From positions 11,788,252-11,852,251 of the forward strand of contig OX328097.1 in assembly GCA_946811185.2 (NCBI GenBank): 64,000 bases of DNA, in the 5' to 3' direction. This stretch comes from Hippopus hippopus. Lineage: Eukaryota > Mollusca > Bivalvia > Cardiida > Cardiidae. Of this stretch, positions 1 through 64,000 are shown one piece after another; position 1 is the stretch's first letter, and each line of letters opens with the position of its first letter. Below the pieces are notes generated by a model, which was given only the letters and a program-made list of their open reading frames with translations, had not been told where the DNA came from and did no database searches. Both the position numbers and the translations under genes were made by a program.

Positions 1-400
1 CATTTCAAATCAAATAGGAAATCTGCTTTATGACATCGAAAAAAGTCGAAATTATCTAAATGTTCGGCACACTGATAATGAAAAAGGTCCACTCTATCAA
101 CGAAAAATATATAAGCCATGCGCTGGCATAAGGGGGCTTAATGCACCTGCATCTGCAAAAAGTATCGACCCATGTCAGCCTGCGCAGTCCGCGCGTTTTG
201 CTAATGTTCGATTTTGAATTCGAGCTGACCTAAACTAAGTTTCTACTAAAACCATTTCAAATCAAATAGGGAATCTGCTCTCTGATATCGAGAAGAAAAA
301 AAGTCGAAGTAATGTAAGTGTACTCTGATCATGAAAACGGTCAAATCTATCAACGCCAAATATATTAACCATGTTCTGACAAAAGGGGGCTTAATGCATC
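1..400 (+). repeat. Direct repeat, period about 251 bp
   Basis: CATTTCAAATCAAATAGG starts at 1 and at 252; similarity continues through CATGAAAA and TATCAACG into the start of A1 and A2, at roughly 80-85 percent. Confidence 0.8.
111..220 (+). mobile_element. Family A copy A1, truncated
   Basis: It starts with GCCATGCGCTGG and AAGGGGGCTTAATGCA, then the palindrome arm GTATCGACCCATGTCAGCC. The right palindrome arm is missing after GCGCG, and the 3' part fades after TTTTGCTAATG. Confidence 0.8.
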
Positions 401-620
401 TCGGTGATGCGTGATAACCAGCTAGTAATAACATAATTATGGATCCATGATATCCAGATTGTCAAACAACCGACTGAATCCTGAGGTAAACTGATCCTTT
501 GACATGCAGAATATTGACCAATAGCAAAAAGTTTCGGCCCAGGTCAGCCTGCGCGGATTGCGCAGGCTGACCTGGGTCGATACTTTTTGCAGATGCATTA
601 AGCCCCCTTTTCAGAGAGCT
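367..620 (-). mobile_element. Family A copy A2
   Basis: A nearly complete copy in reverse. The palindrome sits at about 529-596, and the end CCCCCTTTTCAGAGAGCTC has lost the terminal GGCTCAT. The DNA just before it repeats the DNA before A1. Confidence 0.87.
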
Positions 621-1110
621 CTTTTGACAGCTGAATATACAGTTCTGAAACTCCGGAACTCTGAAAAATTTTTATCCAATAGACTAGACAAAACAAACGG
701 AAGTTACGAATCAAAGATCAGAATGCACGTCCTCTGTAGTATGATCTTGATCTATGAAGTCCACAAAAAGCTATAATTTCGCAAGAAACGCTGAAAGAGT
801 CACAGGAAGCATTAGAATATCTGATCGCCAACAGACCCCATGTCGCCTCTCTCGTAATGCCGTCGATCTGCCATTTCTAAGGTTCAAAAATTCATTTGAT
901 AAGCGCAATGAATTTTATCTAGAATCAATGTGCAAGTGTTCAGTTAATACGGTAGAAATCTATAAAAATAACGGTTTTCGTTCATTCAGTCCTGTTTTTT
1001 TTTTTCACCTCATTTTTGCTTCTAGGTTGATATTTCTCCCACAGGTAGATTATAACCTATTTTTTCTATAAATATAAAGTGTATTAGAAATAAACCCAGT
1101 TATAATCTAT

Positions 1111-1604
1111 GTAAGCCATGCTCTGTGAAAAGGGGGCTTAATGCATCTGCAAAAAGCATTGACCCAGGTCAGCCTGCGCAGTCCGCGCAGGCTGACCTAG
1201 GCCGAAACTTTTTGCTTTCAGTCCATTTTCTGCATGTCAACTGATTGATTGAATGGTGTTTTACGCCGCTTTCAACATAATTTCAGTCATATCACGGCGA
1301 CAGCTCTCATACTGATGCTTTTCTAGGTTTTACCGGTACTAGGCTAGGGTCCCAAGGACACTCCCACGAAAGACCCAGTGGATCCAGTGCGGCTCGAGCC
1401 CGGTGCCTCCAGGTTACGAGTTCCACACTTTACCACTGTGCCACGCAGGACCCCTTTCTGCATGTCAAAGGAACAGTGTACTTCATGATTCAGTCGGTCA
1501 TTGGAGACAATGGGTTTTATGGATCCACAATTATGTGATGACTTGCTTGCTGTAATGGATCGCGGGGATGCATTAGGCCCCCTTTTGCCAGAACATGGCC
1601 CACA
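1111..1604 (+). mobile_element. Family A copy A3, split by a SINE
   Basis: The left part (1111-1240) ends in TTCTGCATGTCAA; the right part resumes at 1455 with the same word and runs to GAACATGGCCCACAT. Removing 1241-1454 plus one duplication restores a normal A element. Confidence 0.9.
1241..1454 (-). mobile_element. tRNA-headed SINE (type iii) inside A3
   Basis: Read on the minus strand: GGGGTCCTGCGTGGCACAG, box A-like TGGCACAGTGGTAAAG, box B-like GGGCTCGAGCC, then GCCGTGATATGACTGAAAT and the tail TTCAATCAATCAG. The target duplication TTTCTGCATGTCAA lies at 1227-1240 and 1455-1468. Confidence 0.93.
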
Positions 1605-1689
1605 TGTTTTTTTTTATGGCGAAAAATAACTGTATGATTAGAAATAAATTTGATAAAGCCGAGGTATTATGTCGATTGCGTCTTTACCC

Positions 1690-1894
1690 TTAACTCTTTC
1701 ATTGCCATTTATGACTTAGATAGCTCTCGCGGACGGTGTAGATCGAGATTAGACTGCACGTTCTGATCTTGATCTACACCGTCCTGTCTTATAATTAAAA
1801 AAGGACCAAAGTCAACCTTTAATAGCAGCAGAAACGTATTTTTAGACCTTGAAAGAAAAGCGGAATATCAAGAGCTTATGGTGAAAAGGTAAAA
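1690..1894 (+). mobile_element. Family B copy B1
   Basis: TTAACTCTTTCATTGCC start; palindrome about 1729-1785 with the loop half deleted (GCACGTTCTGATC); end ATGGTGAAAAGGTAAA. Confidence 0.8.
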
Positions 1895-1929
1895 GCGCTA
1901 GATAGATAAAATGGATTCCCTCGATCAGC

Positions 1930-2275
1930 TGGATCCGTATTCACCATCCATTCTTTTAAAGATAAATCTTTACAGTCAGAAAAAACTTGGTAGTGTGTAG
2001 AGTCTGGTCAATATTTAGTCAATATATCAGGTGTATGGGATTAAAAAAAAAAAACTCAATGGATTTGTCTTCGATTTACAACCGGAAACAACCACAGTGA
2101 TGTCTTGGATAGCCTCCAGAGAATAAAATGCATTTTCTATCCGTCTTAATCTGTGCAACCTTGCAACTGTCAGGGGCAACATTTGGCATGAATGTACGAG
2201 AATGATTATAGTTTCATAAAATAAAGATAAAATTGATTAACAAACTGGATGAAAACGAGTAAAGATGTAACTTTA
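1930..2275 (+). repeat. Family G copy G1
   Basis: Marked by TTTGTCTTCGATTTACAACC, AAAATGCATTTTCTATCC, CTGTGCAACCTTGCAACTG, ATTTGGCATGAA and GATGAAAACGAGTAAAGATG. It is the unsplit reference for the copy at 39.1-40.0 kb. Confidence 0.78.
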
Positions 2276-2282
2276 AGGACAT

Positions 2283-2433
2283 TCATAGTTTTATTCTCAA
2301 GAAATTTCTAAATTTGAAAGTAACACAAACTTTGATTAGCTAAACCAAATGGTTTAGCCAATCACAGGTTGCGTTACTTTTTAATTCCAAAATTAGACTT
2401 AAAACCCAAGAATGGTTGGTGAATACGGACCTA
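2283..2433. mobile_element. Family E fold-back copy E1
   Basis: Arms GAAAGTAACACAAACTTTG and its complement around the centre TAAACCAAATGGTTTAGCC; right end AAGAATGGTTGGTGAATAC. Confidence 0.8.
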
Positions 2434-2499
2434 GGAAAGCAAGCAAAGAGACTGCAATATCCAAGGGTTTTTTTTTTGCCAGGTATATCACAAATAGCG

Positions 2500-2575
2500 A
2501 AAATATAGATCAAAGATCAGACTACATGTTCTGTGCAGTCTATCTTGATCTACATGTCTGAATTCGTTCCTCGTT
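2500..2575. mobile_element. Family B palindrome B2, ends lost
   Basis: TAGATCAAAGATCAGACTAC pairs with GTGCAGTCTATCTTGATC. No terminal sequence is recognisable. Confidence 0.7.
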
Positions 2576-3467
2576 GAGCACAAAAACAATTTTAGTTGTG
2601 TTCAGTTCTCTAAAAATTAAACCTTCTGTTACGAAGTGCATAGAACAATGCAAAAATTGATTTAAACCTGCAAACAAGTCTACACTTAAGTAATGTTGAT
2701 TGACAAAGAGATTATTGTTTTTGAAACAGGTCTATTAATGACAGAAACTAACAATTACTCTCACCGCTTTTACCAGTATAACGATCATATCAAAGCGACA
2801 GCTCACATATTGTTGGGTTTTCTGAGTTTTATCCCGAAAAGGAACAGAATAGAACTAAGCAAAAATATTCAATACCAATCTGGTATAGATGTATATATGT
2901 TTAAGATAACACTTTACCTTCTTTTAGGGTTTTAGACCGACTATGAAGGATCCCTAAGAAGGTTCTCTTTTTCCCAAACTTTCGACCAACAGGGAAAAAC
3001 AGATTACCTGTCTTTGGAGTTTAGAAGTTTTAAAACATTTCCTAAACTTTTAAGGGTAGTTGCTTAGCCTCCCCTAACTTTCAACATCTCAACTCCTACG
3101 ATTGGCAAAGACTCTTTGCGAGGATCGATGAAAATAAATATGCGACAGGGTTCAGTCTTTTCTCAGCCTTGTGCATATAGTTCTGAGAAAAGCCAGCGGC
3201 TTTGGGAATACTGTACATGTAGTAAAAAAGAACAGGCCAAAAAGCATTGATCGCTGCTCTGGCTGCTGTGACATAGTTGACATAGCATTGAAACCGACTC
3301 TAAATCCAAACAAACAAGCATTACTTCTCCTATTGTAAACACTATTACTCCCAATAACCCTTAGAGCGCCAAATAAGCCCAACAACTATCTTCAATCTAG
3401 AAATATGACTAAATGTGCATTTTCTGTTTTTGTCCGAAAAGTTTAAGCAATGCAGAAAGTGTTGATC

Positions 3468-3590
3468 AAAGTCAAAGTGTAGATCAAAGGTCAGACTGCA
3501 CGTTGTGCAGTCTGATTTGATCTGCACTGCCTGCAAAGGCAACAGTAGTCGCCGAAGGCGCTTTAGCGATACATTTTTAGATGTTATTGC
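3468..3590. mobile_element. Family B copy B3, partial
   Basis: GTGTAGATCAAAGGTCAG pairs with CTGATTTGATCTGCAC, with a short loop. The following ATTTTTAGATG resembles the B interior. Confidence 0.72.
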
Positions 3591-3643
3591 GTACAAGGCA
3601 AGAATGTTCAGTTTCCAGTATGATTAAGAGAGACAGGAACCTT

Positions 3644-4025
3644 GGCCCGGTTTCACGAAAAAACTTAAGTCTCTTATTTTACTTAAATCTACTCCCGGGT
3701 TCTGCCTTAAGTTGAGTTCATTGTATGAGATGCATTTCAGTAACATTAACACACTATAGTGACATTCTCAAATCCTGAGCTGACAATGTGTTTCAGACTC
3801 AAGTAACGAAAATAAATGGACTTAAGTTAATCAACAGACTTAAGTCCATTATTTTGCTGAGTTGAGTCTGAAACGTTGAGTCAACTTTTGATTTGAGAAT
3901 GTTACACATGTTTGTTAATGTTAGTGAAATGCGTCTTGAAGACCTAACTCATCTTAAGTCTGAAAATGAGTCCGATAGCGGATTTTAGTAACATAAGAGA
4001 CCTAAGTTCTTTCGTGAACCGGACC
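3644..4025. mobile_element. 382-bp fold-back element
   Basis: The ends match as GGCCCGGTTTCACGAA (3644-3659) against the complement of TTCGTGAACCGGACC (4011-4025). Pairing continues imperfectly through ACTTAAGTC words to a centre near 3830 (ACTTAAGT / ACTTAAGTC). No coding sequence is seen. Confidence 0.8.
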
Positions 4026-4355
4026 CTGCGCCTTAGTATCTTCCGATTATCTGAAGCCATTCTTAAAACCAATTACGTAATAGTGCAACACAACGTAGCA
4101 TCACGTCTTCACATCTGCAGACTCAATAGACTTGCTGGCGTTTTCAGGCACTTCATGGAAGTCTGTTTTCACGGGCAATTAAGTAACTAATGTAAATATG
4201 CACCTAAGTTTCCTCTCTAAATACCCCTGAGATTACAGATGGAATGAAAAACTTTACTTTTTGTCTCTGATACATAAATAGTGCAATTACTACAGGCGAG
4301 ATGGGAACACCATTTTTTTCAAAATTTTGTGAGCCTTAGTAGCTTAGAGGCAACT
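4026..4355. other. No recognised feature
   Basis: 330 bp of plain AT-rich sequence. The open frame across it starts in the preceding fold-back and has no family features. Confidence 0.6.
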
Positions 4356-4738
4356 TAAAGGCCCAGTAGAGGCCAAACTATCAAAGCAAATGTCATAATA
4401 CATTTAAATTCAAATCATACCATTTAAAAGTGTAGAAAATATTGTGAAGATGACAGTCTGTTATTGTGTGGTCGGGCCATGTGTTAGTCGCTGGCAGAAA
4501 CATGAATTTTTAAAATCAGGCAAAAAGTAAACAAAAGACACAGCTACCTGGCAGGTTTTAACCTAGTTTTGAAATTAATTTCTCTGTCAGCAACTAACAC
4601 TTAGACCCACCGTACAATGACATATTGTCATCTTCACAATTATTTCCATATTTTTAAATGGTATGATAGAAATTTGAAATGCATTTTAACACCCGCTTTG
4701 TTTACTTTTGGCCTTTATTGTTACTTTAGTAAGGATTT
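4356..4738 (-). mobile_element. Family D copy D1
   Basis: TAAAGGCCCAGTAGAGGCC to GGCCTTTATTGTTACTTTA: imperfect inverted ends. The interior has CATACCATTTAAAAG...TTTAAATGGTATG, GTTAGTCGCTGGCAG and CAGGTTTTAACC. Confidence 0.85.
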
Positions 4739-4859
4739 TAATCTAGGTGAGGCTAGTTCGCCTCCCAGCTGCGTCAAAACTCCTTGCAAAGCCGGTGAAA
4801 GGCTTTTGGAGAGGCAGGGTTCATCCCTCTTTTAGCGTTAAAATTGCTTCTACTTTTAT

Positions 4860-4982
4860 TATGTTTGTCGGACAGCAGTCGGTAGCTTGGACAGAATGCT
4901 GTGCGCTATACTGGTAAATTTTCACAATCGGATCACATGCTGCCGTGACGGTACTGTGATACTGCTGAAAATGCCGTTTCTT
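4860..4982 (+). mobile_element. SINE 3' fragment (type i)
   Basis: GCAGTCGGTAGCTTGG, TGTGCGCTATACTGGTAAA and CTGCCGTGACGG resemble the central and tail part of type i. Weak. Confidence 0.55.
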
Positions 4983-4983
4983 A

Positions 4984-5204
4984 AATGATGTTTAACGCTG
5001 CTTTTAACATTATTTCAGTCACACCATGGCGATAGCTCTCTTATGTATGTCCTGGGTTTTATCAGTACAAGGCAAAGGCTCTGAAGTGTCTTGCCCAAGG
5101 ACACGCCTACGAAAAAAAAACCGGCCAGTGCTTCCAGTGAGACTCGAATCCATGGTCTCCAGGTTACGAGTCCTACACTTTACCACTGTGCCACGCAGGA
5201 CCCC
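4984..5204 (-). mobile_element. tRNA-headed SINE (type iii)
   Basis: Reverse copy of the same SINE: head complement CCACGCAGGACCCC at 5191-5204, box B region ACTCGAATCC, tail side TTTAACGCTGCTTTTAAC. No clean duplication was found. Confidence 0.86.
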
Positions 5205-5213
5205 TAACTGACG

Positions 5214-5340
5214 TTTAACCCTTTAGCAAGCAAGCTTGCGTTTTAACGACATTGGGGCTTTAGAAAACAACGTGGGAAAAGAAGAAAATGCTGATTACCA
5301 GCATTTTCTCCTTTTCCCACGCTGTTGTATGCTCTTTCAC
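5214..5340 (-). mobile_element. Family C copy C1, partial
   Basis: TTTAACCCTTTAGCAAGC start; palindrome about 5262-5328 with GAAGAAAATGCTGATTACC; the right end is lost. Confidence 0.75.
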
Positions 5341-5404
5341 AGCCAAATTCCATTACCTAGGTCACTTTTCATGTTTTTTTTTTTTTTAATTGACGGTTCT
5401 AAGA

Positions 5405-5561
5405 TTTTGGATCCATAAAATCTATTTTGTCAAACAACCGGCTGAATCATGAGGTAAAATGTTCCTTGGATATAGTAAAAAATTGACCGAACTGCGCAAG
5501 CTGACCTGGCTCCATACTTTTTGTAGATGCATTAAACCCCTTTTTCACAGAGCCTGACTCA
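5405..5561 (-). mobile_element. Family A copy A4, half element
   Basis: It begins inside the family at TGGATCCATAAAATC and ends TTTCACAGAGCCTGACTCA. The left palindrome arm is gone: GACCGAACTGCGCAAGCTG follows the spacer directly. Confidence 0.8.
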
Positions 5562-5638
5562 CATCTAATTGTATTTATCTGTGTTTGACAAGATTTTTTT
5601 ATTAGTGACAAAAACGCTAATTAGACACCTTTAAAAAT

Positions 5639-5906
5639 CGGCAAATCAAATCGAATTCGAGTTTAACGCCGTTTTAACAGCTTAGGTCGTATTACGGCGG
5701 TCAGTGCACCTACGCATGTGTTTCATGGCTTTCTCACACCAGTACTGACACAACTTTCTTTCAAAGTCTGCGACTATTTTCTTACATGCATCAGAGGTGA
5801 GAGGCGAATAATTGCCGGAAAGAAAGTTTGCCTCAACCGGGTATCGAACTCACAACCACCAGGTCACGAGTCCGATACGCTAACTACTGAGCTATCTGGG
5901 CGGGCT
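5639..5906 (-). mobile_element. tRNA-headed SINE (type ii)
   Basis: Complement reads GCCCGCCCAGATAGCTCAGTAG-like head, box B GTTCGATACCC, then CGCCGTAATACGACC and GGCGTTAAAC. Probable duplication CCTTTAAAAAT (5628-5638) and CCTTTAAACAT (5907-5917). Confidence 0.86.
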
Positions 5907-6137
5907 CCTTTAAACATTGTCCTGAAAACGCAGTATACATTCTGTCTCAGCCAGTAGTATGGCTGGTCTAAGAATTAGAATTAAAGAATTAAATCATGAA
6001 TGTTTCTGTGGCGTAAAAACGGTCCTAGAAAAGGTGGAGGAGTACATGAATCATATTCCTGGAGGCGTGAGGGGGGTGGTTGGAGGATATAAACTTATGT
6101 TCCGAGAACTTCGATCAATTCTTACCCTACTAAATAA

Positions 6138-6326
6138 GTTAAATATAACTTTCAAGTCTACAGTATAAACCCAAACTTTGCTATTTCAAACGTATTTTTG
6201 GGGGAAAAATGTCTCCTTATCGGACAGTGTAGATCCAAGATCAGACTGCACGTTCTGTGCAGTCTGATCTTGATCTACACTGTCCGCAAAAGGTCAGTGA
6301 ATCGCGCTTAGCAGCCTAAAGGTTTA
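6138..6326 (-). mobile_element. Family B copy B4, full length
   Basis: Reverse orientation: TCTCCTTATCGGACAGTG first, GCGCTTAGCAGCCTAAAGG last, next to TTTAA. The palindrome is at about 6222-6290; the bulged arm GATCCAAGATC comes first. Confidence 0.88.
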
Positions 6327-6605
6327 AAAGCATTTTCCCAGTTACAAACTCCATGAGTAAAACATAAAAGAGTTTCGTCGGTTCTTGTTTGAGCATAAAA
6401 CGATAGAAGTTTCAAAATCTGTATTAAAAATTTCTCAGGTCTGTCAGATTTTCGTTTTTATGTTTTTATGTTCAATAAACCGTGATACTCCGAGGAAACA
6501 TCTTCCAAATATCTGACAAAAATCTCTATATTTTATCTATTTCATTTCTTTTCATAATTGAAGTCAAATACGCGAATCTGTATCTATCAGATGTTTTTAC
6601 TGTAT

Positions 6606-6828
6606 AAACCCTTTCCCGAAAGACAAATTTTAGACTCTCCCAAACTGAATGGATCTGCAGACGATACATTCGAGAGTGGTACAAATGAACTGAAGTTCTT
6701 TGACAGCGAAGAAAACGTTGTGGGAAAAGGAGAAAATGCTGGTTACTAGCATTTTCTCCTTTTCCCACAATAAATTCAAATGCTTCATTGTTTTGGTCGT
6801 AAAACCACGCGATTCTTTGGTAACAGCT
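6606..6828 (+). mobile_element. Family C copy C2
   Basis: AACCCTTTCCCGAAAGAC to ACGCGATTCTTTGGTAAC. The palindrome ends early at CCCACAAT. Confidence 0.83.
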
Positions 6829-6844
6829 TCAGCGCCATAGGGAA

Positions 6845-7546
6845 GCCAGAGGGCTATTGCAGGCGGTATAGATCACGATAAGACTGCACGAAAGTGCAGT
6901 CTGATCTTTGATCGATACGGTCCGCTCGTTTATTTAATCCTACAAGGTAAAAAACTCTGATTTTCAGTGTATTGTATTTTTAGCTGTATAGGAAGAGGCC
7001 GAGTTTATATACACTGCTCAAAAAAAGAAAGGGAACACATGTCTTCGATTTTGATCACAAGATAATCTTTTCAGTACAGGACAATGCAAGTAATTTTCTG
7101 CTAGTAAGTTCATTCAGTCTTAACACTATAAAATCTCAGAACAGGAAACACGATTTGGTTGGCATAAAAGATGTATGAGGTATTCCTGCAAAAGCCGTCT
7201 TTTTTATATGCCACACAGGCTTTTAAGAGAACCGGATGTGTCATTTTTTCTTCCCGTTTTCTTCTTTCATATGATTCGACAGAAATATCAACAAAAGATT
7301 GGAAAAATATGACTTGTTTAACAAACGAACAAGGAACACAAATTCCTTGATTTTACTCTTAAAATGGCTTATCAGAATTTAAAATTAAACAAACATGAAA
7401 AGCATTGCCATTTTGTCTAGTAAGAATGTAAGTTGATGGATTTCGGAGCACAGAGACCGAGTGTTTAAGCAAAATGGCAGATTTGAATTTCGGTATTTAT
7501 GTGTTCCTTTAATTCTTTTGAGCAGTGTATTTAGTACTGATAGAGT
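6845..7546 (+). mobile_element. Family B copy B5, split by a mariner element
   Basis: The palindrome is at about 6862-6925 (GGCGGTATAGATCACG ... GATACGGTCCGC). The 3' part stops at GAGTTTATATA and resumes at 7528 with TATTTAGTACTGATAGAG. Confidence 0.82.
7012..7527. mobile_element. Mariner/Tc1-type non-autonomous element, 516 bp
   Basis: The ends are inverted repeats of about 30 bp beginning CACTGCTCAAAA and carrying GGAACACAT, with TA at 7010-7011 and 7528-7529. No transposase reading frame is visible inside. The flanks join into one family B copy (6860-7010 plus 7530-7546), so the element landed in an existing B element. Confidence 0.85.
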
Positions 7547-7710
7547 CAGTCATGGTACTATGTACCCAAGTTACATACATGTATATGTATGGCTGAAAAA
7601 CTGTTCCAATCGGCGTAAAATCTATATATGTCAAATAACTCAAATACCAAAAATCAAAGAAATAAAATATCGTATTCAAAGAACTTTTTTTCTCCAGAAA
7701 AGTCACACCA

Positions 7711-7785
7711 AATCGGACATTGTAGATCCAAGACGAGACTACACGGTTTGTCTGATCTGGTCAACAGAGTCCACAAAGGTGCTTT
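7711..7785 (-). mobile_element. Family B palindrome B6, decayed
   Basis: ATCGGACATTGTAGATCCAA is followed by a shortened loop (ACACGGTTTGTCTGATC). Confidence 0.65.
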
Positions 7786-7847
7786 GAATCACAAAAAGAA
7801 GCCTGGATTAAATATCCTTCAATCAATGAAATTCCGAATTTAGAGAC

Positions 7848-7907
7848 AGGTCTTATGATTGGCTGAGATCAAACGTCTCAGCCAATCAGAAGAGCTGTCT
7901 TGGATAT
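7848..7907. repeat. Isolated short palindrome
   Basis: AGACAGGTCTTATGATTGGC ... GCCAATCAGAAGAGCTGTCT, arms of about 26 bp around TCAAACG. GATTGGCTGAGA recalls the family E centre. Confidence 0.75.
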
Positions 7908-8245
7908 GTACACATGGAATTGGACAGAAAATAGCTTCGGAGAGCCGACCTTGAAACAAGAGTAAAAAAGAACGGCGTAACCTTCAGTGAATAATAACCT
8001 CTAAAAATTCAGGTAACTGTGTGATTTATTTACATCAAGAGAAAAAGAAATGCCAAAAACTCGCTGAGTGAACATAACCCTTTAAAAGATGTCGTACGAA
8101 AAAAGAACGGCTCCGTATTTTTTTTTAATCTTTTTGACAGAATACGTTTTGAAAACTCCGTGCTTTTTATAAAATTTCTGTTCTTATTACAGTTCGGACA
8201 AGTCTGAAAAGCTGCCAGTATTTTTATGTTTTAACCGAATACAAC
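7908..8245. other. No recognised feature
   Basis: AT-rich sequence between the short palindrome and A5. I see no splice-bounded coding stretch. Confidence 0.6.
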
Positions 8246-8508
8246 TGTGCCATGCTGTGGCAAAAGGGGGCTTAATGCATCTCCGTGATGCTTGATACAA
8301 AGCAAGGCATCACATTATCATAGATGCTTAAAGTCCAGTCTGTATTACTACCGCCTGAATCATGTAGTAAACTGGTCCTTGGACATGAAGAAAATTGACT
8401 AATAGCAAAAAGTTTCGGCCCAGGTCAGCCTGCGTAGACTGCTCAGGCTGACCTGGTTCGATACTTTTTGCAGATGCATTAAGCCCCCTTTTCACACAGC
8501 ATGGCTCA
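8246..8508 (-). mobile_element. Family A copy A5, full length
   Basis: Both ends are present (GCCATGCTGTGGCAAAAGG and CACACAGCATGGCTCA). The palindrome is at about 8403-8470. Confidence 0.88.
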
Positions 8509-8663
8509 AATTGTTTCGCCCATGAAAAGGGTAAGTCGCATTTGCTCCTTTTCCCGCAACATTTCCTGAAAAATTCAATGAAAATTACACAGATCGTTTG
8601 CACTATATTTCGGTAGATGTAAAACTGGTTTTAGTTGTAACGAGTCCAAGTACGTCTATACTC

Positions 8664-8960
8664 GTTTCAGGCAGTTTTCAGCCGGTTTTTAACCCATGGC
8701 ACCCTTATTAAATGAAACAATAATCATTCTTGTATCTTCATGCCAAATTTTGCTTCCGATGGCTGCAAGACTGCACATATTACGATGAATAGAAAATGCT
8801 TTTCATGTAAAAGAGGCCTTCAAAGCAATCGCTGTTGTCATTTCCGGTTTTAAATGAGGACAAATCCCTTGTGTTTTTCTATCCTTACACCATGTATATC
8901 GGTAATTTATCTATGTTTGCAAGGCTGAGCTACTCTACACACTTTCCAGTTTCAGCAGGT
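8664..8960 (-). repeat. Family G copy G3, diverged
   Basis: ATCTTCATGCCAAATTTTGC, GGCTGCAAGACTGCAC and ATAGAAAATGCTTTTCATG match the complement of G1; the 3' side shares ACACCATGTATATCGGTAA with G4. Confidence 0.68.
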
Positions 8961-9239
8961 TTTTTCTCTCTAGATGTACGGATGTATCTTAAAACATCTG
9001 TTGAGAAACGCAACAGATCTCTGGTGGTCTGTTCATGACTTTCTGCTGACAAAAATCAACCTGCAATGTTACAGAGTCGGCAATATTTACGTGTCTCTCT
9101 TCTGGCGTGCTGACTGATAACGTTCGTATCGTATAGGCATCCGCAATAAAATAGTACCATATTGTAAAATACTATAGAAGATATGTCCGTTACAATGCAT
9201 TATATCCAATAGAAGCATCTGTAGTTAAACATTTCACAG

Positions 9240-9497
9240 CAAGATTCAAGTAATAGGATACTTCTATATGTGCGTTCGTCCGTCCGTCCGTCTGTGGACA
9301 AACTTGCAGGATCTACTTCCTAAATTCAACTTTTACCATACTATCACCAGTTTAAACGACATTAAGGAAGACTTTTCGGAAAACATAATGGGAAATGGAG
9401 AAAAAAGGGTGGTAACATTTCACATAGTCAAGAGATAGAATACTTCTATAGATCTGTGCGTCCATCTGTAGACAAAATGGCAGGATCTACTCTCTAA
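9240..9497 (+). repeat. Direct repeat, two units about 180 bp apart
   Basis: AATAGGATACTTCTATA ... GGCAGGATCTACT in both (9240-9325, 9422-9497). The second is ended by B7. Confidence 0.75.
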
Positions 9498-9714
9498 TTA
9501 ACCCTTAGGCTGCTAAGCGCAACTCAAGGACCTTTTGCGGACAGTGTAGATCAAGATCAGACTGCACAGAACGTGCAGTCTGATCTTGGATCTACACTGT
9601 CCGATAAGGCGATATCTTTTCCAAAAAAAAAAATACCTTTGCAATAGCAAATTTTGGTGTTTTACTATCGGCTTGAAAGTTTCACTTTCACTTACTTACC
9701 AGGGTAAAGGTTAA
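9498..9714 (+). mobile_element. Family B copy B7, full length reference
   Basis: TTAACCCTTAGGCTGCTAAG at the left, GGGTAAAGGTTAA at the right. The palindrome is 9537-9604 (68 bp including a one-base bulge), 39 bp from the left end. It truncates the second of two direct repeats (9240-9325 and 9422-9497). Confidence 0.9.
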
Positions 9715-9738
9715 TCCTTTACCATACAACCTCGTGTT

Positions 9739-9967
9739 TTAACACTTTACCAAACTACAAAATTTTAGACTTGTCCAAATTGAAAAGCAGTTGCAGACGA
9801 CAAAATAAACGTGACTCAAAAATTGAAAATTTACTTTAGAAGAGTAGAAAACATTGTGGGAAAAGGAGAAAATGCTGGTTACCAGCATTTTCTCCTTTTC
9901 CCACAATGTTTTCAGAAGGCTTCTTCGTCTGGGTCGTAAAAACCAGGGATTGTTTGGTAAAGGGTTA
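9739..9967 (+). mobile_element. Family C copy C3, full length reference
   Basis: TTAACACTTTACCAAAC to GTTTGGTAAAGGGTTAA. The palindrome is exactly 9847-9913 (67 bp), arm GAAAACATTGTGGGAAAAGG, centre TGCTGGTTACCAGCA. Confidence 0.92.
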
Positions 9968-9969
9968 AA

Positions 9970-10129
9970 GACTCTAACGGAGACTTTTGAAAACACAATG
10001 GGAAATGGTGAAATTGCTGGTAACTAGCATTTACTCCTTTTCTCACGATGTTTTCTACCCTTTCTAAGACAGGTTCCATCATTTCAGATGAATTTTATTT
10101 GTCGTCTGCATACGCTTTCAACTTTAGCT
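9970..10129 (-). mobile_element. Family C copy C4, cut by a tRNA-like SINE
   Basis: CTAACGGAGACTTTTGAAAAC, palindrome with TGCTGGTAACTAGCA, then GTCGTCTGCATACGCTTTC; the sequence changes to the SINE near 10130. Confidence 0.82.
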
Positions 10130-10257
10130 CTTCGGCGCCTTGCCTATGCAGTGCCTTCCCCGAGGACTCCCTCACAAAACTATTGCTGCTAGTTGGGATC
10201 GAACCAGCTTTTACTAAAACCGAAATCACTCCCTTAACCACCAAGCCACGAAGGACC
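10130..10257 (-). mobile_element. tRNA-like SINE (type iv) in C4
   Basis: On the minus strand GGTCCTTCGTGGCTTGGTGG, TTAAGGGAG, then box B GGTTCGATCCC. The rest (AGGGAGTCCTCGGGGAAGGC) has no match to the other types here. Confidence 0.75.
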
Positions 10258-10343
10258 ATGTTTTCTTCAGGAAAATGTAATTGTAACTCTTTAACCGATT
10301 TCCTTTGTATCGTAACTTCCGGGTCCGTACTGACCAACTATTC

Positions 10344-10503
10344 TTTGTCTTATTCCCCAAGATTTTCTAAATTTAAAAGTATTACAACTTCTGATTAGCT
10401 AAACCAAATAGTTTAGCCAATCAGAAGTTTTGTTACTTTCAAATTTAGGAAACTCTGGTATATAAGACTATGGACATTCTTAAGAATGGTTTGTGAATAC
10501 GGA
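10344..10503. mobile_element. Family E fold-back copy E2
   Basis: CTTCTGATTAGCTAAACC ... GGTTTAGCCAATCAGAAG-type arms with TAGTT at the centre; right end TTAAGAATGGTTTGTGAATAC. Confidence 0.8.
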
Positions 10504-10822
10504 CCTAGTAGTGTCATTTCTATTAGAACAAAATCAGCCTGCGAGGTTGTTCAGTCTGATCTATGTCTACTTTTCACGATTGCCAAATCATCATCTCAGC
10601 TTTTCTATAGTGTACCTGTTCAAAATCAACAGGAACACCGTAACTAATGTTGATTATTTCAATCCGTCAGGATGAAAGGAAACAAGTTAAATGCATGAGT
10701 CAGATTTTAATTATTTCTCAGAGCTGAAGGTAAAGGTATATTTTGGAAGCTATCAAAGGAAAACGATTTTCTAACCCTTCTAGCGCCTAAGTCTGCACAG
10801 AATGTGCTGTCTGATCTTAGGT

Positions 10823-11062
10823 ATGAGCCCTGCTCTGTGAAAAGGGGGCCTAATACATCTGCAAAAAGTATCGACCCATGCCAGCCTGCGCAGTTCGCGC
10901 AGGCTGACATGGGTCGAAACTTTTTGACATTTGTCAATTTTATGCATGTTCAAGGACCATTCCACCCCTATATCGAGTCAATTGTAATATTAAATGGACT
11001 TTACGGATCCATACTTATGTGATGTCTTGCTTGGTATAATGCAATAACAGAGCATTGGTCAT
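10823..11062 (+). mobile_element. Family A copy A6, inserted in a family B palindrome
   Basis: It starts ATGAGCCCTGCTCTGTG right after CTGATCTTAGGT, the middle of a B element. The palindrome is intact (about 10861-10927). The right end is shortened to AGAGCATTGGTCAT. Confidence 0.87.
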
Positions 11063-11068
11063 ATATAT

Positions 11069-11333
11069 ATGAGCCTTGCTCTGTGAAAAGGGGGCTTAAT
11101 GCATTTGCGAAAAGTGTCAATTCATGTCAGCCTGCGCAGTCCGCGCAGGCTGACATGGGCCGACACTTTTCGCTAGCTTTAAATTTTCTGCATGTCAAAG
11201 GACAATTCTAACTCATGATTCTGTCGGTTGAGTGACAAAGTGGATTTTATGGATCTATAATTGGGTGATGTCGTGCTCAGTATAGTGTAATACTGAGATG
11301 CATTAAGCCCCCCTTTGCAAGAGCATGGCTCAG
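11069..11333 (+). mobile_element. Family A copy A7, full length, directly after A6
   Basis: ATGAGCCTTGCTCTGTG to GAGCATGGCTCAG. The arm is of the GCGAAAAGTGTC variety, closer to the family F arm than most A copies. Only TATATA separates it from A6. Confidence 0.9.
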
Positions 11334-11549
11334 TTCGCTTGTATATTCAATCCTATACGACAGAAATCTCACTGAGTTTCAGTAGAGTGCGATTCAAACC
11401 GTCTAAAGAGGTACAGTTTATATACTAGTAATTTTTTGGTTCTGACAGAGCTGAATAGCTTTAGTAAAACCTATATTGTGTATACTCATTTTGCGACTCC
11501 TCTTGACAATTTTAGATCAAGTTTTGGGTCGAGAAAAGACGAATTACGA

Positions 11550-11763
11550 AGTAACTCTTTCCATACCATGGAGGACACCAGAAGCTTTTGTAGACAGTGT
11601 AAATCAAGATCAGACTGCACAGAACGTGCAGTCTGATCTCTGATCTACACTGTCCACTGCTTTATTGTAGATTATGACCGAACTATTTCTTGATCTTACA
11701 GAGGAAATGTATTTTTAGCCTTTGAGAAAATTCAAATTATTTATTCAGTAATGAAAGAGTTAA
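11550..11763 (+). mobile_element. Family B copy B9, full length
   Basis: GTAACTCTTTCCATACCATG to ATGAAAGAGTTAA. The palindrome is at about 11590-11657. Confidence 0.9.
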
Positions 11764-12180
11764 AGGACCCTCTCACAGAGAAACTGATCGTTACGAGAAA
11801 TTTATCCATTTGCAACGATGGTACAAACAGGTCTGCGTCAAGACGAAAATACTGGTATGCAAGAAATAATGAGTAATGCAAACCTAGATTTACTGGAGGG
11901 GCAAGTTTAGCTGAAATTTTCTATTAATCAACACTGAAGCGGATTGTAAATTATAGCTTATTAGCCGAAATAAGGTTATTGACCCCTGATTTTTTTTAAA
12001 GGAAAGGGGGGAGGGGGGGGGAACAGTGAGAAGGTTTTTGCCTTCTTTACATTTTATTTTGTACAGATGTCATTAAAATGTCTATGTGCATTGTCTAGTA
12101 CAACTGTTTTAGAAAATCCAGGCTTTGGATATAGAACACTGTTTATCTATAATCTACTCTGCTAAAAAGACGATAAATAT

Positions 12181-12449
12181 ATGAGTCATGCTCTGTAAGA
12201 AGGGTGCTTAATGCGTCAGCGAAAAGTCTCGACTCAGGTCAACCTGCGCAGTCCGCGCAGGCTGACCTGGGCCGAAACTTTTCACTTTTGGTCAATTTTC
12301 TGTATGTCCGAGGACCAGTCTACCTGATGATAAAGTTGGTTGTTTTAAAGAAAAAAGCTATTATGGATCCATAATCCTGTGGTGGCTTGCTTGGTATTAT
12401 GTCTCACGGAGATGCATTAAGTCCCCTTTTGCCAGAGCATGGTTTACAT
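12181..12449 (+). mobile_element. Family A copy A8, full length
   Basis: ATGAGTCATGCTCTGTAAG to GAGCATGGTTTACAT, with arm GCGAAAAGTCTCGACTCA. Confidence 0.88.
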
Positions 12450-12548
12450 GTATATTGCTCCTTTGGTATTCATCGCGGAAAATGCAAACCTTCACTAAGA
12501 CCAGACTCCCCATCCTTGTTTACACTGTTTAATACAAGAGGAGCTATT

Positions 12549-12760
12549 CAACTCTTTCCATACCACAGACGACACCAGGAGCTTTTGTGGACAGTGTAGA
12601 TCAAGATCAGACTGCACAGAACGTGCAGTCTGATCTCTGATCTACACTGTCCACTGTTCTATTCTAGATTATGACCGAACTGTCTCTTGATCTTGCAGAG
12701 GAAATGTATTTTTAGCCTTTGAGAAAATGCAATTTATCTATTCAGTAGTGAATGAGTTAA
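12549..12760 (+). mobile_element. Family B copy B10, sister of B9
   Basis: About 90 percent like B9 along its length, including GACACCAG, GATTATGACCGAAC and TTTGAGAAAATGCAATT. It shares more with B9 than with other B copies, so both come from one subfamily. Confidence 0.9.
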
Positions 12761-12911
12761 GAGACATTGCTTCCCTCAAAAACTATAATTTTTATTATGG
12801 ATAAAGCTCCTTTGGTATTCATCGCGGAGAATGTAGACTTGCACTAAGATCAGACTGCCGATCCGTGCTTACACTGTTTTATGAAAGAGGAGCTATCTTA
12901 GCTCTTTTATC

Positions 12912-13098
12912 ATTATTTGACAACAACATCGATGATGGTTATGTGGGAAAGCAGACAGTGGCTTGGAAAGAAAAATGTGCGGAGTACTGGTAAAAGAGAC
13001 TCCAGTAAAGCATGGATAGGTGCACTAGCCGCCGCGATATAACTGAAATATTGTTGAAAACGGCGTTAAACACCATTTAAACGATCAATCAATCAATT
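12912..13098 (+). mobile_element. SINE 3' part (type i)
   Basis: GATGGTTATGTGGGAAAGC, CAGTGGCTTGGAAAG, GCCGCCGCGATATAACTG, GGCGTTAAACACC and the tail ATCAATCAATCAATTG. Confidence 0.86.
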
Positions 13099-13142
13099 GA
13101 TAACCTGTAGATAATGGATAATGACAGGGTCCACAAGGCACC

Positions 13143-13313
13143 TTAACTCTGTGACAGGCGACAACATTTTAGATTTGTCCCATATTGCATACGAAAAAAT
13201 AAATGTGGCCAAATAATTAAATCTGTCTTTGAAAAGGTAGAAAATATTGTGGAAAAGGTGAAGATGATGGTTACGTCCGTGACGTACAAACTCATGATCA
13301 TTCAGTAAAGGAT
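13143..13313 (+). mobile_element. Family C copy C5, right palindrome arm missing
   Basis: TTAACTCTGTGACAGGCGAC through GAAAATATTGTGGAAAAGG; after GATGATGGTTACGTC the complementary arm is absent. The end is TTCAGTAAAGGATT. Confidence 0.78.
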
Positions 13314-13527
13314 TCACCTTTAGGCTGCTGATCGCGACTCACTGACCTTTTGCGGACAGTGTAGATCAAATATCAGACTGCACAGAGCGTGCAGTCTGAT
13401 CTTTGATCTACACTGTCCGATAAGATGATATATTTTCTTAAAAAAATAAGTTTGAAATAGGAATATTCGGGTTTTTATTATCGGCTTGAAAGTTTCATTT
13501 AACTTATTCAACAAGGATAAGGCTTAA
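13314..13527 (+). mobile_element. Family B copy B11, full length
   Basis: CACCTTTAGGCTGCTGATCG to ACAAGGATAAGGCTTAA. Both arms carry an extra A, so the usual one-base bulge is absent here. Confidence 0.88.
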
Positions 13528-13674
13528 CACGCACTCAACATTCTAAGATTATTGCTTAAGTGGATCATAAATTATGGCTTTATTAGTCAAATATAAGTTT
13601 ATTGACCCCCAAGAATTCTTTCGGAGACGACCTCTGCTTTATCCATAGCATTAAATTTGTTGTTTTGTTTTTGT

Positions 13675-13938
13675 GTTTAGCGCCGTTTTCAGTAACATTT
13701 CTGTCATATCGCGGCAGCCAGTGCACTTATCTATGCATTTCTGGACGTCTTTTTACCACTATTTCTAACACTATTCATCCCAAGCCACTTGCTGCCTTCC
13801 AACATTACCACCGTCGTAACAATGATCAGCGGTGAGAGAGGAAAGAATTCTGTCACAATGACTATCATTGATCCGCGTAAAGAAGTTGGCATAGCCGGGG
13901 ATTCAAACTAGCGACACCCTGGTCTCAAGTTAAGATGC
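13675..13938 (-). mobile_element. SINE (type i) just inside the Rho intron
   Basis: Minus-strand head GAATCCCCGGCTATGCC, body GATCATTGTTACGACG, tail side TGTTACTGAAAACGGCGC. Its head end is about 20 bases downstream of the donor of the exon at 13959-14116, in the same direction as the gene. Confidence 0.84.
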
Positions 13939-13944
13939 CCCTCA

Positions 13945-14440
<496 letters not shown>

Positions 14441-14800
14441 AAAGTAACAGTAAAGGCCAAATGTAAACAGGGCGGGTGTTTAAATTTTATCATACCATTT
14501 AAAAGTATGGAAATAATTGTGAAGATGACAATCTGTCATTGTACGGTCGGTCCAAGTGTTAGTCGCTGACAGAGAAATTAATTTCAAAATTAGGTTAAAA
14601 CCTGCCAGGTAGCTGTGTCTTTTGTTTACTTTTTGGCTGATTTTAAAATTCTATTCTCTGCCAGCGACTAACATATGGTCCGACCACACGATAACAGATT
14701 GTCATCGCCACAATATTTTCCGTACTTTTAAATGGTATGATTTAAATTTAAATGTATTATGACACCTGCTTTGATATTTTGGCCTTTACTGGGCCTTTAA
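14441..14800 (+). mobile_element. Family D copy D2
   Basis: AAAGTAACAGTAAAGGCCAA to TTGGCCTTTACTGGGCCTTT. It lies about 320 bp upstream of the minus-strand Rho exon. Confidence 0.86.
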
Positions 14801-14839
14801 GATTTCAAAGGCTTGTCTTGTTTATTCACGGATCAAAGC

Positions 14840-15051
14840 TTAACCCCTAGGCTGCTAAGCGCGACTCAATGACCTTTTGCGGACAGTGTAGATCAAGATC
14901 AGACTGCACAGAACGTGCTGTCTGATCTTGGATCTACACTGTCCGATTAAGACATATTATTCCCCAAAATACAACTTTGCAATAGCAATATTTGTGTTTT
15001 TAATATCGAATTGAAAAATTTATTTCAGTTATTTAGTAGGATAAGAGTTAA
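14840..15051 (+). mobile_element. Family B copy B12, full length
   Basis: TTAACCCCTAGGCTGCTAAG to TAGGATAAGAGTTAA. The palindrome is at about 14879-14946. Confidence 0.9.
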
Positions 15052-15382
15052 CGATCATCCTTATTTTTCATAGAAAGTTTCTAAGTCGTATGCTGCAAAT
15101 TTGTTTCAAGAGGTCAATCAGTTAAACTGTTTTTTTTTTTGGCAATAAACGTTATCTTCTAGTATCCAATAAAAAGAATGCTTATCATTATTTTTTATTT
15201 ACTAAACATGTGTTTTATGATGATAATCCACTTCACCACAATCTGTTTACTGTCCTTGTCGGTAATATAGCATCTTGTCGGTAAACACTCTATCTCCGAC
15301 CAGATTGCTCTTGACCCTTCGTCTACAAAAGTCAATATAACATCGCTTACCTGGTGTTCCTTGATTTTCCAGCTGTTATATA

Positions 15383-15790
15383 ATACGTTAAACTTTACTC
15401 ACAGTGACAAATGAAGTGTGCCAAGGTTACCTTACACGTTTAGCTTTGCTCGCAGTAACGAAATAAAGTGTACCAAAGTTACCTTACACGCTTAGCTTTA
15501 CCTTTGCATAGTAACAAAATGAAGTGTACCAAGGTTACCTTACTCGTTTAGCTTTACATGCATTAACAAAATGTACCAAGGTTATCTTACACGTTTAAAT
15601 TTGCTCGCAGTAACTAAATAAAGTGTACCAAGGTTACCTTACACATTCAAATTTACTGGCAGTGAAAAAAGTAAAGTGCGCAAGGTTTCACCAGCACGTT
15701 TAATTCAGCTTGCAGTAACGGAATGAAGTGTTCCACGGTTACCTACACGTTTAATTCTACTCGTAGTTACGAAATGAGGTGAGCCTAGGT
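15383..15790 (+). repeat. Tandem array, about 8 units of 51 bp
   Basis: Unit words ACGTTTAGCTTTGCTCGCAG, TAACGAAATAAAGTGTACC and AAGGTTACCTTAC repeat with moderate divergence and small indels. Confidence 0.87.
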
Positions 15791-16042
15791 TCAGTAGGAT
15801 GAATTTGACCATCCACCACGAAATTCAATAATTCTCTAATATTCTGTTATGGTCTCTCATTTTCAATCCCATGTTGCCGAATTATGACTTTTCACACACA
15901 CTGTATATTAAAGAAGAGAAAAGAATTTCTGTATACATGTATTCTGATTCTGCTCTGCACCAAAGTGCCTGTGAGCATTTTCTATAAGTATGAAAAAACC
16001 CAGTCTTTGCAAATTCAATATTTATCGGAGTATTTCACAAGC

Positions 16043-16122
16043 AACGGACAGTGTTTATCTAAGCCTCAGATGTTACGTTTTGTGAGGTCTGATCTTGATC
16101 TACTCTGTCTACAAACGCAACA
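16043..16122 (-). mobile_element. Family B palindrome B13, decayed
   Basis: ACGGACAGTGTTTATCTAAG and GGTCTGATCTTGATCTAC remain; the loop region is altered. Confidence 0.68.
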
Positions 16123-16385
16123 AAAATTGCCAAAAAGCGAGCATAGATTTTATCATTTGTATGGAACCACCTGCCAAGTTTAAATTGTGTGGGACGGCCT
16201 GTGAACCCTAAAATTATGTTGCTATTATAAAGTTTGATGAAGATTCCTGAGAAATATCATGATCGATATGCCATGTCTACCGTTTATGCTGACTTTCTGC
16301 CAGGAAATTTGCCACAATAATTCCTAGGAATTTATGTACAGAGTTACAATCAATGCTGTTTATCCACATTTTACTAGAACGCCTT

Positions 16386-16626
16386 TATTTTTCACCAAAC
16401 AATTCCTTATTTTCACGACCTTAATTAAGGAAAATGGCTTGTGAAAAACCTTGTGGGAAAAGGAGAAAAGGCTGGTAACCAGCATTTTCTCCATTTTTCA
16501 CAATGTTTTCTACCATTCCACAGAAAAACAACATAATTTTTATGCACATAAATAATTCTACATTGTCATTTGCAAATGCTGTCCATGTGGACGTATCTAT
16601 AATACTATGGTTTGGGAAAGGAATAA
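16386..16626 (-). mobile_element. Family C copy C6
   Basis: ATTTTTCACCAAACAATTCC to GGTTTGGGAAAGG; the palindrome is at about 16449-16515. Confidence 0.82.
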
Positions 16627-16655
16627 AAGTCACCTGGTTGCTTAAGTTTAAACAT

Positions 16656-16911
16656 ATGGGCCATTATCTGGCAAAACGGGGCTTAATGCATCTCCGTTAT
16701 ATATGATACCAAGCAAGACATCACTTAGCTATGGATCCATAAAATTCATTTTGACTAACAACTGTCTGAATCATGAGATAGACTGGTCTTTTGAAATGCA
16801 GGTATTTAACAAATAACAAAAAGTTTTGATCCAGGTCAGCCTGCGCGGACTGCGCAGGCTGACCTGGGTCGATACTTTTTGCAGATGCATTAAGCACAAA
16901 GCACGGCTCAA
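16656..16911 (-). mobile_element. Family A copy A9, full length
   Basis: Starts ATGGGCCATTATCTGGC; ends GCACGGCTCA after a short deletion in the CCCCCTTTT tract. The palindrome is at about 16818-16883. Confidence 0.87.
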
Positions 16912-16917
16912 ATTTAT

Positions 16918-17112
16918 TATTTTAGATCGAGAGAAAAACAAGTTCTTACAACTAATACTAATCTCTCTCGATTCTGCTTCCTGGGAACTACACCAGTACT
17001 CGCGCCGAATGTGTGGGCCAATCAAAAATCCCAAAGTTGACATCCTCTCCCGGGTATCGAACTCGGGACCTTATGGTTTCGAGGCCGACGCTCTACCTCA
17101 CAACCACGGACA
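16918..17112 (-). mobile_element. tRNA-headed SINE (type v)
   Basis: Complement: GTGGTTGTGAGGTAGAGCG, TCGGCCTCGAAACC, box B GAGTTCGATACCCGG; downstream GTACTGGTGTAGTTCCC. The 3' side is AT-rich and joins A9. Confidence 0.77.
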
Positions 17113-17199
17113 CTACACAATGGTAGCTCCGATGTCAGATTTCGTTTCAGAAGGCAGTGAATAAAACGAGGGCTCAGCCAAGCCGGGCAGGATACGCCC

Positions 17200-17592
17200 G
17201 AAGGAAGCCATCAAGAGTATGTCCCTTTTGAATCCCTGCTGTGACCTTAACCTTGTAGCATGGCGTCTTTAAGCCTCTGTTCTGGACGTCATTTTTATCA
17301 AGGTGCACTTGTAAGTGTGCGAAATAGATGTGGTTTAAATATCAGGCCAGGGGTTCTAGAGATATAGAACAGACAGAACTTAAGACCATGTAACTTTTGA
17401 CCCCTGCTGTGACCTTGACCTTGAAGTCTGGCATTTTAAACAACTACTCTGCACCTTGTCTCATCACCTTGTCTGATAAAAGTGCACATACGTGTGAAGT
17501 ATTTTCGATATAAGGGATAACAGGGGTTCAAGAAATATGGAGCAGACACGAAAATGATCACTGGTCGACGGACGGACGGACGGACGCACGAC
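17200..17592 (+). repeat. Mollusc-type GACCTTGACCTT repeat, two units
   Basis: Two diverged units of about 185 bp begin CTGTGACCTTAACCTTG (17220) and GTGACCTTGACCTTGAAG (17409), each with AGATATAGAACAGACA or GAAATATGGAGCAGACA; the end is a GACG run (17570-17585). Confidence 0.76.
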
Positions 17593-17635
17593 CAGGGGAT
17601 TAACATAATTCATCCCTTCGGATGTATAAAAAGAA

Positions 17636-17870
17636 ATGCGCCACGCTCTGGGAAAAGGGGATTTAATACATCTCCATGATGCATGATACCAAGCAACTCA
17701 TCACGTAATAAGGGATCCATAAAATCACTTTTGTCCAGCAACCGAATGAATCATGAGGTAGACTGGTCCTCGAACATGCAGAAAATTGAACGATAGCAAA
17801 AGGCTTCGATCCTCGCATGTTGATTTGATGTGCAGATGCATAAAACCCCTATTTCACAGAGCATGGTTCA
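17636..17870 (-). mobile_element. Family A copy A10, palindrome destroyed
   Basis: The ends are present, but between AAAGGCTTCGATCC and TGCAGATGCAT the palindrome is reduced to a short unrelated stretch. Confidence 0.82.
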
Positions 17871-17931
17871 ATTCTAAAACTCCATTGTTAACAACGATCT
17901 GTGGTATAATGGCAGGTCTTCATTTATCACC

Positions 17932-18194
17932 GAGACGTGCTCTGGCAAAAGAGGACTAGATGCATCTTCGCGATGCATGATACCAAACAAGTCATCACAG
18001 TATTATACATCCATAAAAATCCATTTTATATAAAAACTGACTGAATTATAGGGTACACTGCTCCTCTCAGCCGCAGAAAATTGACCAAAAGCAAAAAGTT
18101 TCGACCCAGGTCAGCCTGCGCGGACTGCGCAGGCTGACCTGGGTCGATACTTTTTGCAAATGCATTAAGCCCCCTTTTCACAGAGCTTGGCTCA
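17932..18194 (-). mobile_element. Family A copy A11, full length
   Basis: GACGTGCTCTGGCAAAAG to CACAGAGCTTGGCTCA; the palindrome at about 18090-18157 is perfect in its core. Confidence 0.88.
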
Positions 18195-18312
18195 ATTGGA
18201 GTCGAGTATTTAACAGGCTTAAAACATTATCTGCATTCAAAGTCTCGACAACATGTCAGAAACACAGTTCTTCCTAGTGCGAAACGGAAATATACATGTC
18301 GTCGTAAGATAG

Positions 18313-18532
18313 GTCAACTCTGCAGACGATAAAATTTTGGACAAGTCCAATTTGAAAGCATTTGCAGACGAAAAATCTAAATATGGCTTAAATGATGAAA
18401 ATTGTCTTTAAAATGATGGAAAGCGTTTTGAAAAGGGAGAAAATACTTGTTTCTCCTTTTCCCGCAAGGTTTTCAAAGGCCGTCTTTTTTACAGGGTCGT
18501 TAAAAAGCGGGATTATGAGGTAAAGGGTTACA
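18313..18532 (+). mobile_element. Family C copy C7, palindrome shortened
   Basis: AACTCTGCAGACGATAAAAT to GAGGTAAAGGGTTA. The centre reads GAGAAAATACTTGTTTCTCC, so the inner arm is about 10 bp shorter. Confidence 0.83.
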
Positions 18533-18682
18533 GTAAACGTATTTCCGCTGCAATCATTTCTGTTTGGCGGGTGAACATCACGCTTTCGTTACCAACTAAA
18601 TAAAGTCGACTATGTTTGTTGTCTAAAAGTATATTTTGACTGCAACTAGAGGTAATTTTTGTCCTAGTTTAGTATCACGTAA

Positions 18683-18747
18683 TGAATGATGTAGATCCAA
18701 GATCAGACTGTGCAGTCTGATCTTGATCTATGCCGTTCGCAAAGGTC
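18683..18747 (-). mobile_element. Family B palindrome B14, loop lost
   Basis: GTAGATCCAAGATCAGACTG joins directly to TGCAGTCTGATCTTGATC; the central CACGTTC-type loop is deleted. Confidence 0.75.
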
Positions 18748-19084
18748 ATTTTATTTGGCATTGGCAGTGGTCCAAGATTTGTAGAACACTTGTTATATCT
18801 AGGCAACAAATGCACCTATTCATGTCCTCCAAACTGATGACTCCTTCCCATTACCTCACACACCACTGTTTTCAAACCAAGGCCTTTCCACACAAACCGA
18901 ATCTATGGTCAGATGTGACAGAGGAATGATTTATGAAATAGCGAGTTCCAAATAGTATTCCATCACATTCTACTGTGTAATAAGTTGATGATCGTGTTCA
19001 GCTAGAACGATAAAATATTATTTTTTGTTGTAAAGTCTACATACAAATTGAAGAAACCATTGATAGGCAGTTCCTGTGTCCATC
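18748..19084. other. No recognised feature
   Basis: Unique-looking sequence with a short open frame (18723-18929) that begins in a B palindrome and shows no domain. Confidence 0.6.
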
Positions 19085-19260
19085 ATTGATAGGAATTCAC
19101 CAACTATTCTGAATACCATTCTTAGTCTACTTCTCAAGAATTTTCTGAATTGCAAAGTGATCCGATTTCTGATTGGCTTAACCAAATGGTTTAGCCAATC
19201 AGAAATTGTATATCTTTACAAATTTCGAATGCACGTCAAAACGGTTCGTAAATACGCCCT
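19085..19260. mobile_element. Family E fold-back copy E3
   Basis: TTCACCAACTATTCTGAA at the left, ATTTCTGATTGGC ... GCCAATCAGAAAT at the centre, GGTTCGTAAATACG at the right. Confidence 0.8.
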
Positions 19261-19510
19261 ATCCTAGTCCTCCTCCTTCCCCTCCCCCACGATCCATTCA
19301 CCAGCAATGGTTGAATGAATATTTTGCCTGCCTGACAGCTTCCACACCCTTCACTTAGCTGTATTATGGAACGTTTAGCCACAAAATAACTAATTCGACC
19401 ACACAGGTAGCACCAGCTGCCGAGTTCAATTTACAGACTTTAGTTATGTATCCTGCAAACCATTCTTGTCATTTTACTCCTTTGTTTGTTTGCTTGCTTG
19501 TTGTTTTCGT

Positions 19511-19672
19511 GGTGTTTGAAGCCGCTTTGAACGTTATTCTAGTCATACCGTGGCGGCCAGTACACCTGTCCATGTTTTCTATAGCTTCTTCTAATAGTAA
19601 ATTTACAGAATCTTCTTTCCAAGCCACTGGCTGCCTTCGCACATAACCATCGCAAAAACATGGATAAGCGAT
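19511..19672 (-). mobile_element. SINE 3' part (type i)
   Basis: GTGTTTGAAGCCGCTTTG, CATACCGTGGCGGCCAGTAC, CCAAGCCACTGGCTGCC. Confidence 0.82.
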
Positions 19673-19785
19673 TAGAGAATTAACTCGTAGTCTAGTGCAA
19701 AATGAATGAAATGAAAAGGTTTGAATTAAATAAAACAGAATGTAGGAATTCAAAGCCATTTTCTCAAGAAAGCTTCACGTAAATA

Positions 19786-19862
19786 TCGGGACAGTATAGA
19801 TCGAGAATCAGACTGCACGTTCTGTGCAGTCTTCTCTTGATCTATACTGTCCGCAAAGGCAA
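19786..19862 (-). mobile_element. Family B palindrome B15
   Basis: CGGGACAGTATAGATCGAG ... CTTGATCTATACTGTCCGC, with the usual loop TGCACGTTCTGTGCA. Confidence 0.78.
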
Positions 19863-20130
19863 CTTTTATTACTTTCTCTAAATGGTTACCCGAGGCACAG
19901 GGTGCCGTGCTTCCAGGTGAACTTGGAGTTGAACCATGGAATGAAGCACTTGTACCTGGAGAGTGTCAAAATATTTGCGACTGGGTCCACTCAGCCAAGA
20001 GATATAGTATAACGGCGATACCGTGTCACTTTGTACAGGTTAAACCACTTGGGTTTTTTGGTAGAAATGTACAAAATAAAATTTATATAAATCTTGTGAA
20101 CGATAAATCACATTCCTAAATACACATATA

Positions 20131-20634
20131 CAATAATTTCGAAAGTCAATAGTAACCATGTATTTTTGTTTTCCATTTTATACGAGCACTTAAACTTTAA
20201 TACTGAATTACGTGTATATACAAAAGAATATATATATCTAAAGCAACAACCACAAGGGGTATTAAGAATTATTTAGGAATGTACATGTAGTTATCGTTTA
20301 ATAGATTCGAGCTGTGCTCTAGGAAAGGCGGTTTAATGCATATGCATAAAGTATCGACCCATCATAGCCTGCGCGGTCCGTGCAATAATTTCGAAAGTCA
20401 ATAGTAAACATGTATTTTTGTTTTCCATTTTATACGAGCACTTAAACTTTAATACTGAATTACGTGTATATACAAAAGAATATATATATCTAAAGCAACA
20501 ACCACAAGGGGTATTAAGAATTATTTAGGAATGTACATGTAGTTATCGTTTAATAGATTCGAGCTGTGCTCTAGGAAAGGCGGTTTAATGCATATGCATA
20601 AAGTATCGACCCATCACAGCCTGCGCGGTCCGTG
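20131..20634 (+). repeat. 252-bp tandem duplication, nearly identical
   Basis: Units 20131-20382 and 20383-20634 differ at only a few bases (GTAACCATG/GTAAACATG, ATCATAGCC/ATCACAGCC). The join lies in the centre of a family A palindrome. Confidence 0.93.
20306..20382 (+). mobile_element. Family A copy A12a, cut inside the palindrome
   Basis: The first copy of a 252-bp tandem duplication ends here at GCGCGGTCCGTGC, the centre of the palindrome. Confidence 0.85.
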
Positions 20635-20814
20635 CAGGCTGACACGTGTCGAACCATTTTGCTTTTTGTAAATTTTCTGCATGTGTCCTATCTATGGATT
20701 CAGCCGGTTGTTACACAAAATGGATTTTATGGATCCATAATTATGTGATGACTAGCTTGGCATAATGCATCACGGAGATGCTTTAAACGCCCTTTTGCCA
20801 GAGCATGGCCCATT
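20558..20814 (+). mobile_element. Family A copy A12b
   Basis: The second copy continues through the palindrome to GAGCATGGCCCAT. Both copies share AGGAAAGGCGGTTTAATGC, a private variant of the family end. Confidence 0.87.
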
Positions 20815-20961
20815 TGTTTAAGTTTTTGTTTTATAAAATTTCTACCGAAAAGCCATTCGGTTTAACCCTTTCCAAGTGACACACAATTGCCGTTATACTG
20901 TAAAGATGTTTACTTCCATTTTGTAAACATACTAGTCCTTGAAAACCTGCCCGTCTGCAAA

Positions 20962-21173
20962 TTAAACTCGAGGCTGCTATACGCGATTCGGCGACCTTTT
21001 GAGGGCAGTGTAGATCAAGATCAGACTGCACAGAACGTGCAGTCTGATCTTGGATCTACACTGTCTGATAAGGAGATATCTTTCCTCCAAAATTACCTTT
21101 ATAATAGTAAAATTAGGGTTTTTACTTTCGGCTTGAAAGTTTCGTTTCATTTATGTAGCAGGATAAGAGTTAA
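20962..21173 (+). mobile_element. Family B copy B16, full length
   Basis: TTAAACTCGAGGCTGCTATA to GCAGGATAAGAGTTAA. Confidence 0.89.
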
Positions 21174-21338
21174 ACCAATATTTATTTAGGAGGGAAATAG
21201 CATCGTCAACTCGAACTGAAATTTTGTTTTGTCTATTTGAAATTGCTTGAAATTGTGTAATAGATGCAGAACTAAAAATATTTCGTTTGATTTACCACAG
21301 ACGAGTAATGGTTCAAAAACCGTAAGAACCGACATTAA

Positions 21339-21540
21339 CGCTTATCCTAGTAAATAACTAAACTGAAATTTTTCATTTTGATAGTATAAAGCAAAAATAT
21401 TGCTATTTCAAAGTTATGTTTTGAGAAATGATATCTCCTTATCGGACAGTGTAGATCCAAGATCAGACTGCACGTTCTGTGCAGTCTGATCTTGATCTAC
21501 ACTGTCCGCAACAGGTCAGTGACTCGCACTTAGCAGCACA
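21339..21540 (-). mobile_element. Family B copy B17, near full length
   Basis: CGCTTATCCTAGTAAATAAC at the left; CTCGCACTTAGCAGC at the right, followed closely by A24. Confidence 0.85.
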
Positions 21541-21603
21541 GTGTATAACAAAATATTGAATTCCAAGATAAGTACTATGATTGGCCGCTTCATGTACAAT
21601 GCA

Positions 21604-21745
21604 CATAAGTCATGCTCTACGGAAAAAATGAGTTCAATGCGTCTGAAAAAAGTGTCGACCCAGCTAAGTCTGCACAATCCGCACAGGCTGACCTGGGCCG
21701 ATAATTTTTGATAATGGTTAATCATTTCTGTATGTCAAAGCACTA
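21604..21745 (+). mobile_element. Family A copy A24, 5' part
   Basis: AAGTCATGCTCTACGG, then a diverged palindrome (about 21648-21711), ending after TTTCTGTATGTCAAAG. Confidence 0.75.
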
Positions 21746-21765
21746 AGTGTATTACTTAAAGAGGC

Positions 21766-22385
21766 CCTGATACTCATTTTCAGCCAGTTTTAACTCAATT
21801 TGTCTTTATTTTATCAAACTATAGTCATTCTCATATCTTCATGCCAAATATTGCGCCTCACGGTTGCAAGGTTGCTTAGATTACGGTCGATAGAAAATGC
21901 ATTTCGCTGAGTTGCGGCCTTCCATGTAAACGGACTCGTCGTTTCCGGTTTTTGAATCAAAGATTTCGATATGTCCGTTATACACTCGGGTAGATTCGTA
22001 TGATGATCATGCATTCTGTCACGTGACTATATTTGACCTTCGCCCTGTGTCTAATGAGGTAAACGAAGGAAAATGGAGGCTTCTCTGTTGCAGCCTCGAT
22101 TTTCAGACGGAGGTCGCGTCCTATATATGCAAATTACACCGTATCCGACTCTAGGCGGAAACCAACGATAAATTTCCGTGACGCACCGCCATTGTTTACA
22201 GCTCCGATCGTCTGCCAGTTTTCTTCTGACCAGTGTTCGGTTTCTAATACAAATCTCTGTGTTTCTTTTTTTCAATTACACCATATATGTCAGTAATCTA
22301 TCCATGTTTACACAAAGGACTTATTTCTGTACCATTCTAAATTGTTTGAAATTTAACAGCATTTTTGCTCACCGGCTGTAGACGG
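21766..22385 (-). repeat. Family G copy G4, interrupted
   Basis: TCATATCTTCATGCCAAATA and GATAGAAAATGCATTTCGC match G1; after about 285 unrelated bases (about 21962-22246) the match to G3 resumes (TCTGTGTTTC, ATTACACCATATATGTCAG). The insert has no clear ends. Confidence 0.66.
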
Positions 22386-22393
22386 GCATCTTT

Positions 22394-22502
22394 AACGATT
22401 CAGTCGGTTGTTGTACAAAATTGTTCATAATTATGTGATGACTTGGTTGGCGTCATGCATCGCGTAGATGCGTGAAACCTCTTTTTAACAGAACATGGCT
22501 GT
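22394..22502 (+). mobile_element. Family A fragment A13, 3' part
   Basis: Runs from GATTCAGTCGGTTGTTG to ACAGAACATGGCTG. It lies head-on against A14. Confidence 0.78.
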
Positions 22503-22507
22503 TATAT

Positions 22508-22763
22508 ATGAGCCGTGCTCTGTGAAAAGGGGGCTTAATGCATCTGCAAATAGTATCAGCCCTGGTCAGCCTGCGCAGTCTGCCCTGGGCCGAAACGTTT
22601 TGCTATTGGTCAATTCTCTGCATGTCAAAGGACCAGTGTATCCTATGATTCATTCTGTTGTAAGACAAACAGGATTTTATGAATCCATAGCTGTGTTATG
22701 ACTTGCTTGGTATCATGCATCACGGAGATGCATTAAGCCCCCTTTTGCCAGAGCATGGCTCAC
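22508..22763 (+). mobile_element. Family A copy A14, palindrome arm deleted
   Basis: Both ends are good (ATGAGCCGTGCTCTGTG, GAGCATGGCTCA). The centre reads GCGCAGTCTGCCCTGGGCC, a deletion of about 12 bp from the right arm. Confidence 0.88.
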
Positions 22764-22947
22764 ATCAAAATGATGAATACCTTTCAACATCTGTATTTCA
22801 TAAAGAAGAAGAAAAATTACATAGCATTAGTGCTTTAGGTGCCCGCATAACATTCTGTCATATATACGAAGGCATAATATGACAGTTATATTTGTACATG
22901 TCGACTGCAGCTAATCTTCATCCTGCAGAATTGTAAATAAGCCTAGT

Positions 22948-23323
22948 CAAAGTAACAATAAAGGCCAAATGTAAAAAAAGCGGGTGTTTAAATGCATTTG
23001 AATTTATATCATACCATTTAAAAGTATGGAAAGTACTGTGAAGATGACAATCTGTCATTGTACGGTCGGTCCAAGTGTTAGTCGCTGACAGAGAAATTGA
23101 TTTCAAAACTAGGTTAAAACCTGCCAGGCAGCTGTGTCTTTTGTTTACTTTTTGCCTAATTTTAAAATTCTTTTTTTTTTCTGCGAGCGACTAACATATG
23201 GCCCGACCACACGATAACAGACTGTCATCTTCACAATATTTTCCATACTTTTGAATGGTGTGATTTAAATTTAAATGTATCATGACACCTGCTGTGATAT
23301 TTTGGCCTTTACTGGGTCTTTAA
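22948..23323 (+). mobile_element. Family D copy D3
   Basis: AAAGTAACAATAAAGGCC to GGCCTTTACTGGGTCTTTA, with a T-run expansion near 23169-23181. Confidence 0.86.
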
Positions 23324-23392
23324 AAAAATGTTGTTAAATTATTTTTTATTTAATAAAAATAGCATAAATGAAATTATGAACAGTGAAAATAA

Positions 23393-23432
23393 CAACAACA
23401 ACAACGACGACAACAACAACAACAACAACAAT
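23393..23432 (+). repeat. (AAC)n microsatellite
   Basis: AACAACAACAACGACGACAA and on, about 13 units. Confidence 0.95.
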
Positions 23433-23634
23433 AACCATTTATATTATATTTCATGTGTCTATTTTTAGAAATGTTATGGGTAAAGAAATGTCGTAATTTA
23501 AGCTGGGGGGAATTATTTCCCCGTCACAGTGAATATTTTCCTCCTGCCGAAAATCTGGAACTAATTTTTTAAGTTTTTTAAGTTTTAAAAGTGGCATTCG
23601 TTGACAAAATAATCAGAGGAAATATAATATATAA

Positions 23635-23792
23635 TTTATTTCATCAGCTTGTGGTTAATATGGGGAAATATTTGCCTCAAAAGGGAAAGGTCCGCGAAAA
23701 TAACTCGTGCCTTACGGCCCTCGTTATTTTCGCATACCTTTCCCTTTTTCGGCAAATATTTCCTCATATTAACCACAAGCTGATGAAATAAA
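23635..23792. mobile_element. 158-bp hairpin element
   Basis: The left arm starts TTTATTTCATCAGCTTGTGG and the right arm ends in its complement. Arms of about 60 bp include GGGAAAGGT and GGCAAATATTTCC. The centre holds a second small hairpin, GCGAAAATAACTCG...CGTTATTTTCGC. Confidence 0.83.
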
Positions 23793-23940
23793 CTCTATTT
23801 AGCCGTTTGGTGAAACCGGATTACGGACAAGATCAAACTTATATGAAAATTATTGTTTTAACTGAGGTCGATTCACAACGAATCGATGGCGCTGTCAGTT
23901 TACCTTTGAACATTTTGATCATGCTTATGGGCTTATATAT

Positions 23941-24104
23941 CGCTATTGGTCCTTTTTCTGCAAGTCAAAGGACCATTCTACCCCAGAATTCAGTCGGTTG
24001 TTGGACAAAATGCATTTTATGGGTCTATAGTTATATGTTCACTTGCTTGGAAAAATGCATCACGGGGATGCATTAAGCCTCCTTTTGCCAGAGCATGGCT
24101 CATA
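23941..24104 (+). mobile_element. Family A copy A15, 3' part
   Basis: Starts at CGCTATTGGTCC, just beyond the palindrome, and runs to GAGCATGGCTCAT. Confidence 0.83.
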
Positions 24105-24281
24105 TGTTACTGAAAAATGTACTATTAACCTAAATGCAAAACAATGGGGAAAAAAAGGCAATTGCAGGTGAGGTCACTTTTCATTATTTCTTTTCGTATT
24201 GAACCACAAAAGAGAGTTTAGATACTCACTCTGACACCGTCTCTCTTTTCTTAAAAGACCACTCTTGTTTATATTTGTCTA

Positions 24282-24521
24282 GCCCACCCGGGTAGCTCAG
24301 TGGTTAGCTTATCGGACTCGTGACCTGGTTGAGTCAAACTTTCTTTCCGGTGATTTTTAACCTCTCACCTCTGATGCATGTGAGAAAGTAGTCAGTCACT
24401 TTGAAAGAAAGTTGTGTGAGTACTGGCATGAGAAAGTCTGGAAGCACATGCGTAGGTGCACTGACCGCCGTGATACGGCCTAAGCTGTTAAAACGGCGTT
24501 AAACTTCAATTCGGTCAACCA
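24282..24521 (+). mobile_element. tRNA-headed SINE (type ii)
   Basis: GCCCACCCGGGTAGCTCAG, TGGTTAGCTTATCGGACTCG, then GACCGCCGTGATACGGCC and GGCGTTAAACTTC. Flanks TTATATTTGTCTA and TTATATTGTCTA form a near-perfect duplication. The box B region has a small deletion (CTGGTTGAGTCAAAC). Confidence 0.88.
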
Positions 24522-24749
24522 TTATATTGTCTAAAGACCTCCTTTGTCAAAGCATTTGCATCCGCAATTAGATATAAACCACTAGTTTGCGTACAGCAAT
24601 CATTTGAAGATTTATAATGAACAACGAGATACAAGTAACAGATACGAGAAATTTTATACTGATACAAAGTGCATCTTTGCTCATAAAAGTAGATATTTTA
24701 TCATTTAAATTTCACGGATTGCAGTTTGCAAGAATGCAGTTGCAATGTG

Positions 24750-24977
24750 GTAACTCTTTACCAAATGACAAAATTTTTTACTTTTCAAAATCGAAAGCAT
24801 TTGCAGATGATAAATTAAATGTGGGCCAAATGATGAAATTTATGTCAGAAATGTTAGTAAACATTGTGGTAAAAGGATAAAATGCTGGTAACCAGCATTT
24901 TCTCCTTTTACCACAATGTTTTCAAAAACGTTTTCTTCAAGGTCAGTAAAACTAGGAATTGTGTAGTAAATGATTAA
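24750..24977 (+). mobile_element. Family C copy C8, full length
   Basis: GTAACTCTTTACCAAATGAC to GTGTAGTAAATGATTAA. Both arms read GGTAAAAGG, a paired change from GGGAAAAGG. Confidence 0.87.
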
Positions 24978-25034
24978 AGTATTTCAAAAATGTGATCCAT
25001 TTTTCGTACTTCATGAAAAATGCTATTATTTTTT

Positions 25035-25260
25035 TTAACATACTACAAAATTTTAAATTTGTTCATATCAAAAGCATTAAATTTGCTGCTGACAAATCAA
25101 ATGCGGCTAAATTGATGGGATTTGTCCTTGAAAGGTAGAAAACATTGTGGGTGAAGTAGAAAATGTTGGTGGTTCTTTTTCTATTTGTCCCACAATGTTT
25201 TAAGGACAGTCTTTTGCATGCAGTGTCGTTCATACACAGATCGTTTTGTTGAAAGTTAAG
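25035..25260 (+). mobile_element. Family C copy C9, diverged
   Basis: TTTAACATACTACAAAAT to TTTTGTTGAAAGTTAA; palindrome arms are eroded (GTAGAAAATGTTGG). Confidence 0.78.
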
Positions 25261-25432
25261 TAACACTAAATTAGATCTGTTTATGTAAGAAATGTTGATA
25301 AAGTATAAGATTTTTCGATTGATAGACGGGAAAATGAAAGAAAAAGGAAAAAGTCAGACTGTTACAACTTCAAATCCTGTTATAGCCATAATGCTCCAAT
25401 TTTGGCAGGTTCTGTAGTTCTGTAGGCTACAG

Positions 25433-25640
25433 TCGTATTCACCAACCATTCTTAAGAATATTCCTCAAGATTCTCTAAACTAAGACTATTTTTTATCATA
25501 CAAGTCGTTGTGTGTGGTCCTTACTCACCAACCATTCTTAAGAACATTCTTACTCTAATTCTCTTCTAAAATTGAAAGTAACACAATTTACCAAATGGTT
25601 AAGCCAACCATGCACAATTTGTGTTACATTCAGTTGCATA
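25433..25640. mobile_element. Family E copy E4 with a repeated left end
   Basis: The end TCACCAACCATTCTTAAGAA occurs twice (25448 and 25527 regions). The inner ACACAATTTACCAAATGG arm is decayed. Confidence 0.75.
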
Positions 25641-25727
25641 AGGGCGGGCAGGCTGGCGGGTAAGTGGTTGGACGCACAGACCGACCTACCGATCAACCAA
25701 TCCACTGATCCACTGATCAAATGATTC

Positions 25728-25797
25728 ATCCATCCATCTATCTATCCATCCATCCATCCATCCATCCCCATCCACCCATCCATCCATCCATCCATCA
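25728..25797 (+). repeat. (CATC)n microsatellite
   Basis: CATCCATCTATCTATCCATC and on, with interruptions. Confidence 0.94.
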
Positions 25798-26243
25798 ACG
25801 AAATAATGATCACACGCAAACGACATTTTCAATTTTGCCGCATGGCACATTATATTAGCACACATACATTAACCTAGACTTAATACAGACTATCGACACT
25901 TTGGGCGAACAATTCAAAGGGCGTTGGCTGCAAATTATATAGTATCAGGAACAAATTAACCAAAAATGGATAAAAAAAAAAAAGGTCACATATCATTCAC
26001 TAAACGGATGATAATGCTTAATGACGCTATTCTACATGCGTAGTTATATCAGGAATTGCTTTAGCGTCTGAAAATCAACTGAGCACTTATATGTGCTGGC
26101 TGCAAAAGGCTGGGTCGGTTTACTGACGTTAATTTCACATGTATATTTAATGTATATTTATATAATAGAATGGACAAGCATTTGAAAATAGACTGTACAT
26201 GTGCAGACTTGAGTCTATACAATGTTGTTAATTTTAAATGTAT

Positions 26244-26477
26244 ATGAGCCATGCTCTGTGAAAAAGGGGCTTAACGCATCTCTGTGATAGATCCATAAAA
26301 TCTGTTTTCTATAACAAAACTACCGAATCATGAAGTACACTTGTCCTTCGACATGCAGAAAATTTACGAAAAGGAAAAAATATCGGCCCAGGTCAGCCAG
26401 CGCAGACTGCGCAGGCTGACCTGGGTCGATGCTTTTTGCAAATGCAGTAAGCCCACTTTTCACAGAGCAGGGCTCAT
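26244..26477 (-). mobile_element. Family A copy A16
   Basis: ATGAGCCATGCTCTGTG to CACAGAGCAGGGCTCAT, with a deletion after CTCTGTGAT. The palindrome is at about 26375-26440. Confidence 0.87.
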
Positions 26478-26794
26478 ATTTATATAATAAAAATTATCAA
26501 GTATTTGAAATATACTGAACATGTGAAGACTACAAATGCTGCGTCTGTTTGTGATAATTTTACATGTACTTGTAAAATCATACAAAGAAAGGAACAAGTA
26601 TTCAAAAAATAGATAATACATTTTGTACAGACTGCAAATGTCGCATCGGTTTTTAAATACTGTGCGACTGAAACCTTTTGTTTTTGATCCATTGTAGTTT
26701 GATCCATTGCAGTTAGATCCATCATTGACCGTAAAACTAATACAGCCACGCTAAACAATCAACCCTTTAGTGTACAGCAAACGTTTAGACCTAC

Positions 26795-27724
26795 CAACAA
26801 GAGGGTCATGATGGCCCTGAAGTCGCTCACCTGACCCTTTTGACCAAACATGACAAACATTCAGACCAACTTTCATGAGCTTTAGGCTGAAAATGTGGCT
26901 TCAAGAGTGTACACAAGATCTTCCTGGAATGTGTCCCAGTGACCTACTTTTTGATCTGATGTGACTCACTTTCAAACCTGTCCGAGATATTTCCAAAGCA
27001 TACATTCTACCCAATTCTTATGAGTATCAACCGAAAATGTGGCTTCCAAAAGGGTAAATAAGCTTGTAATAAGATTTTTCATAGTGACCTACTTTTTTAC
27101 AAAACATGACCCATTTTTATATGCATCCCAAACAGCAACGCAAATATCCTGACTAGTTAGTATTGTATTGAAATTGTGGCCCCTAGAGTGTACACAAGGC
27201 TTTTCAAAGATTTGACCAGGTGACCTAGTTTTTCACCCAATGTAAAACATTTTCGAAGCTGTCCATTTTATCACAAAGACTAACATTCTGACCAATTTTC
27301 ATGACTACTGGACCAAAAATGTGGCCTTTACACAAGGGTTTTTTTTTTTTTTTTTTAAGATTTGACCCCGTGACCTAGTTTCTGAACTGTTATGACCCAT
27401 TTTCAAAAGTAGGTGAAATATCATCAAAACAAACATTCTGACTAATGTTCATGACTTATAGACTGCAAATGTGACTTCTAGAAAGTACACAAGGTTTAAT
27501 AAAGATCTGACCCGGTGACCTAGTTTTTAACCCGATATAACCTATTTTTGAACTCTTCTGAGATATCATCAAACAATTCTGAGCAAGTTTCATGAGTATC
27601 GAACTGAATTTTGCCTCTCGAGGGACACAAGGTAGAAGTTGACGCTGCACGACGGACACATCACAACGGACACAGCACTATCACAAAAGCTCACCTTGAC
27701 GAGCACTTCGTGCTCAGGTGAGCT
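26795..27724 (+). mobile_element. Mollusc element with a tandem core of about 144 bp
   Basis: GACCTA(C/G)TTTTT words at 26941, 27086, 27222, 27372 and 27517 mark five units (145, 136, 150, 145 bp apart), each with CATTCTGAC and ATGTGGC. The start is AGGGTCATGATGGCCCTG; the end is a hairpin, AGCTCACCT (27688-27696) to AGGTGAGCT (27716-27724) with GAGCACTTCGTGCTC inside. It resembles the tandem-core bivalve elements described as pearl; the name is from memory. Confidence 0.82.
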
Positions 27725-28607
27725 GAAAGGAATTTAGGACACACGGCGGGCAGTCAACTTTCACATACAGGAAATAGTGTTTTTCGTAAGTTTTGAAACA
27801 TTAAGAGCGAAGAAGAAGGTAACTCAGTATGTAACTGCTTCTTTTTTTACCTACGAATTTTTTAAGACAAAAAAAAATATGTCGACTGCACAGGCGTGAA
27901 AAGATGTATCTATATAATGACGAATTAAGCAAGATCGCGTCTACCTCAAGCCAATTAACTTCGCAACAACAGGGTCATACACAACGACCTGTGTGGTAAG
28001 TTTAAAATCACACTCTCTCTCTCTCTCTCATATAATCACGATGACATTAATAACATTTTCTCATCCTGTAGCATTTGACTGATAGGGATTGAATGTTATT
28101 TATGTTTTATCTGACCTAGTAAAGCAAATACATTTATATAGTAAGTGAAAACTATTTTGTAATGCTGACGATGTAGATTGTACAAGTCTGTTTAATAAAC
28201 ATGTCTGTCTGTCTGTCTGGTAAAAACTTGTCTTCTCGAATAACCCTACACCCCTTCTCTCGCAGATGTGCTAGAGATACCTCTCAGGAACATTGTGGTA
28301 AGTGGATACACTCGAGAAGACTGTGGTTACTCCACAATGATCACGCAATATTGTTTTCCAAGACACAATCCAATTTTACCAATGATAAATTTTCTGATCT
28401 CTTGATAGAGTTAAACATGTACTTATACAGATCTACTTTTACGCTCAGCTTTTGAAAAGTTGGTGACGAAAGTAGAAAAAACTCGATACAAACACTTATT
28501 GTTCTAAGACAGATTTTCCATATAAAACAAATAAAAAAAAAGAGACAAAAGTATTTCTTCTTTTCCCTTTCTCTTTCGTCTCATTTTCTCCTTTTCGTCA
28601 AATTATG
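27725..28607. other. No recognised feature apart from a CT run
   Basis: AT-rich; GTCTGTCTGTCTG at 28203. The 84-codon frame at 28201-28455 resembles nothing I know. Confidence 0.6.
28014..28030 (+). repeat. (CT)n microsatellite
   Basis: A short CTCTCT run. Confidence 0.9.
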
Positions 28608-29050
28608 TTAACCCATAACAACACAACCAATCCAGAGTTTTAAGGATAGGGCACCCTAATGGGATTCCTGTAACATAGCCTTTCATTGCTGAAAAAAAAG
28701 TACGGATTCGGCTAAGACTCTGGCAATCTGTAATCGATCGGCCGATAGATGCTGCTTCCCCGCATCGATTACGGATAACCCGAGTCTTAGCCGAATCTGT
28801 ACGATTTTGGCGATGAAAGGCGATGTTACACGAATCCCATTAGGGTGCCCTATCCTTAACGACCCTGAGGAGGAAGGCTTTTGAAAACAATGTGGGAAAA
28901 GGAGAAAATGCTGGTAACCAGCATTTTCTCCTTTTTCCACAATGTTTTCTTCCCTTTGACAAGTCCAATTATTTGAACCATATTGAATTTGTCGCCCGCA
29001 AATGCTTTCAATTTAGACAGGTCCAAAAAACTTGCTGTTTGGAAGAGTTA
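28608..29050 (-). mobile_element. Family C copy C10, split by a 212-bp element
   Basis: GTTAACCCATAACAAC to GAGTTTTAA, then the insert, then CGACCCTGAGGAGGAAGGC to CTGTTTGGAAGAGTTAA. The palindrome is at about 28883-28949. Confidence 0.87.
28644..28855. mobile_element. 212-bp TTAA-flanked element with 24-bp perfect TIRs
   Basis: The terminal repeats at 28644-28667 and 28832-28855 are perfect complements, starting GGATAGGGCACCCTAA. TTAA occurs at 28640-28643 and 28856-28859. An inner inverted pair (ACGGATTCGGCTAAGACTC at about 28711-28729 and its near-complement at about 28778-28797) makes almost the whole element a hairpin. It interrupts a family C copy between GAGTT and CGACCCTGAGG. Confidence 0.87.
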
Positions 29051-29249
29051 ACTACTAGTCTACCATGCCTAGCAAAGATTGCATGGTTTGTGGTTAATCG
29101 TTAAAAAATACCGACAGATTCCGAATAAACTAGATATCATGTGATAAACGTTCGATCACAACAGAGATATGCGCTACACTTTTGTGTCAGAAAAAAAAAT
29201 ACAACGATTGCAATTTGGAGACCTCTGGTTGAGAATTCGTTTGTTTGTG

Positions 29250-29685
29250 TTGAAGTTTAACGCCTTTTTAAGGTCTACGGCCCCTAACTCATCGGTAAGC
29301 ATCGACGTTTTCGTAAAGGCTATTCAACCAATCTCGGCAGCTTCTGTCTTTTAATATGAGAGTTAGGGGCCGTAGACTCACTAACTCATCGGTAAATATC
29401 GTGTAAATATCTGTAACATCGACGTTTTCGTAAAGGTTATTCGGCCAATCTCGGCAGCTTCCGTCTTCTAATATGAAGGTCAGTGAACCTACGCATGTGT
29501 TTCCTGGCTTTCTCACACTAGTACCAACACTACTTTCTTTCCAAGTCACTACTTTTCTCACATGCATCAGAATCGAGAGGCAAAAACTCGCCGGAAGGAA
29601 AGTTAGCCTCGACCGGGTATCGAACTCACAATCACCAGGTCACAAGTCAGATACGCTAAGCAATGAGCTACCCGACCGGGCTGGG
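29250..29685 (-). mobile_element. tRNA-headed SINE (type ii) with a 200-bp patch
   Basis: Head complement CGGGCTGG end at 29685, box B GTTCGATACCC on the minus strand, tail AAGTTTAACGCC at 29253. Between AACGCCTTTTTAA and GGTCAGTGAACC lies foreign sequence (29277-29477) with its own direct and inverted repeats. Confidence 0.83.
29277..29477. repeat. Patch of direct and inverted repeats inside a SINE
   Basis: CATCGACGTTTTCGTAAAGG occurs at about 29300 and 29417, each followed by CCAATCTCGGCAGCTTC. GTCTACGGCCCCTAACTC and its complement GAGTTAGGGGCCGTAGAC flank the first. Confidence 0.82.
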
Positions 29686-29750
29686 TGAGAAAAGGAGGAA
29701 ATGCTGGTAACCAGCATTTTCGCCATATCCAATAATGTTCTCTTCCCTCT
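29685..29750 (-). mobile_element. Family C fragment C11
   Basis: GAGAAAAGGAGGAAATGCTGG and its arm only, joined to the 5' end of a SINE. Confidence 0.7.
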
Positions 29751-30075
29751 TAAACCTTTACGACACAGTCCCGACTTTTAACGACCCATGGGAATAGTCC
29801 TTTTGAAAACATTGTGGGAAAAGGAGAAAATGCTGGTAACCAGCATTTTCTCCTTTTCCCACAATGTTTTCTACCCTATCCAAGAGGGAAATCATCATTT
29901 TAGCAACGTTTAATATGTCGTCTGCATATGCTTTGAATTTGGCTCAGTCCAAAATTTTGTCGTTTTGTAAAGACTTTTAAAGAAAAGAAAATCTATCATT
30001 TGAACCACATCGAATCGTCTGCAAATGCTTTCAATATGGACAAAGACTAAAAGTTTGCTGTTTGGTAAAATGTTA
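29750..30075 (-). mobile_element. Family C copy C12 plus a second C 3' end
   Basis: A full copy to GTCGTTTTGTAAAGAC (about 29965), followed by a second piece carrying GTCTGCAAATGCTTTC and CTGTTTGGTAAAATGTTAA. Confidence 0.82.
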
Positions 30076-30079
30076 ACGA

Positions 30080-30790
30080 GATATTGACCCAATTCCTGAA
30101 GCAAAACACGGTTGTTACATATAGGATCTTACATGAGTGTTATGTATTGTCATTTTTATCAGACGAGTTGACTAAAATTTCTGATACAATTTATTCAACG
30201 AATTTGATTAAAAATGATAATACATAAACACGTATGTGACGTTCTATTCATCACATAAAATGAATGACAGACAAAAATATCCTGCATCATCATCTTTTGC
30301 CTATATACTATTCACGGGTCCATGTTTACAGTTGTAGTTCGGTTTCAAATGTGTACATACACAAATAGATAGCTCCATGACATTTACACCGGAAGTAGAA
30401 TAAAACAGTTTCTAGAGGAGGTAAGTGCAACCATTTCACCAATTTTATTGCTTATATAAAGCTTTCGCTGCATTTCTTGGTTTTATTAAACATGAAAATC
30501 AAAAATTGTCCATGCGTATACGCCTTAGCAACAATGACGTTATTTCTCCGCGAAACGGCGTAGTCGTACAAATTCCGGCACACACTGTGCTTGGTTTCTC
30601 AAGCATCGCGCGCTCATGACTGGAAATTAATCAGAACCGGGACCCAAAAAACGATAATACACTAGTGTATTATCAAAAATAAGTCATGGGTTTAATACAC
30701 TGTCGGGGGAGGTTTTATGTGATAAAAAAACATATTTCATTAATTGTAATTGCATAGATCTGGAACAACAGCGGCTGAAAGCAGTAACAG
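30080..30790. other. No recognised feature
   Basis: Unique-looking sequence with a small palindrome AATACACTAGTGTATT near 30657. No exon recognised. Confidence 0.6.
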
Positions 30791-30900
30791 AGAAGCGGAT
30801 AGTGTAGATCAAGATCAGACTGCACGTATGCAGCCTGATCTTGATCTACACTGTCCGCAAAAATATATCCATGGTCGCTTTTGGCAGGCAAAGAGTTAGG
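30791..30900. mobile_element. Family B copy B18, partial
   Basis: GCGGATAGTGTAGATCAAG pairs with CTTGATCTACACTGTCCGC without a bulge; the loop is shortened to CACGTATGCAGC. Confidence 0.75.
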
Positions 30901-31150
30901 ATAAACAAAAAAAATGACATACCTCGCATATCAGAAGCATTTCAAACCGTGATTACGCAGTTATAAACTTTTTATGTCAATCTTATCGCTAAAATCCCAG
31001 CCGAATTTTCAAGGCTTGCATGTGCAGTAGTCAAGTTAGAACAAAGTTAACACATACGTAATTATAGAAGATATCATGTGGCTACGATACGTTTGAAATG
31101 CGTTCTCTATGGGTAAAAAAGTGTCCAGGCTGCAAAAGTCGCGATTGAAA

Positions 31151-31365
31151 TGATAGGTGAGAGAGAAAAAAAAAACAAAGACAGACGAATATACAGACAG
31201 ACGGACGGACAAAATCAGAAACGAAGAGCAAAACGGATAGACAGAAAGACAGACGGGCCGAGAGTGACAGACAGACAGACGGACAGACAGGCCGGACGGA
31301 CGGGCGGAGAGACACTGACGGACAGAAAGACAGGCATTGCAGGGAGGTACATACAAACGGGGAGA
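31151..31365 (+). repeat. GACA/GACG purine-rich repeat
   Basis: AGACAGACGGACGGAC-type words on the plus strand. Open frames across it on either strand are repeat by-products. Confidence 0.9.
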
Positions 31366-31369
31366 GAAA

Positions 31370-31646
31370 CTAGGGGTCGGGGATTCGAATCCCCCGCTAG
31401 GCCGATTTCTTTCCGAGGATTGATGAGAGTCATTGCGATGAGAGTCATTGCGATGAGATTCATGTCTCTCTCACCGCTGATCATTGTTTCTACGATGGTG
31501 ATGTGGGAAAGCAGCTAGTGCCTTGGGAAGAATACTGTGTGAAGTGCTGGTAAAAGGAAACTCAAAGAAAAGCATAGATAGGTACACTGACCGCCGCGAT
31601 ATCGCTGAAATGATCCTAAAAACGGCGCAAAACACCCGTGGAACAA
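31370..31646 (+). mobile_element. SINE (type i), head truncated
   Basis: GGATTCGAATCCCCC (box B), GATTTCTTTCCGAGG, a tripled GATGAGAGTCATTGC, then CGCCGCGATATCGCTG and GGCGCAAAACACC. Confidence 0.86.
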
Positions 31647-31837
31647 ACACACGGAGTGACTGACACACAAGTACATGTAATTATGATGTTCACACAGACA
31701 GTGCACATTTTTTTTTTGGAGGGGGGGGGTGGATTTTTTTTCATTTTAATCCGAAATATGTAATATTTCACTTGTCATATTTGCCACTCCTTATGATTGA
31801 TATTAAATTTCAGGTTGGCCACTTGTTTATGTCCTAT

Positions 31838-32050
31838 ACTCTTTTACTACCAACTCAAGAAATTCGACCTTTTTTTCGAGGCCTAAGAGTAGATTTCCAC
31901 TATTAATGAAGATAAATTTGGTCGTAATCTAGCACTAGATAGCGGATGGTGTAGATCCAAGATCAGACTGCACGTTCTGTGCAGTCTGATCTTGATCTAC
32001 ACCATCCGCAAAAGCTTTCTTAATTCGTCACAAGTAGTGAAAGAGTTAAT
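31838..32050 (-). mobile_element. Family B copy B19
   Basis: ACTCTTTTACTACCAACTC to GTGAAAGAGTTAA. The palindrome at about 31944-32011 starts with the bulged arm. Confidence 0.84.
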
Positions 32051-32242
32051 GATATTTCAGTTAAGGCCGGTCAGCTGATTCAGATTTAATGTGAAAACAT
32101 GTGCAAATAATCTGAATTTCACGGCTTATAACCACAAGGCATGTTTACGATGAAAGTCTAGCAGCTCGCACAGTTGCTCATTCAAATTATCGATACATAA
32201 TTCAAACAACTGTGCAGAATGGTAATAAGCATATTTCAAAAG

Positions 32243-32425
32243 ATTAGCCCGTAGGCTGTTAAGCGCGACTCATTGACCTTTTGCGGACAGCGTGCAGTCT
32301 GATCTTGGATCTACACTGTCCGATGAAGAGATTTTATTCCCCAAAACAAAAATTCGAAATAGCAATATTTGGGTTTTTACTATTCCAATGAAAATTTCAG
32401 TTGAGTTATTTAGCAGGATTAAGAT
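32243..32425 (+). mobile_element. Family B copy B20, left palindrome arm deleted
   Basis: CCTTTTGCGGACAG joins straight to CGTGCAGTCTGATC; about 33 bp of the left arm are gone. Family A copy A17 follows. Confidence 0.86.
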
Positions 32426-32437
32426 GATAAAATATAT

Positions 32438-32704
32438 ATAATCCATGCTATGTGAAAAGGGGGCTTAATACACCTGCAAACAGAATTTCACACAGGTCAG
32501 CCTGCGCAGCCCGTGAAGACTGACCTAGGCCAAAACACTTGCTGTTGGTAAATTTTTGGCATGTCCAACAACTATTCTACCTTATGATCCAGTCGATTGT
32601 TCGACAAACATCGATTTGATAGATTCATAATTATGTGATGACTTGCTTGGTATAATGCTCCACGGAGAATCATTAAGCCCCCTTTTGTCAGAGCAGAGCT
32701 CATA
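32438..32704 (+). mobile_element. Family A copy A17, abutting a B copy
   Basis: ATCCATGCTATGTGAAAAG to GAGCAGAGCTCAT. It follows the AGCAGGATTAAGATG end of a family B copy almost directly. Confidence 0.85.
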
Positions 32705-32777
32705 CATAGAAATCTTCGTGAAAATCGTTTACTGTAGAGCACAATCACCGAGAGAGACCCTCCTAAATCTTTAATGA

Positions 32778-33014
32778 TTAATTGATTGTATGGTGTTTAC
32801 GAGCAACGCCGTTTTCAACATTATTTCAGTTATATTGCGGCGGCCATAGCACCTATCCAAGTTTTTCTGCAGTTTCATTTACCAGTACTCCGCAAAAATT
32901 TCTTTCCGAGCCACTGGCTGCTTTCCCACATAACCATCGTCGAAACAATGATCAGCAGTGAGAGAAAAATGAATCCTGTCGCAATGACTCATTAATCCTC
33001 GGAAAGAAAAAAAC
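32778..33014 (-). mobile_element. 5'-truncated SINE (type i) with 12-bp duplication
   Basis: Tail side TTAATTGATTGTATGG, body GTTATATTGCGGCGGCC, CCGAGCCACTGGCTGC, stopping at CCTCGGAAAGAAAAAAAC before the tRNA head. AATCTTTAATGA is at 32766-32777 and 33015-33026. Confidence 0.9.
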
Positions 33015-33069
33015 AATCTTTAATGAAAGGCTGGGGAAAGAGTAAATATCTCCCACCCCCGCCCCTTCC

Positions 33070-33363
33070 ACAACAAAAAAATGAAAACAATTTAAATGAA
33101 TTTCTCTCCAATATCGCTTTGTTACCAAAGCACTTTCGTCAACCCCCAACCTCAGAAAACTTGTCACGCCTCAAAAATATTAAATATATACGCATATTAC
33201 CTTATGAAATCTGCAACAACAGACCATTTTGACCTCTGTACCCCATCACTTCCTGTACAGTTTGTCTCCAGGCACACTTTATAACGGAAATCACTGACTA
33301 AAACACATATCCGGATCTCATATCACAACAATACACTTGGTCAAAAACATCCAAGGTGTTTCC
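33070..33363 (+). repeat. Diverged duplicate block 1a
   Basis: AAATGAATTTCTCTCCAATA to GGTCAAAAACATCCAAGG. It matches 34352-34650 at roughly 90 percent. Confidence 0.86.
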
Positions 33364-33439
33364 GAGTGGAAGGCTTCATCTGAATAATCTTCAAGTGAAA
33401 TTTTACTGCTTCCCTCCATATAAAAAAAATAAGTGGCTT

Positions 33440-33512
33440 TTATTAAAATCATTGTGGGTGTAAAAAGAAGCCATTGCTCGTTTGAGCAATGGCTTCTTTT
33501 TTTACCTACTAT
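33440..33512. repeat. Hairpin in duplicate block region
   Basis: GTAAAAAGAAGCCATTGCTC pairs with GAGCAATGGCTTCTTTTTTT around GTTT. Confidence 0.8.
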
Positions 33513-34189
33513 GATATCCAAAATAACTGCTATTTAGTAAGTATAATATTGTAACTGCATCTCATGAGTACAAGTGCTAAATTCTACATAATTTTTTATC
33601 CAGTGCACATGAGAATCAAAAGTAACGACGAGGAACGAAATATGGAGGAAAAGGGATGGAAAGCAATTATATCACTTGTAAAATCCTTGCATACGCCCTC
33701 AATACATCGTTTTAAACGGAAGAATATACTCACTGAGTTACGTAGACTAGTTAAAACACAGCTGTAACACGTCCCTATCTTTTTTTTTTGCCACATCTAC
33801 AGGGTGGTACAGATGTAATGCGCGCAACGATCGGCATAATACCAGCAAATGCCCCTCCACTTTACAGCCCTATGCATACATGAGGTACTGATTTACTACG
33901 AATTAAAAGATAAATTAATGAAATTCTGTGCTTTATTCCGTAGACCAATATTGTATTTAATGTATACCGAATGAATCCATACGAAATCAAAATTCTTTTG
34001 ACACACGATTTAGATTTTCATGGGTTTTCGCGATATAGAGGAGGGGCGTTTTCCGGTATTATGCTCAACGATCTATCCAAATTAAAACTTCCTTGGTTTT
34101 TGAGCGGTATTTGAATTTTTAACTATACCGGTGCTTCATGTCTGTGTATTTCTTTGCCATTTTCCAAAAATTAATTGTTTGTTTTGCGA
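33513..34189. other. Spacer between duplicate blocks
   Basis: Present only in the first copy of the duplicated region. No protein family recognised in any frame. Confidence 0.6.
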
Positions 34190-34357
34190 TAAACGCCGTA
34201 TATCAGCTATAACATGATGATCGGGCCTCCTTTTTCATGTATTTCTGTGCACGTGCTACAGCAAAAACACGAATTTTTGCTCAGCCGAGTCATGTCAGCT
34301 GCAGCTAGTTTAGTCATCTTCAGTAACGTTACAAATGATTAATTGTTGTTGGACAAA
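34190..34357 (+). repeat. Diverged duplicate block 2a
   Basis: AAACGCCGTATATCAGC through TTTTTGCTCAGCCGAGTCA to TTAATTGTTGTTGGA; matches 34664-34828. Confidence 0.86.
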
Positions 34358-34650
34358 AACAAAAAAATAAAAACTATCTAAATGAATTTCTCTCCAATAT
34401 AGCTTTGTTACCAGAGCACTTTCGTCTACCCCCCAACCTCAGAAAACTTTTCACGCCTTAAAAATATTAAATAAGTACGCATATTACCTTAAGAAATCTG
34501 CAAAAAACGACCATTTTCACCTCTGTACCCAATCACTTCCTGTACTGTTTGTCTCAAGGCACACTTTATTACGAAAGTCACTGTCTAAAACACATATCCG
34601 GATCTCATATCACAATAACACACTTGGTCAAAAACATCGAAGGTGTTATC
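34352..34650 (+). repeat. Diverged duplicate block 1b
   Basis: Second copy of 33070-33363, followed within 15 bp by block 2b. In the first copy about 830 bp separate blocks 1a and 2a. Confidence 0.86.
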
Positions 34651-34663
34651 CCCCAACCTCAGA

Positions 34664-34828
34664 TAAACGCCGTATTCATCTATAATACTACAAAAAGGGC
34701 CTCCGTTGTCATGTATTTCTATGCACGTGCTTTAGCAAAAACATGAATTTTTGCTCAGCCGAGTCATGTCAGCTGCAGCTAGTTTAATCATCTTCAATAA
34801 CGTTACAAATGATTAATTGTTGTTGGAA
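34664..34828 (+). repeat. Diverged duplicate block 2b
   Basis: Second copy of 34190-34357; both contain GTCAGCTGCAGCTAGTTTA. Confidence 0.86.
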
Positions 34829-35101
34829 GTTTGTCTCCTGGATGCTATAAAGCTGCTAGTTGTATTACCCTTCCAGCGCTAACGTACTGCAAATAGCAAA
34901 GGAAAAGGAAAATGATAAACGTTGGCAAGAATATAACATCTCTGTACCGAATGTTATACTGAGTTTGGGCAATAAAATCCGGGACGGAACTGGCGGGACA
35001 ATTTTATGTCATTATTACAAATCTTTGAAAAGAAATACATCTTCTGGTCATAGACGGACCTTTTGAAAACCGTCAATTCATACCCATAGTTCTGAATATA
35101 T
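34829..35101. other. No recognised feature
   Basis: A 68-codon plus-strand frame (34860-35066) has a mixed composition with no known motif. Confidence 0.55.
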
Positions 35102-35273
35102 ATAGAGGATATTTGTTTTTTACGGTGAAAGATCGAAATTTATTTCATCGAGTGAACATCATCGGTAATATTTTCACGAGTGGCGCAGCCACGAGTGAAA
35201 ATATTACCGATGGTGTTCACGAGATGAAATAAATTTCGATCTTTCACCGAAAAAAAAACAAATATTCTATTTA
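35102..35273. mobile_element. 172-bp hairpin element
   Basis: Arms of about 80 bp pair from ATAGAGGATATTTG through GGTGAAAGATCGAAATTTAT and GGTAATATTTTCAC to a centre at CACGAGTGGCGCAGCCACGA. The TTTATTTCATCG word resembles the end of the hairpin at 23635-23792, so the two may be distant relatives. Confidence 0.83.
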
Positions 35274-35912
35274 TTTCATGCTTTTAACCCTTTCTGGGGG
35301 GAACTTAATCAAATTCCAATAGTTACTTTCGGTTATTCCCCGTGGCGTACCCCCTCCGCATAGCAAAGCATTACAATATTACGTCAAGCGCGAGAAATGT
35401 AAGGTAAATTACGTCATATTTCAATCTGGTTGTGAGGCACGCGCATTTTACCTAGGTAACTAGTGCGCGGGAACAACTGTTTCCGCCTTTAATTGAAGAG
35501 TTAGAATACATGTATTTTCACTGGTCGTAACCATGAAATATCGAAAAATATTTCACCGATATTTGTCGATAACCTACCGGAAAACATGAAATAAAATTTG
35601 GGAACCAAACATATCAACCAATAAAACGATATGTAACCTAAAGCTTCAAATGGGACAAAAATGAGATATGTGTTAATAAATCTCATGCTTGTCAATACAC
35701 ATTAATGTATTGTTGACTTAAGCGAGAACTAGTTTGAAAAAGTCAAAAAAAAACTGTCAGAGGATCAGCATTGATTTAGTATAGCGACAGCGTGTAGCCG
35801 GTAGAGCCGAAACAAAAGGCTATGAAATGACTTATTCAAAGAAAAATGTATTCCTCCATAACGGGAGACTAAAAAAATAGACAAACACTGAACAGACAAA
35901 TAGAACATAAAT
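35274..35912. other. No recognised feature
   Basis: Unique-looking; somewhat richer in GC than its surroundings near 35330-35480. Confidence 0.6.
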
Positions 35913-36082
35913 AATTTTTGCTATTGGTCCATTTTCTTGATGTCAAAGGACCATTCTAATAATGATTCAATTTGTTGTCTGACTAAATGGATCTTAGCGA
36001 TCCATAATTGTACGATACCTAACTAGGTATAATGCATCAAGGAGATGTATTAAGCCCCTTTTTGCCAGAGCATCGCTCGTAT
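35913..36082 (+). mobile_element. Family A copy A18, 3' part
   Basis: Starts TAATTTTTGCTATTGGTCC just after the palindrome and ends GAGCATCGCTCGTAT. Confidence 0.8.
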
Positions 36083-36399
36083 GCTTCGAGTCTGAATGCA
36101 AATAGCCATGGCCAATTCGAACCCGACACAATAACGCATGGATACAATAGAATGCCCCCACCTGTCAATGTCTGCAGAATGGATAAACCAAGAACTAAAA
36201 CGGGTCGTTTCATGTTAGCAAAATAAAATAAAAAGTATTTGAATCAAGCCAAATAATTATATGCGAGGCAAGAATCCAAAATTACGCTTTCAAAAGATTG
36301 GACTGAAAGTCAAAGTGAATCACCTAACTACGTCACCTAACAACGGAAATATGGACACAGATGCTACTACTAGTGCTCTATCTGGCAGACGTATCATCG
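36083..36399. other. No recognised feature
   Basis: Plain sequence between A18 and C13. Confidence 0.6.
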
Positions 36400-36716
36400 A
36401 GCTAAAACATATTTTCAAATGCAGATGCTTTTAGTTTGGTCTATTCCAAAATTATGCCACTTGGTAAAGACTTGCAGAAAACGAGGGGCTGTACATAACT
36501 CTTTATCCCTTAGCTTGATAAGTCTGCAGCAGACAACATTGATGAAAACATTGATGTCAAAAGGAGAAATTACCCTTAATGATTGATTTCTCCTTTCCCC
36601 ACAATGATTTCTGACCCATCAAAGAACTGTGATACATGAATACGAGGTTTTGGTTTAGCGTCTGCAAACGCGACAAATTTAGAAGAGTCTAAAATTAGTC
36701 ATTTGGAAATGGGTTA
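36400..36716 (-). mobile_element. Family C copy C13 with an extra fragment
   Basis: A fragment (about 36413-36475) precedes a copy from ACTCTTTATCCCTTAGC to GAAATGGGTTAA. The inner palindrome is replaced by GAGAAATTACCCTTAATG. Confidence 0.75.
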
Positions 36717-38330
36717 AATGCTAACATCAGTATTACATTTATATGCGATGAATTGTTTTATTATGACCAACAAACTTGATTCTTATAAATATTGTTGTAT
36801 TATTGAAAAAATTGAGACAATTTACTTCATATAATGTCTTTGTCTTTGACAAACATTACATTTACTCATTTGTTAGTGCCGCACCCACAAACTTAAAATG
36901 TATTTTCTTCAAAAATAAAGCTGGTGACCTATTTGTTTTAAGCCTGATTCTTTTAGTTTAGTACTTGAAAATTATTTATTGAAAAAATAAGAAAAATCTG
37001 AATGTTAGAACATTTAAAAAAATAACTTTAAAAGATACTTTTTTTTTTCAAAATAAAGGTGTTTTAGCCATAAGTTAAGGGTTTTTTTTTTAAAGATTGA
37101 TACTCAGTATCATCTAAATTATTTTTTTCATTAAATTTGATGTTTCACCAATACAATGACATAAAATTTGCTTATAATTGTTGTCATTTAAAAAAATATA
37201 CATAGACTTAGTTTTCATAGGTGAAATTTCAGCCTGAACTGCCGCAATGCAGGGTGCACTAAAAGAAATATTCATAGAATTTTCCCAAAGCTGGTGACCC
37301 CCTCTTTTTATCTCCTTTTTTTTTTCAGCAAAACCTACGGAAGTTATCGCAAACACAAGAGCACTGCATGCGGACGCTGAAGCTCGGCTGCATTTTGTTC
37401 ATTATCTCCCGCTAGGTGGCATTTTTCAAGTACTAAACTATCTGATTAGAGCATTCTAGGTACACAACCGGACTAATTTTCTAAGCGGAAATCCTTACAT
37501 AGAATTTCAAAATGAAATAAACGTTTACTCAATAAAACGCTACCTCGAATGATTAATCAAGCCATGGTTAGCTAGCATGTAACTTAGACACTAGTCATTT
37601 ATAAACACACCCCTTTATGCTTGAGAAACAGCCCCAGTATGAGCCTAGGATGTTGGGAACGTTATTTTTGTTGTCAAAGCCTGTTAAGCAAATCCCGGTT
37701 TTTCCAATGTCTATATTTAGAAAACTGTATACAAAAATTTGCAATAAACAATGTTTTTTTTTTAATTAGTTCTCTGCGTTTAAAATTATCATATTTCTAG
37801 GAAATTTGGAGCGATAAAAAGGCTTGATTTTATCACACACTTATTGTTAATAGCCATTTTTCGCTTGCTACTTTCTTAATGGCAGAGTATTTTTGTTTAC
37901 GCACCGCGTAGTAATATTTATCCTGTACAGGATAGTGATGCGTTATAGCAGACATGTCAAATCTTCGAAGAATATGACCTGTGCAGACAACGGCATTTGG
38001 CTGATTTTCAGTAAAAACTCGGAAAAAGGCATAACTGTGTCAAAATTTTGTTGATGCTTATCTGCCCTTTTGATACTTAACAAGCTAATAACATGCGCAT
38101 GCACACAGACGTGCTTACAATGGTGAGAAGATGGAGTTGATATTCTGCCTAGAAAAAAAAAAAATAATAGACAAGAAATGAACGCTACATGCTGCATGGG
38201 AAATACTCCTCCGATGTTGATTTCTGAATTGAAGAATAGCCTCCAATCAAAAGGACAATAGAGGTCTTAACTCTGTACCTACAGCATAGCCATATAACAA
38301 CTTTTTTTCTCCCTGCCCGAGCCCGAAGAA
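36717..38330. other. Longest repeat-poor stretch, no gene recognised
   Basis: AT-rich with several T runs (37039, 37083, 37315). ATCTCCTTTTTTTTTTCAG at 37310-37329 looks like an acceptor and is followed by about 40 open codons, but there is no donor and no family signal. Confidence 0.55.
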
Positions 38331-38475
38331 AAAGAATTTTGAAAGTGGAGAAAATGACAGTAATCCACACTTTTTCCTTTTTCCACAATATTTTCTACCT
38401 TTTCAAAGACAAATCCTATCGTTTACCTTACATCAAATTTTACGTCTGCAAGTACTTTCAACGCTGAAATATTTT
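38331..38475 (-). mobile_element. Family C copy C14, decayed
   Basis: TTTTGAAAGTGGAGAAAATG ... TTTTTCCACAATATTTTC, then GTCTGCAAGTACTTTC. Confidence 0.7.
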
Positions 38476-38564
38476 TTGCTGTCCGATTTTGACCCACACT
38501 GACCGCCACATGTATTTGTAGCCGTGAAAGGCATTTAAAAAATCAGTATCATACTGGTTGTTTG

Positions 38565-38810
38565 CCATGTGTTCATTGCCGTTTTTGACATATTTGCAGT
38601 AGCATCATGGCGTAAAGTTCTGCTATCCATGGCATTCTAGAATTATTTTCGCTAATACTTCGCACGACTCTCTTTTCAGACCACTGGTCGCTTTCCCACA
38701 TGAACAACGTCGAAACAATAGCCAGAGGTGAGTGAGGAATGGAACCTATCGTCATTACTATTATCAATCCTCGAAAACAGCTTGGCCGTGATGGATATTA
38801 AACTCACGGC
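38565..38810 (-). mobile_element. SINE (type i), diverged
   Basis: GTGTTCATTGCCGTTTTTG, GACCACTGGTCGC, CATGAACAACGTCGAAAC, CTTGGCCGTGATGG. Confidence 0.78.
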
Positions 38811-38811
38811 C

Positions 38812-39042
38812 CTTTACCCTTTTACCACACAATTCTGAGTTTTTAAGACCCTGTTCATTAAGGCTTTTGAAAACATTGTGGAAAAAGGAGAAAATGCTGG
38901 TAACCAGCATTTTCTCCTTTTGCAACAATGTTTTCTTTCCATCAAGAGGCAAATTTCAATTTTTTGGTCACATTCATTTTGTCGTCTGTCAAAGCTTTCA
39001 ATTTAGACAAGTCTGAAATTTTTCGTTTGGTACAGAGTTGAT
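38812..39042 (-). mobile_element. Family C copy C15, full length
   Basis: TTTACCCTTTTACCACAC to GTTTGGTACAGAGTT; the palindrome is at about 38869-38935. Confidence 0.87.
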
Positions 39043-39394
39043 AACTTAGCCTGTACTTACCTACGTAGCTACCAAGCTCTGTGGAAGAAAATATGAACCT
39101 TTAACATGCTAAACAAGTGAAATGAAACTTTTAAAGAGACATCTTTACAGCCAGAGAGTAAACAAACGCTGTTAAAACTTGACGGTGTTATAATCTAGTC
39201 AGCTGTGTAAACATAGATAAAAAATCAATATAAGGTGTAAAGGGTAAAGAAACTGTAGAGATTTGTCTTCGATTTAAACCGAAAACTGTGGTTGTTATGT
39301 CTATGGCTAGCCGCAAGAGAATGAAATGCATTTTCTATCTGCCGTAATCTGTGCAACCTTGCAACCATCAGGGGCAAAATTTGGCATGAAGATA

Positions 39395-39902
39395 TAGTCT
39401 AAGGTCATAAGTGAGTCCACAAATAGATGGCGACGTCATAACGTTTGTAACACAACTCTTGGGTAACTAGTTAACATCAACTATTTAAACTTACCCCACC
39501 AGCTCGGTCGTTGGTCTTCTTCGGCCTTCCACTTCGTTGTTTATTTTCTATACTGCCGGACGTTCTGTATCTTTTCAAAAAACTTGGCGACGGTAAAACG
39601 ATTCAGTTCCAACATTTGTGCAATTTTTGAGGCACTGATGTTCTGTTTTGACAATTTTACGATCAGTGCTCATTTCTAAACGTTTCCAATCCATTTTGAC
39701 AGCAGACGAAAACATAAACAAAAGGGAGATAATTAACCCCTTTTTGACCTGAGCATGCGGTGCACCCCGTAAGGATTACACGCGTGTATTGATTACATTG
39801 TTTACGCAAGTTGGTATGTATTCCGGATGGTTCAAATTAACGGGTACGAAAAAACAACAATGACGTTCGCCATTTTGTGGAATCACTTATGACCCGAGAC
39901 TG
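39395..39902 (-). mobile_element. Internally deleted Tc1/mariner element with TA duplication
   Basis: The 508-bp element has imperfect terminal inverted repeats of about 45 bp. The left end reads TAGTCTAAGGTCATAAGTGA; the right end, inverted, reads CAGTCTCGGGTCATAAGTGA. TA lies at 39393-39394 and 39903-39904. It splits a family G element whose two halves (to 39394 and from 39903) line up with the unsplit copy at 1930-2275. It contains the transposase remnant at 39494-39694. Confidence 0.87.
39494..39694 (-). pseudogene. Tc1/mariner transposase N-terminal remnant (frameshifted)
   Basis: On the minus strand, ATG at 39692-39694 starts MDWKRLEMSTD. A one-base frame change then gives IVKLSKQN, SASKIAQMLEL, NRFTVAKFFEKIQNV, which is the paired-like helix-turn-helix of Tc1/mariner transposases that binds the terminal repeats. 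A second frame change leads to NKQRSGRPKKTNDRAGG, the GRPR-like linker found between the two DNA-binding helices of this family. The DDE/D catalytic domain is absent, because the right-hand part of the parent element has been deleted. It lies inside the TIR-bounded element 39395-39902 and cannot encode a working transposase. Confidence 0.82.
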
Positions 39903-39981
39903 TACAACAGTGATTATAGTTTCATAAAATAAAAAAAAAAAACGGTTAAAAAGCTTGATGAAAACGAGTGAAGATGTATGT

Positions 39982-40156
39982 TTAAGCCGATAGTTAAAAC
40001 CCAAAATTTTGCTATTTCATGTATTTAGGGTGGGGGAATATCTCCTAATCGGACAGAGAAGATCCAAGATCAGTCTGCACGTTCTTTGCAGTCTGATCTT
40101 GATCTACACTGTCCGCAAAAGATCCTTGAATCGCGCTTAGCAGCCTATAGGTCAAT
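39982..40156 (-). mobile_element. Family B copy B21
   Basis: TTTAAGCCGATAGTTAAAAC to GCGCTTAGCAGCCTATAGG. The palindrome is at about 40049-40118. It abuts the right half of the family G copy. Confidence 0.83.
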
Positions 40157-40544
40157 ACTAATTGTAACATAAACTGGGTAACAAGTTAACAGGTCCAATA
40201 TTTCTGAACGCAGCCTGTACATAACTGATCTATTCTGTATACTTCCAGAGATTAATTCTCCGATAAACCCCCTCGTTTACTTTGGTTAAGAGAGATGGAA
40301 ATAATATTACTTCTCTTGCACCTTTGTCTCTCCCACGTCTCGTTATACCTCGCCACCGCTTGTAAAATCTACGATCTCAGTGAATTTCACGCATCTGTGA
40401 ATGCAACAGTGCTCTAGATTCCGAGATATTCCTGAAAAATACTCGTCTAGAATGAAACTTTTCGAACAAAGAGTTTTGAAAAAGCATCATCTTTTGCCTA
40501 TTCTGTCATAATAATTTCGTTTTATCCTATACTATACAAATTCG
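40157..40544. other. No recognised feature
   Basis: Unique-looking sequence. Confidence 0.6.
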
Positions 40545-40670
40545 AGTTAAATAACCGACTGAATCATGAGGTAGATTAGTCCTTTGACATGCAGAAAATT
40601 GACCAATGCAAAAAAGTTTCGACCCCAGTTCAGCTTTACACAGCATTTTCACAGACGAAGGCCCATATGT
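40545..40670 (-). mobile_element. Family A copy A19, palindrome reduced
   Basis: ACCGACTGAATCATGAGG through AAAAAGTTTCGACCCC and then CACAGCATTTTCACAGA. Most of the palindrome is deleted. Confidence 0.75.
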
Positions 40671-41689
40671 AAGTGGTCCCCCAATGGCCAAATTCGAAGA
40701 AAAACCAAATTATATACTACTCATTACCTTCATCCTCATCGAATATTGCAACAGTAGCGCTACTGCTAATTCGGACTACTTTTTACTACTTGGACGCGGG
40801 AGCAGTCTCTCTGTTGTGCGACACCCTTAGGCATTGCTCTTACCCCGGCTTTTGAGTGGCTTTAGAGTGGCTTTTTTCAACGCAACTGAATGCGCTGGCT
40901 TTTAACCTACTTCTTAATATTATTCGAGTAAATGAATAGCAAATTGCAACATGTCAAAATTTGGTCATTATTGTTTATTCTGCGGACCCTGCAGGCCTAT
41001 TTTCACGCATGGTTACTTTTCGCAATCTCGCTAAATATTAAACCACATTGTACATTAATATTCTAGTATTTCCTACGCCATATATCTCTTTTAAAAGCTA
41101 TTTCTAATTTTTAATGATACCATTATATTAAAAATTCTTTATTCGCACTGCCATCTGGCGTCAAATTCGAAGGACAGTGTGATGCAAGCTTATGAGTTAA
41201 AATCGACATTAATTAATTTTGATATAGGTTTAAACAAAATTTCAGTAGTCTTTAATTTTGTACACAACGTGATGACTAGATGTGTGAATGAATCGGTTGA
41301 TAACTAGATTGACTGATAGATGTACTGATATATAGATGGAAGAAAGAGAAGTTAAAAAAATTAATGAAAGGACGGGTGGATTAATGGGTAAAATTTTAGA
41401 CCAAACTGTTAGGGAGGTATAAAACTTGGTATGAAGCACACGTGAACCCTAGACAAACCACAAGACTTGCAGTCATTCCTTATACAAATCTCTGACTCAA
41501 GTCGCAGTAAATGACATCTCGTGTTAGACTTTGCACAGTCGGTCGAAAAGAAATAACAGTCTGTGCTTAATCACAGCAGTCTCGTGACGTTTTATACGCT
41601 GTTTCATTGACATCAAAGAAAAGAGCGTGTCCTTTTTGTGAAATAAATCAATCTCTTACAAACCCATGGACTGCCTTTCAGTCTCTTTT
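40671..41689. other. Repeat-poor stretch, no gene recognised
   Basis: About 1 kb without any of the families described here. Short frames only. Confidence 0.6.
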
Positions 41690-41765
41690 TCGGTCATTGT
41701 AGATCAAGATCAGACTGCACAAAATGTGCAGTCTGATCTTGTATCTACATTGCCCGCTAAGCTGA
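41690..41765 (+). mobile_element. Family B palindrome B22, ends lost
   Basis: CGGTCATTGTAGATCAAG pairs with CTTGTATCTACATTGCCCGC. Confidence 0.75.
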
Positions 41766-41813
41766 GACATTCCAACTAATACTAGCCCTGAAACTGTAAT
41801 TATTTGGGGGTTT

Positions 41814-42224
41814 TACCTCTAGGCTGCTAAGCGCGAGTCACGAACTTTTGCGGACAGTGTAGATAAAGATCAGACTGCACAGAACGTGCAGTCTGATCTT
41901 TGATCTACACTATCCGATAAGGAATTATCTTTCCCCCACAAACTACCTGTCAAATAGCAAAATTTGGGTTGATACTCTCGGCTTGAAAGTTTCATTTCAC
42001 TTATTTAACCCTTTCAGCGAAAACAACGACTTTTGCGGACGGCATAGATCAAGATCAGACTGCACAGAACGTGCAGTCTGATCTTTGATCTATACCGTCC
42101 GCTTGTGTAGTCAAGCCTATACAATCGAAATCTTTTTAAGTTTCAATGGATTGTGTTTAGAGCCGTCGAAAGAGGTCGAGTTTATTTATTTGACGCTGAA
42201 AGAGTTAGCAGGATTAGGGTTAAT
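41814..42224 (+). mobile_element. Family B copy B23, split by B24
   Basis: The left part runs CCTCTAGGCTGCTAAGCG to CACTTATTTA; the end GCAGGATTAGGGTTAA returns at about 42207 after B24. Confidence 0.85.
42009..42205 (+). mobile_element. Family B copy B24, inserted in B23
   Basis: ACCCTTTCAGCGAAAAC to TTGACGCTGAAAGAGT, with the palindrome GCGGACGGCATAGATCAAG ... CTATACCGTCCGC. The host B23 sequence TTTAGCAGG is split at its TTA/TA. Confidence 0.84.
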
Positions 42225-42597
42225 TTGACTAAATTTCGATTTTGTTCATTTGGAGCTGTGTAGGTTTAAAAGTAACGTTACAGCCCAGTTCCATGCTCCG
42301 CCAGTTTTCCTCCGAATAATCAGCATTCCATCATTGACAGTCAAACCTTTTTATAAAGAAAAGAATGTTTCTTAGTTATCTATCGTATGTCAATTACTGT
42401 TTCGTCTCGTTAATAATTCCCCCTTTTTTTTTTCTTTTACCAAAAGTTTTTAACCCCACAAATGTTACATGGCATAATCAGGCTATAGCGTGCCAAATAA
42501 ATGTGATAGACATTTTTGCTTATAGAAAACGTTGGTTTTATTCACAGACCATAGTTAACACCTTCAAATAACAGTCATTTCTTGTACAGGGCTGCGT

Positions 42598-42749
42598 TCC
42601 AATAGACTGTGTAGATTTGCACGAATAGAATTATTCAGGATTGTATATACACGCATACGATCCTTGCTTTACCAAAAGGTATGAGCTGGCGTAGCTAGGC
42701 AACTATTTACTCAAATCGTAAAGTTATACAGTTTCGTGAGACTATTCGA
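42598..42749 (+). repeat. Dispersed repeat H, copy 1
   Basis: Shares AGACTGTGTAGATTTGC-type start, CCTTGCTTTACC, AAAGGTATGAGCTGGC and TCGTAAAGTTA-type words with 50946-51086. Function unknown. Confidence 0.7.
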
Positions 42750-43089
42750 GGGCCTCTGGTGACGCTTTTTTTTTTTTCAAAGTTATCTTTCTTTTTTATT
42801 GCAGAGTGTATGTAACTGCGTTTTTTGCGTACAGGCTGCAACGTCCCTGACAGAGATATATTAACCCCCCCCTTTAGTCAGAACGTGACTCAATTGTCCT
42901 TCGAACATCTTTTCTGTGACGGCTTGGAGAGAAAAGGGGGCCAATTTTTCATGAATGAAACTCAAGATATGGAGAAAGAAAGCAAATGGAGAAAAAGCTC
43001 GTCTTGAGCAATTTCTTCAGTTTTTGCGATGCTTTAAAATGCTAGATACTGCGATGGAGTTAATCAGGGTCTGCAAGATGGTTTAAACG
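42750..43089. other. No recognised feature apart from a possible A end
   Basis: ATTAACCCCCCCCTTTAGTC to GAACGTGACTCAATTG (42858-42896) resembles the right end of family A. Confidence 0.5.
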
Positions 43090-43317
43090 TTAAACTTTTT
43101 ACCACACAATCCCTAGTTTTAACGATCCTGAGAAAAAATGCCTTTGAAAACATTGCGGGAAAAGGAGAAATGCTAGTGACCAACATTTTCTCCTTTTCCC
43201 ACAATCATTTCTACTCCTTTACAGACAAATTCCATGATTTCAGCCATTTTTAATTGTCGTCTGCAAATGCTTCCTATTTTGGAAAAGATTAAATAATTGT
43301 CATTTGGTAAAGAGTAG
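43090..43317 (-). mobile_element. Family C copy C16, full length
   Basis: TTAAACTTTTTACCACAC to CATTTGGTAAAGAGTA. It lies 73 bp before the composite copy C17. Confidence 0.87.
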
Positions 43318-43441
43318 AAAGACAAGATGAAAGAAATCTGGCAGAATGTTTAAAGTTACATTGGCGACCTCAAATACCGGTTAGTCGAATTTAAAAGTTT
43401 GCCACACGATAAAAACATAGACGTGTTCAGATTGAAAGCAT

Positions 43442-43749
43442 ACGGAGCCCTGTAGGTGTCATGCTCATGCTCTACACATTTTTTATTTCGAAATAACGAA
43501 ATGCTAAATCGTTCAAACGAAATACTAATTCGAGAAAACGAAATGGGTATGTTCGGAACACTTGGTTGTCATCGTCCGCCATGGCCATGTGAGATGAGTC
43601 ACGATTTAGTATTTTGTTTTCTCGAAATAGCATTTCGTTTTATCGAAATAGCATTTCGTTTCCTCGAAATAGTATTTCGTTTGAACGAATTAGGATTTCG
43701 TTATTTCGAAATAAAAAATGTGTAGAGCATGACACCTACCGGGCTCCGT
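43442..43749. mobile_element. 308-bp fold-back element with 8-bp duplication
   Basis: The arms start ACGGAGCCC and end GGGCTCCGT and stay complementary for about 60 bp through GGTGTCATGCTC...CTCTACACA. The right arm carries four tandem units of about 21 bp of the form CGAAATAGCATTTCGTTT. The flanks GAAAGCAT (43434-43441) and AAAAGCAT (43750-43757) are an 8-bp duplication of the host family C sequence with one mismatch. Any open reading frame here is a by-product of the repeats. Confidence 0.85.
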
Positions 43750-43800
43750 AAAAGCATTTGTAGACGACATTTTATATGTGGCTCAAATGAGAGAATTTGT

Positions 43801-45476
43801 ATGGTGGCATATTTCTGCCGCGTAATACGAGATAGCTATTGCGATAATTTAAGAGAACTATCGTGATAAAACAAAGTTTCCTGAAAGTATTATCTAGATA
43901 ACAAAAATTTTCATGATAAAAATATCGCGTTAATTCTACCTGTTATCATGATTTTTTTTCTCTTTGGTGCCCATAACTGACATTCATGGTATCCATAATT
44001 AGATACGGTTTCGGAACAACTTCGTCTACACCCTTATGCATTCTCCTTTTCCCTGAATGGTTTTAACGTTGTTCGTAGGAGGCATTTCGAGTCGTCTTTG
44101 TAATTTTACAGACTTCTGTTTATTTCGAGTATTCTCAAAATTTAACAATTAAGCTACAATTATTAATGATTCGAATTTTTACTTACTGCAATCTTGTGAA
44201 GTCAAAAACTACCGAGTTCTTCCAAATGATAAATTTTCTGTTTATAGATATGTGGCACGATTGTATTTTGAGTACTTCAGTACTTTGATTCTTACAGTCC
44301 TTCATTTCCTTTCATTTCTTTCCATTGAGTTCCTTTGCTTACGCATGAGATTCGCTCACGCAGCCCCCGTGAATTTGGCAGAGCGGCAAAGACAGTCAGA
44401 GCGAGCAGACATTGAATTTAGATACTTTTCTGTTAAATTACTGCTTCTTATTTTTACATTCGGTATTCTATTTGTATGTATTTCATGCAGCTAGGTTTAT
44501 ATACGCTGGCATTTATTTATACATGTTTTCGTTCAGCTTATTCTGAATTGTAATGAGTTTTCGTGTCAATAGCTTTGCGCGTCGTTGGAAATGGCAGCAT
44601 TCATTCTCTTTTAGATTTCTAACATTTCATTAATAGGAAAAGGAGGTTTTTATAGTTTACTATAACACATGCACATTTTAATTACAGTTTCTAGTGTAAC
44701 AGCACAGCTCAGCACAAGAGTGGTTGACCTGGAGAGAGTAATTGTATTTGGACATGTACTCAGTTCCTCAAACTGGTGAGTGGAATGTGGATGTATTTGT
44801 GTTTGAAAGTGTATGTTTGTATGCTTTTATGTTCCTCTCAACTATCCGTTCTCTGTGTTTAGGGCACTAGAACTGTATGTGTTTAGCTATATGTTGTATT
44901 TAGTGTTTTAATTGTCTTTTGCCTTGTCCTAGGACTAGCAGCAAGGCTAAAGATAATTAAAAGGAATTCCTACATGTCTGAACTACATTATTTCTTTTTT
45001 CAGAGAAAGGCAGACGATTTCTTTCTGTGTATTTAGTTTGTTTTATTTGTATATTTTTCAGATGCAACTTACTACTGTTATTGTACTGTTACTGTACTGT
45101 AACTTCAACTTTAACCTTGACTTGTGATTTCAACTGTAATGATTAAACAGTAACCACTGCGAGTGTTGTTTTGACTCTAGTGAAGCCCACAGAATTCAGC
45201 TTACTTGTATTGACATAGTAGCTAGCTGGAGCCTCGTGCTCACCCTAGGACCATACTACTACAGATATCGAGAAACAGATAGAACTATCACGATAATTTT
45301 ATCTCGAATGTCAGCTTCGTGCACGATTGAGAAATTTTGCGTTAAAATATTAAGTTTATCGTAATATGTTTTTCAGGATTTCGATAAAATTTCCAGGAAA
45401 CCTTAATTTATTGCGATAGTTTTCTAAACTTATCATGATAGCTATCTCGTATCTCGTGGCAGAAATATGCCACCAT
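43801..45476. mobile_element. 1.68-kb TIR element, hAT-like, inside a family C copy
   Basis: The ends are inverted repeats: ATGGTGGCATATTTCTGCC at 43801-43819 and its complement at 45458-45476, with a further 60-100 bp of diverged inverted similarity rich in GATAGCTAT and TCGTGATAA words. Flanks GAATTTGT (43793-43800) and AAATTTGT (45477-45484) form an 8-bp target duplication with one mismatch, as expected of hAT elements. No transposase is seen. The interior holds an 80-codon ORF (44252-44494) with two hydrophobic stretches and an acceptor/donor-bounded open segment near 44687-44776; neither is recognised. Confidence 0.82.
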
Positions 45477-45789
45477 AAATTTGTTTTTAAAAGGGTAGAA
45501 AAAATTGTGGGAAAACGAGAAAATTTTCTCCTTTTCCTACAATTTTTTCAAAAGGCTTCTTCCTCAGCGTCGTTAAAACTCTGGATTGAGTGGTAAAGGG
45601 TTAACAAATATCATACTTTTGTCTGCCGCTTATTTCATTCGCAAAAAGATTGGACAAAGATCAGATTAAACAACGGTACATTCTGGTCTTGGTCTACACT
45701 TTTCGTTACCATAGTAACTTAATATAGTTTTTACTTAATTGGTAAGTTCATCTTTGACAATGTTTGTACTACAAAGTGTCAAAGTATAT

Positions 45790-46002
45790 TTATCCTTTGG
45801 CTGCTAAGCGAGACTCAAGGACCTTTTTGCGGACAGTGTGGATCAAGATCAGACTGGACAGAACGTACAGTCTGATCTTGGATCTACGCTGTCCGTAATG
45901 GAGATATCTTTTCCAAACGAATACCTTTGAAATAGCAATATTTTAGTTTTTACTGTCGGCTTTGCAGTTTCATTTCACTTGTTTAGCAGGAAAAGAGGTA
46001 AA
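45790..46002 (+). mobile_element. Family B copy B25, full length
   Basis: TTATCCTTTGGCTGCTAAGC to TTAGCAGGAAAAGAGG. Confidence 0.87.
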
Positions 46003-46081
46003 CTTTTAAACTGTTACGCAGGACCTAAGGCGCTTTTGCTGGCACATTAAATCGAGATCAGATCCCTAAGAACGTACATTG

Positions 46082-46460
46082 ATCAATCCATCCATCCATC
46101 CCCCCATCCATTCCCCCACATCCATCCATCCATCCATTCCCCCACATCCATCCATCCATCCATTCCCCCATCCATTCCCCCACATCCATCCATCCATCCA
46201 TTCCCCCACATCCATCCATCCATCCAACCATCAATCCATCCATTCCCGCCAATCTATCGATCGATCCATCCATCCATCCATCCGTCCGTCAGTCCGTCCG
46301 TTCCATCAGTCCATTGATCCATTCCCACCCCATCCATCGATTCATCCATCTATTCAACCCATCCATCGATCGATCAATAGATCCATCTATCCATCAATCC
46401 CTTCATCCATCCATCCATCCATCCATCCATCCATTCCACTCATTCATTCATTCATACTTA
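46082..46460 (+). repeat. (ATCC)n-derived minisatellite
   Basis: About 380 bp of CATCCATCCATC, CCCACATCCATCC and TCGATCGATC words; an uninterrupted frame of 130 codons of Ser/Ile/His/Pro results. Confidence 0.95.
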
Positions 46461-46611
46461 CAACAGGGTGAACTTTGCACATTAACCAGTCGGTCAGTCA
46501 ACCTATACGATCTCATAGTCTGGTTATTAACCACTGTTTCCCCAAATATAGCGAAGAAAACAAAATAAATACGATGCACTTAGACGACACGACCATATTT
46601 GGGGCGAATAA

Positions 46612-46821
46612 TTACTCTTTTCTGCCTCCATAGGCGAACAAAAGAAATTTTGCGGACGGTATAGATAAAGATCAGACTGCACAGAACGTGCAGTCTGATC
46701 TTAAATCTATACCGTCCGCTTTTTCAGTCAAGCCTAAAAGATACTAGAAGTAATCATTCTGAGTTGCCATAGATTGTAATTTTATCTGTCCGAAAGAAGT
46801 TGGTTTTATATGTTAGAGTTA
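46612..46821 (+). mobile_element. Family B copy B26
   Basis: TTACTCTTTTCTGCC to TATGTTAGAGTTA. The palindrome is of the GGACGGTATAGAT variety. Confidence 0.83.
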
Positions 46822-47034
46822 TTGGTAAAATCAAATGCCCAGCGTGACATTGGTGTCGTAATAATTGTACCCTGCCGATTTAATAATCCGACTCAAAAAC
46901 ATCTGATTATGAAATACGGTCAAAGACGAGAACGTTGAACTCTCTATTGTGTCATCATTCTTTGTTGATACTTTTTGTTTGTGAGTTTAACTTGATTTTT
47001 CTTTCGTCGGATATGCGCGTTTATACGCCTTATT

Positions 47035-47258
47035 GATAGAGAAAATCAAGTAAAAGTAAATAAAAGCCACAGCCATCTGCCAGCTTTTTATCTAGATTGA
47101 AAATTCCTTTTCCCGCCAGCGACACTTGGACAGACTGTACAATATCAAATTGCCATCTTCACAATAATTTCCATACCTTTAAATGATATGATTTAAATCT
47201 AAATGCATTTTTACACCAGCGTTGTATACTTTTGGCCGATACTGGGTCTTTGCGAAAG
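47035..47258 (+). mobile_element. Family D copy D4, left third missing
   Basis: AAATAAAAGCCACAGCCATC through CCCGCCAGCGACACTTGG to GGCCGATACTGGGTCTTT. Confidence 0.77.
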
Positions 47259-47766
47259 CAGGATGGCATGTTGCCATTGGGACTCCACCCATTTCTATGA
47301 CATCAGAAATGACGTCATTTGCGTTATTTGCATACCATTACAATAATTGTTATTGATCACGAGACATCACAACAAGCCTTAGTCAAATTCTGGCACGAAA
47401 TCTGAAAAAACATTAATAGACTACGTATCCCGTCAAGAAAATACTATCAAAAAGGTCTGGCTTGTTTTTTTCTTATACTTCTACATTCACGGTTTTCCAG
47501 TAATAAAAGAATGTTTGGGTTCTTTTGATTATAAAAGTCTAATAACACCCCTTTTAGGGTTTAAACGAGAAACGTTGTAGCAATGGCAAAGTAACAGGTT
47601 GAGAGGTATATTGACAGAAAAGTAGCTGCTGTATTTATATACAACTGACAAAACAAAACAAAGAGCAAAAATCGGGCGAACGAAAACACCAAGGCGATGA
47701 ATCACCGCTGTACGTTATTGAACTGCACTGCGTGAGCCGCTTGGCTTTCTGATTCTTTCAGCGTGA
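47259..47766. other. No recognised feature
   Basis: Unique-looking sequence with GACATCAGAAATGACGTC near 47300. No exon recognised. Confidence 0.6.
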
Positions 47767-48036
47767 AATATGGCCTGCAACACAAAAAAAGGGACTTTCG
47801 GACATTTGCGTAAAGTGTCGTCTCGGATCTGCCCGCGCACTCCGCGCAGGCTAATCCGAGATGGCACTTTACGTCAACATTACACTTTGTCATACATTAG
47901 ACTTGCGTGAAACAGAAAATCACACACGATCGGAAAGTGTCGTCTCGGATCAGACTGCGCGGACTGCGCAGGCTGATCCGAGACGACACTTTACGCAAAG
48001 GTCCGAATGTCCCATTTCGCGTGTTGCAGGCCATAT
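47767..48036. mobile_element. Family F element: two 67-bp palindromes in one TIR unit
   Basis: The ends ATATGGCCTGCAACAC and GTGTTGCAGGCCATAT are inverted repeats, followed by GGGACTTTCGGACATTTGCG and its counterpart. Palindromes lie at 47808-47874 and 47930-47996, each 67 bp, with arm GCGTAAAGTGTCGTCTCG and core GATCAGACTGCGCGG. The first starts 41 bp from the left end; the second stops 40 bp from the right end. The core matches those of families A and B in register. Confidence 0.85.
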
Positions 48037-48117
48037 TATATAACTCGACCTACTTCGACGGCCAAAAACACAATCCACTGCAAATCAGAAAGATTTTCAT
48101 GACGTTACTTTCTTTAA

Positions 48118-48222
48118 AACTTTGGACGGTATAGATCCAAGATCAGACTGCATGCTCTGTGCAGTCTGATCTTTATCTATGCCGTCTGCAAAAGCTCTTG
48201 TTTTTGCTTATGGCGTTGAAAG
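48118..48222 (-). mobile_element. Family B copy B27, partial
   Basis: TGGACGGTATAGATCCAAG ... CTTTATCTATGCCGTCTGC; the tail GGCGTTGAAAGG matches the B end. Confidence 0.78.
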
Positions 48223-48420
48223 GACCAATCCATATTTTGCGTCTAAAGACGAAAAGTGTCGGAAACTAGCGAAATGAAGAGCAATATTGCATGAAGTATA
48301 ATGTATGTTTTTATGTCTCTTTCCGCATCAAATATATACAACTTCGACCTATTTCGAAGGCTAAAAAACAACCAATCAAAATTAAGAAAGATTTTTTTTT
48401 TACTTATAGGCTTGGTAAAA

Positions 48421-48532
48421 TAAGCAGACAGTATAGATTCAAGATCACACTGCACTTTTTGAGAAGTCTCATCTTGATCTATGCCGTCCGAAAAAAAAAT
48501 ACTATTTTTTGCCAATGGCGCGGAAAGGGCTG
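48421..48532 (-). mobile_element. Family B copy B28, partial
   Basis: AGCAGACAGTATAGATTCAAG ... CTTGATCTATGCCGTCCG, with a diverged loop; tail GGCGCGGAAAGGG. Confidence 0.72.
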
Positions 48533-48757
48533 ACTCCTTGCCAGACGACAATAATTCTTTTAGACTTGTCTGAATTGAAAGTCCTTGCAGACGACAAAAT
48601 AAACGTGACTCCAAAACTGAAATTTTGTAGTTTGAAGGGAAGAAATCATTGTGGTATAAATGAGAATACTTCGGTTACCAGCATTTTCTCCTGTTCGCAC
48701 AATGCTTTCAAAATCTTTCCGCTTTGGGGTCGTTATTGGATTGTTTAGAAAGGAATT
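48529..48757 (+). mobile_element. Family C copy C18
   Basis: GACTCCTTGCCAGACGAC to GGATTGTTTAGAAAGG; the palindrome is decayed (CATTGTGGTATAAATGAG). Confidence 0.8.
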
Positions 48758-48798
48758 GTAATGCTATGCATAGATGACTGTATGCCCTACAGTTGATC

Positions 48799-48882
48799 AT
48801 TATCGAAAACATCGTGGGAAAAGGAGCAATTGCTTGCTACAATCAATTTCTCCCTTTTCCACCATGTTTTCTACACTTTTCA
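48799..48882 (-). mobile_element. Family C palindrome C19
   Basis: GAAAACATCGTGGGAAAAGG ... CCCTTTTCCACCATGTTTTC, with an altered core. Confidence 0.72.
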
Positions 48883-48988
48883 ATCTGGACAATTTTGCTT
48901 TTCTTCGGGTGTTTTTTGTTTCATGTGTTCTAGTTTTAGAAGCAGTTTTGAAATTAAAATGCATGATTATTGATTTCTCTATCACCCT

Positions 48989-49116
48989 TCAGTCTCTGAC
49001 AAAATTTTAGACTCGTCCGAATTAAAAGCACTTGCAACCACAAACTAAATGTGGCTAAAACGATGGGGTTTGTCTTTGAAGAGGTTGACAACATTGTGAT
49101 AAAAGGAGAAAATGTT
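48989..49116 (+). mobile_element. Family C copy C20, stops at the palindrome centre
   Basis: CTCTGACAAAATTTTAGAC to GGAGAAAATGTTTG; nothing of the right arm follows. Confidence 0.78.
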
Positions 49117-49257
49117 TGTAAAACGACACTAAAAGTGCAATATTCGGCCCATTTAATTGTTTCGACATCAGCTAATGAAACAGAATAGTTTCGGTGAAAA
49201 AACAATCAATTCTACCATCTATCAACAAGAATTACTTTTGAAATAAAGTTTAAAAAC

Positions 49258-49280
49258 TCTCTCTCTATCTATCTTTCTTT

Positions 49281-49315
<35 letters not shown>

Positions 49316-49317
49316 AC
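49258..49317 (+). repeat. (CT)n microsatellite
   Basis: CTCTCTCTATCTATC then CTCTCTCTCTCTTTCTCTC. Confidence 0.94.
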
Positions 49318-49649
49318 CGAGCGGAGAGTGAAGGGTCCATAAATCAATGTGCAAGTTGTTTCATTTAAAAAAGAAATAATTGCATGATGATCTTTAATTG
49401 GTTACAACGGTGGGAAACAACCGGGCAAGCCTTTTTATTCGATTAGTTCATATGAACCGGTTCACAAGAAAAACGGGCATGGATTGCAAAGAGACGAAAT
49501 AGAGAGAGAGCTTGTATTGATTATGACAATACTATAAAAACTTTTGATTTTTTTTTTTGCATTCCTATTACATGTACTATCCGACATCTCTTGCTATGTG
49601 CAGATATTTTTCATAATCGAAATTTCTGTCGATCGAATTTATCTTTTAT
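49318..49649. other. No recognised feature
   Basis: Plain sequence with a T run at 49551-49559. Confidence 0.6.
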
Positions 49650-49873
49650 CTCTTTACCAAACGACAGATGGTTAGAATCGTCCAAACTGAAAGCATTTAC
49701 AGACAATAATTTAAATGTTACTAAAAAAATTAATTTGTTTTTGCAAAGGTAGAAAACAGTGTGGAAAAAGGAGAAAATGCTGGTTACTAGCATTTTCTCC
49801 TTTTCCCACAAGGTTTTCTAAAGCCGTTCTCCTCAGGGTCGTTCAAGTCGGGATTGTTGGGTCAAAGGTTAAC
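49650..49873 (+). mobile_element. Family C copy C21, full length
   Basis: CTCTTTACCAAACGACAG to GTCAAAGGTTAA; shares TTAA with C22. Confidence 0.88.
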
Positions 49874-50055
49874 CCTTACCAAATCAAAATGTAGTTAGTC
49901 TCGTCCATAGTGAAAGAATTTGCAGACGGCGAATTAAAAGTGGCTCAAAATTGAAGGATTCACCTTTGAAAGGCTGAAAAAGTTGTGTGACAAGGAGGAA
50001 ATGCTGCCTACCAGCATTTTCTCTTTTTCCTACAATGTTTTCCAAAACCCTTAGC
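49870..50055 (+). mobile_element. Family C copy C22, back to back with C21
   Basis: TTAACCCTTACCAAATC to GTTTTCCAAAACCC; the right end is lost. Confidence 0.83.
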
Positions 50056-50194
50056 ATCAACTGCAGATCCATTTCAAGATGGACTTTCCTATCTCAACAC
50101 CCTGCTGTGGAGGGATTGCCGGTCTCCACATTATTTCACTCAAATCACAAACGCAAGTCAAATTCATACATGTCATGAGTTTCAGTGGTACAAG

Positions 50195-50335
50195 CTTTGT
50201 AGACCGGAGATCTGCAGTATCTTGCCGAAGGACACTCCCGCAAAAAGGCCAGCGCCTTGACTAAGGTTCGGATCCGAGACTACCAGTGGGATTGCGAATA
50301 CTACACGCTTTATAAATGCACCACGCGTGATCCAT
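50195..50335 (-). mobile_element. SINE 5' part (type iii)
   Basis: CTTGCCGAAGGACACTCCC, GGTTCGGATCCGAGAC, CACCACGCGTGATCC; the complement is the tRNA-like head. Confidence 0.76.
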
Positions 50336-50526
50336 GCAATGTGTTTACAAGTGTAGGGGAAGAATGCAATCAGCCGTAGTGGGTTATATAGGTTGATCCA
50401 AGTCGTAACCGTTCGCAAATCAAATAAACGGTCCCCTTTTCCCATAACATGGTTCCGCTCGATCAGACCCGATGCTTCATCGTGCAGCTGTTTTTCCATG
50501 GCTGTGATGGATGGCCGACCTATCGA

Positions 50527-50761
50527 TTAATTCTTTACCAAACAATGATACCGGTGTTCTAACGACCCAGAGGTATTAGGCTTTTGAAAACATTGTGGGA
50601 AAAGGAGAAAATGCTGGTAACCAGCATTTTCTCCTGTTCCCACAATGTTTTCTACAACCCGGTCAAAGACAACCTCTATTATTTGAGGTACACTCGACTT
50701 GTCGTCTGTAAATGCTTTCAATTTGGCCGAGTCTAAGCTGTTATCGCCTGGTGAAGAGTTA
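50527..50761 (-). mobile_element. Family C copy C23, full length
   Basis: TTAATTCTTTACCAAAC to CCTGGTGAAGAGTTA. Confidence 0.88.
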
Positions 50762-50857
50762 TAAAGCAGACACTATACAGTCGAATGTAATGTGAATTTT
50801 TGTTTCATGTTTCGTCTTTATACTTATTGTTCGTTCCTTCATTTTGTTGGTTGGTTG

Positions 50858-50945
50858 TTCTCTGCCGTTTTCAATACAATAGTATTTAAGTTGTATCAAG
50901 GCAGCCAGTGCACCTACCTATGCAATCCTGGGTTACCTTTCACTA
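50858..50945 (-). mobile_element. SINE 3' fragment (type i)
   Basis: CTGCCGTTTTCAATAC, AAGGCAGCCAGTGCACC, ending TTACCTTTCACT. Confidence 0.72.
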
Positions 50946-51086
50946 AACTGCGTAGACTTGCATAAATCCTTTTGGATTGAATATACTCACGTACGACCTT
51001 TGCTTTACCCAAAGGTATGAGCTGGCATGAAGTTATGAAAATATTTAATGAAATTGTAAAGTTAAGTAGTTCAGTGAAATTTGACT
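50946..51086 (+). repeat. Dispersed repeat H, copy 2
   Basis: ACTGCGTAGACTTGCATA to TTGTAAAGTTAAGTAGTTC. It continues a SINE fragment (50858-50945) in the same direction, so H may be linked to that insertion. Confidence 0.7.
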
Positions 51087-51215
51087 GCAGACTTGATGAT
51101 ACTTAAATTGCGTACGTAAATTTCATGCACAGGCAGTTTGGCAAAAAGGTACCCTGGTGTATCCTTTGATTAGAACTTTGAAATAATCTTTATGAGGCCT
51201 CTGACTACTTTTCCC

Positions 51216-51520
51216 GCCGAGCTCGGTATCTCAGTCGGCAGAATACAGGGCTTAAAAACCAGAGGGCCACTAGTACGAATCCAAATCTCGCCCCGCTTCT
51301 TTCCAATGATTAATGGTATACATGTAGTCATTGCAACAGAATACACTCCCCTCTCATCTCTGAACATTGTTTAATTATGGTTACGTGGGAAAGCATCGAT
51401 TGTATTAGGAAGAATATTTTTCAAACTATCAGTAAAAGAAAAACTCAAGTAATACATGAATAGGTACACTTGCCGCCTCTGAAATAATGTTGAAAAAGAC
51501 AGTAAATACCATACAAATAC
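51216..51520 (+). mobile_element. SINE (type i), full length but diverged
   Basis: GCCGAGCTCGGTATCTCAG, GAATCCAAATCTCGCC, GTGGGAAAGCATCG, CCGCCTCTGAAATAATG; tail CCATACAAATACATAG. Confidence 0.82.
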
Positions 51521-51663
51521 ATAGATAGACTCCCTTTCCGGTTGAAACAGTTTCTTTACGACATTGAGTTTAGTGACCCCGTTAAGTGCAAACTGAATTT
51601 TGTCAATATTATACACTTTACCGCGGAATATAATTGTTACGGATATAATAACAACCCTAGTTA

Positions 51664-51869
51664 TTTAAACTTTTTACCAATCGACAAAATTTTAGACTCG
51701 TCCAAATTCAAAACCACACACTTAATGTGGTTGAAGTACTGGGATTTGTCTATGTGGGAAAAATAGAAAATACCTGTGATCAGCTTTTTCTTTTTCCCTT
51801 TTTTTTTTCCACAATGGTTTTAAAACCTTCCTTCTAACACTCGTTTAAACATGGGATTGTTTAGTATAG
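51664..51869 (+). mobile_element. Family C copy C24, palindrome decayed
   Basis: AACTTTTTACCAATCGAC to GATTGTTTAGTATAGG; the core is CCTGTGATCAGC. Confidence 0.8.
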
Positions 51870-52099
51870 GCACTCTTTACCAAACGACAAGATTTTAGAC
51901 TCATCCAAAATTGAAAGCATTTGCAGACGACAAAACTAATGTGACCATAAAATTAAAATTTGTGTCGGGAGGGATAGAAAACATTGTGTGAAAAGGAGAA
52001 AATGCTGGTTACCAGCATTTTCTCCTTTTCCCACAATGTTTTCAAAAGGCTTGTCTCTCAGAGGTGTGAAAACCAGGGATTGTTTGGTAAAGGGTTAAT
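51870..52099 (+). mobile_element. Family C copy C25, full length
   Basis: CACTCTTTACCAAACGAC to TTTGGTAAAGGGTTAA, adjoining C24 and followed within 11 bp by a SINE. Confidence 0.89.
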
Positions 52100-52109
52100 A
52101 GTATTTAGT

Positions 52110-52393
52110 GATTGATTGATTGTATGATGTTTAACGCCGCTTTTAAAATTATTTCAGTTATACTGCGTCGGCCAGTGCACCTATCTATGCTTTTCTGGAG
52201 TCTCTTTTACCAGTACTCCGAACAATTTTCTTTCCAAGCCACTGGCTGCTTTCCCACATAACCATCGTCGAAACAATGATCAGCAATGACTATCATCAAT
52301 CCTCGGAAAGAAATTGGCCGAACCAGGTATAGAACCCACGACCCCATGTTATCAAGTCCTGCACGCTACCGACTGAGCTACCGAGGCTCGGCC
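52110..52393 (-). mobile_element. Full-length SINE (type i) with 13-bp duplication
   Basis: Tail side GATTGATTGATTGTATGATG; head complement CGACTGAGCTACCGAGG. AATAGTATTTAGT occurs at 52097-52109 and 52394-52406, both perfect. Confidence 0.93.
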
Positions 52394-52520
52394 AATAGTA
52401 TTTAGTACATTTGAAAAGCGTTTATCACCATCCTTTATTTAGAAATAGCTTTATAATGTTTCTTTTTTTGTGCCCGCGTGTTTGTAAGATATTATTACAA
52501 GCATTATAATACAACCAGAA

Positions 52521-52826
52521 TTACCCTTTACCAAACTATCCCATGGTTTTACGACCCTGAGAAAACTCAGAGAAAAAAGAAGGCTTTTCACTTTATACAA
52601 GACGACTAAATTTAAGACCAGTCCAAAGTGAAAGCGTTTGCAGACGACAAATAAAATGTGGCGCATATGATGGATTTTTTTTTTTTTTTTTCTTTCAAAG
52701 GGTAGAAAACATTATGGGAAAAGGAGAAAATGCTGGTTACCAGCATTTTCTCCTTTTCCCACAACGTTGTCAAAAGTCGCTTTCCTCGAGTTTGCCAAAC
52801 CTAGGGGTTGTTTGGTTAAAGGGTTA
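52521..52826 (+). mobile_element. Family C copy C26 with a partial inverted C start
   Basis: TTACCCTTTACCAAACTATC, then a short inverted-type piece (GACCCTGAGAAAAC), then a C body with a T-rich expansion near 52675-52692; end GGTTAAAGGGTTA. TTA is present at both sides. Confidence 0.84.
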
Positions 52827-52837
52827 TCTCTAATTGT

Positions 52838-53134
52838 GCCAAGCCCCGCTAGCTCAGTCGGTAGCGTGCAGGACTTGTGAACAGCGGGTCGGTGGTTCGA
52901 TTCCCGGCTCGGCCAATTTCTTTCCGAGGACTGATGATAGTCATTGCGACAGGATTCATTCCTTTTTTGTTTCGAAGATGGTTATGTGAGAAAGCAGCCA
53001 GTGGCTTAGAAAGAATATTGTGCGGAGTAATGGTAAAAGAATCTCCAGGAAAGCATGGATAGGTCCACTGGCCGCCGCGATATAGCTGAAATAATGTTGA
53101 AAACGGCGTTAAACACTATACAATCAATCAATCA
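52838..53134 (+). mobile_element. Full-length SINE (type i) with 13-bp duplication
   Basis: Head CCCCGCTAGCTCAGTCGGTA, box B GGTTCGATTCCC, body GGCCAATTTCTTTCCGAGG, tail CAATCAATCAATCA. TATCTCTAATTGT at 52825-52837 and TATCTCTGATTGT at 53135-53147. It is a good reference copy. Confidence 0.93.
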
Positions 53135-53147
53135 TATCTCTGATTGT

Positions 53148-53865
53148 ATTACAGGATTATGACAAATGGGAAAATAACTGCTCCACTGTGTCATGGTAGC
53201 TTAAGAGTCGTCTGCTACACAGTCGTCAAAATATTAAGGAAACAGTCCAAAAAAAAATCAAGGCTGATGTAATTTAGTATTTCTACATTCCACATAGTTA
53301 TTACATTTTTCTTCCTTTGTTTCGATCGTACGATAGTTCACATTCGAACTTTGACCAAAAAAAGATGACACGACCGCGACTATCAGACGAATAAACCACT
53401 TCCGGTTTAAGGGAGTGCTCATTAATTATACTTACCACATATCACCCTTTCTGTCAACCTCGCTGTTGTCACACCTCTAAATACATTAACTCGTGGCTTT
53501 ATGATTTCATTTATACCTACTAAATCATGGTTCTATTCATGAAATATTTCATACGAGACGGATAAAAACATTGAAGAAAAAATAGCTGTTGTATGTTCGA
53601 TAAAATTATTAATCAATAATTATTCGTTGAATTATTGTCAAGAGTTCCACATTCTTTGTTTAGTTTACATGTGTATGTTTATGAAAGAGAAATTAGCGGA
53701 ACATAATGAAAAGGATCCCTACTTACATATGAATCGTCTTCATCGTTGTAAACCAGGATTGTCATTTACGAGTGAGTAGCCGTGCAGTGTGGGTGCGTTA
53801 TTATTAATTTTTTTTCAATAAAACTCGGTTATTATTTCTTTCTTTGCTTGGTGGTAATATAAGAG
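53148..53865. other. No recognised feature
   Basis: About 0.7 kb of AT-rich unique-looking sequence. Confidence 0.6.
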
Positions 53866-53945
53866 GCTTTTACGGACAGTGTAGATCAAGATCAGACTGC
53901 ACAGAATGTGCAGTCTGATCTCGATCTACACAGTCCGACACTTTG
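53866..53945 (+). mobile_element. Family B palindrome B29
   Basis: ACGGACAGTGTAGATCAAG pairs without a bulge to CTCGATCTACACAGTCCG. The ends are unclear. Confidence 0.76.
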
Positions 53946-54424
53946 AGATCAATTGGTTGTAACAGAATGGAATTTGATCTAAGTTTTTTGTGCACTGAAT
54001 GAAAATATGTATTGAATCTTTTTACTTAGAGCTCTAGGTGTTAATGAAATCGACCTGTTTTTGTTTATACTATCATCACACTTTTTTTTAACATTTTTTT
54101 TTTTCCACACCAGAACTATATCACTCCTCTTGCTCTTTCTATCTGTTTTAGAGATTAACTTCACTTGGCTGCGTTACATCATAAAAAAAATATCGCAGGA
54201 AAAAAAAGTTATCGTTATTATCTATCTATACTAGATATTTCAAGAGAAAGAGGAAAAAAGGCGAGACGAGAATTTACTATGTGTTGGAAACGTTCCTATA
54301 AAGTCTGCTGACTGGGAAAATAATAGCCACGGAAAACATTCTGGAGAAGAATTATAGCAAAATAAGGAATATTGCAGTGTGAAAATAGAACTGTAAGTAT
54401 GCATGTTGTCTTGACACTGGGACT
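53946..54424. other. No recognised feature
   Basis: AT-rich with T and A runs. Confidence 0.6.
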
Positions 54425-54650
54425 GACTCTTTACCAGACGACAAAATTTTTAGACTCGTCCAAATTGAAAGTATTTGCAGACGACATACAAAATGAGGCC
54501 AAAATGATAGGGTTTTTGTTGAAAAGGGTAGAAAATATTGTGGGAAAAGGAGAAAATGCTGGTAACCAGCATTTTCTCCTTTTACCACAATGTTTTCAAA
54601 AGCTTTCTACTTCGGGGTGGTTAAAGGTCGTTATTGTTGGTACAAGGTCT
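54425..54650 (+). mobile_element. Family C copy C27
   Basis: GACTCTTTACCAGACGAC to TATTGTTGGTACAAGG; the palindrome is at about 54529-54599. Confidence 0.86.
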
Positions 54651-54663
54651 AGACATTTGTCTT

Positions 54664-54960
54664 GTTGTTTGTTTGTCGTTTAATGCTATTTGGAAATTTG
54701 TTTCCGTGATAGTGGCCATGTGTTCCGTGAGTTTCTGTTACCAGTACTTTGCTCGTGACAAAACTCTTTCCAACCCGCTGGCTGCTTTCCCGAACTAAAC
54801 GTCGTCGAAACAATTTTCAGTGGTGGGAGAGGACTGAATTTTGTCGTAATGGCTCTCACTAATCCATAAAAAAAAAGTTTTTTTCGAGCTTGCTGAAATC
54901 GAACCCACGACTTGTGGGTCAGAGATCTTGTACATTACTTAGATACCGGGGATATTTAGA
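54664..54960 (-). mobile_element. SINE (type i), old copy
   Basis: CGTTTAATGCTATTTGG, CCGTGATAGTGGCCATG, CGCTGGCTGCTTTCC, box B complement GAAATCGAACCCACGAC. Confidence 0.77.
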
Positions 54961-55061
54961 AGACTCAGTTTTTTCGCAAGCCATTGGTTGCTTTCCAATA
55001 TAACCATAGCCAGTTTCAGGGAATCAGATTTACACATGACGGCTTATCATTTTCTTGCAGC

Positions 55062-55143
55062 AGACGACTTTTGAAAACACTCTGGCAAAAGGAGAATTGT
55101 TCTTAACGAAAAAAATTCTCCTCTTGTCACAATGTTCTCTCAA
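55062..55143. mobile_element. Family C palindrome C28, core replaced
   Basis: TTTTGAAAACACTCTGGC and CTTGTCACAATGTTCTC surround GAGAATTGTTCTTAACG. Confidence 0.68.
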
Positions 55144-55245
55144 ATTAAATCTTTTATGGTGTTGATTATCCTTCTTTAAAAATGTTTCTTTTTTACGTTG
55201 TTTAGTGGCATCTGCTTCAAACCTAATTCAAGGAGTAAATATGTA

Positions 55246-55481
55246 ACCCTATACTTAACAATCCCCAGTTTTCACCACCCCGAAGAAGAAGGCTTTTGAT
55301 AATATTGCGGGTAAAGAAAGAAATGCTTGTAACCAGCGTTTTCTCCTTTTCCCAGAACGTTTTCTTCCCTTTAGATGACAAATTTCATAATTTGTGCCAC
55401 ATTTTCTGATTCGTCTGTAAACCGTTTCAATTTTTACAAGAATTAAATCTAAAAACTTTTTCATTTTGTAACGGGTTAACC
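55246..55481 (-). mobile_element. Family C copy C29
   Basis: AACCCTATACTTAACAATCC to CATTTTGTAACGGGTTAA; shares TTAA (about 55478-55481) with C30. Confidence 0.84.
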
Positions 55482-55702
55482 CTTTACCAAACAATCCCGA
55501 GTTTTAAAGACCCCACGAAAGTAAAGGCTACTGAAAACATTGTGGGAAAAGGAGAAAATGCTGGTAGCCAGCATTTTCTCCTTTTCCCACAATGTTTTCT
55601 TTCTTGAACAACTTTTCCCATTTGAACCATATCTAATTTATAGTCTGTAAACGCTTTTATTTTGGACGAGTCCAAAAGTTTTGTCAGCTGGTAACAGGTT
55701 AA
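55478..55702 (-). mobile_element. Family C copy C30, full length
   Basis: TTAACCCTTTACCAAAC to AGCTGGTAACAGGTTAA. Its core is TGCTGGTAGCCAGCA. Confidence 0.89.
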
Positions 55703-56030
55703 TGTAGACATTCATTGATTTCTGTCCGACTAATTTTCGGGATGGTGTTTTAGGTCAACAAGGGATGAGGCAACGTGCCCGCGATCCAGACATATTAGCC
55801 AAGTGAGGTGAAAAATCGATTTACAAAGCAATAGTAAACTGTTTATACAACGTGTTGCAGACACTGAAACGATGAAATATGATAAATGTACGAAGTGAAA
55901 TAATGTGGAATATTCAATAATCACGAGTGTGTTACTTTTAGGTAATTATATTTGAACGCTCAAAGAGAAAGGATTATGGGCGAATGACTCAAATTCTTGG
56001 ACCTACTCTACTTAATTTTCTTGGTAAACA
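55703..56030. other. Upstream of the plus-strand Rho exon
   Basis: Probable 5' flank or leader of the Rho gene. No TATA-type or initiator signal can be called with confidence. Confidence 0.45.
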
Positions 56031-56187
56031 ATGAGGAAGAAGTACGAATTCAGAGACAAAATGAAAAGCAGTATAAAATGTGTTTTAGTTGGGGACGCTG
56101 GCGTGGGAAAGTCGAGTCTCGCGAACCGGCTGTCCTCGCGAGAATTCAAAGAGGAATATACCCCAACTGTATTTGATAACTATGCAG
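56031..56187 (+). CDS. Rho-family small GTPase, first coding exon, atypical P-loop
   Basis: The ORF opens at ATG 56031, directly after an in-frame TAA at 56025-56027; a second in-frame ATG at 56061 begins [19 protein letters not shown] chose 56031 because it is the first Met after the stop, but 56061 matches the usual Rho start (for example RhoH begins near [10 protein letters not shown]). The exon carries the P-loop GDAGVGKS and the switch I stretch [12 protein letters not shown], then a donor GTGAGT at 56188. The split Gly codon gives the same intron position and phase as the exon at 13959-14116. The residue equivalent to Rac Gly12 is Ala and the next is Gly, a Rab-like order that is unusual in Rho proteins and may lower GTP hydrolysis; that is inference. 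Downstream exons were not recognised before position 64000. A SINE fragment begins about 25 bases into the intron. Confidence 0.88.
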
Positions 56188-56211
56188 GTGAGTGAATTTA
56201 CCTTTCTATTT

Positions 56212-56378
56212 AGTGGCCGTCCACTATTTGCCAAGTCCTTGGGCAAGAAACTTCAGAGCCCCAGCCAAATACTGGTTAAACCCAGAAAATACATGCCGAT
56301 GTGTGAGCTGTCACCGAGATATGACTGAAATAACGTTGAAAGCGGTGTATAACACCATTCAATCAATCAATCCGTTTG
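56212..56378 (+). mobile_element. SINE 3' part (type iii) just inside the Rho intron
   Basis: GCCAAGTCCTTGGGC, CCCAGCCAAATACTGG, GTCACCGAGATATGACTG, AACGTTGAAAGCGGTG, tail TTCAATCAATCAATCC. It starts about 25 bases beyond the donor at 56188. Confidence 0.85.
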
Positions 56379-56384
56379 CCATAT

Positions 56385-56602
56385 AGTCGCGTATTTAAAA
56401 GACTCATAGGAAAAGGGGTTCTGAAAACATTGTGGGAAAAGGAGAAAATGCTGGTAACCAGCATTTTCTCCTTTTCTCACAATGTTTTCAACCTTTCACA
56501 ATCAAATCGTCATCATTTGAAATTCATTTTCCATGCCATCTCATGCGGAACTTGCTTTCAATTTGGGCAAGTCTACAATGTTTTACTCCGGTGAAGGGTT
56601 TA
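56385..56602 (-). mobile_element. Family C copy C31, in the Rho intron
   Basis: GTTCTGAAAACATTGTGGG ... to CTCCGGTGAAGGGTTTAA. It lies about 200 bp downstream of the donor at 56188. Confidence 0.84.
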
Positions 56603-56611
56603 ACTTGCTTT

Positions 56612-56665
56612 TGGCAGACAGTGTAGACAAGGAGCAGACTGAACAGAAGATGCATTAATCTTCTC
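56612..56665 (+). mobile_element. Family B remnant B34
   Basis: GGCAGACAGTGTAGACAAGG then a broken loop AGACTGAACAGAAGATGCAT. Only one arm is convincing. Confidence 0.5.
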
Positions 56666-56767
56666 TTTCAAAAGTTTAATAAATATGCTGACTAAACAGG
56701 GTCATCAAATCTCAACCAATTAGCTTTTGCCTCTTGCCTCAAAATAAGCGAATTGCGCTTGTATTGA

Positions 56768-56985
56768 TAGATTGATTGGTTGATGGATGGATGGATGGAT
56801 CGACCGACCGACCGACCGACAAAACGAACGACCAACAAAACGAATGAACGAACGACCAGACGGGGCGGGCGGACGACGGGCGGTTCGGCGGGTGGACGGG
56901 CGAGTGGGCGTTTTGGCGGATGGATGGACGGACTGACGGACCGACGGACGAACGACTAACCAGTGGGTCGGTCGATTGATTTAGT
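56768..56985 (+). repeat. ATGG/CGAC/GGCG tetranucleotide-derived tract
   Basis: GATGGATGGATGGATC, CGACCGACCGACCGAC, AACGAACGACC and GGCGGGTGGACGGGCG follow one another. Confidence 0.9.
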
Positions 56986-57532
56986 TTGGTTCATTGGTTG
57001 GTCAGACCTTTAATTTTGCATGTTCAATGGTATTTTCCTGGGATAAGTTTTCACCATATCGGACTGCGTGGAATCGAGATCAGAAAGCACAAAGTAGGTA
57101 CTATGCACTTCGAACAAAATCCCTTCTGTCTGCAAATACACATTGAATCGCATTTTACTACCTGGGGAATGAAGAAGTGAAGGAAATAAACGTTTATCTT
57201 CTTACCCTTCTATTCTTTCATCCTCGGGTTAAACATCACCAAATTCTTGAACAAAGAACAAACATTAATGAGCATGCAATTAACAAAATAGACATTTTTT
57301 TTTGGGGGGGGGGGGGGGCTCTATATATTCAATGACTTTTCCCTTGGATTCGGGCGGGTCTAAATTCAGTTTCGTCGTAATAAAGATCTTGCCAAAACAA
57401 AGAGAAATTGGTCGCCTTATTTCATGTCAAGAGTCGGTTACGCAATATTCAATGATTCAGCCATTACTCGCTAGAGACTTATTACGCCACCAGAATTCTA
57501 TCAATGGCGTTTCTTCCCAAGTTTACCCTTTA
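56986..57532. other. No recognised feature apart from a G run
   Basis: By position this may be Rho intron. The frame at 57302-57562 starts in the G run and runs into C32. Confidence 0.55.
57303..57319 (+). repeat. G homopolymer
   Basis: A run of about 15 G. Confidence 0.95.
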
Positions 57533-57751
57533 CAAAACAATCCATTGCTTTTACTATGCTAAGGAAGAAGGGTTTTTGAAAACATTGTGGAAAAAGGAGA
57601 AAATGCTGGTTACCAGCATTTTCTCCTTTTCCCATAAATTTTTTCCATTCTTCTGAGGACAAATCGCATCATTTGTGCGAATTTGATAGATCGTGTTAAA
57701 CTGCTTTCAAAATAAATGAGTCTAACGTTTTTTCGTCTGGTAAAGAAATTA
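57533..57751 (-). mobile_element. Family C copy C32, abutting B30
   Basis: TTACCCTTTACAAAACAATC to GTCTGGTAAAGAAATTA. Its last TTA is the first TTA of B30. Confidence 0.86.
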
Positions 57752-57948
57752 CCCTTTCACTGTCTTAGGCGACATAAGTGACTTTTGCAGAAGATGTAGA
57801 TCAAGATCAAACCGCCTATAAAGTGAATTCTTATCTCGGATCTACATTGCAACTCTGTTGAAAACTATATCCAAAATTATAATTATCTGCAGTAGACTTG
57901 TATTGGTAAAACTCGAAAAAGACAAATTCGGTTTCAGTAGCGAAAGGA
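57752..57948 (+). mobile_element. Family B copy B30 with clear TTA duplication
   Basis: TTA at 57749-57751 and 57949-57951 flanks CCCTTTCACTG ... AGTAGCGAAAGGA. The palindrome is strongly decayed. It shares its left TTA with family C copy C32. Confidence 0.82.
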
Positions 57949-57997
57949 TTACGTGCGGGACAAAAGAAACCCGACCGAAATAAGATCGACCTCCGAA

Positions 57998-58300
57998 TCC
58001 CCTCCCCCCCCCCCCCCGCCCCCCCGTCTCTCTGTCTCTGTCTGTCTGTCTGTCTCTCTCTCCCCTTTCTCAGTCTCTCTTTCTCTGTCTCCCTGTCTCT
58101 TTCTTTGTCTCTCTGTCTCTCTTTCTCTCCTGCTCTCTCTCTCTTTCTTTCCCCTCACTCTCCCCTTTCTCAATCTCTCTTTCTCTGTCTCCCTGTCTCT
58201 TTCTTTGTTTCTCTGTCTCTCAGTCTCTCTCTCTCTCTCTCTCTCTCTCATTCTCTCTTTTTCTCTCTCGTTCTCTCTCTGTGTCTCCCTCTCCCCCAAC
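57998..58300 (+). repeat. C run followed by CT-rich polypyrimidine tract
   Basis: A C run (about 58000-58026) leads into nearly 280 bp of TCTCTCTGTCTC words, with a repeated unit CTCTTTCTCTGTCTCCCTG at about 58075 and 58170. Confidence 0.93.
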
Positions 58301-58479
58301 ATTCTTTACAAATTTTTCACAGGAAAAAGAAAAAGATGCATGTCTGTTTTATCTATTTAAGTGATATTCCTTCCTGTCTGGAGCCACTGTCAACGATTTC
58401 TTGAAAAGATTAACGCGTTACTTCTTTAAGGAAAAGATAGTGATCACACATGCTAAGTCTTTCGGCACCAACTATAATT

Positions 58480-58744
58480 GTGCCATGCTTCAGAAAAAGT
58501 TGGCCTCATGCATCTGCAAAAAAGTATCGACTCAGGTCAGCCTGCGCAGTCCGCGCAGGCTGACCTGGGCCGAAACTTTTTGTTTTTGGTCAATTTTCTG
58601 CATGTCCAAGGACCATTCTACCTCAGGATTCAATCATTTGTTAGACATAATGGAAATAATGCATCCATAATTATGTGATGGCTTGCACGGTATCATGCAT
58701 CACGGAGATGCATTAAGCCCCCTTTTGCCAGAGCACGGCTCATA
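58480..58744 (+). mobile_element. Family A copy A20, full length
   Basis: GTGCCATGCTTCAG to GAGCACGGCTCAT. The palindrome is at about 58516-58583. Confidence 0.88.
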
Positions 58745-58975
58745 AAAGCTCGATCTCTTTCGACGAGTGTATGCAATCCATTGAAACTCGGTGAAATTTT
58801 TTTCTTCCTTACCCAACAAACGAAAGGTATAGATCCAAGATCGTAGTGTTAGTTGAAAGGAAACAACAGGAATGCATGCATATATAGGTGTTCAGGCTAC
58901 CAACATAAAATAATGTTTAAACTAAATATAATCGTAATTGGTTGAAAGCGGTATAGATACACCAAATAGATCAAT

Positions 58976-59061
58976 TGATAAGTTTTCTCCTTTTTCCAAA
59001 ATGTTTTCAAAAACTACTTCCTTCAGGGTCATTCAATCATGGGATTTCGTGGTAAGGGGTA
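58976..59061 (+). mobile_element. Family C half copy C33
   Basis: Begins in the right palindrome arm (TTTTCTCCTTTTTCCAAAA) and ends TTTCGTGGTAAGGGGTAA. Confidence 0.76.
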
Positions 59062-59111
59062 ACTCCTTACCAGAATGGTCACGTTTTAAAGTAATTCCGT
59101 ACTAAAGTATT

Positions 59112-59302
59112 AAAGGCCCACTGGCAACCAAGAGGACACATTCGGGAGTCAAAATGCAGACATATCCAATTCATACTATTCAAAATTATGGATATTTTAT
59201 TTTGAGTCTGATTATGAGTTACAGTGGAATCTGTCGCTGACAAGAAAATGTATTGTAAAACTTAAACAATGTTGGCAACTTTTGGCAGCTAGTGGCCCTT
59301 TA
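59112..59302. mobile_element. 191-bp TIR element
   Basis: TTAAAGGCCCACTGGCAACC at the left and GGCAGCTAGTGGCCCTTTAA at the right are inverted repeats. The ends recall family D (AAAGGCCC) but the interior differs. Confidence 0.75.
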
Positions 59303-59429
59303 AATTTGGCTTAAGGAACCAAAATACATTCCAAAAGTTTGTGTGATGAATAGTTATGCTCTAATATGCCTCATGCATGATTGAAGTACATGTAATTATC
59401 TAGCATATTCATGACAATAAAGGATATTT

Positions 59430-59508
59430 TTGCGGAAGACGTAGATCAAGATCAGATTGCTCGAAACCTGCAATCGGATCTTGTACCTACAACGTCCTTG
59501 TCTTGGTT
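59430..59508 (+). mobile_element. Family B palindrome B31, decayed
   Basis: GCGGAAGACGTAGATCAAG ... GTACCTACAACGTCC. Confidence 0.7.
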
Positions 59509-59654
59509 CGTACCTGACATACACTCCTGATAGATTATGCTCCATCAGACCATAGGAATCCATTTATCGCTTAACATATTCATAAAAAAATCCCATATGA
59601 TAAGAAAAAAGAAGTTGAGGTTAAAATATCTTTCACCCAAGCGCGTTTTTAAAT

Positions 59655-59800
59655 CCTTCCACCTCAATCAATGATAAAGCAGTTTTTGAGGACGGCGTAG
59701 ATCAAGATCAGACTGCACAGAACGTGCAGTCTGATCTTGAATCTACACCGTCCGTCTCTTGGTTCTAATCTTAAATGAAAACATCTGTTCATTTGCAGTG
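59655..59800 (+). mobile_element. Family B copy B32, partial
   Basis: GAGGACGGCGTAGATCAAG ... TGAATCTACACCGTCCG with an intact loop; the outer ends are not certain. Confidence 0.78.
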
Positions 59801-59894
59801 GAATGGTATTTTAAACCGTAGCAATTAAAGAACGATTTATTTCATTTGCCGTGCAAAGTTATCCCCGTGAACAAAACCATCCTGTATGCCAAAG

Positions 59895-60093
59895 ACTGCA
59901 AGAAAAATAACTTTTGAAAAAGATTGTGGGAAAGGGAAAAAATGCTATCAGCATTTTTCTCCTTTTTCCAAAATGTTCTGTGAGGCTTTCAAATAAAAAT
60001 CCTTTAATTTTTAGCCGCATTTAATTTTGACGTCTGCAAATGCATTGAAATTTGGATAAGTCTAAAATATTGTTTTCTAGTTAAAGATTTAAC
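59895..60093 (-). mobile_element. Family C copy C34
   Basis: The palindrome core has shrunk to AATGCTATCAGCATT; end AAAGATTTAACC, shared with C35. Confidence 0.81.
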
Positions 60094-60317
60094 CCTTTCC
60101 CAAAATGGCGAATCTTACACTCTTCCAAAATGAAAACATCTGCAGTTAAAAACTTCAAAAGCGGTACAAAGGAACTGAATTTCTTTGACAAGGTAGAAAA
60201 CATTGTGGGGAAAAAGGAGAAAATGCTGGTTATCAGCATTTTCTCCTTTTTCCCACAATGTTTTCAAAAGGCGTCTTCCTCAGGGTCATTAAAACACGGG
60301 ATTGTGTGATAAAGGGT
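60090..60317 (+). mobile_element. Family C copy C35, full length
   Basis: TTAACCCTTTCCCAAAATGG to GTGTGATAAAGGGTT. Arms carry one extra G and A on both sides (GTGGGGAAAAAGG, CCTTTTTCCCAC), partly paired. Confidence 0.88.
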
Positions 60318-60404
60318 TGCGCAAATGGAGTGCAAATGTACAAAACAGCTGCTTGCTTAGAAACGTCTGAGTCACAGGGAAAACCTACAGTGGGAAAATA
60401 GCAA

Positions 60405-60671
60405 ATGAGCCTTGCTCTGACAAAAGGGGGCTTAATTCATCTCTATGATGCATTATACCAAGCAAGTCATCACATTATTATGGATCCATTAAAAACCATT
60501 TTGTCCAACAACCGACTGTATCATAAGGTAGACTGGTCCTTTGACATACAAAAAATTGACCAATAGCGAAAAGTTTCGGCCCAGGTCAGCCTGCGCGAAC
60601 TGCGCTGGCTGACTTGGGTCGATACTTTTCGCAGATACATTAAGCCCCCTTTTCATAGAGCACATCTCATA
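60405..60671 (-). mobile_element. Family A copy A21, full length
   Basis: ATGAGCCTTGCTCTGAC to CATAGAGCACATCTCAT. The arms use GCGAAAAG...CTTTTCGC. Confidence 0.88.
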
Positions 60672-60697
60672 TAATTTATAATAGTTCAGAAAACATC

Positions 60698-60925
60698 TTA
60701 GCTCTATACCAAACGGCAAAATTTAAGACTTGCCGAAACTGAAAGCATTTGCAGACGACAAAGTTAATGTTACTCAAATATTAGAATGTGCTTTTGGAAG
60801 GATAGAAAACATTGTGGAAAAAGGAGAAAATGCTGGTTACCAGCGTTTCCTCCTTTTCCCACTATGTTTTCAAAAGCGATCCTTCTCAAGGCTGTAAAAA
60901 CTCGGAATTGTCTGGAAAAGGACTA
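60698..60925 (+). mobile_element. Family C copy C36, full length
   Basis: AGCTCTATACCAAACGGC to TTGTCTGGAAAAGGACTAA. Confidence 0.87.
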
Positions 60926-61312
60926 ATCTCTTCATGTGTTTCATTTAAACTCGTCCAGTTTGAACATATCATTTAATACAAAGGTCGGTTCCATTATCTC
61001 TTTTAAGTATTAATTGAGATAAATAAACAGAAATCATTGTAGGAAAAGCTGCCATTGTACGTTTGGGGCATGGCTACTTTTTTGTTACAGTGTGTTCAAA
61101 TGTCGTCTGCTTCAAGAAGCAGAAAAGTGGGATAACAGGAAAAGCGTTCCGAAATCAATAGAAGAAAGGTGCAGCCGTCTGCCTCATTCATAATATTCTT
61201 CTATAAACAAACAGACGACTATCGTTGCGTTTCCACAGAGGCTTGATCTGTTTGTTTGCTGTTCGAATGTTGTTTTTTCTCTGTTAAATTGAGTTGGACT
61301 TTTTTGCCAATT
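60926..61312. other. No recognised feature
   Basis: Contains AACATTGTAGG-like scraps of family C (about 61030-61110) too weak to delimit. Confidence 0.55.
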
Positions 61313-61829
61313 AAACCCTTAAACTGCTAAGCGCAATTCAATGCGCTTTTTGCCGTCAGTGTAGATCAAGATCAGACTGCACAGAACGTGCAGTCCGATC
61401 TTGGATGTATACTGAACGTAAAAGGAGATGTCCCCCCCCCCTCAAAGGATAATAGTACAGATAATTTTGAAATTTCTATATTGTTTTTTTTTTTCCTGCC
61501 TTTTTTACTATAGACTGGAAAGTTTCTTTCAACTTATTTAGGCCCAGCCCGGGTGGCTCAGTGGCGAGCATGTCGGACTCGTGACCTGGTGGTTGTGAGT
61601 TCGATACCCGGTTGAGGCGAACTTTCTTTCCGGCGTATTTTCGCCTCTCACCTCTGCTGAAGCATGTGAGAAAAGTAGTCGGTGGCTTTGGAAAGAAAGT
61701 TGTGTTAGTACTGGTGTGAGAAAGCCAGGAAACACATGTGCGTCACCGACCGCCATGATATGACCTTAGCTGTTAAAGTGGCGTTAAACCCCAATACAAC
61801 CAATACAACATCAACTTATTTAGAAGGTT
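61313..61829 (+). mobile_element. Family B copy B33, split by a SINE
   Basis: TTAAACCCTTAAACTGCTAAG starts it; CAACTTATTTAG is duplicated around the SINE 61542-61810; the end AAGGTTAAAG runs straight into family D copy D5. Confidence 0.86.
61542..61810 (+). mobile_element. Full-length SINE (type ii) with 13-bp duplication, in B33
   Basis: Head GCCCAGCCCGGGTGGCTCAG, box B GAGTTCGATACCCGG, GACCGCCATGATATGACC, GGCGTTAAACCCC, tail CCAATACAACCAATAC. TCAACTTATTTAG at 61529-61541 and 61811-61823. Confidence 0.93.
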
Positions 61830-62193
61830 AAAGTAACAATAAAGGCCAAATGTAAACAAAGCGGGTGCCTAAATGCATTTGAATTTATATCATACCATTT
61901 AAAAGTATGGAAATTATTGTGAAGATGACAATCTGTCTTGTACGGTCGGTCCAAGTGTTCATCGCTGACAGAGAAATTACTTTCAAAACTAGGTTAAAAC
62001 CTGCCAGGTAGCTGTGTCTTTTGTTTACTTTATGTCAGATTTTAAAATTCTTTTTTCTGCCAACGACTAACATATGGCCCGACCACACGATAACAGACTG
62101 TCATCTCCACGATATTTTCCATACTTTTAAATGGTATGATTTAAATGTATTATGACACCTATTTTAATAATTTGGCCTTTACTGGGCCTTTAA
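61828..62193 (+). mobile_element. Family D copy D5, abutting B33
   Basis: TTAAAGTAACAATAAAGGCC to TTGGCCTTTACTGGGCCTTT. Its start overlaps the GGTTAA end of B33. Confidence 0.86.
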
Positions 62194-62253
62194 GGGTTAA
62201 ATAATTTAGGGGTGTACGGTTGTAGCATTTTTGCATCATATCTAACGAGATGC

Positions 62254-62435
62254 AGCCTATCCCGGTAGCTCAATCGGTGACTTATAGAGCTGGAAACAAG
62301 GGGGGCGTTGGTTCTAACCCGCTTTTTATTGATTCGAACCAGCTCGGCCAATTTCTTTCCGAAGCCTGATAGTCATAGCGATATATGATTCATTCCTCTT
62401 TCAATACTGCTCTTTGTTTCGAAGGTGGACTTTTG
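62254..62435 (+). mobile_element. SINE 5' part (type i)
   Basis: CCCGGTAGCTCAATCGGTGA, GGTTCTAACCCGC followed by a second box B-like GATTCGAACCAGC, then GGCCAATTTCTTTCCGAAGC. It ends near GTTTCGAAGGTGG. Confidence 0.8.
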
Positions 62436-62920
62436 GCCGACTTCTTGGTACTAGAACCGAATGGGTAAAATATTGATTTGCGATTGGTGGGAAAACAAAA
62501 TGGTGGACAAGTTGATTGTTTGAGTACATGCGGGTCCGTTTGTGACACCAATGTACAACGGTGGCTCCAGCCAATCGATAGTCCGCGGCGCTGATTCACA
62601 CGTAAGAAAATAGATATGATATGGAATTTCTTGTAATGAGAAAAATTCTTTTCTTGAACTAATTGGTAGTTTAATTTATATTTTTTACGTTACGCTATAA
62701 CCTATTACTGTACAGTCTACAGGTACCTTCGGATAAAAAAGAAAAAGAAAATTTCATTCTTTAACTATTTACAAAACAATGAGGAAAATGCAGGAGGCAT
62801 TTTGCTGGCATAGTTACCTATCATTATTTCTCTTCATACTTAACCACATATTAGAGTTTCAATATTTATACTATAATGCCGTCTGCACATGTTTTTCTTT
62901 TTTTTTTTTTTGCAATAGAT
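62436..62920. other. No recognised feature
   Basis: Unique-looking sequence, T run before A22. Confidence 0.6.
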
Positions 62921-63180
62921 ATGAGCTCTGTGAAAAGGAGGCTTAAGGCATCTGCGAAAAGTATCGACCCAGGTCAGCCTGCGCAGTCCGCGCAGGCTGA
63001 CCTGGGCCGAAACTTTTCGCTCTTGGCCAAGTTTCCGTATGTTCAAGGACCATTCTACCTCATGATTAAGTCGGTTGTTAATAAAAGCCACTATTTTGGG
63101 TCCACAAGTATGTAATGGCTTACTTGGTATCATTTATCACGGAGATGCATTAAGCCCCCTTTTTCCGGAGTACTGCTCAT
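62921..63180 (+). mobile_element. Family A copy A22, full length
   Basis: The palindrome starts at 62954, 33 bp from the left end, with arm GCGAAAAGTATCGACCCA and core GGTCAGCCTGCGCAG. It is a good reference copy. Confidence 0.9.
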
Positions 63181-63377
63181 ATTTATTTTTTTACGCAATG
63201 CAATGCTGTTTACTATTTTTGGTCTAAATCTTCTTATCTCTGAAACAATGACAGTGACAGGCAGACGCCAAGGTCCGATTGTATTGTTTTTACTGGTTAT
63301 TTTTAGAAGATGTAAATTTCAATGGATATTTCCTGGTAAAACTTTGCCCTTTTAGTGCTAAATTGAATGAACTATTT

Positions 63378-63614
63378 GAACCATGCACTTTAAAAGGAAG
63401 TTTAATCCGTCTGCAAAAAGCATCGACCCATTTTAGGCTGACATTCTTTTTACTATTGGTCAATTTTATGAGTGTCAAAGGACCATTTTACCTCAGGATC
63501 AAGCCGGTTGTAAAACAAACTGAATTTTATGGATCCATAATTATATTATGGCTTGCTCGGTATAATGGATCTTGGAGATGCATTAAACCATCTTTTGCCA
63601 GAGAGCGACTCATT
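63378..63614 (+). mobile_element. Family A copy A23, palindrome collapsed
   Basis: AACCATGCACTTTAAAAGG; the palindrome is reduced to CATCGACCCATTTTAGGCTG. The end is CCAGAGAGCGACTCAT. Confidence 0.82.
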
Positions 63615-64000
63615 TGTATTTTCGTGAAAAAGAAAAGAGAAAGCATTAAGTTCGTGTTGTTTTCGCAGGACTATCTTGACGTATTGGAAAGGGTGAATAA
63701 AAAATCAGACTAAATGCTAAGATTTTTTTCCTTTCTCCGTCGGTGTTTTCTACCCATTCTTATAAAAATCTTTTATTTCGTCAGTTCTTGAGTTTGATCA
63801 AATTATGGGAGTCATTCTAAGTTAAATTCCACAGCTCAAATCATTTCTATCGTCAGCATTATTATTATGAAATATTTTAGAATCTAAAACTTAAAAACGT
63901 TTGGTAAAGATTTAACTTTCGTTAGCTTGACTTAAAGGCGCATTTGACTAGAATTTGTTTCGAATTTTTTTTAGAAAATCTTAACAAAGACTGCTGTTGG
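63615..64000. other. No recognised feature
   Basis: TTCGTGTTGTTTTCGCAG ends at about 63668 and could be an acceptor; the 15 codons that follow end in TAA. The frame is not compatible with the Rho exon. A faint family C scrap (GGTGTTTTCTACCC) lies near 63743. Confidence 0.45.

Follow-up and report, generated by a model that had tools for sequence, protein, structure and literature searches.

A 67-bp palindrome as a candidate subterminal end module of two MITE lineages in Hippopus hippopus

Long palindromes inside short repeats have a published precedent in clams: the MITE-like "repeat 1" of Lucina pectinata is 210 bp long, is bounded by imperfect terminal inverted repeats of 30 bp, and contains a self-complementary segment of 77 bp, and in the passages cited it is placed in introns and promoters, with fragments more than 80% similar in other molluscs (PMC4732748). 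In the piggyBac superfamily, palindromes adjoining the ends are described as being bound by dimers of the transposase C-terminal domain, and the left and right ends are unequal (PMC11707139). Helentrons and HINEs are recognized, in the parts of the literature cited below, by a tandem-repeat core, subterminal inverted repeats, and a 3' palindrome.

Here we analyze the window, a stretch of 64,000 nucleotides from Hippopus hippopus, in which an earlier note had described one 67-bp palindromic module in three otherwise different transposon families, A, B, and F. We consider it roughly an even bet (probability about 0.5) that this palindrome is a subterminal transposon-end module, common to A/F and the TTAA-ended B, whose arms would be dimer sites.

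The window contains 56 copies of the palindrome (19 A, 35 B, and 2 F; Table 1), and the arms and cores quoted for the three families lie at the positions that the earlier note gave. Exact matches genome-wide number 12,485 for a 31-mer of the B arm, 2,419 for a 31-mer of the A arm, 6,868 for a 34-mer of the F end, and 199 for a 15-mer of the F core, while the four reversed control patterns gave 0 each. When a minimum of 20 paired positions out of 30 is required, 66 separate palindromes are seen in the window, compared to 0, 3, and 0 uncollapsed matches in three Markov sequences; the window gave no match in Rfam at the gathering threshold and none in a tRNA search. All three families fit the description of MITEs, being short and non-coding, with terminal inverted repeats and thousands of exact copies. 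Alignment A1 comprises 36 of the 56 window modules, the nearly full-length ones, and about 200 kb of additional genome was sampled around 20 of the 199 F-core sites, which makes that sample F-enriched. The A copies reported to have GCGAAAAG arms do exist, with modules starting at 11107, 12219, 60566, and 62954; the coordinates previously attached to them are at or near element edges.

Table 1. Elements and modules of the three families in the window. The B modules are a subset; the window holds further, more diverged ones.
Feature	Position	Strand	Length (bp)	Module	Remark
F element	47771..48033	.	263	both ends	TGGCC...GGCCA
F module, left	47808..47874	+
F module, right	47930..47996	-			RNA fold -51.3 kcal/mol
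A element	8246..8508	-	263	8405-8471
A element	11070..11332	+	263	11107-11173	GCGAAAAG variant
A element	12182..12446	+	265	12219-12282	GCGAAAAG variant
A element	17931..18194	-	264	18091-18157
A element	26245..26476	-	232	26375-26439
A element	32439..32702	+	264	32490-32536	module diverged
A module	155..194	+			partial
A module	524..590	-
A module	1149..1215	+
A module	10861..10926	+
A module	16817..16882	-
A module	20596..20662	+			diverged
A module	21647..21710	+			diverged
A module	22546..22603	+			with deletion
A module	58519..58582	+
A module	60566..60632	-			GCGAAAAG variant
A module	62954..63020	+			GCGAAAAG variant
B element	9498..9714	+	217	9537-9603	TTAA both ends; ends computed from distances
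B element	14840..15051	+	212	14879-14945	TTAA both ends
B2 element	12548..12760	+	213	12587-12653	TTAA-like ends
B2 element	11551..11763	+	213		TTAA-like ends
B element	13313..13527	+	215	13352-13419	TTAA-like ends
B element	21335..21548	-	214	21443-21509	TTAA-like ends
B element	6115..6326	-	212	6221-6287	TTAA-like ends
B element	45789..46001	+	213	45829-45895	TTAA-like ends
B module	21003..21065	+
B module	30796..30858	-
B module	31943..32009	-
B module	40050..40116	-
B module	41691..41756	+
B module	41850..41916	+
B module	42035..42101	+
B module	46652..46718	+
B module	48124..48179	-
B module	53873..53937	+
B module	59690..59754	+
B module	61357..61414	+

Judged from their sequences, the A, F, and B modules are homologous. 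The left arms are identical at 24/31 positions for A-F and at 21/31 for both A-B and F-B, which beats all 200,000 shuffles in each comparison and bears out the earlier claim that the three palindromes align. Centre-anchored comparison with eight other palindromes of the same genome gives at most 14/31. The right arms of A and F match that of B at 16/31 positions (equalled by 390 and 249 of 200,000 shuffles, respectively), a weaker agreement that is due to one extra base in the right arm of B, and for the outer 18 nt alone the corresponding figures are 334 (A-B) and 1,071 (F-B) of 200,000 shuffles. Over the core, we measured identities of 28/31 (A-F), 26/31 (F-B), and 23/31 (A-B), where 25 had been given for the first two.

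The elements that carry the module fall into two lineages. A and F are sister forms of one 263-bp element: both are of this length, with related inverted repeats and the same A-WW-T target, and in both the module begins 37 nt in from the first TIR base, F having it at both ends and A at one. In the consensus sequences, built from 16 of 31 A pairs and 17 of 24 F pairs, the TIR matches at 35/37 positions in A and is perfect over 79 bp in F. The target was analyzed in 47 pairs (25 of the 31 A pairs and 22 of the 24 F pairs; six A pairs exceeding 300 bp were set aside, as were two F pairs whose start was shifted or altered): left position -3 is A in 42/47 and right position +3 is T in 41/47, and the WW dinucleotide is duplicated in 25/47 versus 14.6 after permutation, the remaining 22/47 being without a match. 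This was reached in 0 of 5000 permutations for the pooled pairs, 22 of 5000 for A alone, and 112 of 5000 for F alone.

B can be placed by its ends as a TTAA/CCC-ended, piggyBac-like MITE lineage of ~213 bp. The element starts with TTAACCC or TTAACTC, and its termini are 5'-CCC/CYC (TTAACCCTT and TTAACTCTT); the termini of Kolobok elements, by contrast, are given as 5'-RR in the passage cited (PMC9587614). The TTAA target is present at both ends in the consensus sequences of the B1 and B2 subfamilies and in the best copies, many single copies retaining just one intact TTAA, and the B1 consensus ends are TTAACCCTT and AAGGGTTAA. The module is found at one end only, usually 39-40 nt from the TTAA: among the 78 of 128 B-type modules scoring at least 60 bits, 52 have a TTAA-like end (280 of 3000 random positions do), and 35 of these 52 show a depth of 39 or 40 nt. 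Between B1 and B2, the module is identical at 63/67 positions, the outer 39 nt at 26/40, and the interior at 70/123. The idea of a homologous module in distinct lineages is supported, with two lineages (A/F and B) in place of three. Of the ends described as unrelated, those of A and B show no detectable likeness, but those of A and F are related.

Sixteen of the 31 pairs have changed on both sides, in 144 cells versus 58.7 after shuffling (0 of 500 shuffles). Consensus A and B differ by ten pairs altered on both sides and one altered on one side, F and B by nine and two, and A and F by seven (four of them paired in both) and two. Within families, counted over the 152 of 250 modules with at least 70 bits, one-sided changes instead outnumber paired changes by a factor of 4 to 28. 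The F majority used in both comparisons mixes left and right F modules, and mismatches are present in the inner arms of the F consensus. The view that differences come mostly in pairs, and that the hairpin is kept by structure, thus fits the family consensus sequences but not the single copies.

In the reading that we prefer, the module, which starts 39-40 nt inward from the outer edge of the duplicated target and has the same orientation in all families, would offer its two arms as matched sites to a dimeric DNA-binding protein, which might be a domain of the transposase or come from the host, and the bound dimer would help assemble the end complex. Master copies would remain palindromic because both half-sites change together, whereas dead copies would decay freely. 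Against this reading, A and B each lack the module at one of their ends, so that it cannot be required at both, and the same genome has palindromes of similar length and unrelated sequence (arms of 33 in family C and of up to 31-34 in D and E), which could indicate a hairpin role based on length rather than one binding site.

Both lineages may have inherited the module from an ancestral end, or one element may have captured the end of another. It had been proposed that it was exchanged or inherited, and its depth and common orientation fit inheritance of whole ends or positional constraint as well as exchange. Sola3 has TTAA as its target. A, F, and B might be one superfamily, such as Sola, with AWWT and TTAA targets both possible and the module an ancestral end part, so that nothing moved. 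We think this somewhat unlikely: besides the identical depth and orientation, it is favored by AWWT targets in Sola2 as described in the passages cited (PMC3627910) and by outer ends of F and B1 that are slightly more alike than chance (21/2000 shuffles), but A has no detectable similarity to B1 (172/2000) or B2 (1002/2000), these comparisons using the window's F copy and including the four target bases, and B starts with TTAACCC or TTAACTC where the piggyBac ends recognized in this genome begin TTAACCC. A bolder proposal, which we hold to be slightly less probable still, is that transposon ends in this genome are modular, the module having been captured across superfamilies that differ in their transposases and in their targets (AWWT or TTAA), and its depth being kept by one shared, perhaps host, DNA-binding factor.

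The module could also be a passive passenger, the paired changes of the masters resulting from arm-to-arm correction (template switching or hairpin repair) in the absence of selection. Both-sided changes among F copies are indeed close to the figure expected under independence (11 versus 8.5), but they are in excess among A copies (39 versus 13.4) and B copies (49 versus 21.7), although subfamilies may be the cause, and the module is the most conserved part of B across subfamilies at a nearly constant depth; we find this explanation improbable. Slightly more so is a role as RNA, in which the transcript would fold back into a 31-bp hairpin and, in the manner of microRNA precursors that stem from MITEs, be processed or sequestered. 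The predicted folding energies are -51.3 to -55.3 kcal/mol, with z-scores of -11.8 to -12.7 (a single sequence folded per family), and several unrelated 64-70 bp palindromes occur in the same genome, but any palindrome would fold in this way, and the idea predicts neither a fixed depth from the element end nor the TIR status of the module in F. Finally, hairpins may look alike, and four bacterial contigs fit a loose core pattern that has 0 matching stretches in viral contigs; those four matches are without the outer arms and are read as chance. With the left-arm shuffles and the 14/31 ceiling of other palindromes also against it, chance or palindrome convergence as the source of the likeness between A/F and B is highly implausible.

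A transposase encoded by a module-bearing copy had been envisaged, but none could be tied to the module in the 10 of 119 piggyBac (PF13843) matches whose flanks were inspected or in a convergent pair of F ends 3.8 kb apart, which proved to be two MITEs rather than one long element. The module was not found at the five of these piggyBac loci with both ends recognized (three kinds of terminus), and the modules that lie close to L033, L038, and L042, three of the ten, were interpreted as separate MITEs. Translation of an A-type element gave no protein candidate.

It is by their ends and targets that transposon families are defined. If elements with different targets can use one end module, ends are put together from parts that can be exchanged, and several MITE families could then be amplified together by a single factor. 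Similar repeats occur in other bivalve assemblies. F-like and B-like elements are probably present in other genomes. All three families reach very high copy numbers in their host, which makes the question testable in existing bivalve assemblies. The sharing of the module across transposon lineages seems to be new: our literature search found no description of a module common to different bivalve transposon families, and matching five quoted sequence strings against the papers searched gave nothing relevant, the sole match being a mouse paper.

Among described systems, the Lucina MITE with its 77-bp palindrome is a published precedent. By its description, its repeat 1 (210 bp) resembles B (~213 bp, 67-bp palindrome), although its authors report finding no flanking direct repeats; repeats 1 and 2 have a short segment in common, from which the passages cited draw no link between transposon lineages (PMC4732748). 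The pearl/CvA/DTC84 and Cg_HINE elements are likewise abundant, non-autonomous, and in some cases palindrome-bearing in bivalves, but are described as carrying tandem repeats, HINE also showing Helentron features, where the three families here end in terminal inverted repeats (PMC5139131, PMC7492417). We rejected a Helentron/HINE identity for the three on account of these repeats and their target bases, the consensus sequences being without a repeat array by eye. Sola2 elements share with A and F a 4-bp AWWT target duplication (PMC3627910). B is similar to piggyBac and piggyBat in its TTAA target, CCC termini, subterminal palindromes, and unequal ends; the palindromes described there measure 14-19 bp (PMC11707139), and the module here, at 67 bp, is far longer.

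The module spans 67 bp, with two 31-nt arms separated by a 5-nt centre, and occurs in 56 copies in the window (19 of type A, 35 of type B and 2 of type F, typed by whichever query matched best). An unbiased scan requiring 20 or more paired positions out of 30 found 66 separate palindromes in the window, whereas three Markov sequences gave 0, 3 and 0 hits, counted without collapsing. Exact matches across the 1.07 Gb genome (34 contigs) number 2,419 for the A arm (31-mer), 12,485 for the B arm (31-mer) and 6,868 for the F end (34-mer), with no match to any of the reversed controls.

The palindromes of the three families are homologous, as the earlier note had proposed. Left arms agree at 24/31 positions for A and F, and at 21/31 for both A–B and F–B, values equalled in none of 200,000 composition-preserving shuffles. 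Right arms agree at 23/31 for A–F (no shuffle as good) and at 16/31 for A–B (390 of 200,000 shuffles) and F–B (249 of 200,000), the low match of B arising because its right arm has one additional base and was compared ungapped. Taken alone, the outer 18 nt would be weaker evidence than the full arms (A–B 11/18, 334 of 200,000; F–B 10/18, 1,071 of 200,000). Eight further palindromes of this genome, aligned outward from their centres, reached at most 14/31 against A, F, B or one another; when arms could slide by up to 3 nt, the maximum was 15 against A, F and B, and 18 among themselves. The centre is asymmetric, AGTCC in A and F and AGAAC in B, and its orientation relative to the closest element end is identical in all three. 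The link first noticed is real, and we re-interpret it in part.

Both A (16 elements) and F (17 elements) have a consensus of 263 bp, and their ends, previously thought unrelated, align such that only 2 of 2000 shuffles were as good, compared to 1918 and 312 when the unrelated end of family C was used. GAAAAGGGG is common to the ends of A and F. The whole-consensus alignment scores 185.5, while the best of 200 shuffles reached 109, but a large share of the score comes from the module; the interior alone is poorer evidence (15 of 1000). Insertion flanks in both families follow A-WW-T, with A at left −3 in 42/47 elements and T at right +3 in 41/47. WW is duplicated in 25/47 elements overall, compared to 14.6 by permutation (0 of 5000), corresponding to 12/25 for A (22 of 5000) and 13/22 for F (112 of 5000); the other 22 lack a matching WW, with AT opposite TA in 7 of 9 F mismatches. 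We read the target of both as the 4-bp AWWT. F carries the module at both ends, within a terminal inverted repeat (TIR) that is perfect over 79 bp in the consensus, TIR and module together having 99/104 identity. A carries it at the left end only, and a stretch with 14/31 identity at the site of the absent outer arm is perhaps a remnant. A and F are a single lineage.

B is a lineage apart. Its ~213-bp elements have TTAA at both termini, adjoining CCCTT or CTCTT, which fits the piggyBac type. Over the 34–44 nt searched, 52 of 78 B modules have a TTAA-type end (at 39 or 40 nt in 35), compared to 280 of 3,000 random positions over the same range. Its subfamilies B1 and B2 share 63/67 positions in the module, 26/40 in the outer 39 nt and 70/123 in the interior. 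B ends have no detectable likeness to A ends (172 and 1002 of 2000 shuffles as good) and a weak one to the window copy of F (B1, 21 of 2000; B2, 110 of 2000). Of three supposedly unrelated families, B stays distinct, and A and F merge.

The claim that differences between modules are mostly paired holds between consensus sequences but not within families. Among 36 aligned window modules (34 distinct), both-sided change was seen at 16/31 pairs, and 144 both-sided cells were observed compared to 58.7 after shuffling (0 of 500). Both figures mostly reflect the A–B split, and cells tally sequences rather than events. The signal disappeared once partners were slid by 1–3 columns, and further pair types were less striking (36 vs 32.5; 19 of 500). 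Between consensus sequences, both-sided and one-sided pairs number 10 and 1 for A–B, 9 and 2 for F–B, and 7 and 2 for A–F, where only 4 of the 7 are paired in both. Within families (152 modules), one-sided cells prevail over both-sided, paired ones by 122:29 in A, 195:7 in F and 219:35 in B. Both-sided cells of any kind number 39, 11 and 49 in A, F and B, against 13.4, 8.5 and 21.7 expected under independence, and subfamilies are probably the source of the excess in A and B. The spreading lineages therefore stayed palindromic, while inserted copies mostly lost palindromy.

The near-constant depth, orientation and conservation of the module point to a functional component of the transposon end. 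Dimers of the C-terminal transposase domain are reported to bind short subterminal palindromes in piggyBac and piggyBat, whose left and right ends are described as unequal (PMC11707139). The module may similarly present two matched half-sites to a putative binding protein, in which case masters would alter both arms and dead copies would decay. That it works instead as an RNA hairpin is less likely. Its predicted folding energy is −51.3 to −55.3 kcal/mol, but any palindrome of this kind would be expected to fold comparably, and unrelated ones of 64–70 bp are common in this genome. As for a transposase serving such an end, the genome holds 119 piggyBac transposase matches; flanks were read at 10, and the module is absent from all five loci among these with both ends recognised. 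The piggyBac loci (L033–L052) have several distinct termini (TTAACCCTTTATATAC, TTAACCCTAGTCATGC, TTAACCCATATATGCC), and their best matches mostly lack inner stops. Mariner/Tc1-type fragments (DDE_3, HTH_48) also occur.

Family C palindromes, unrelated to the module, likewise measure 67 bp (33-nt arms, 1-nt centre; ends TTAA-CYCTTTACC) and were assigned 71 of 179 palindromes across 264 kb. Families D and E have arms reaching 31–34 nt, unrelated in sequence; palindromes of ~64–70 bp therefore recur across several families. Two of the longer palindromes, L018 7178 and window 23712, are alike in sequence. Of the two L023 frames, one has a weak Pfam TBP match (E 2.7e-5) and the other none; they perhaps derive from an integrated large DNA element. 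At L054, a B element directly upstream is in frame with the remainder of a 395-aa open frame, which by eye looks cysteine-rich and secreted; the element is possibly 5′ exon or promoter material.

Other palindromes and neighbouring features in the window and in further loci of the same genome (L numbers)
Feature	Location	Arms
Family C palindromic MITE	window 5263-60871, e.g. 9847-9913, 29805-29871, 55533-55599	
Family D and E palindromes	window 2317, 10376, 19154; L018 3086; L019 1979	
Longer palindromes	L018 7178 and window 23712; window 35184; L024 3323	73 (L018 7178), 69, 49 nt
Two open frames	L023 2-688 (-), 730-1275 (-)	
Mariner/Tc1-type transposase fragments	L022 8216-8731; L013 6901-7359	
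B element and open frame	L054 815-1999	

Translated F retrieved one ENA protein of 109 residues (E 2.3e-7), which by eye resembles an F-type element, both modules included. Out of 83,351 first-look candidates in this genome, the 150 places scored show at most 66% identity to it, which makes an origin in another genome probable. Translated B retrieved 27 ENA proteins, 14 with E < 1e-3; all 27 carry the module peptide with at most three differences, and their flanks vary. For one of them, P0006, the first 20 residues are uncovered by any listed genome place (150 scored of 103,912 candidates).

No description of a module linking these families was found in the literature searched, whose reach excluded most subscription journals. 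The closest precedent for the architecture is a MITE-like repeat of 210 bp described in Lucina pectinata globin genes, which contains a palindrome of 77 bp and resembles B in architecture (PMC4732748). B differs from Kolobok, whose termini are reported to have purines (PMC9587614) where B has CCCTT or CTCTT beside TTAA. A and F resemble Sola2 elements in their AWWT target, as reported for the latter in PMC3627910.
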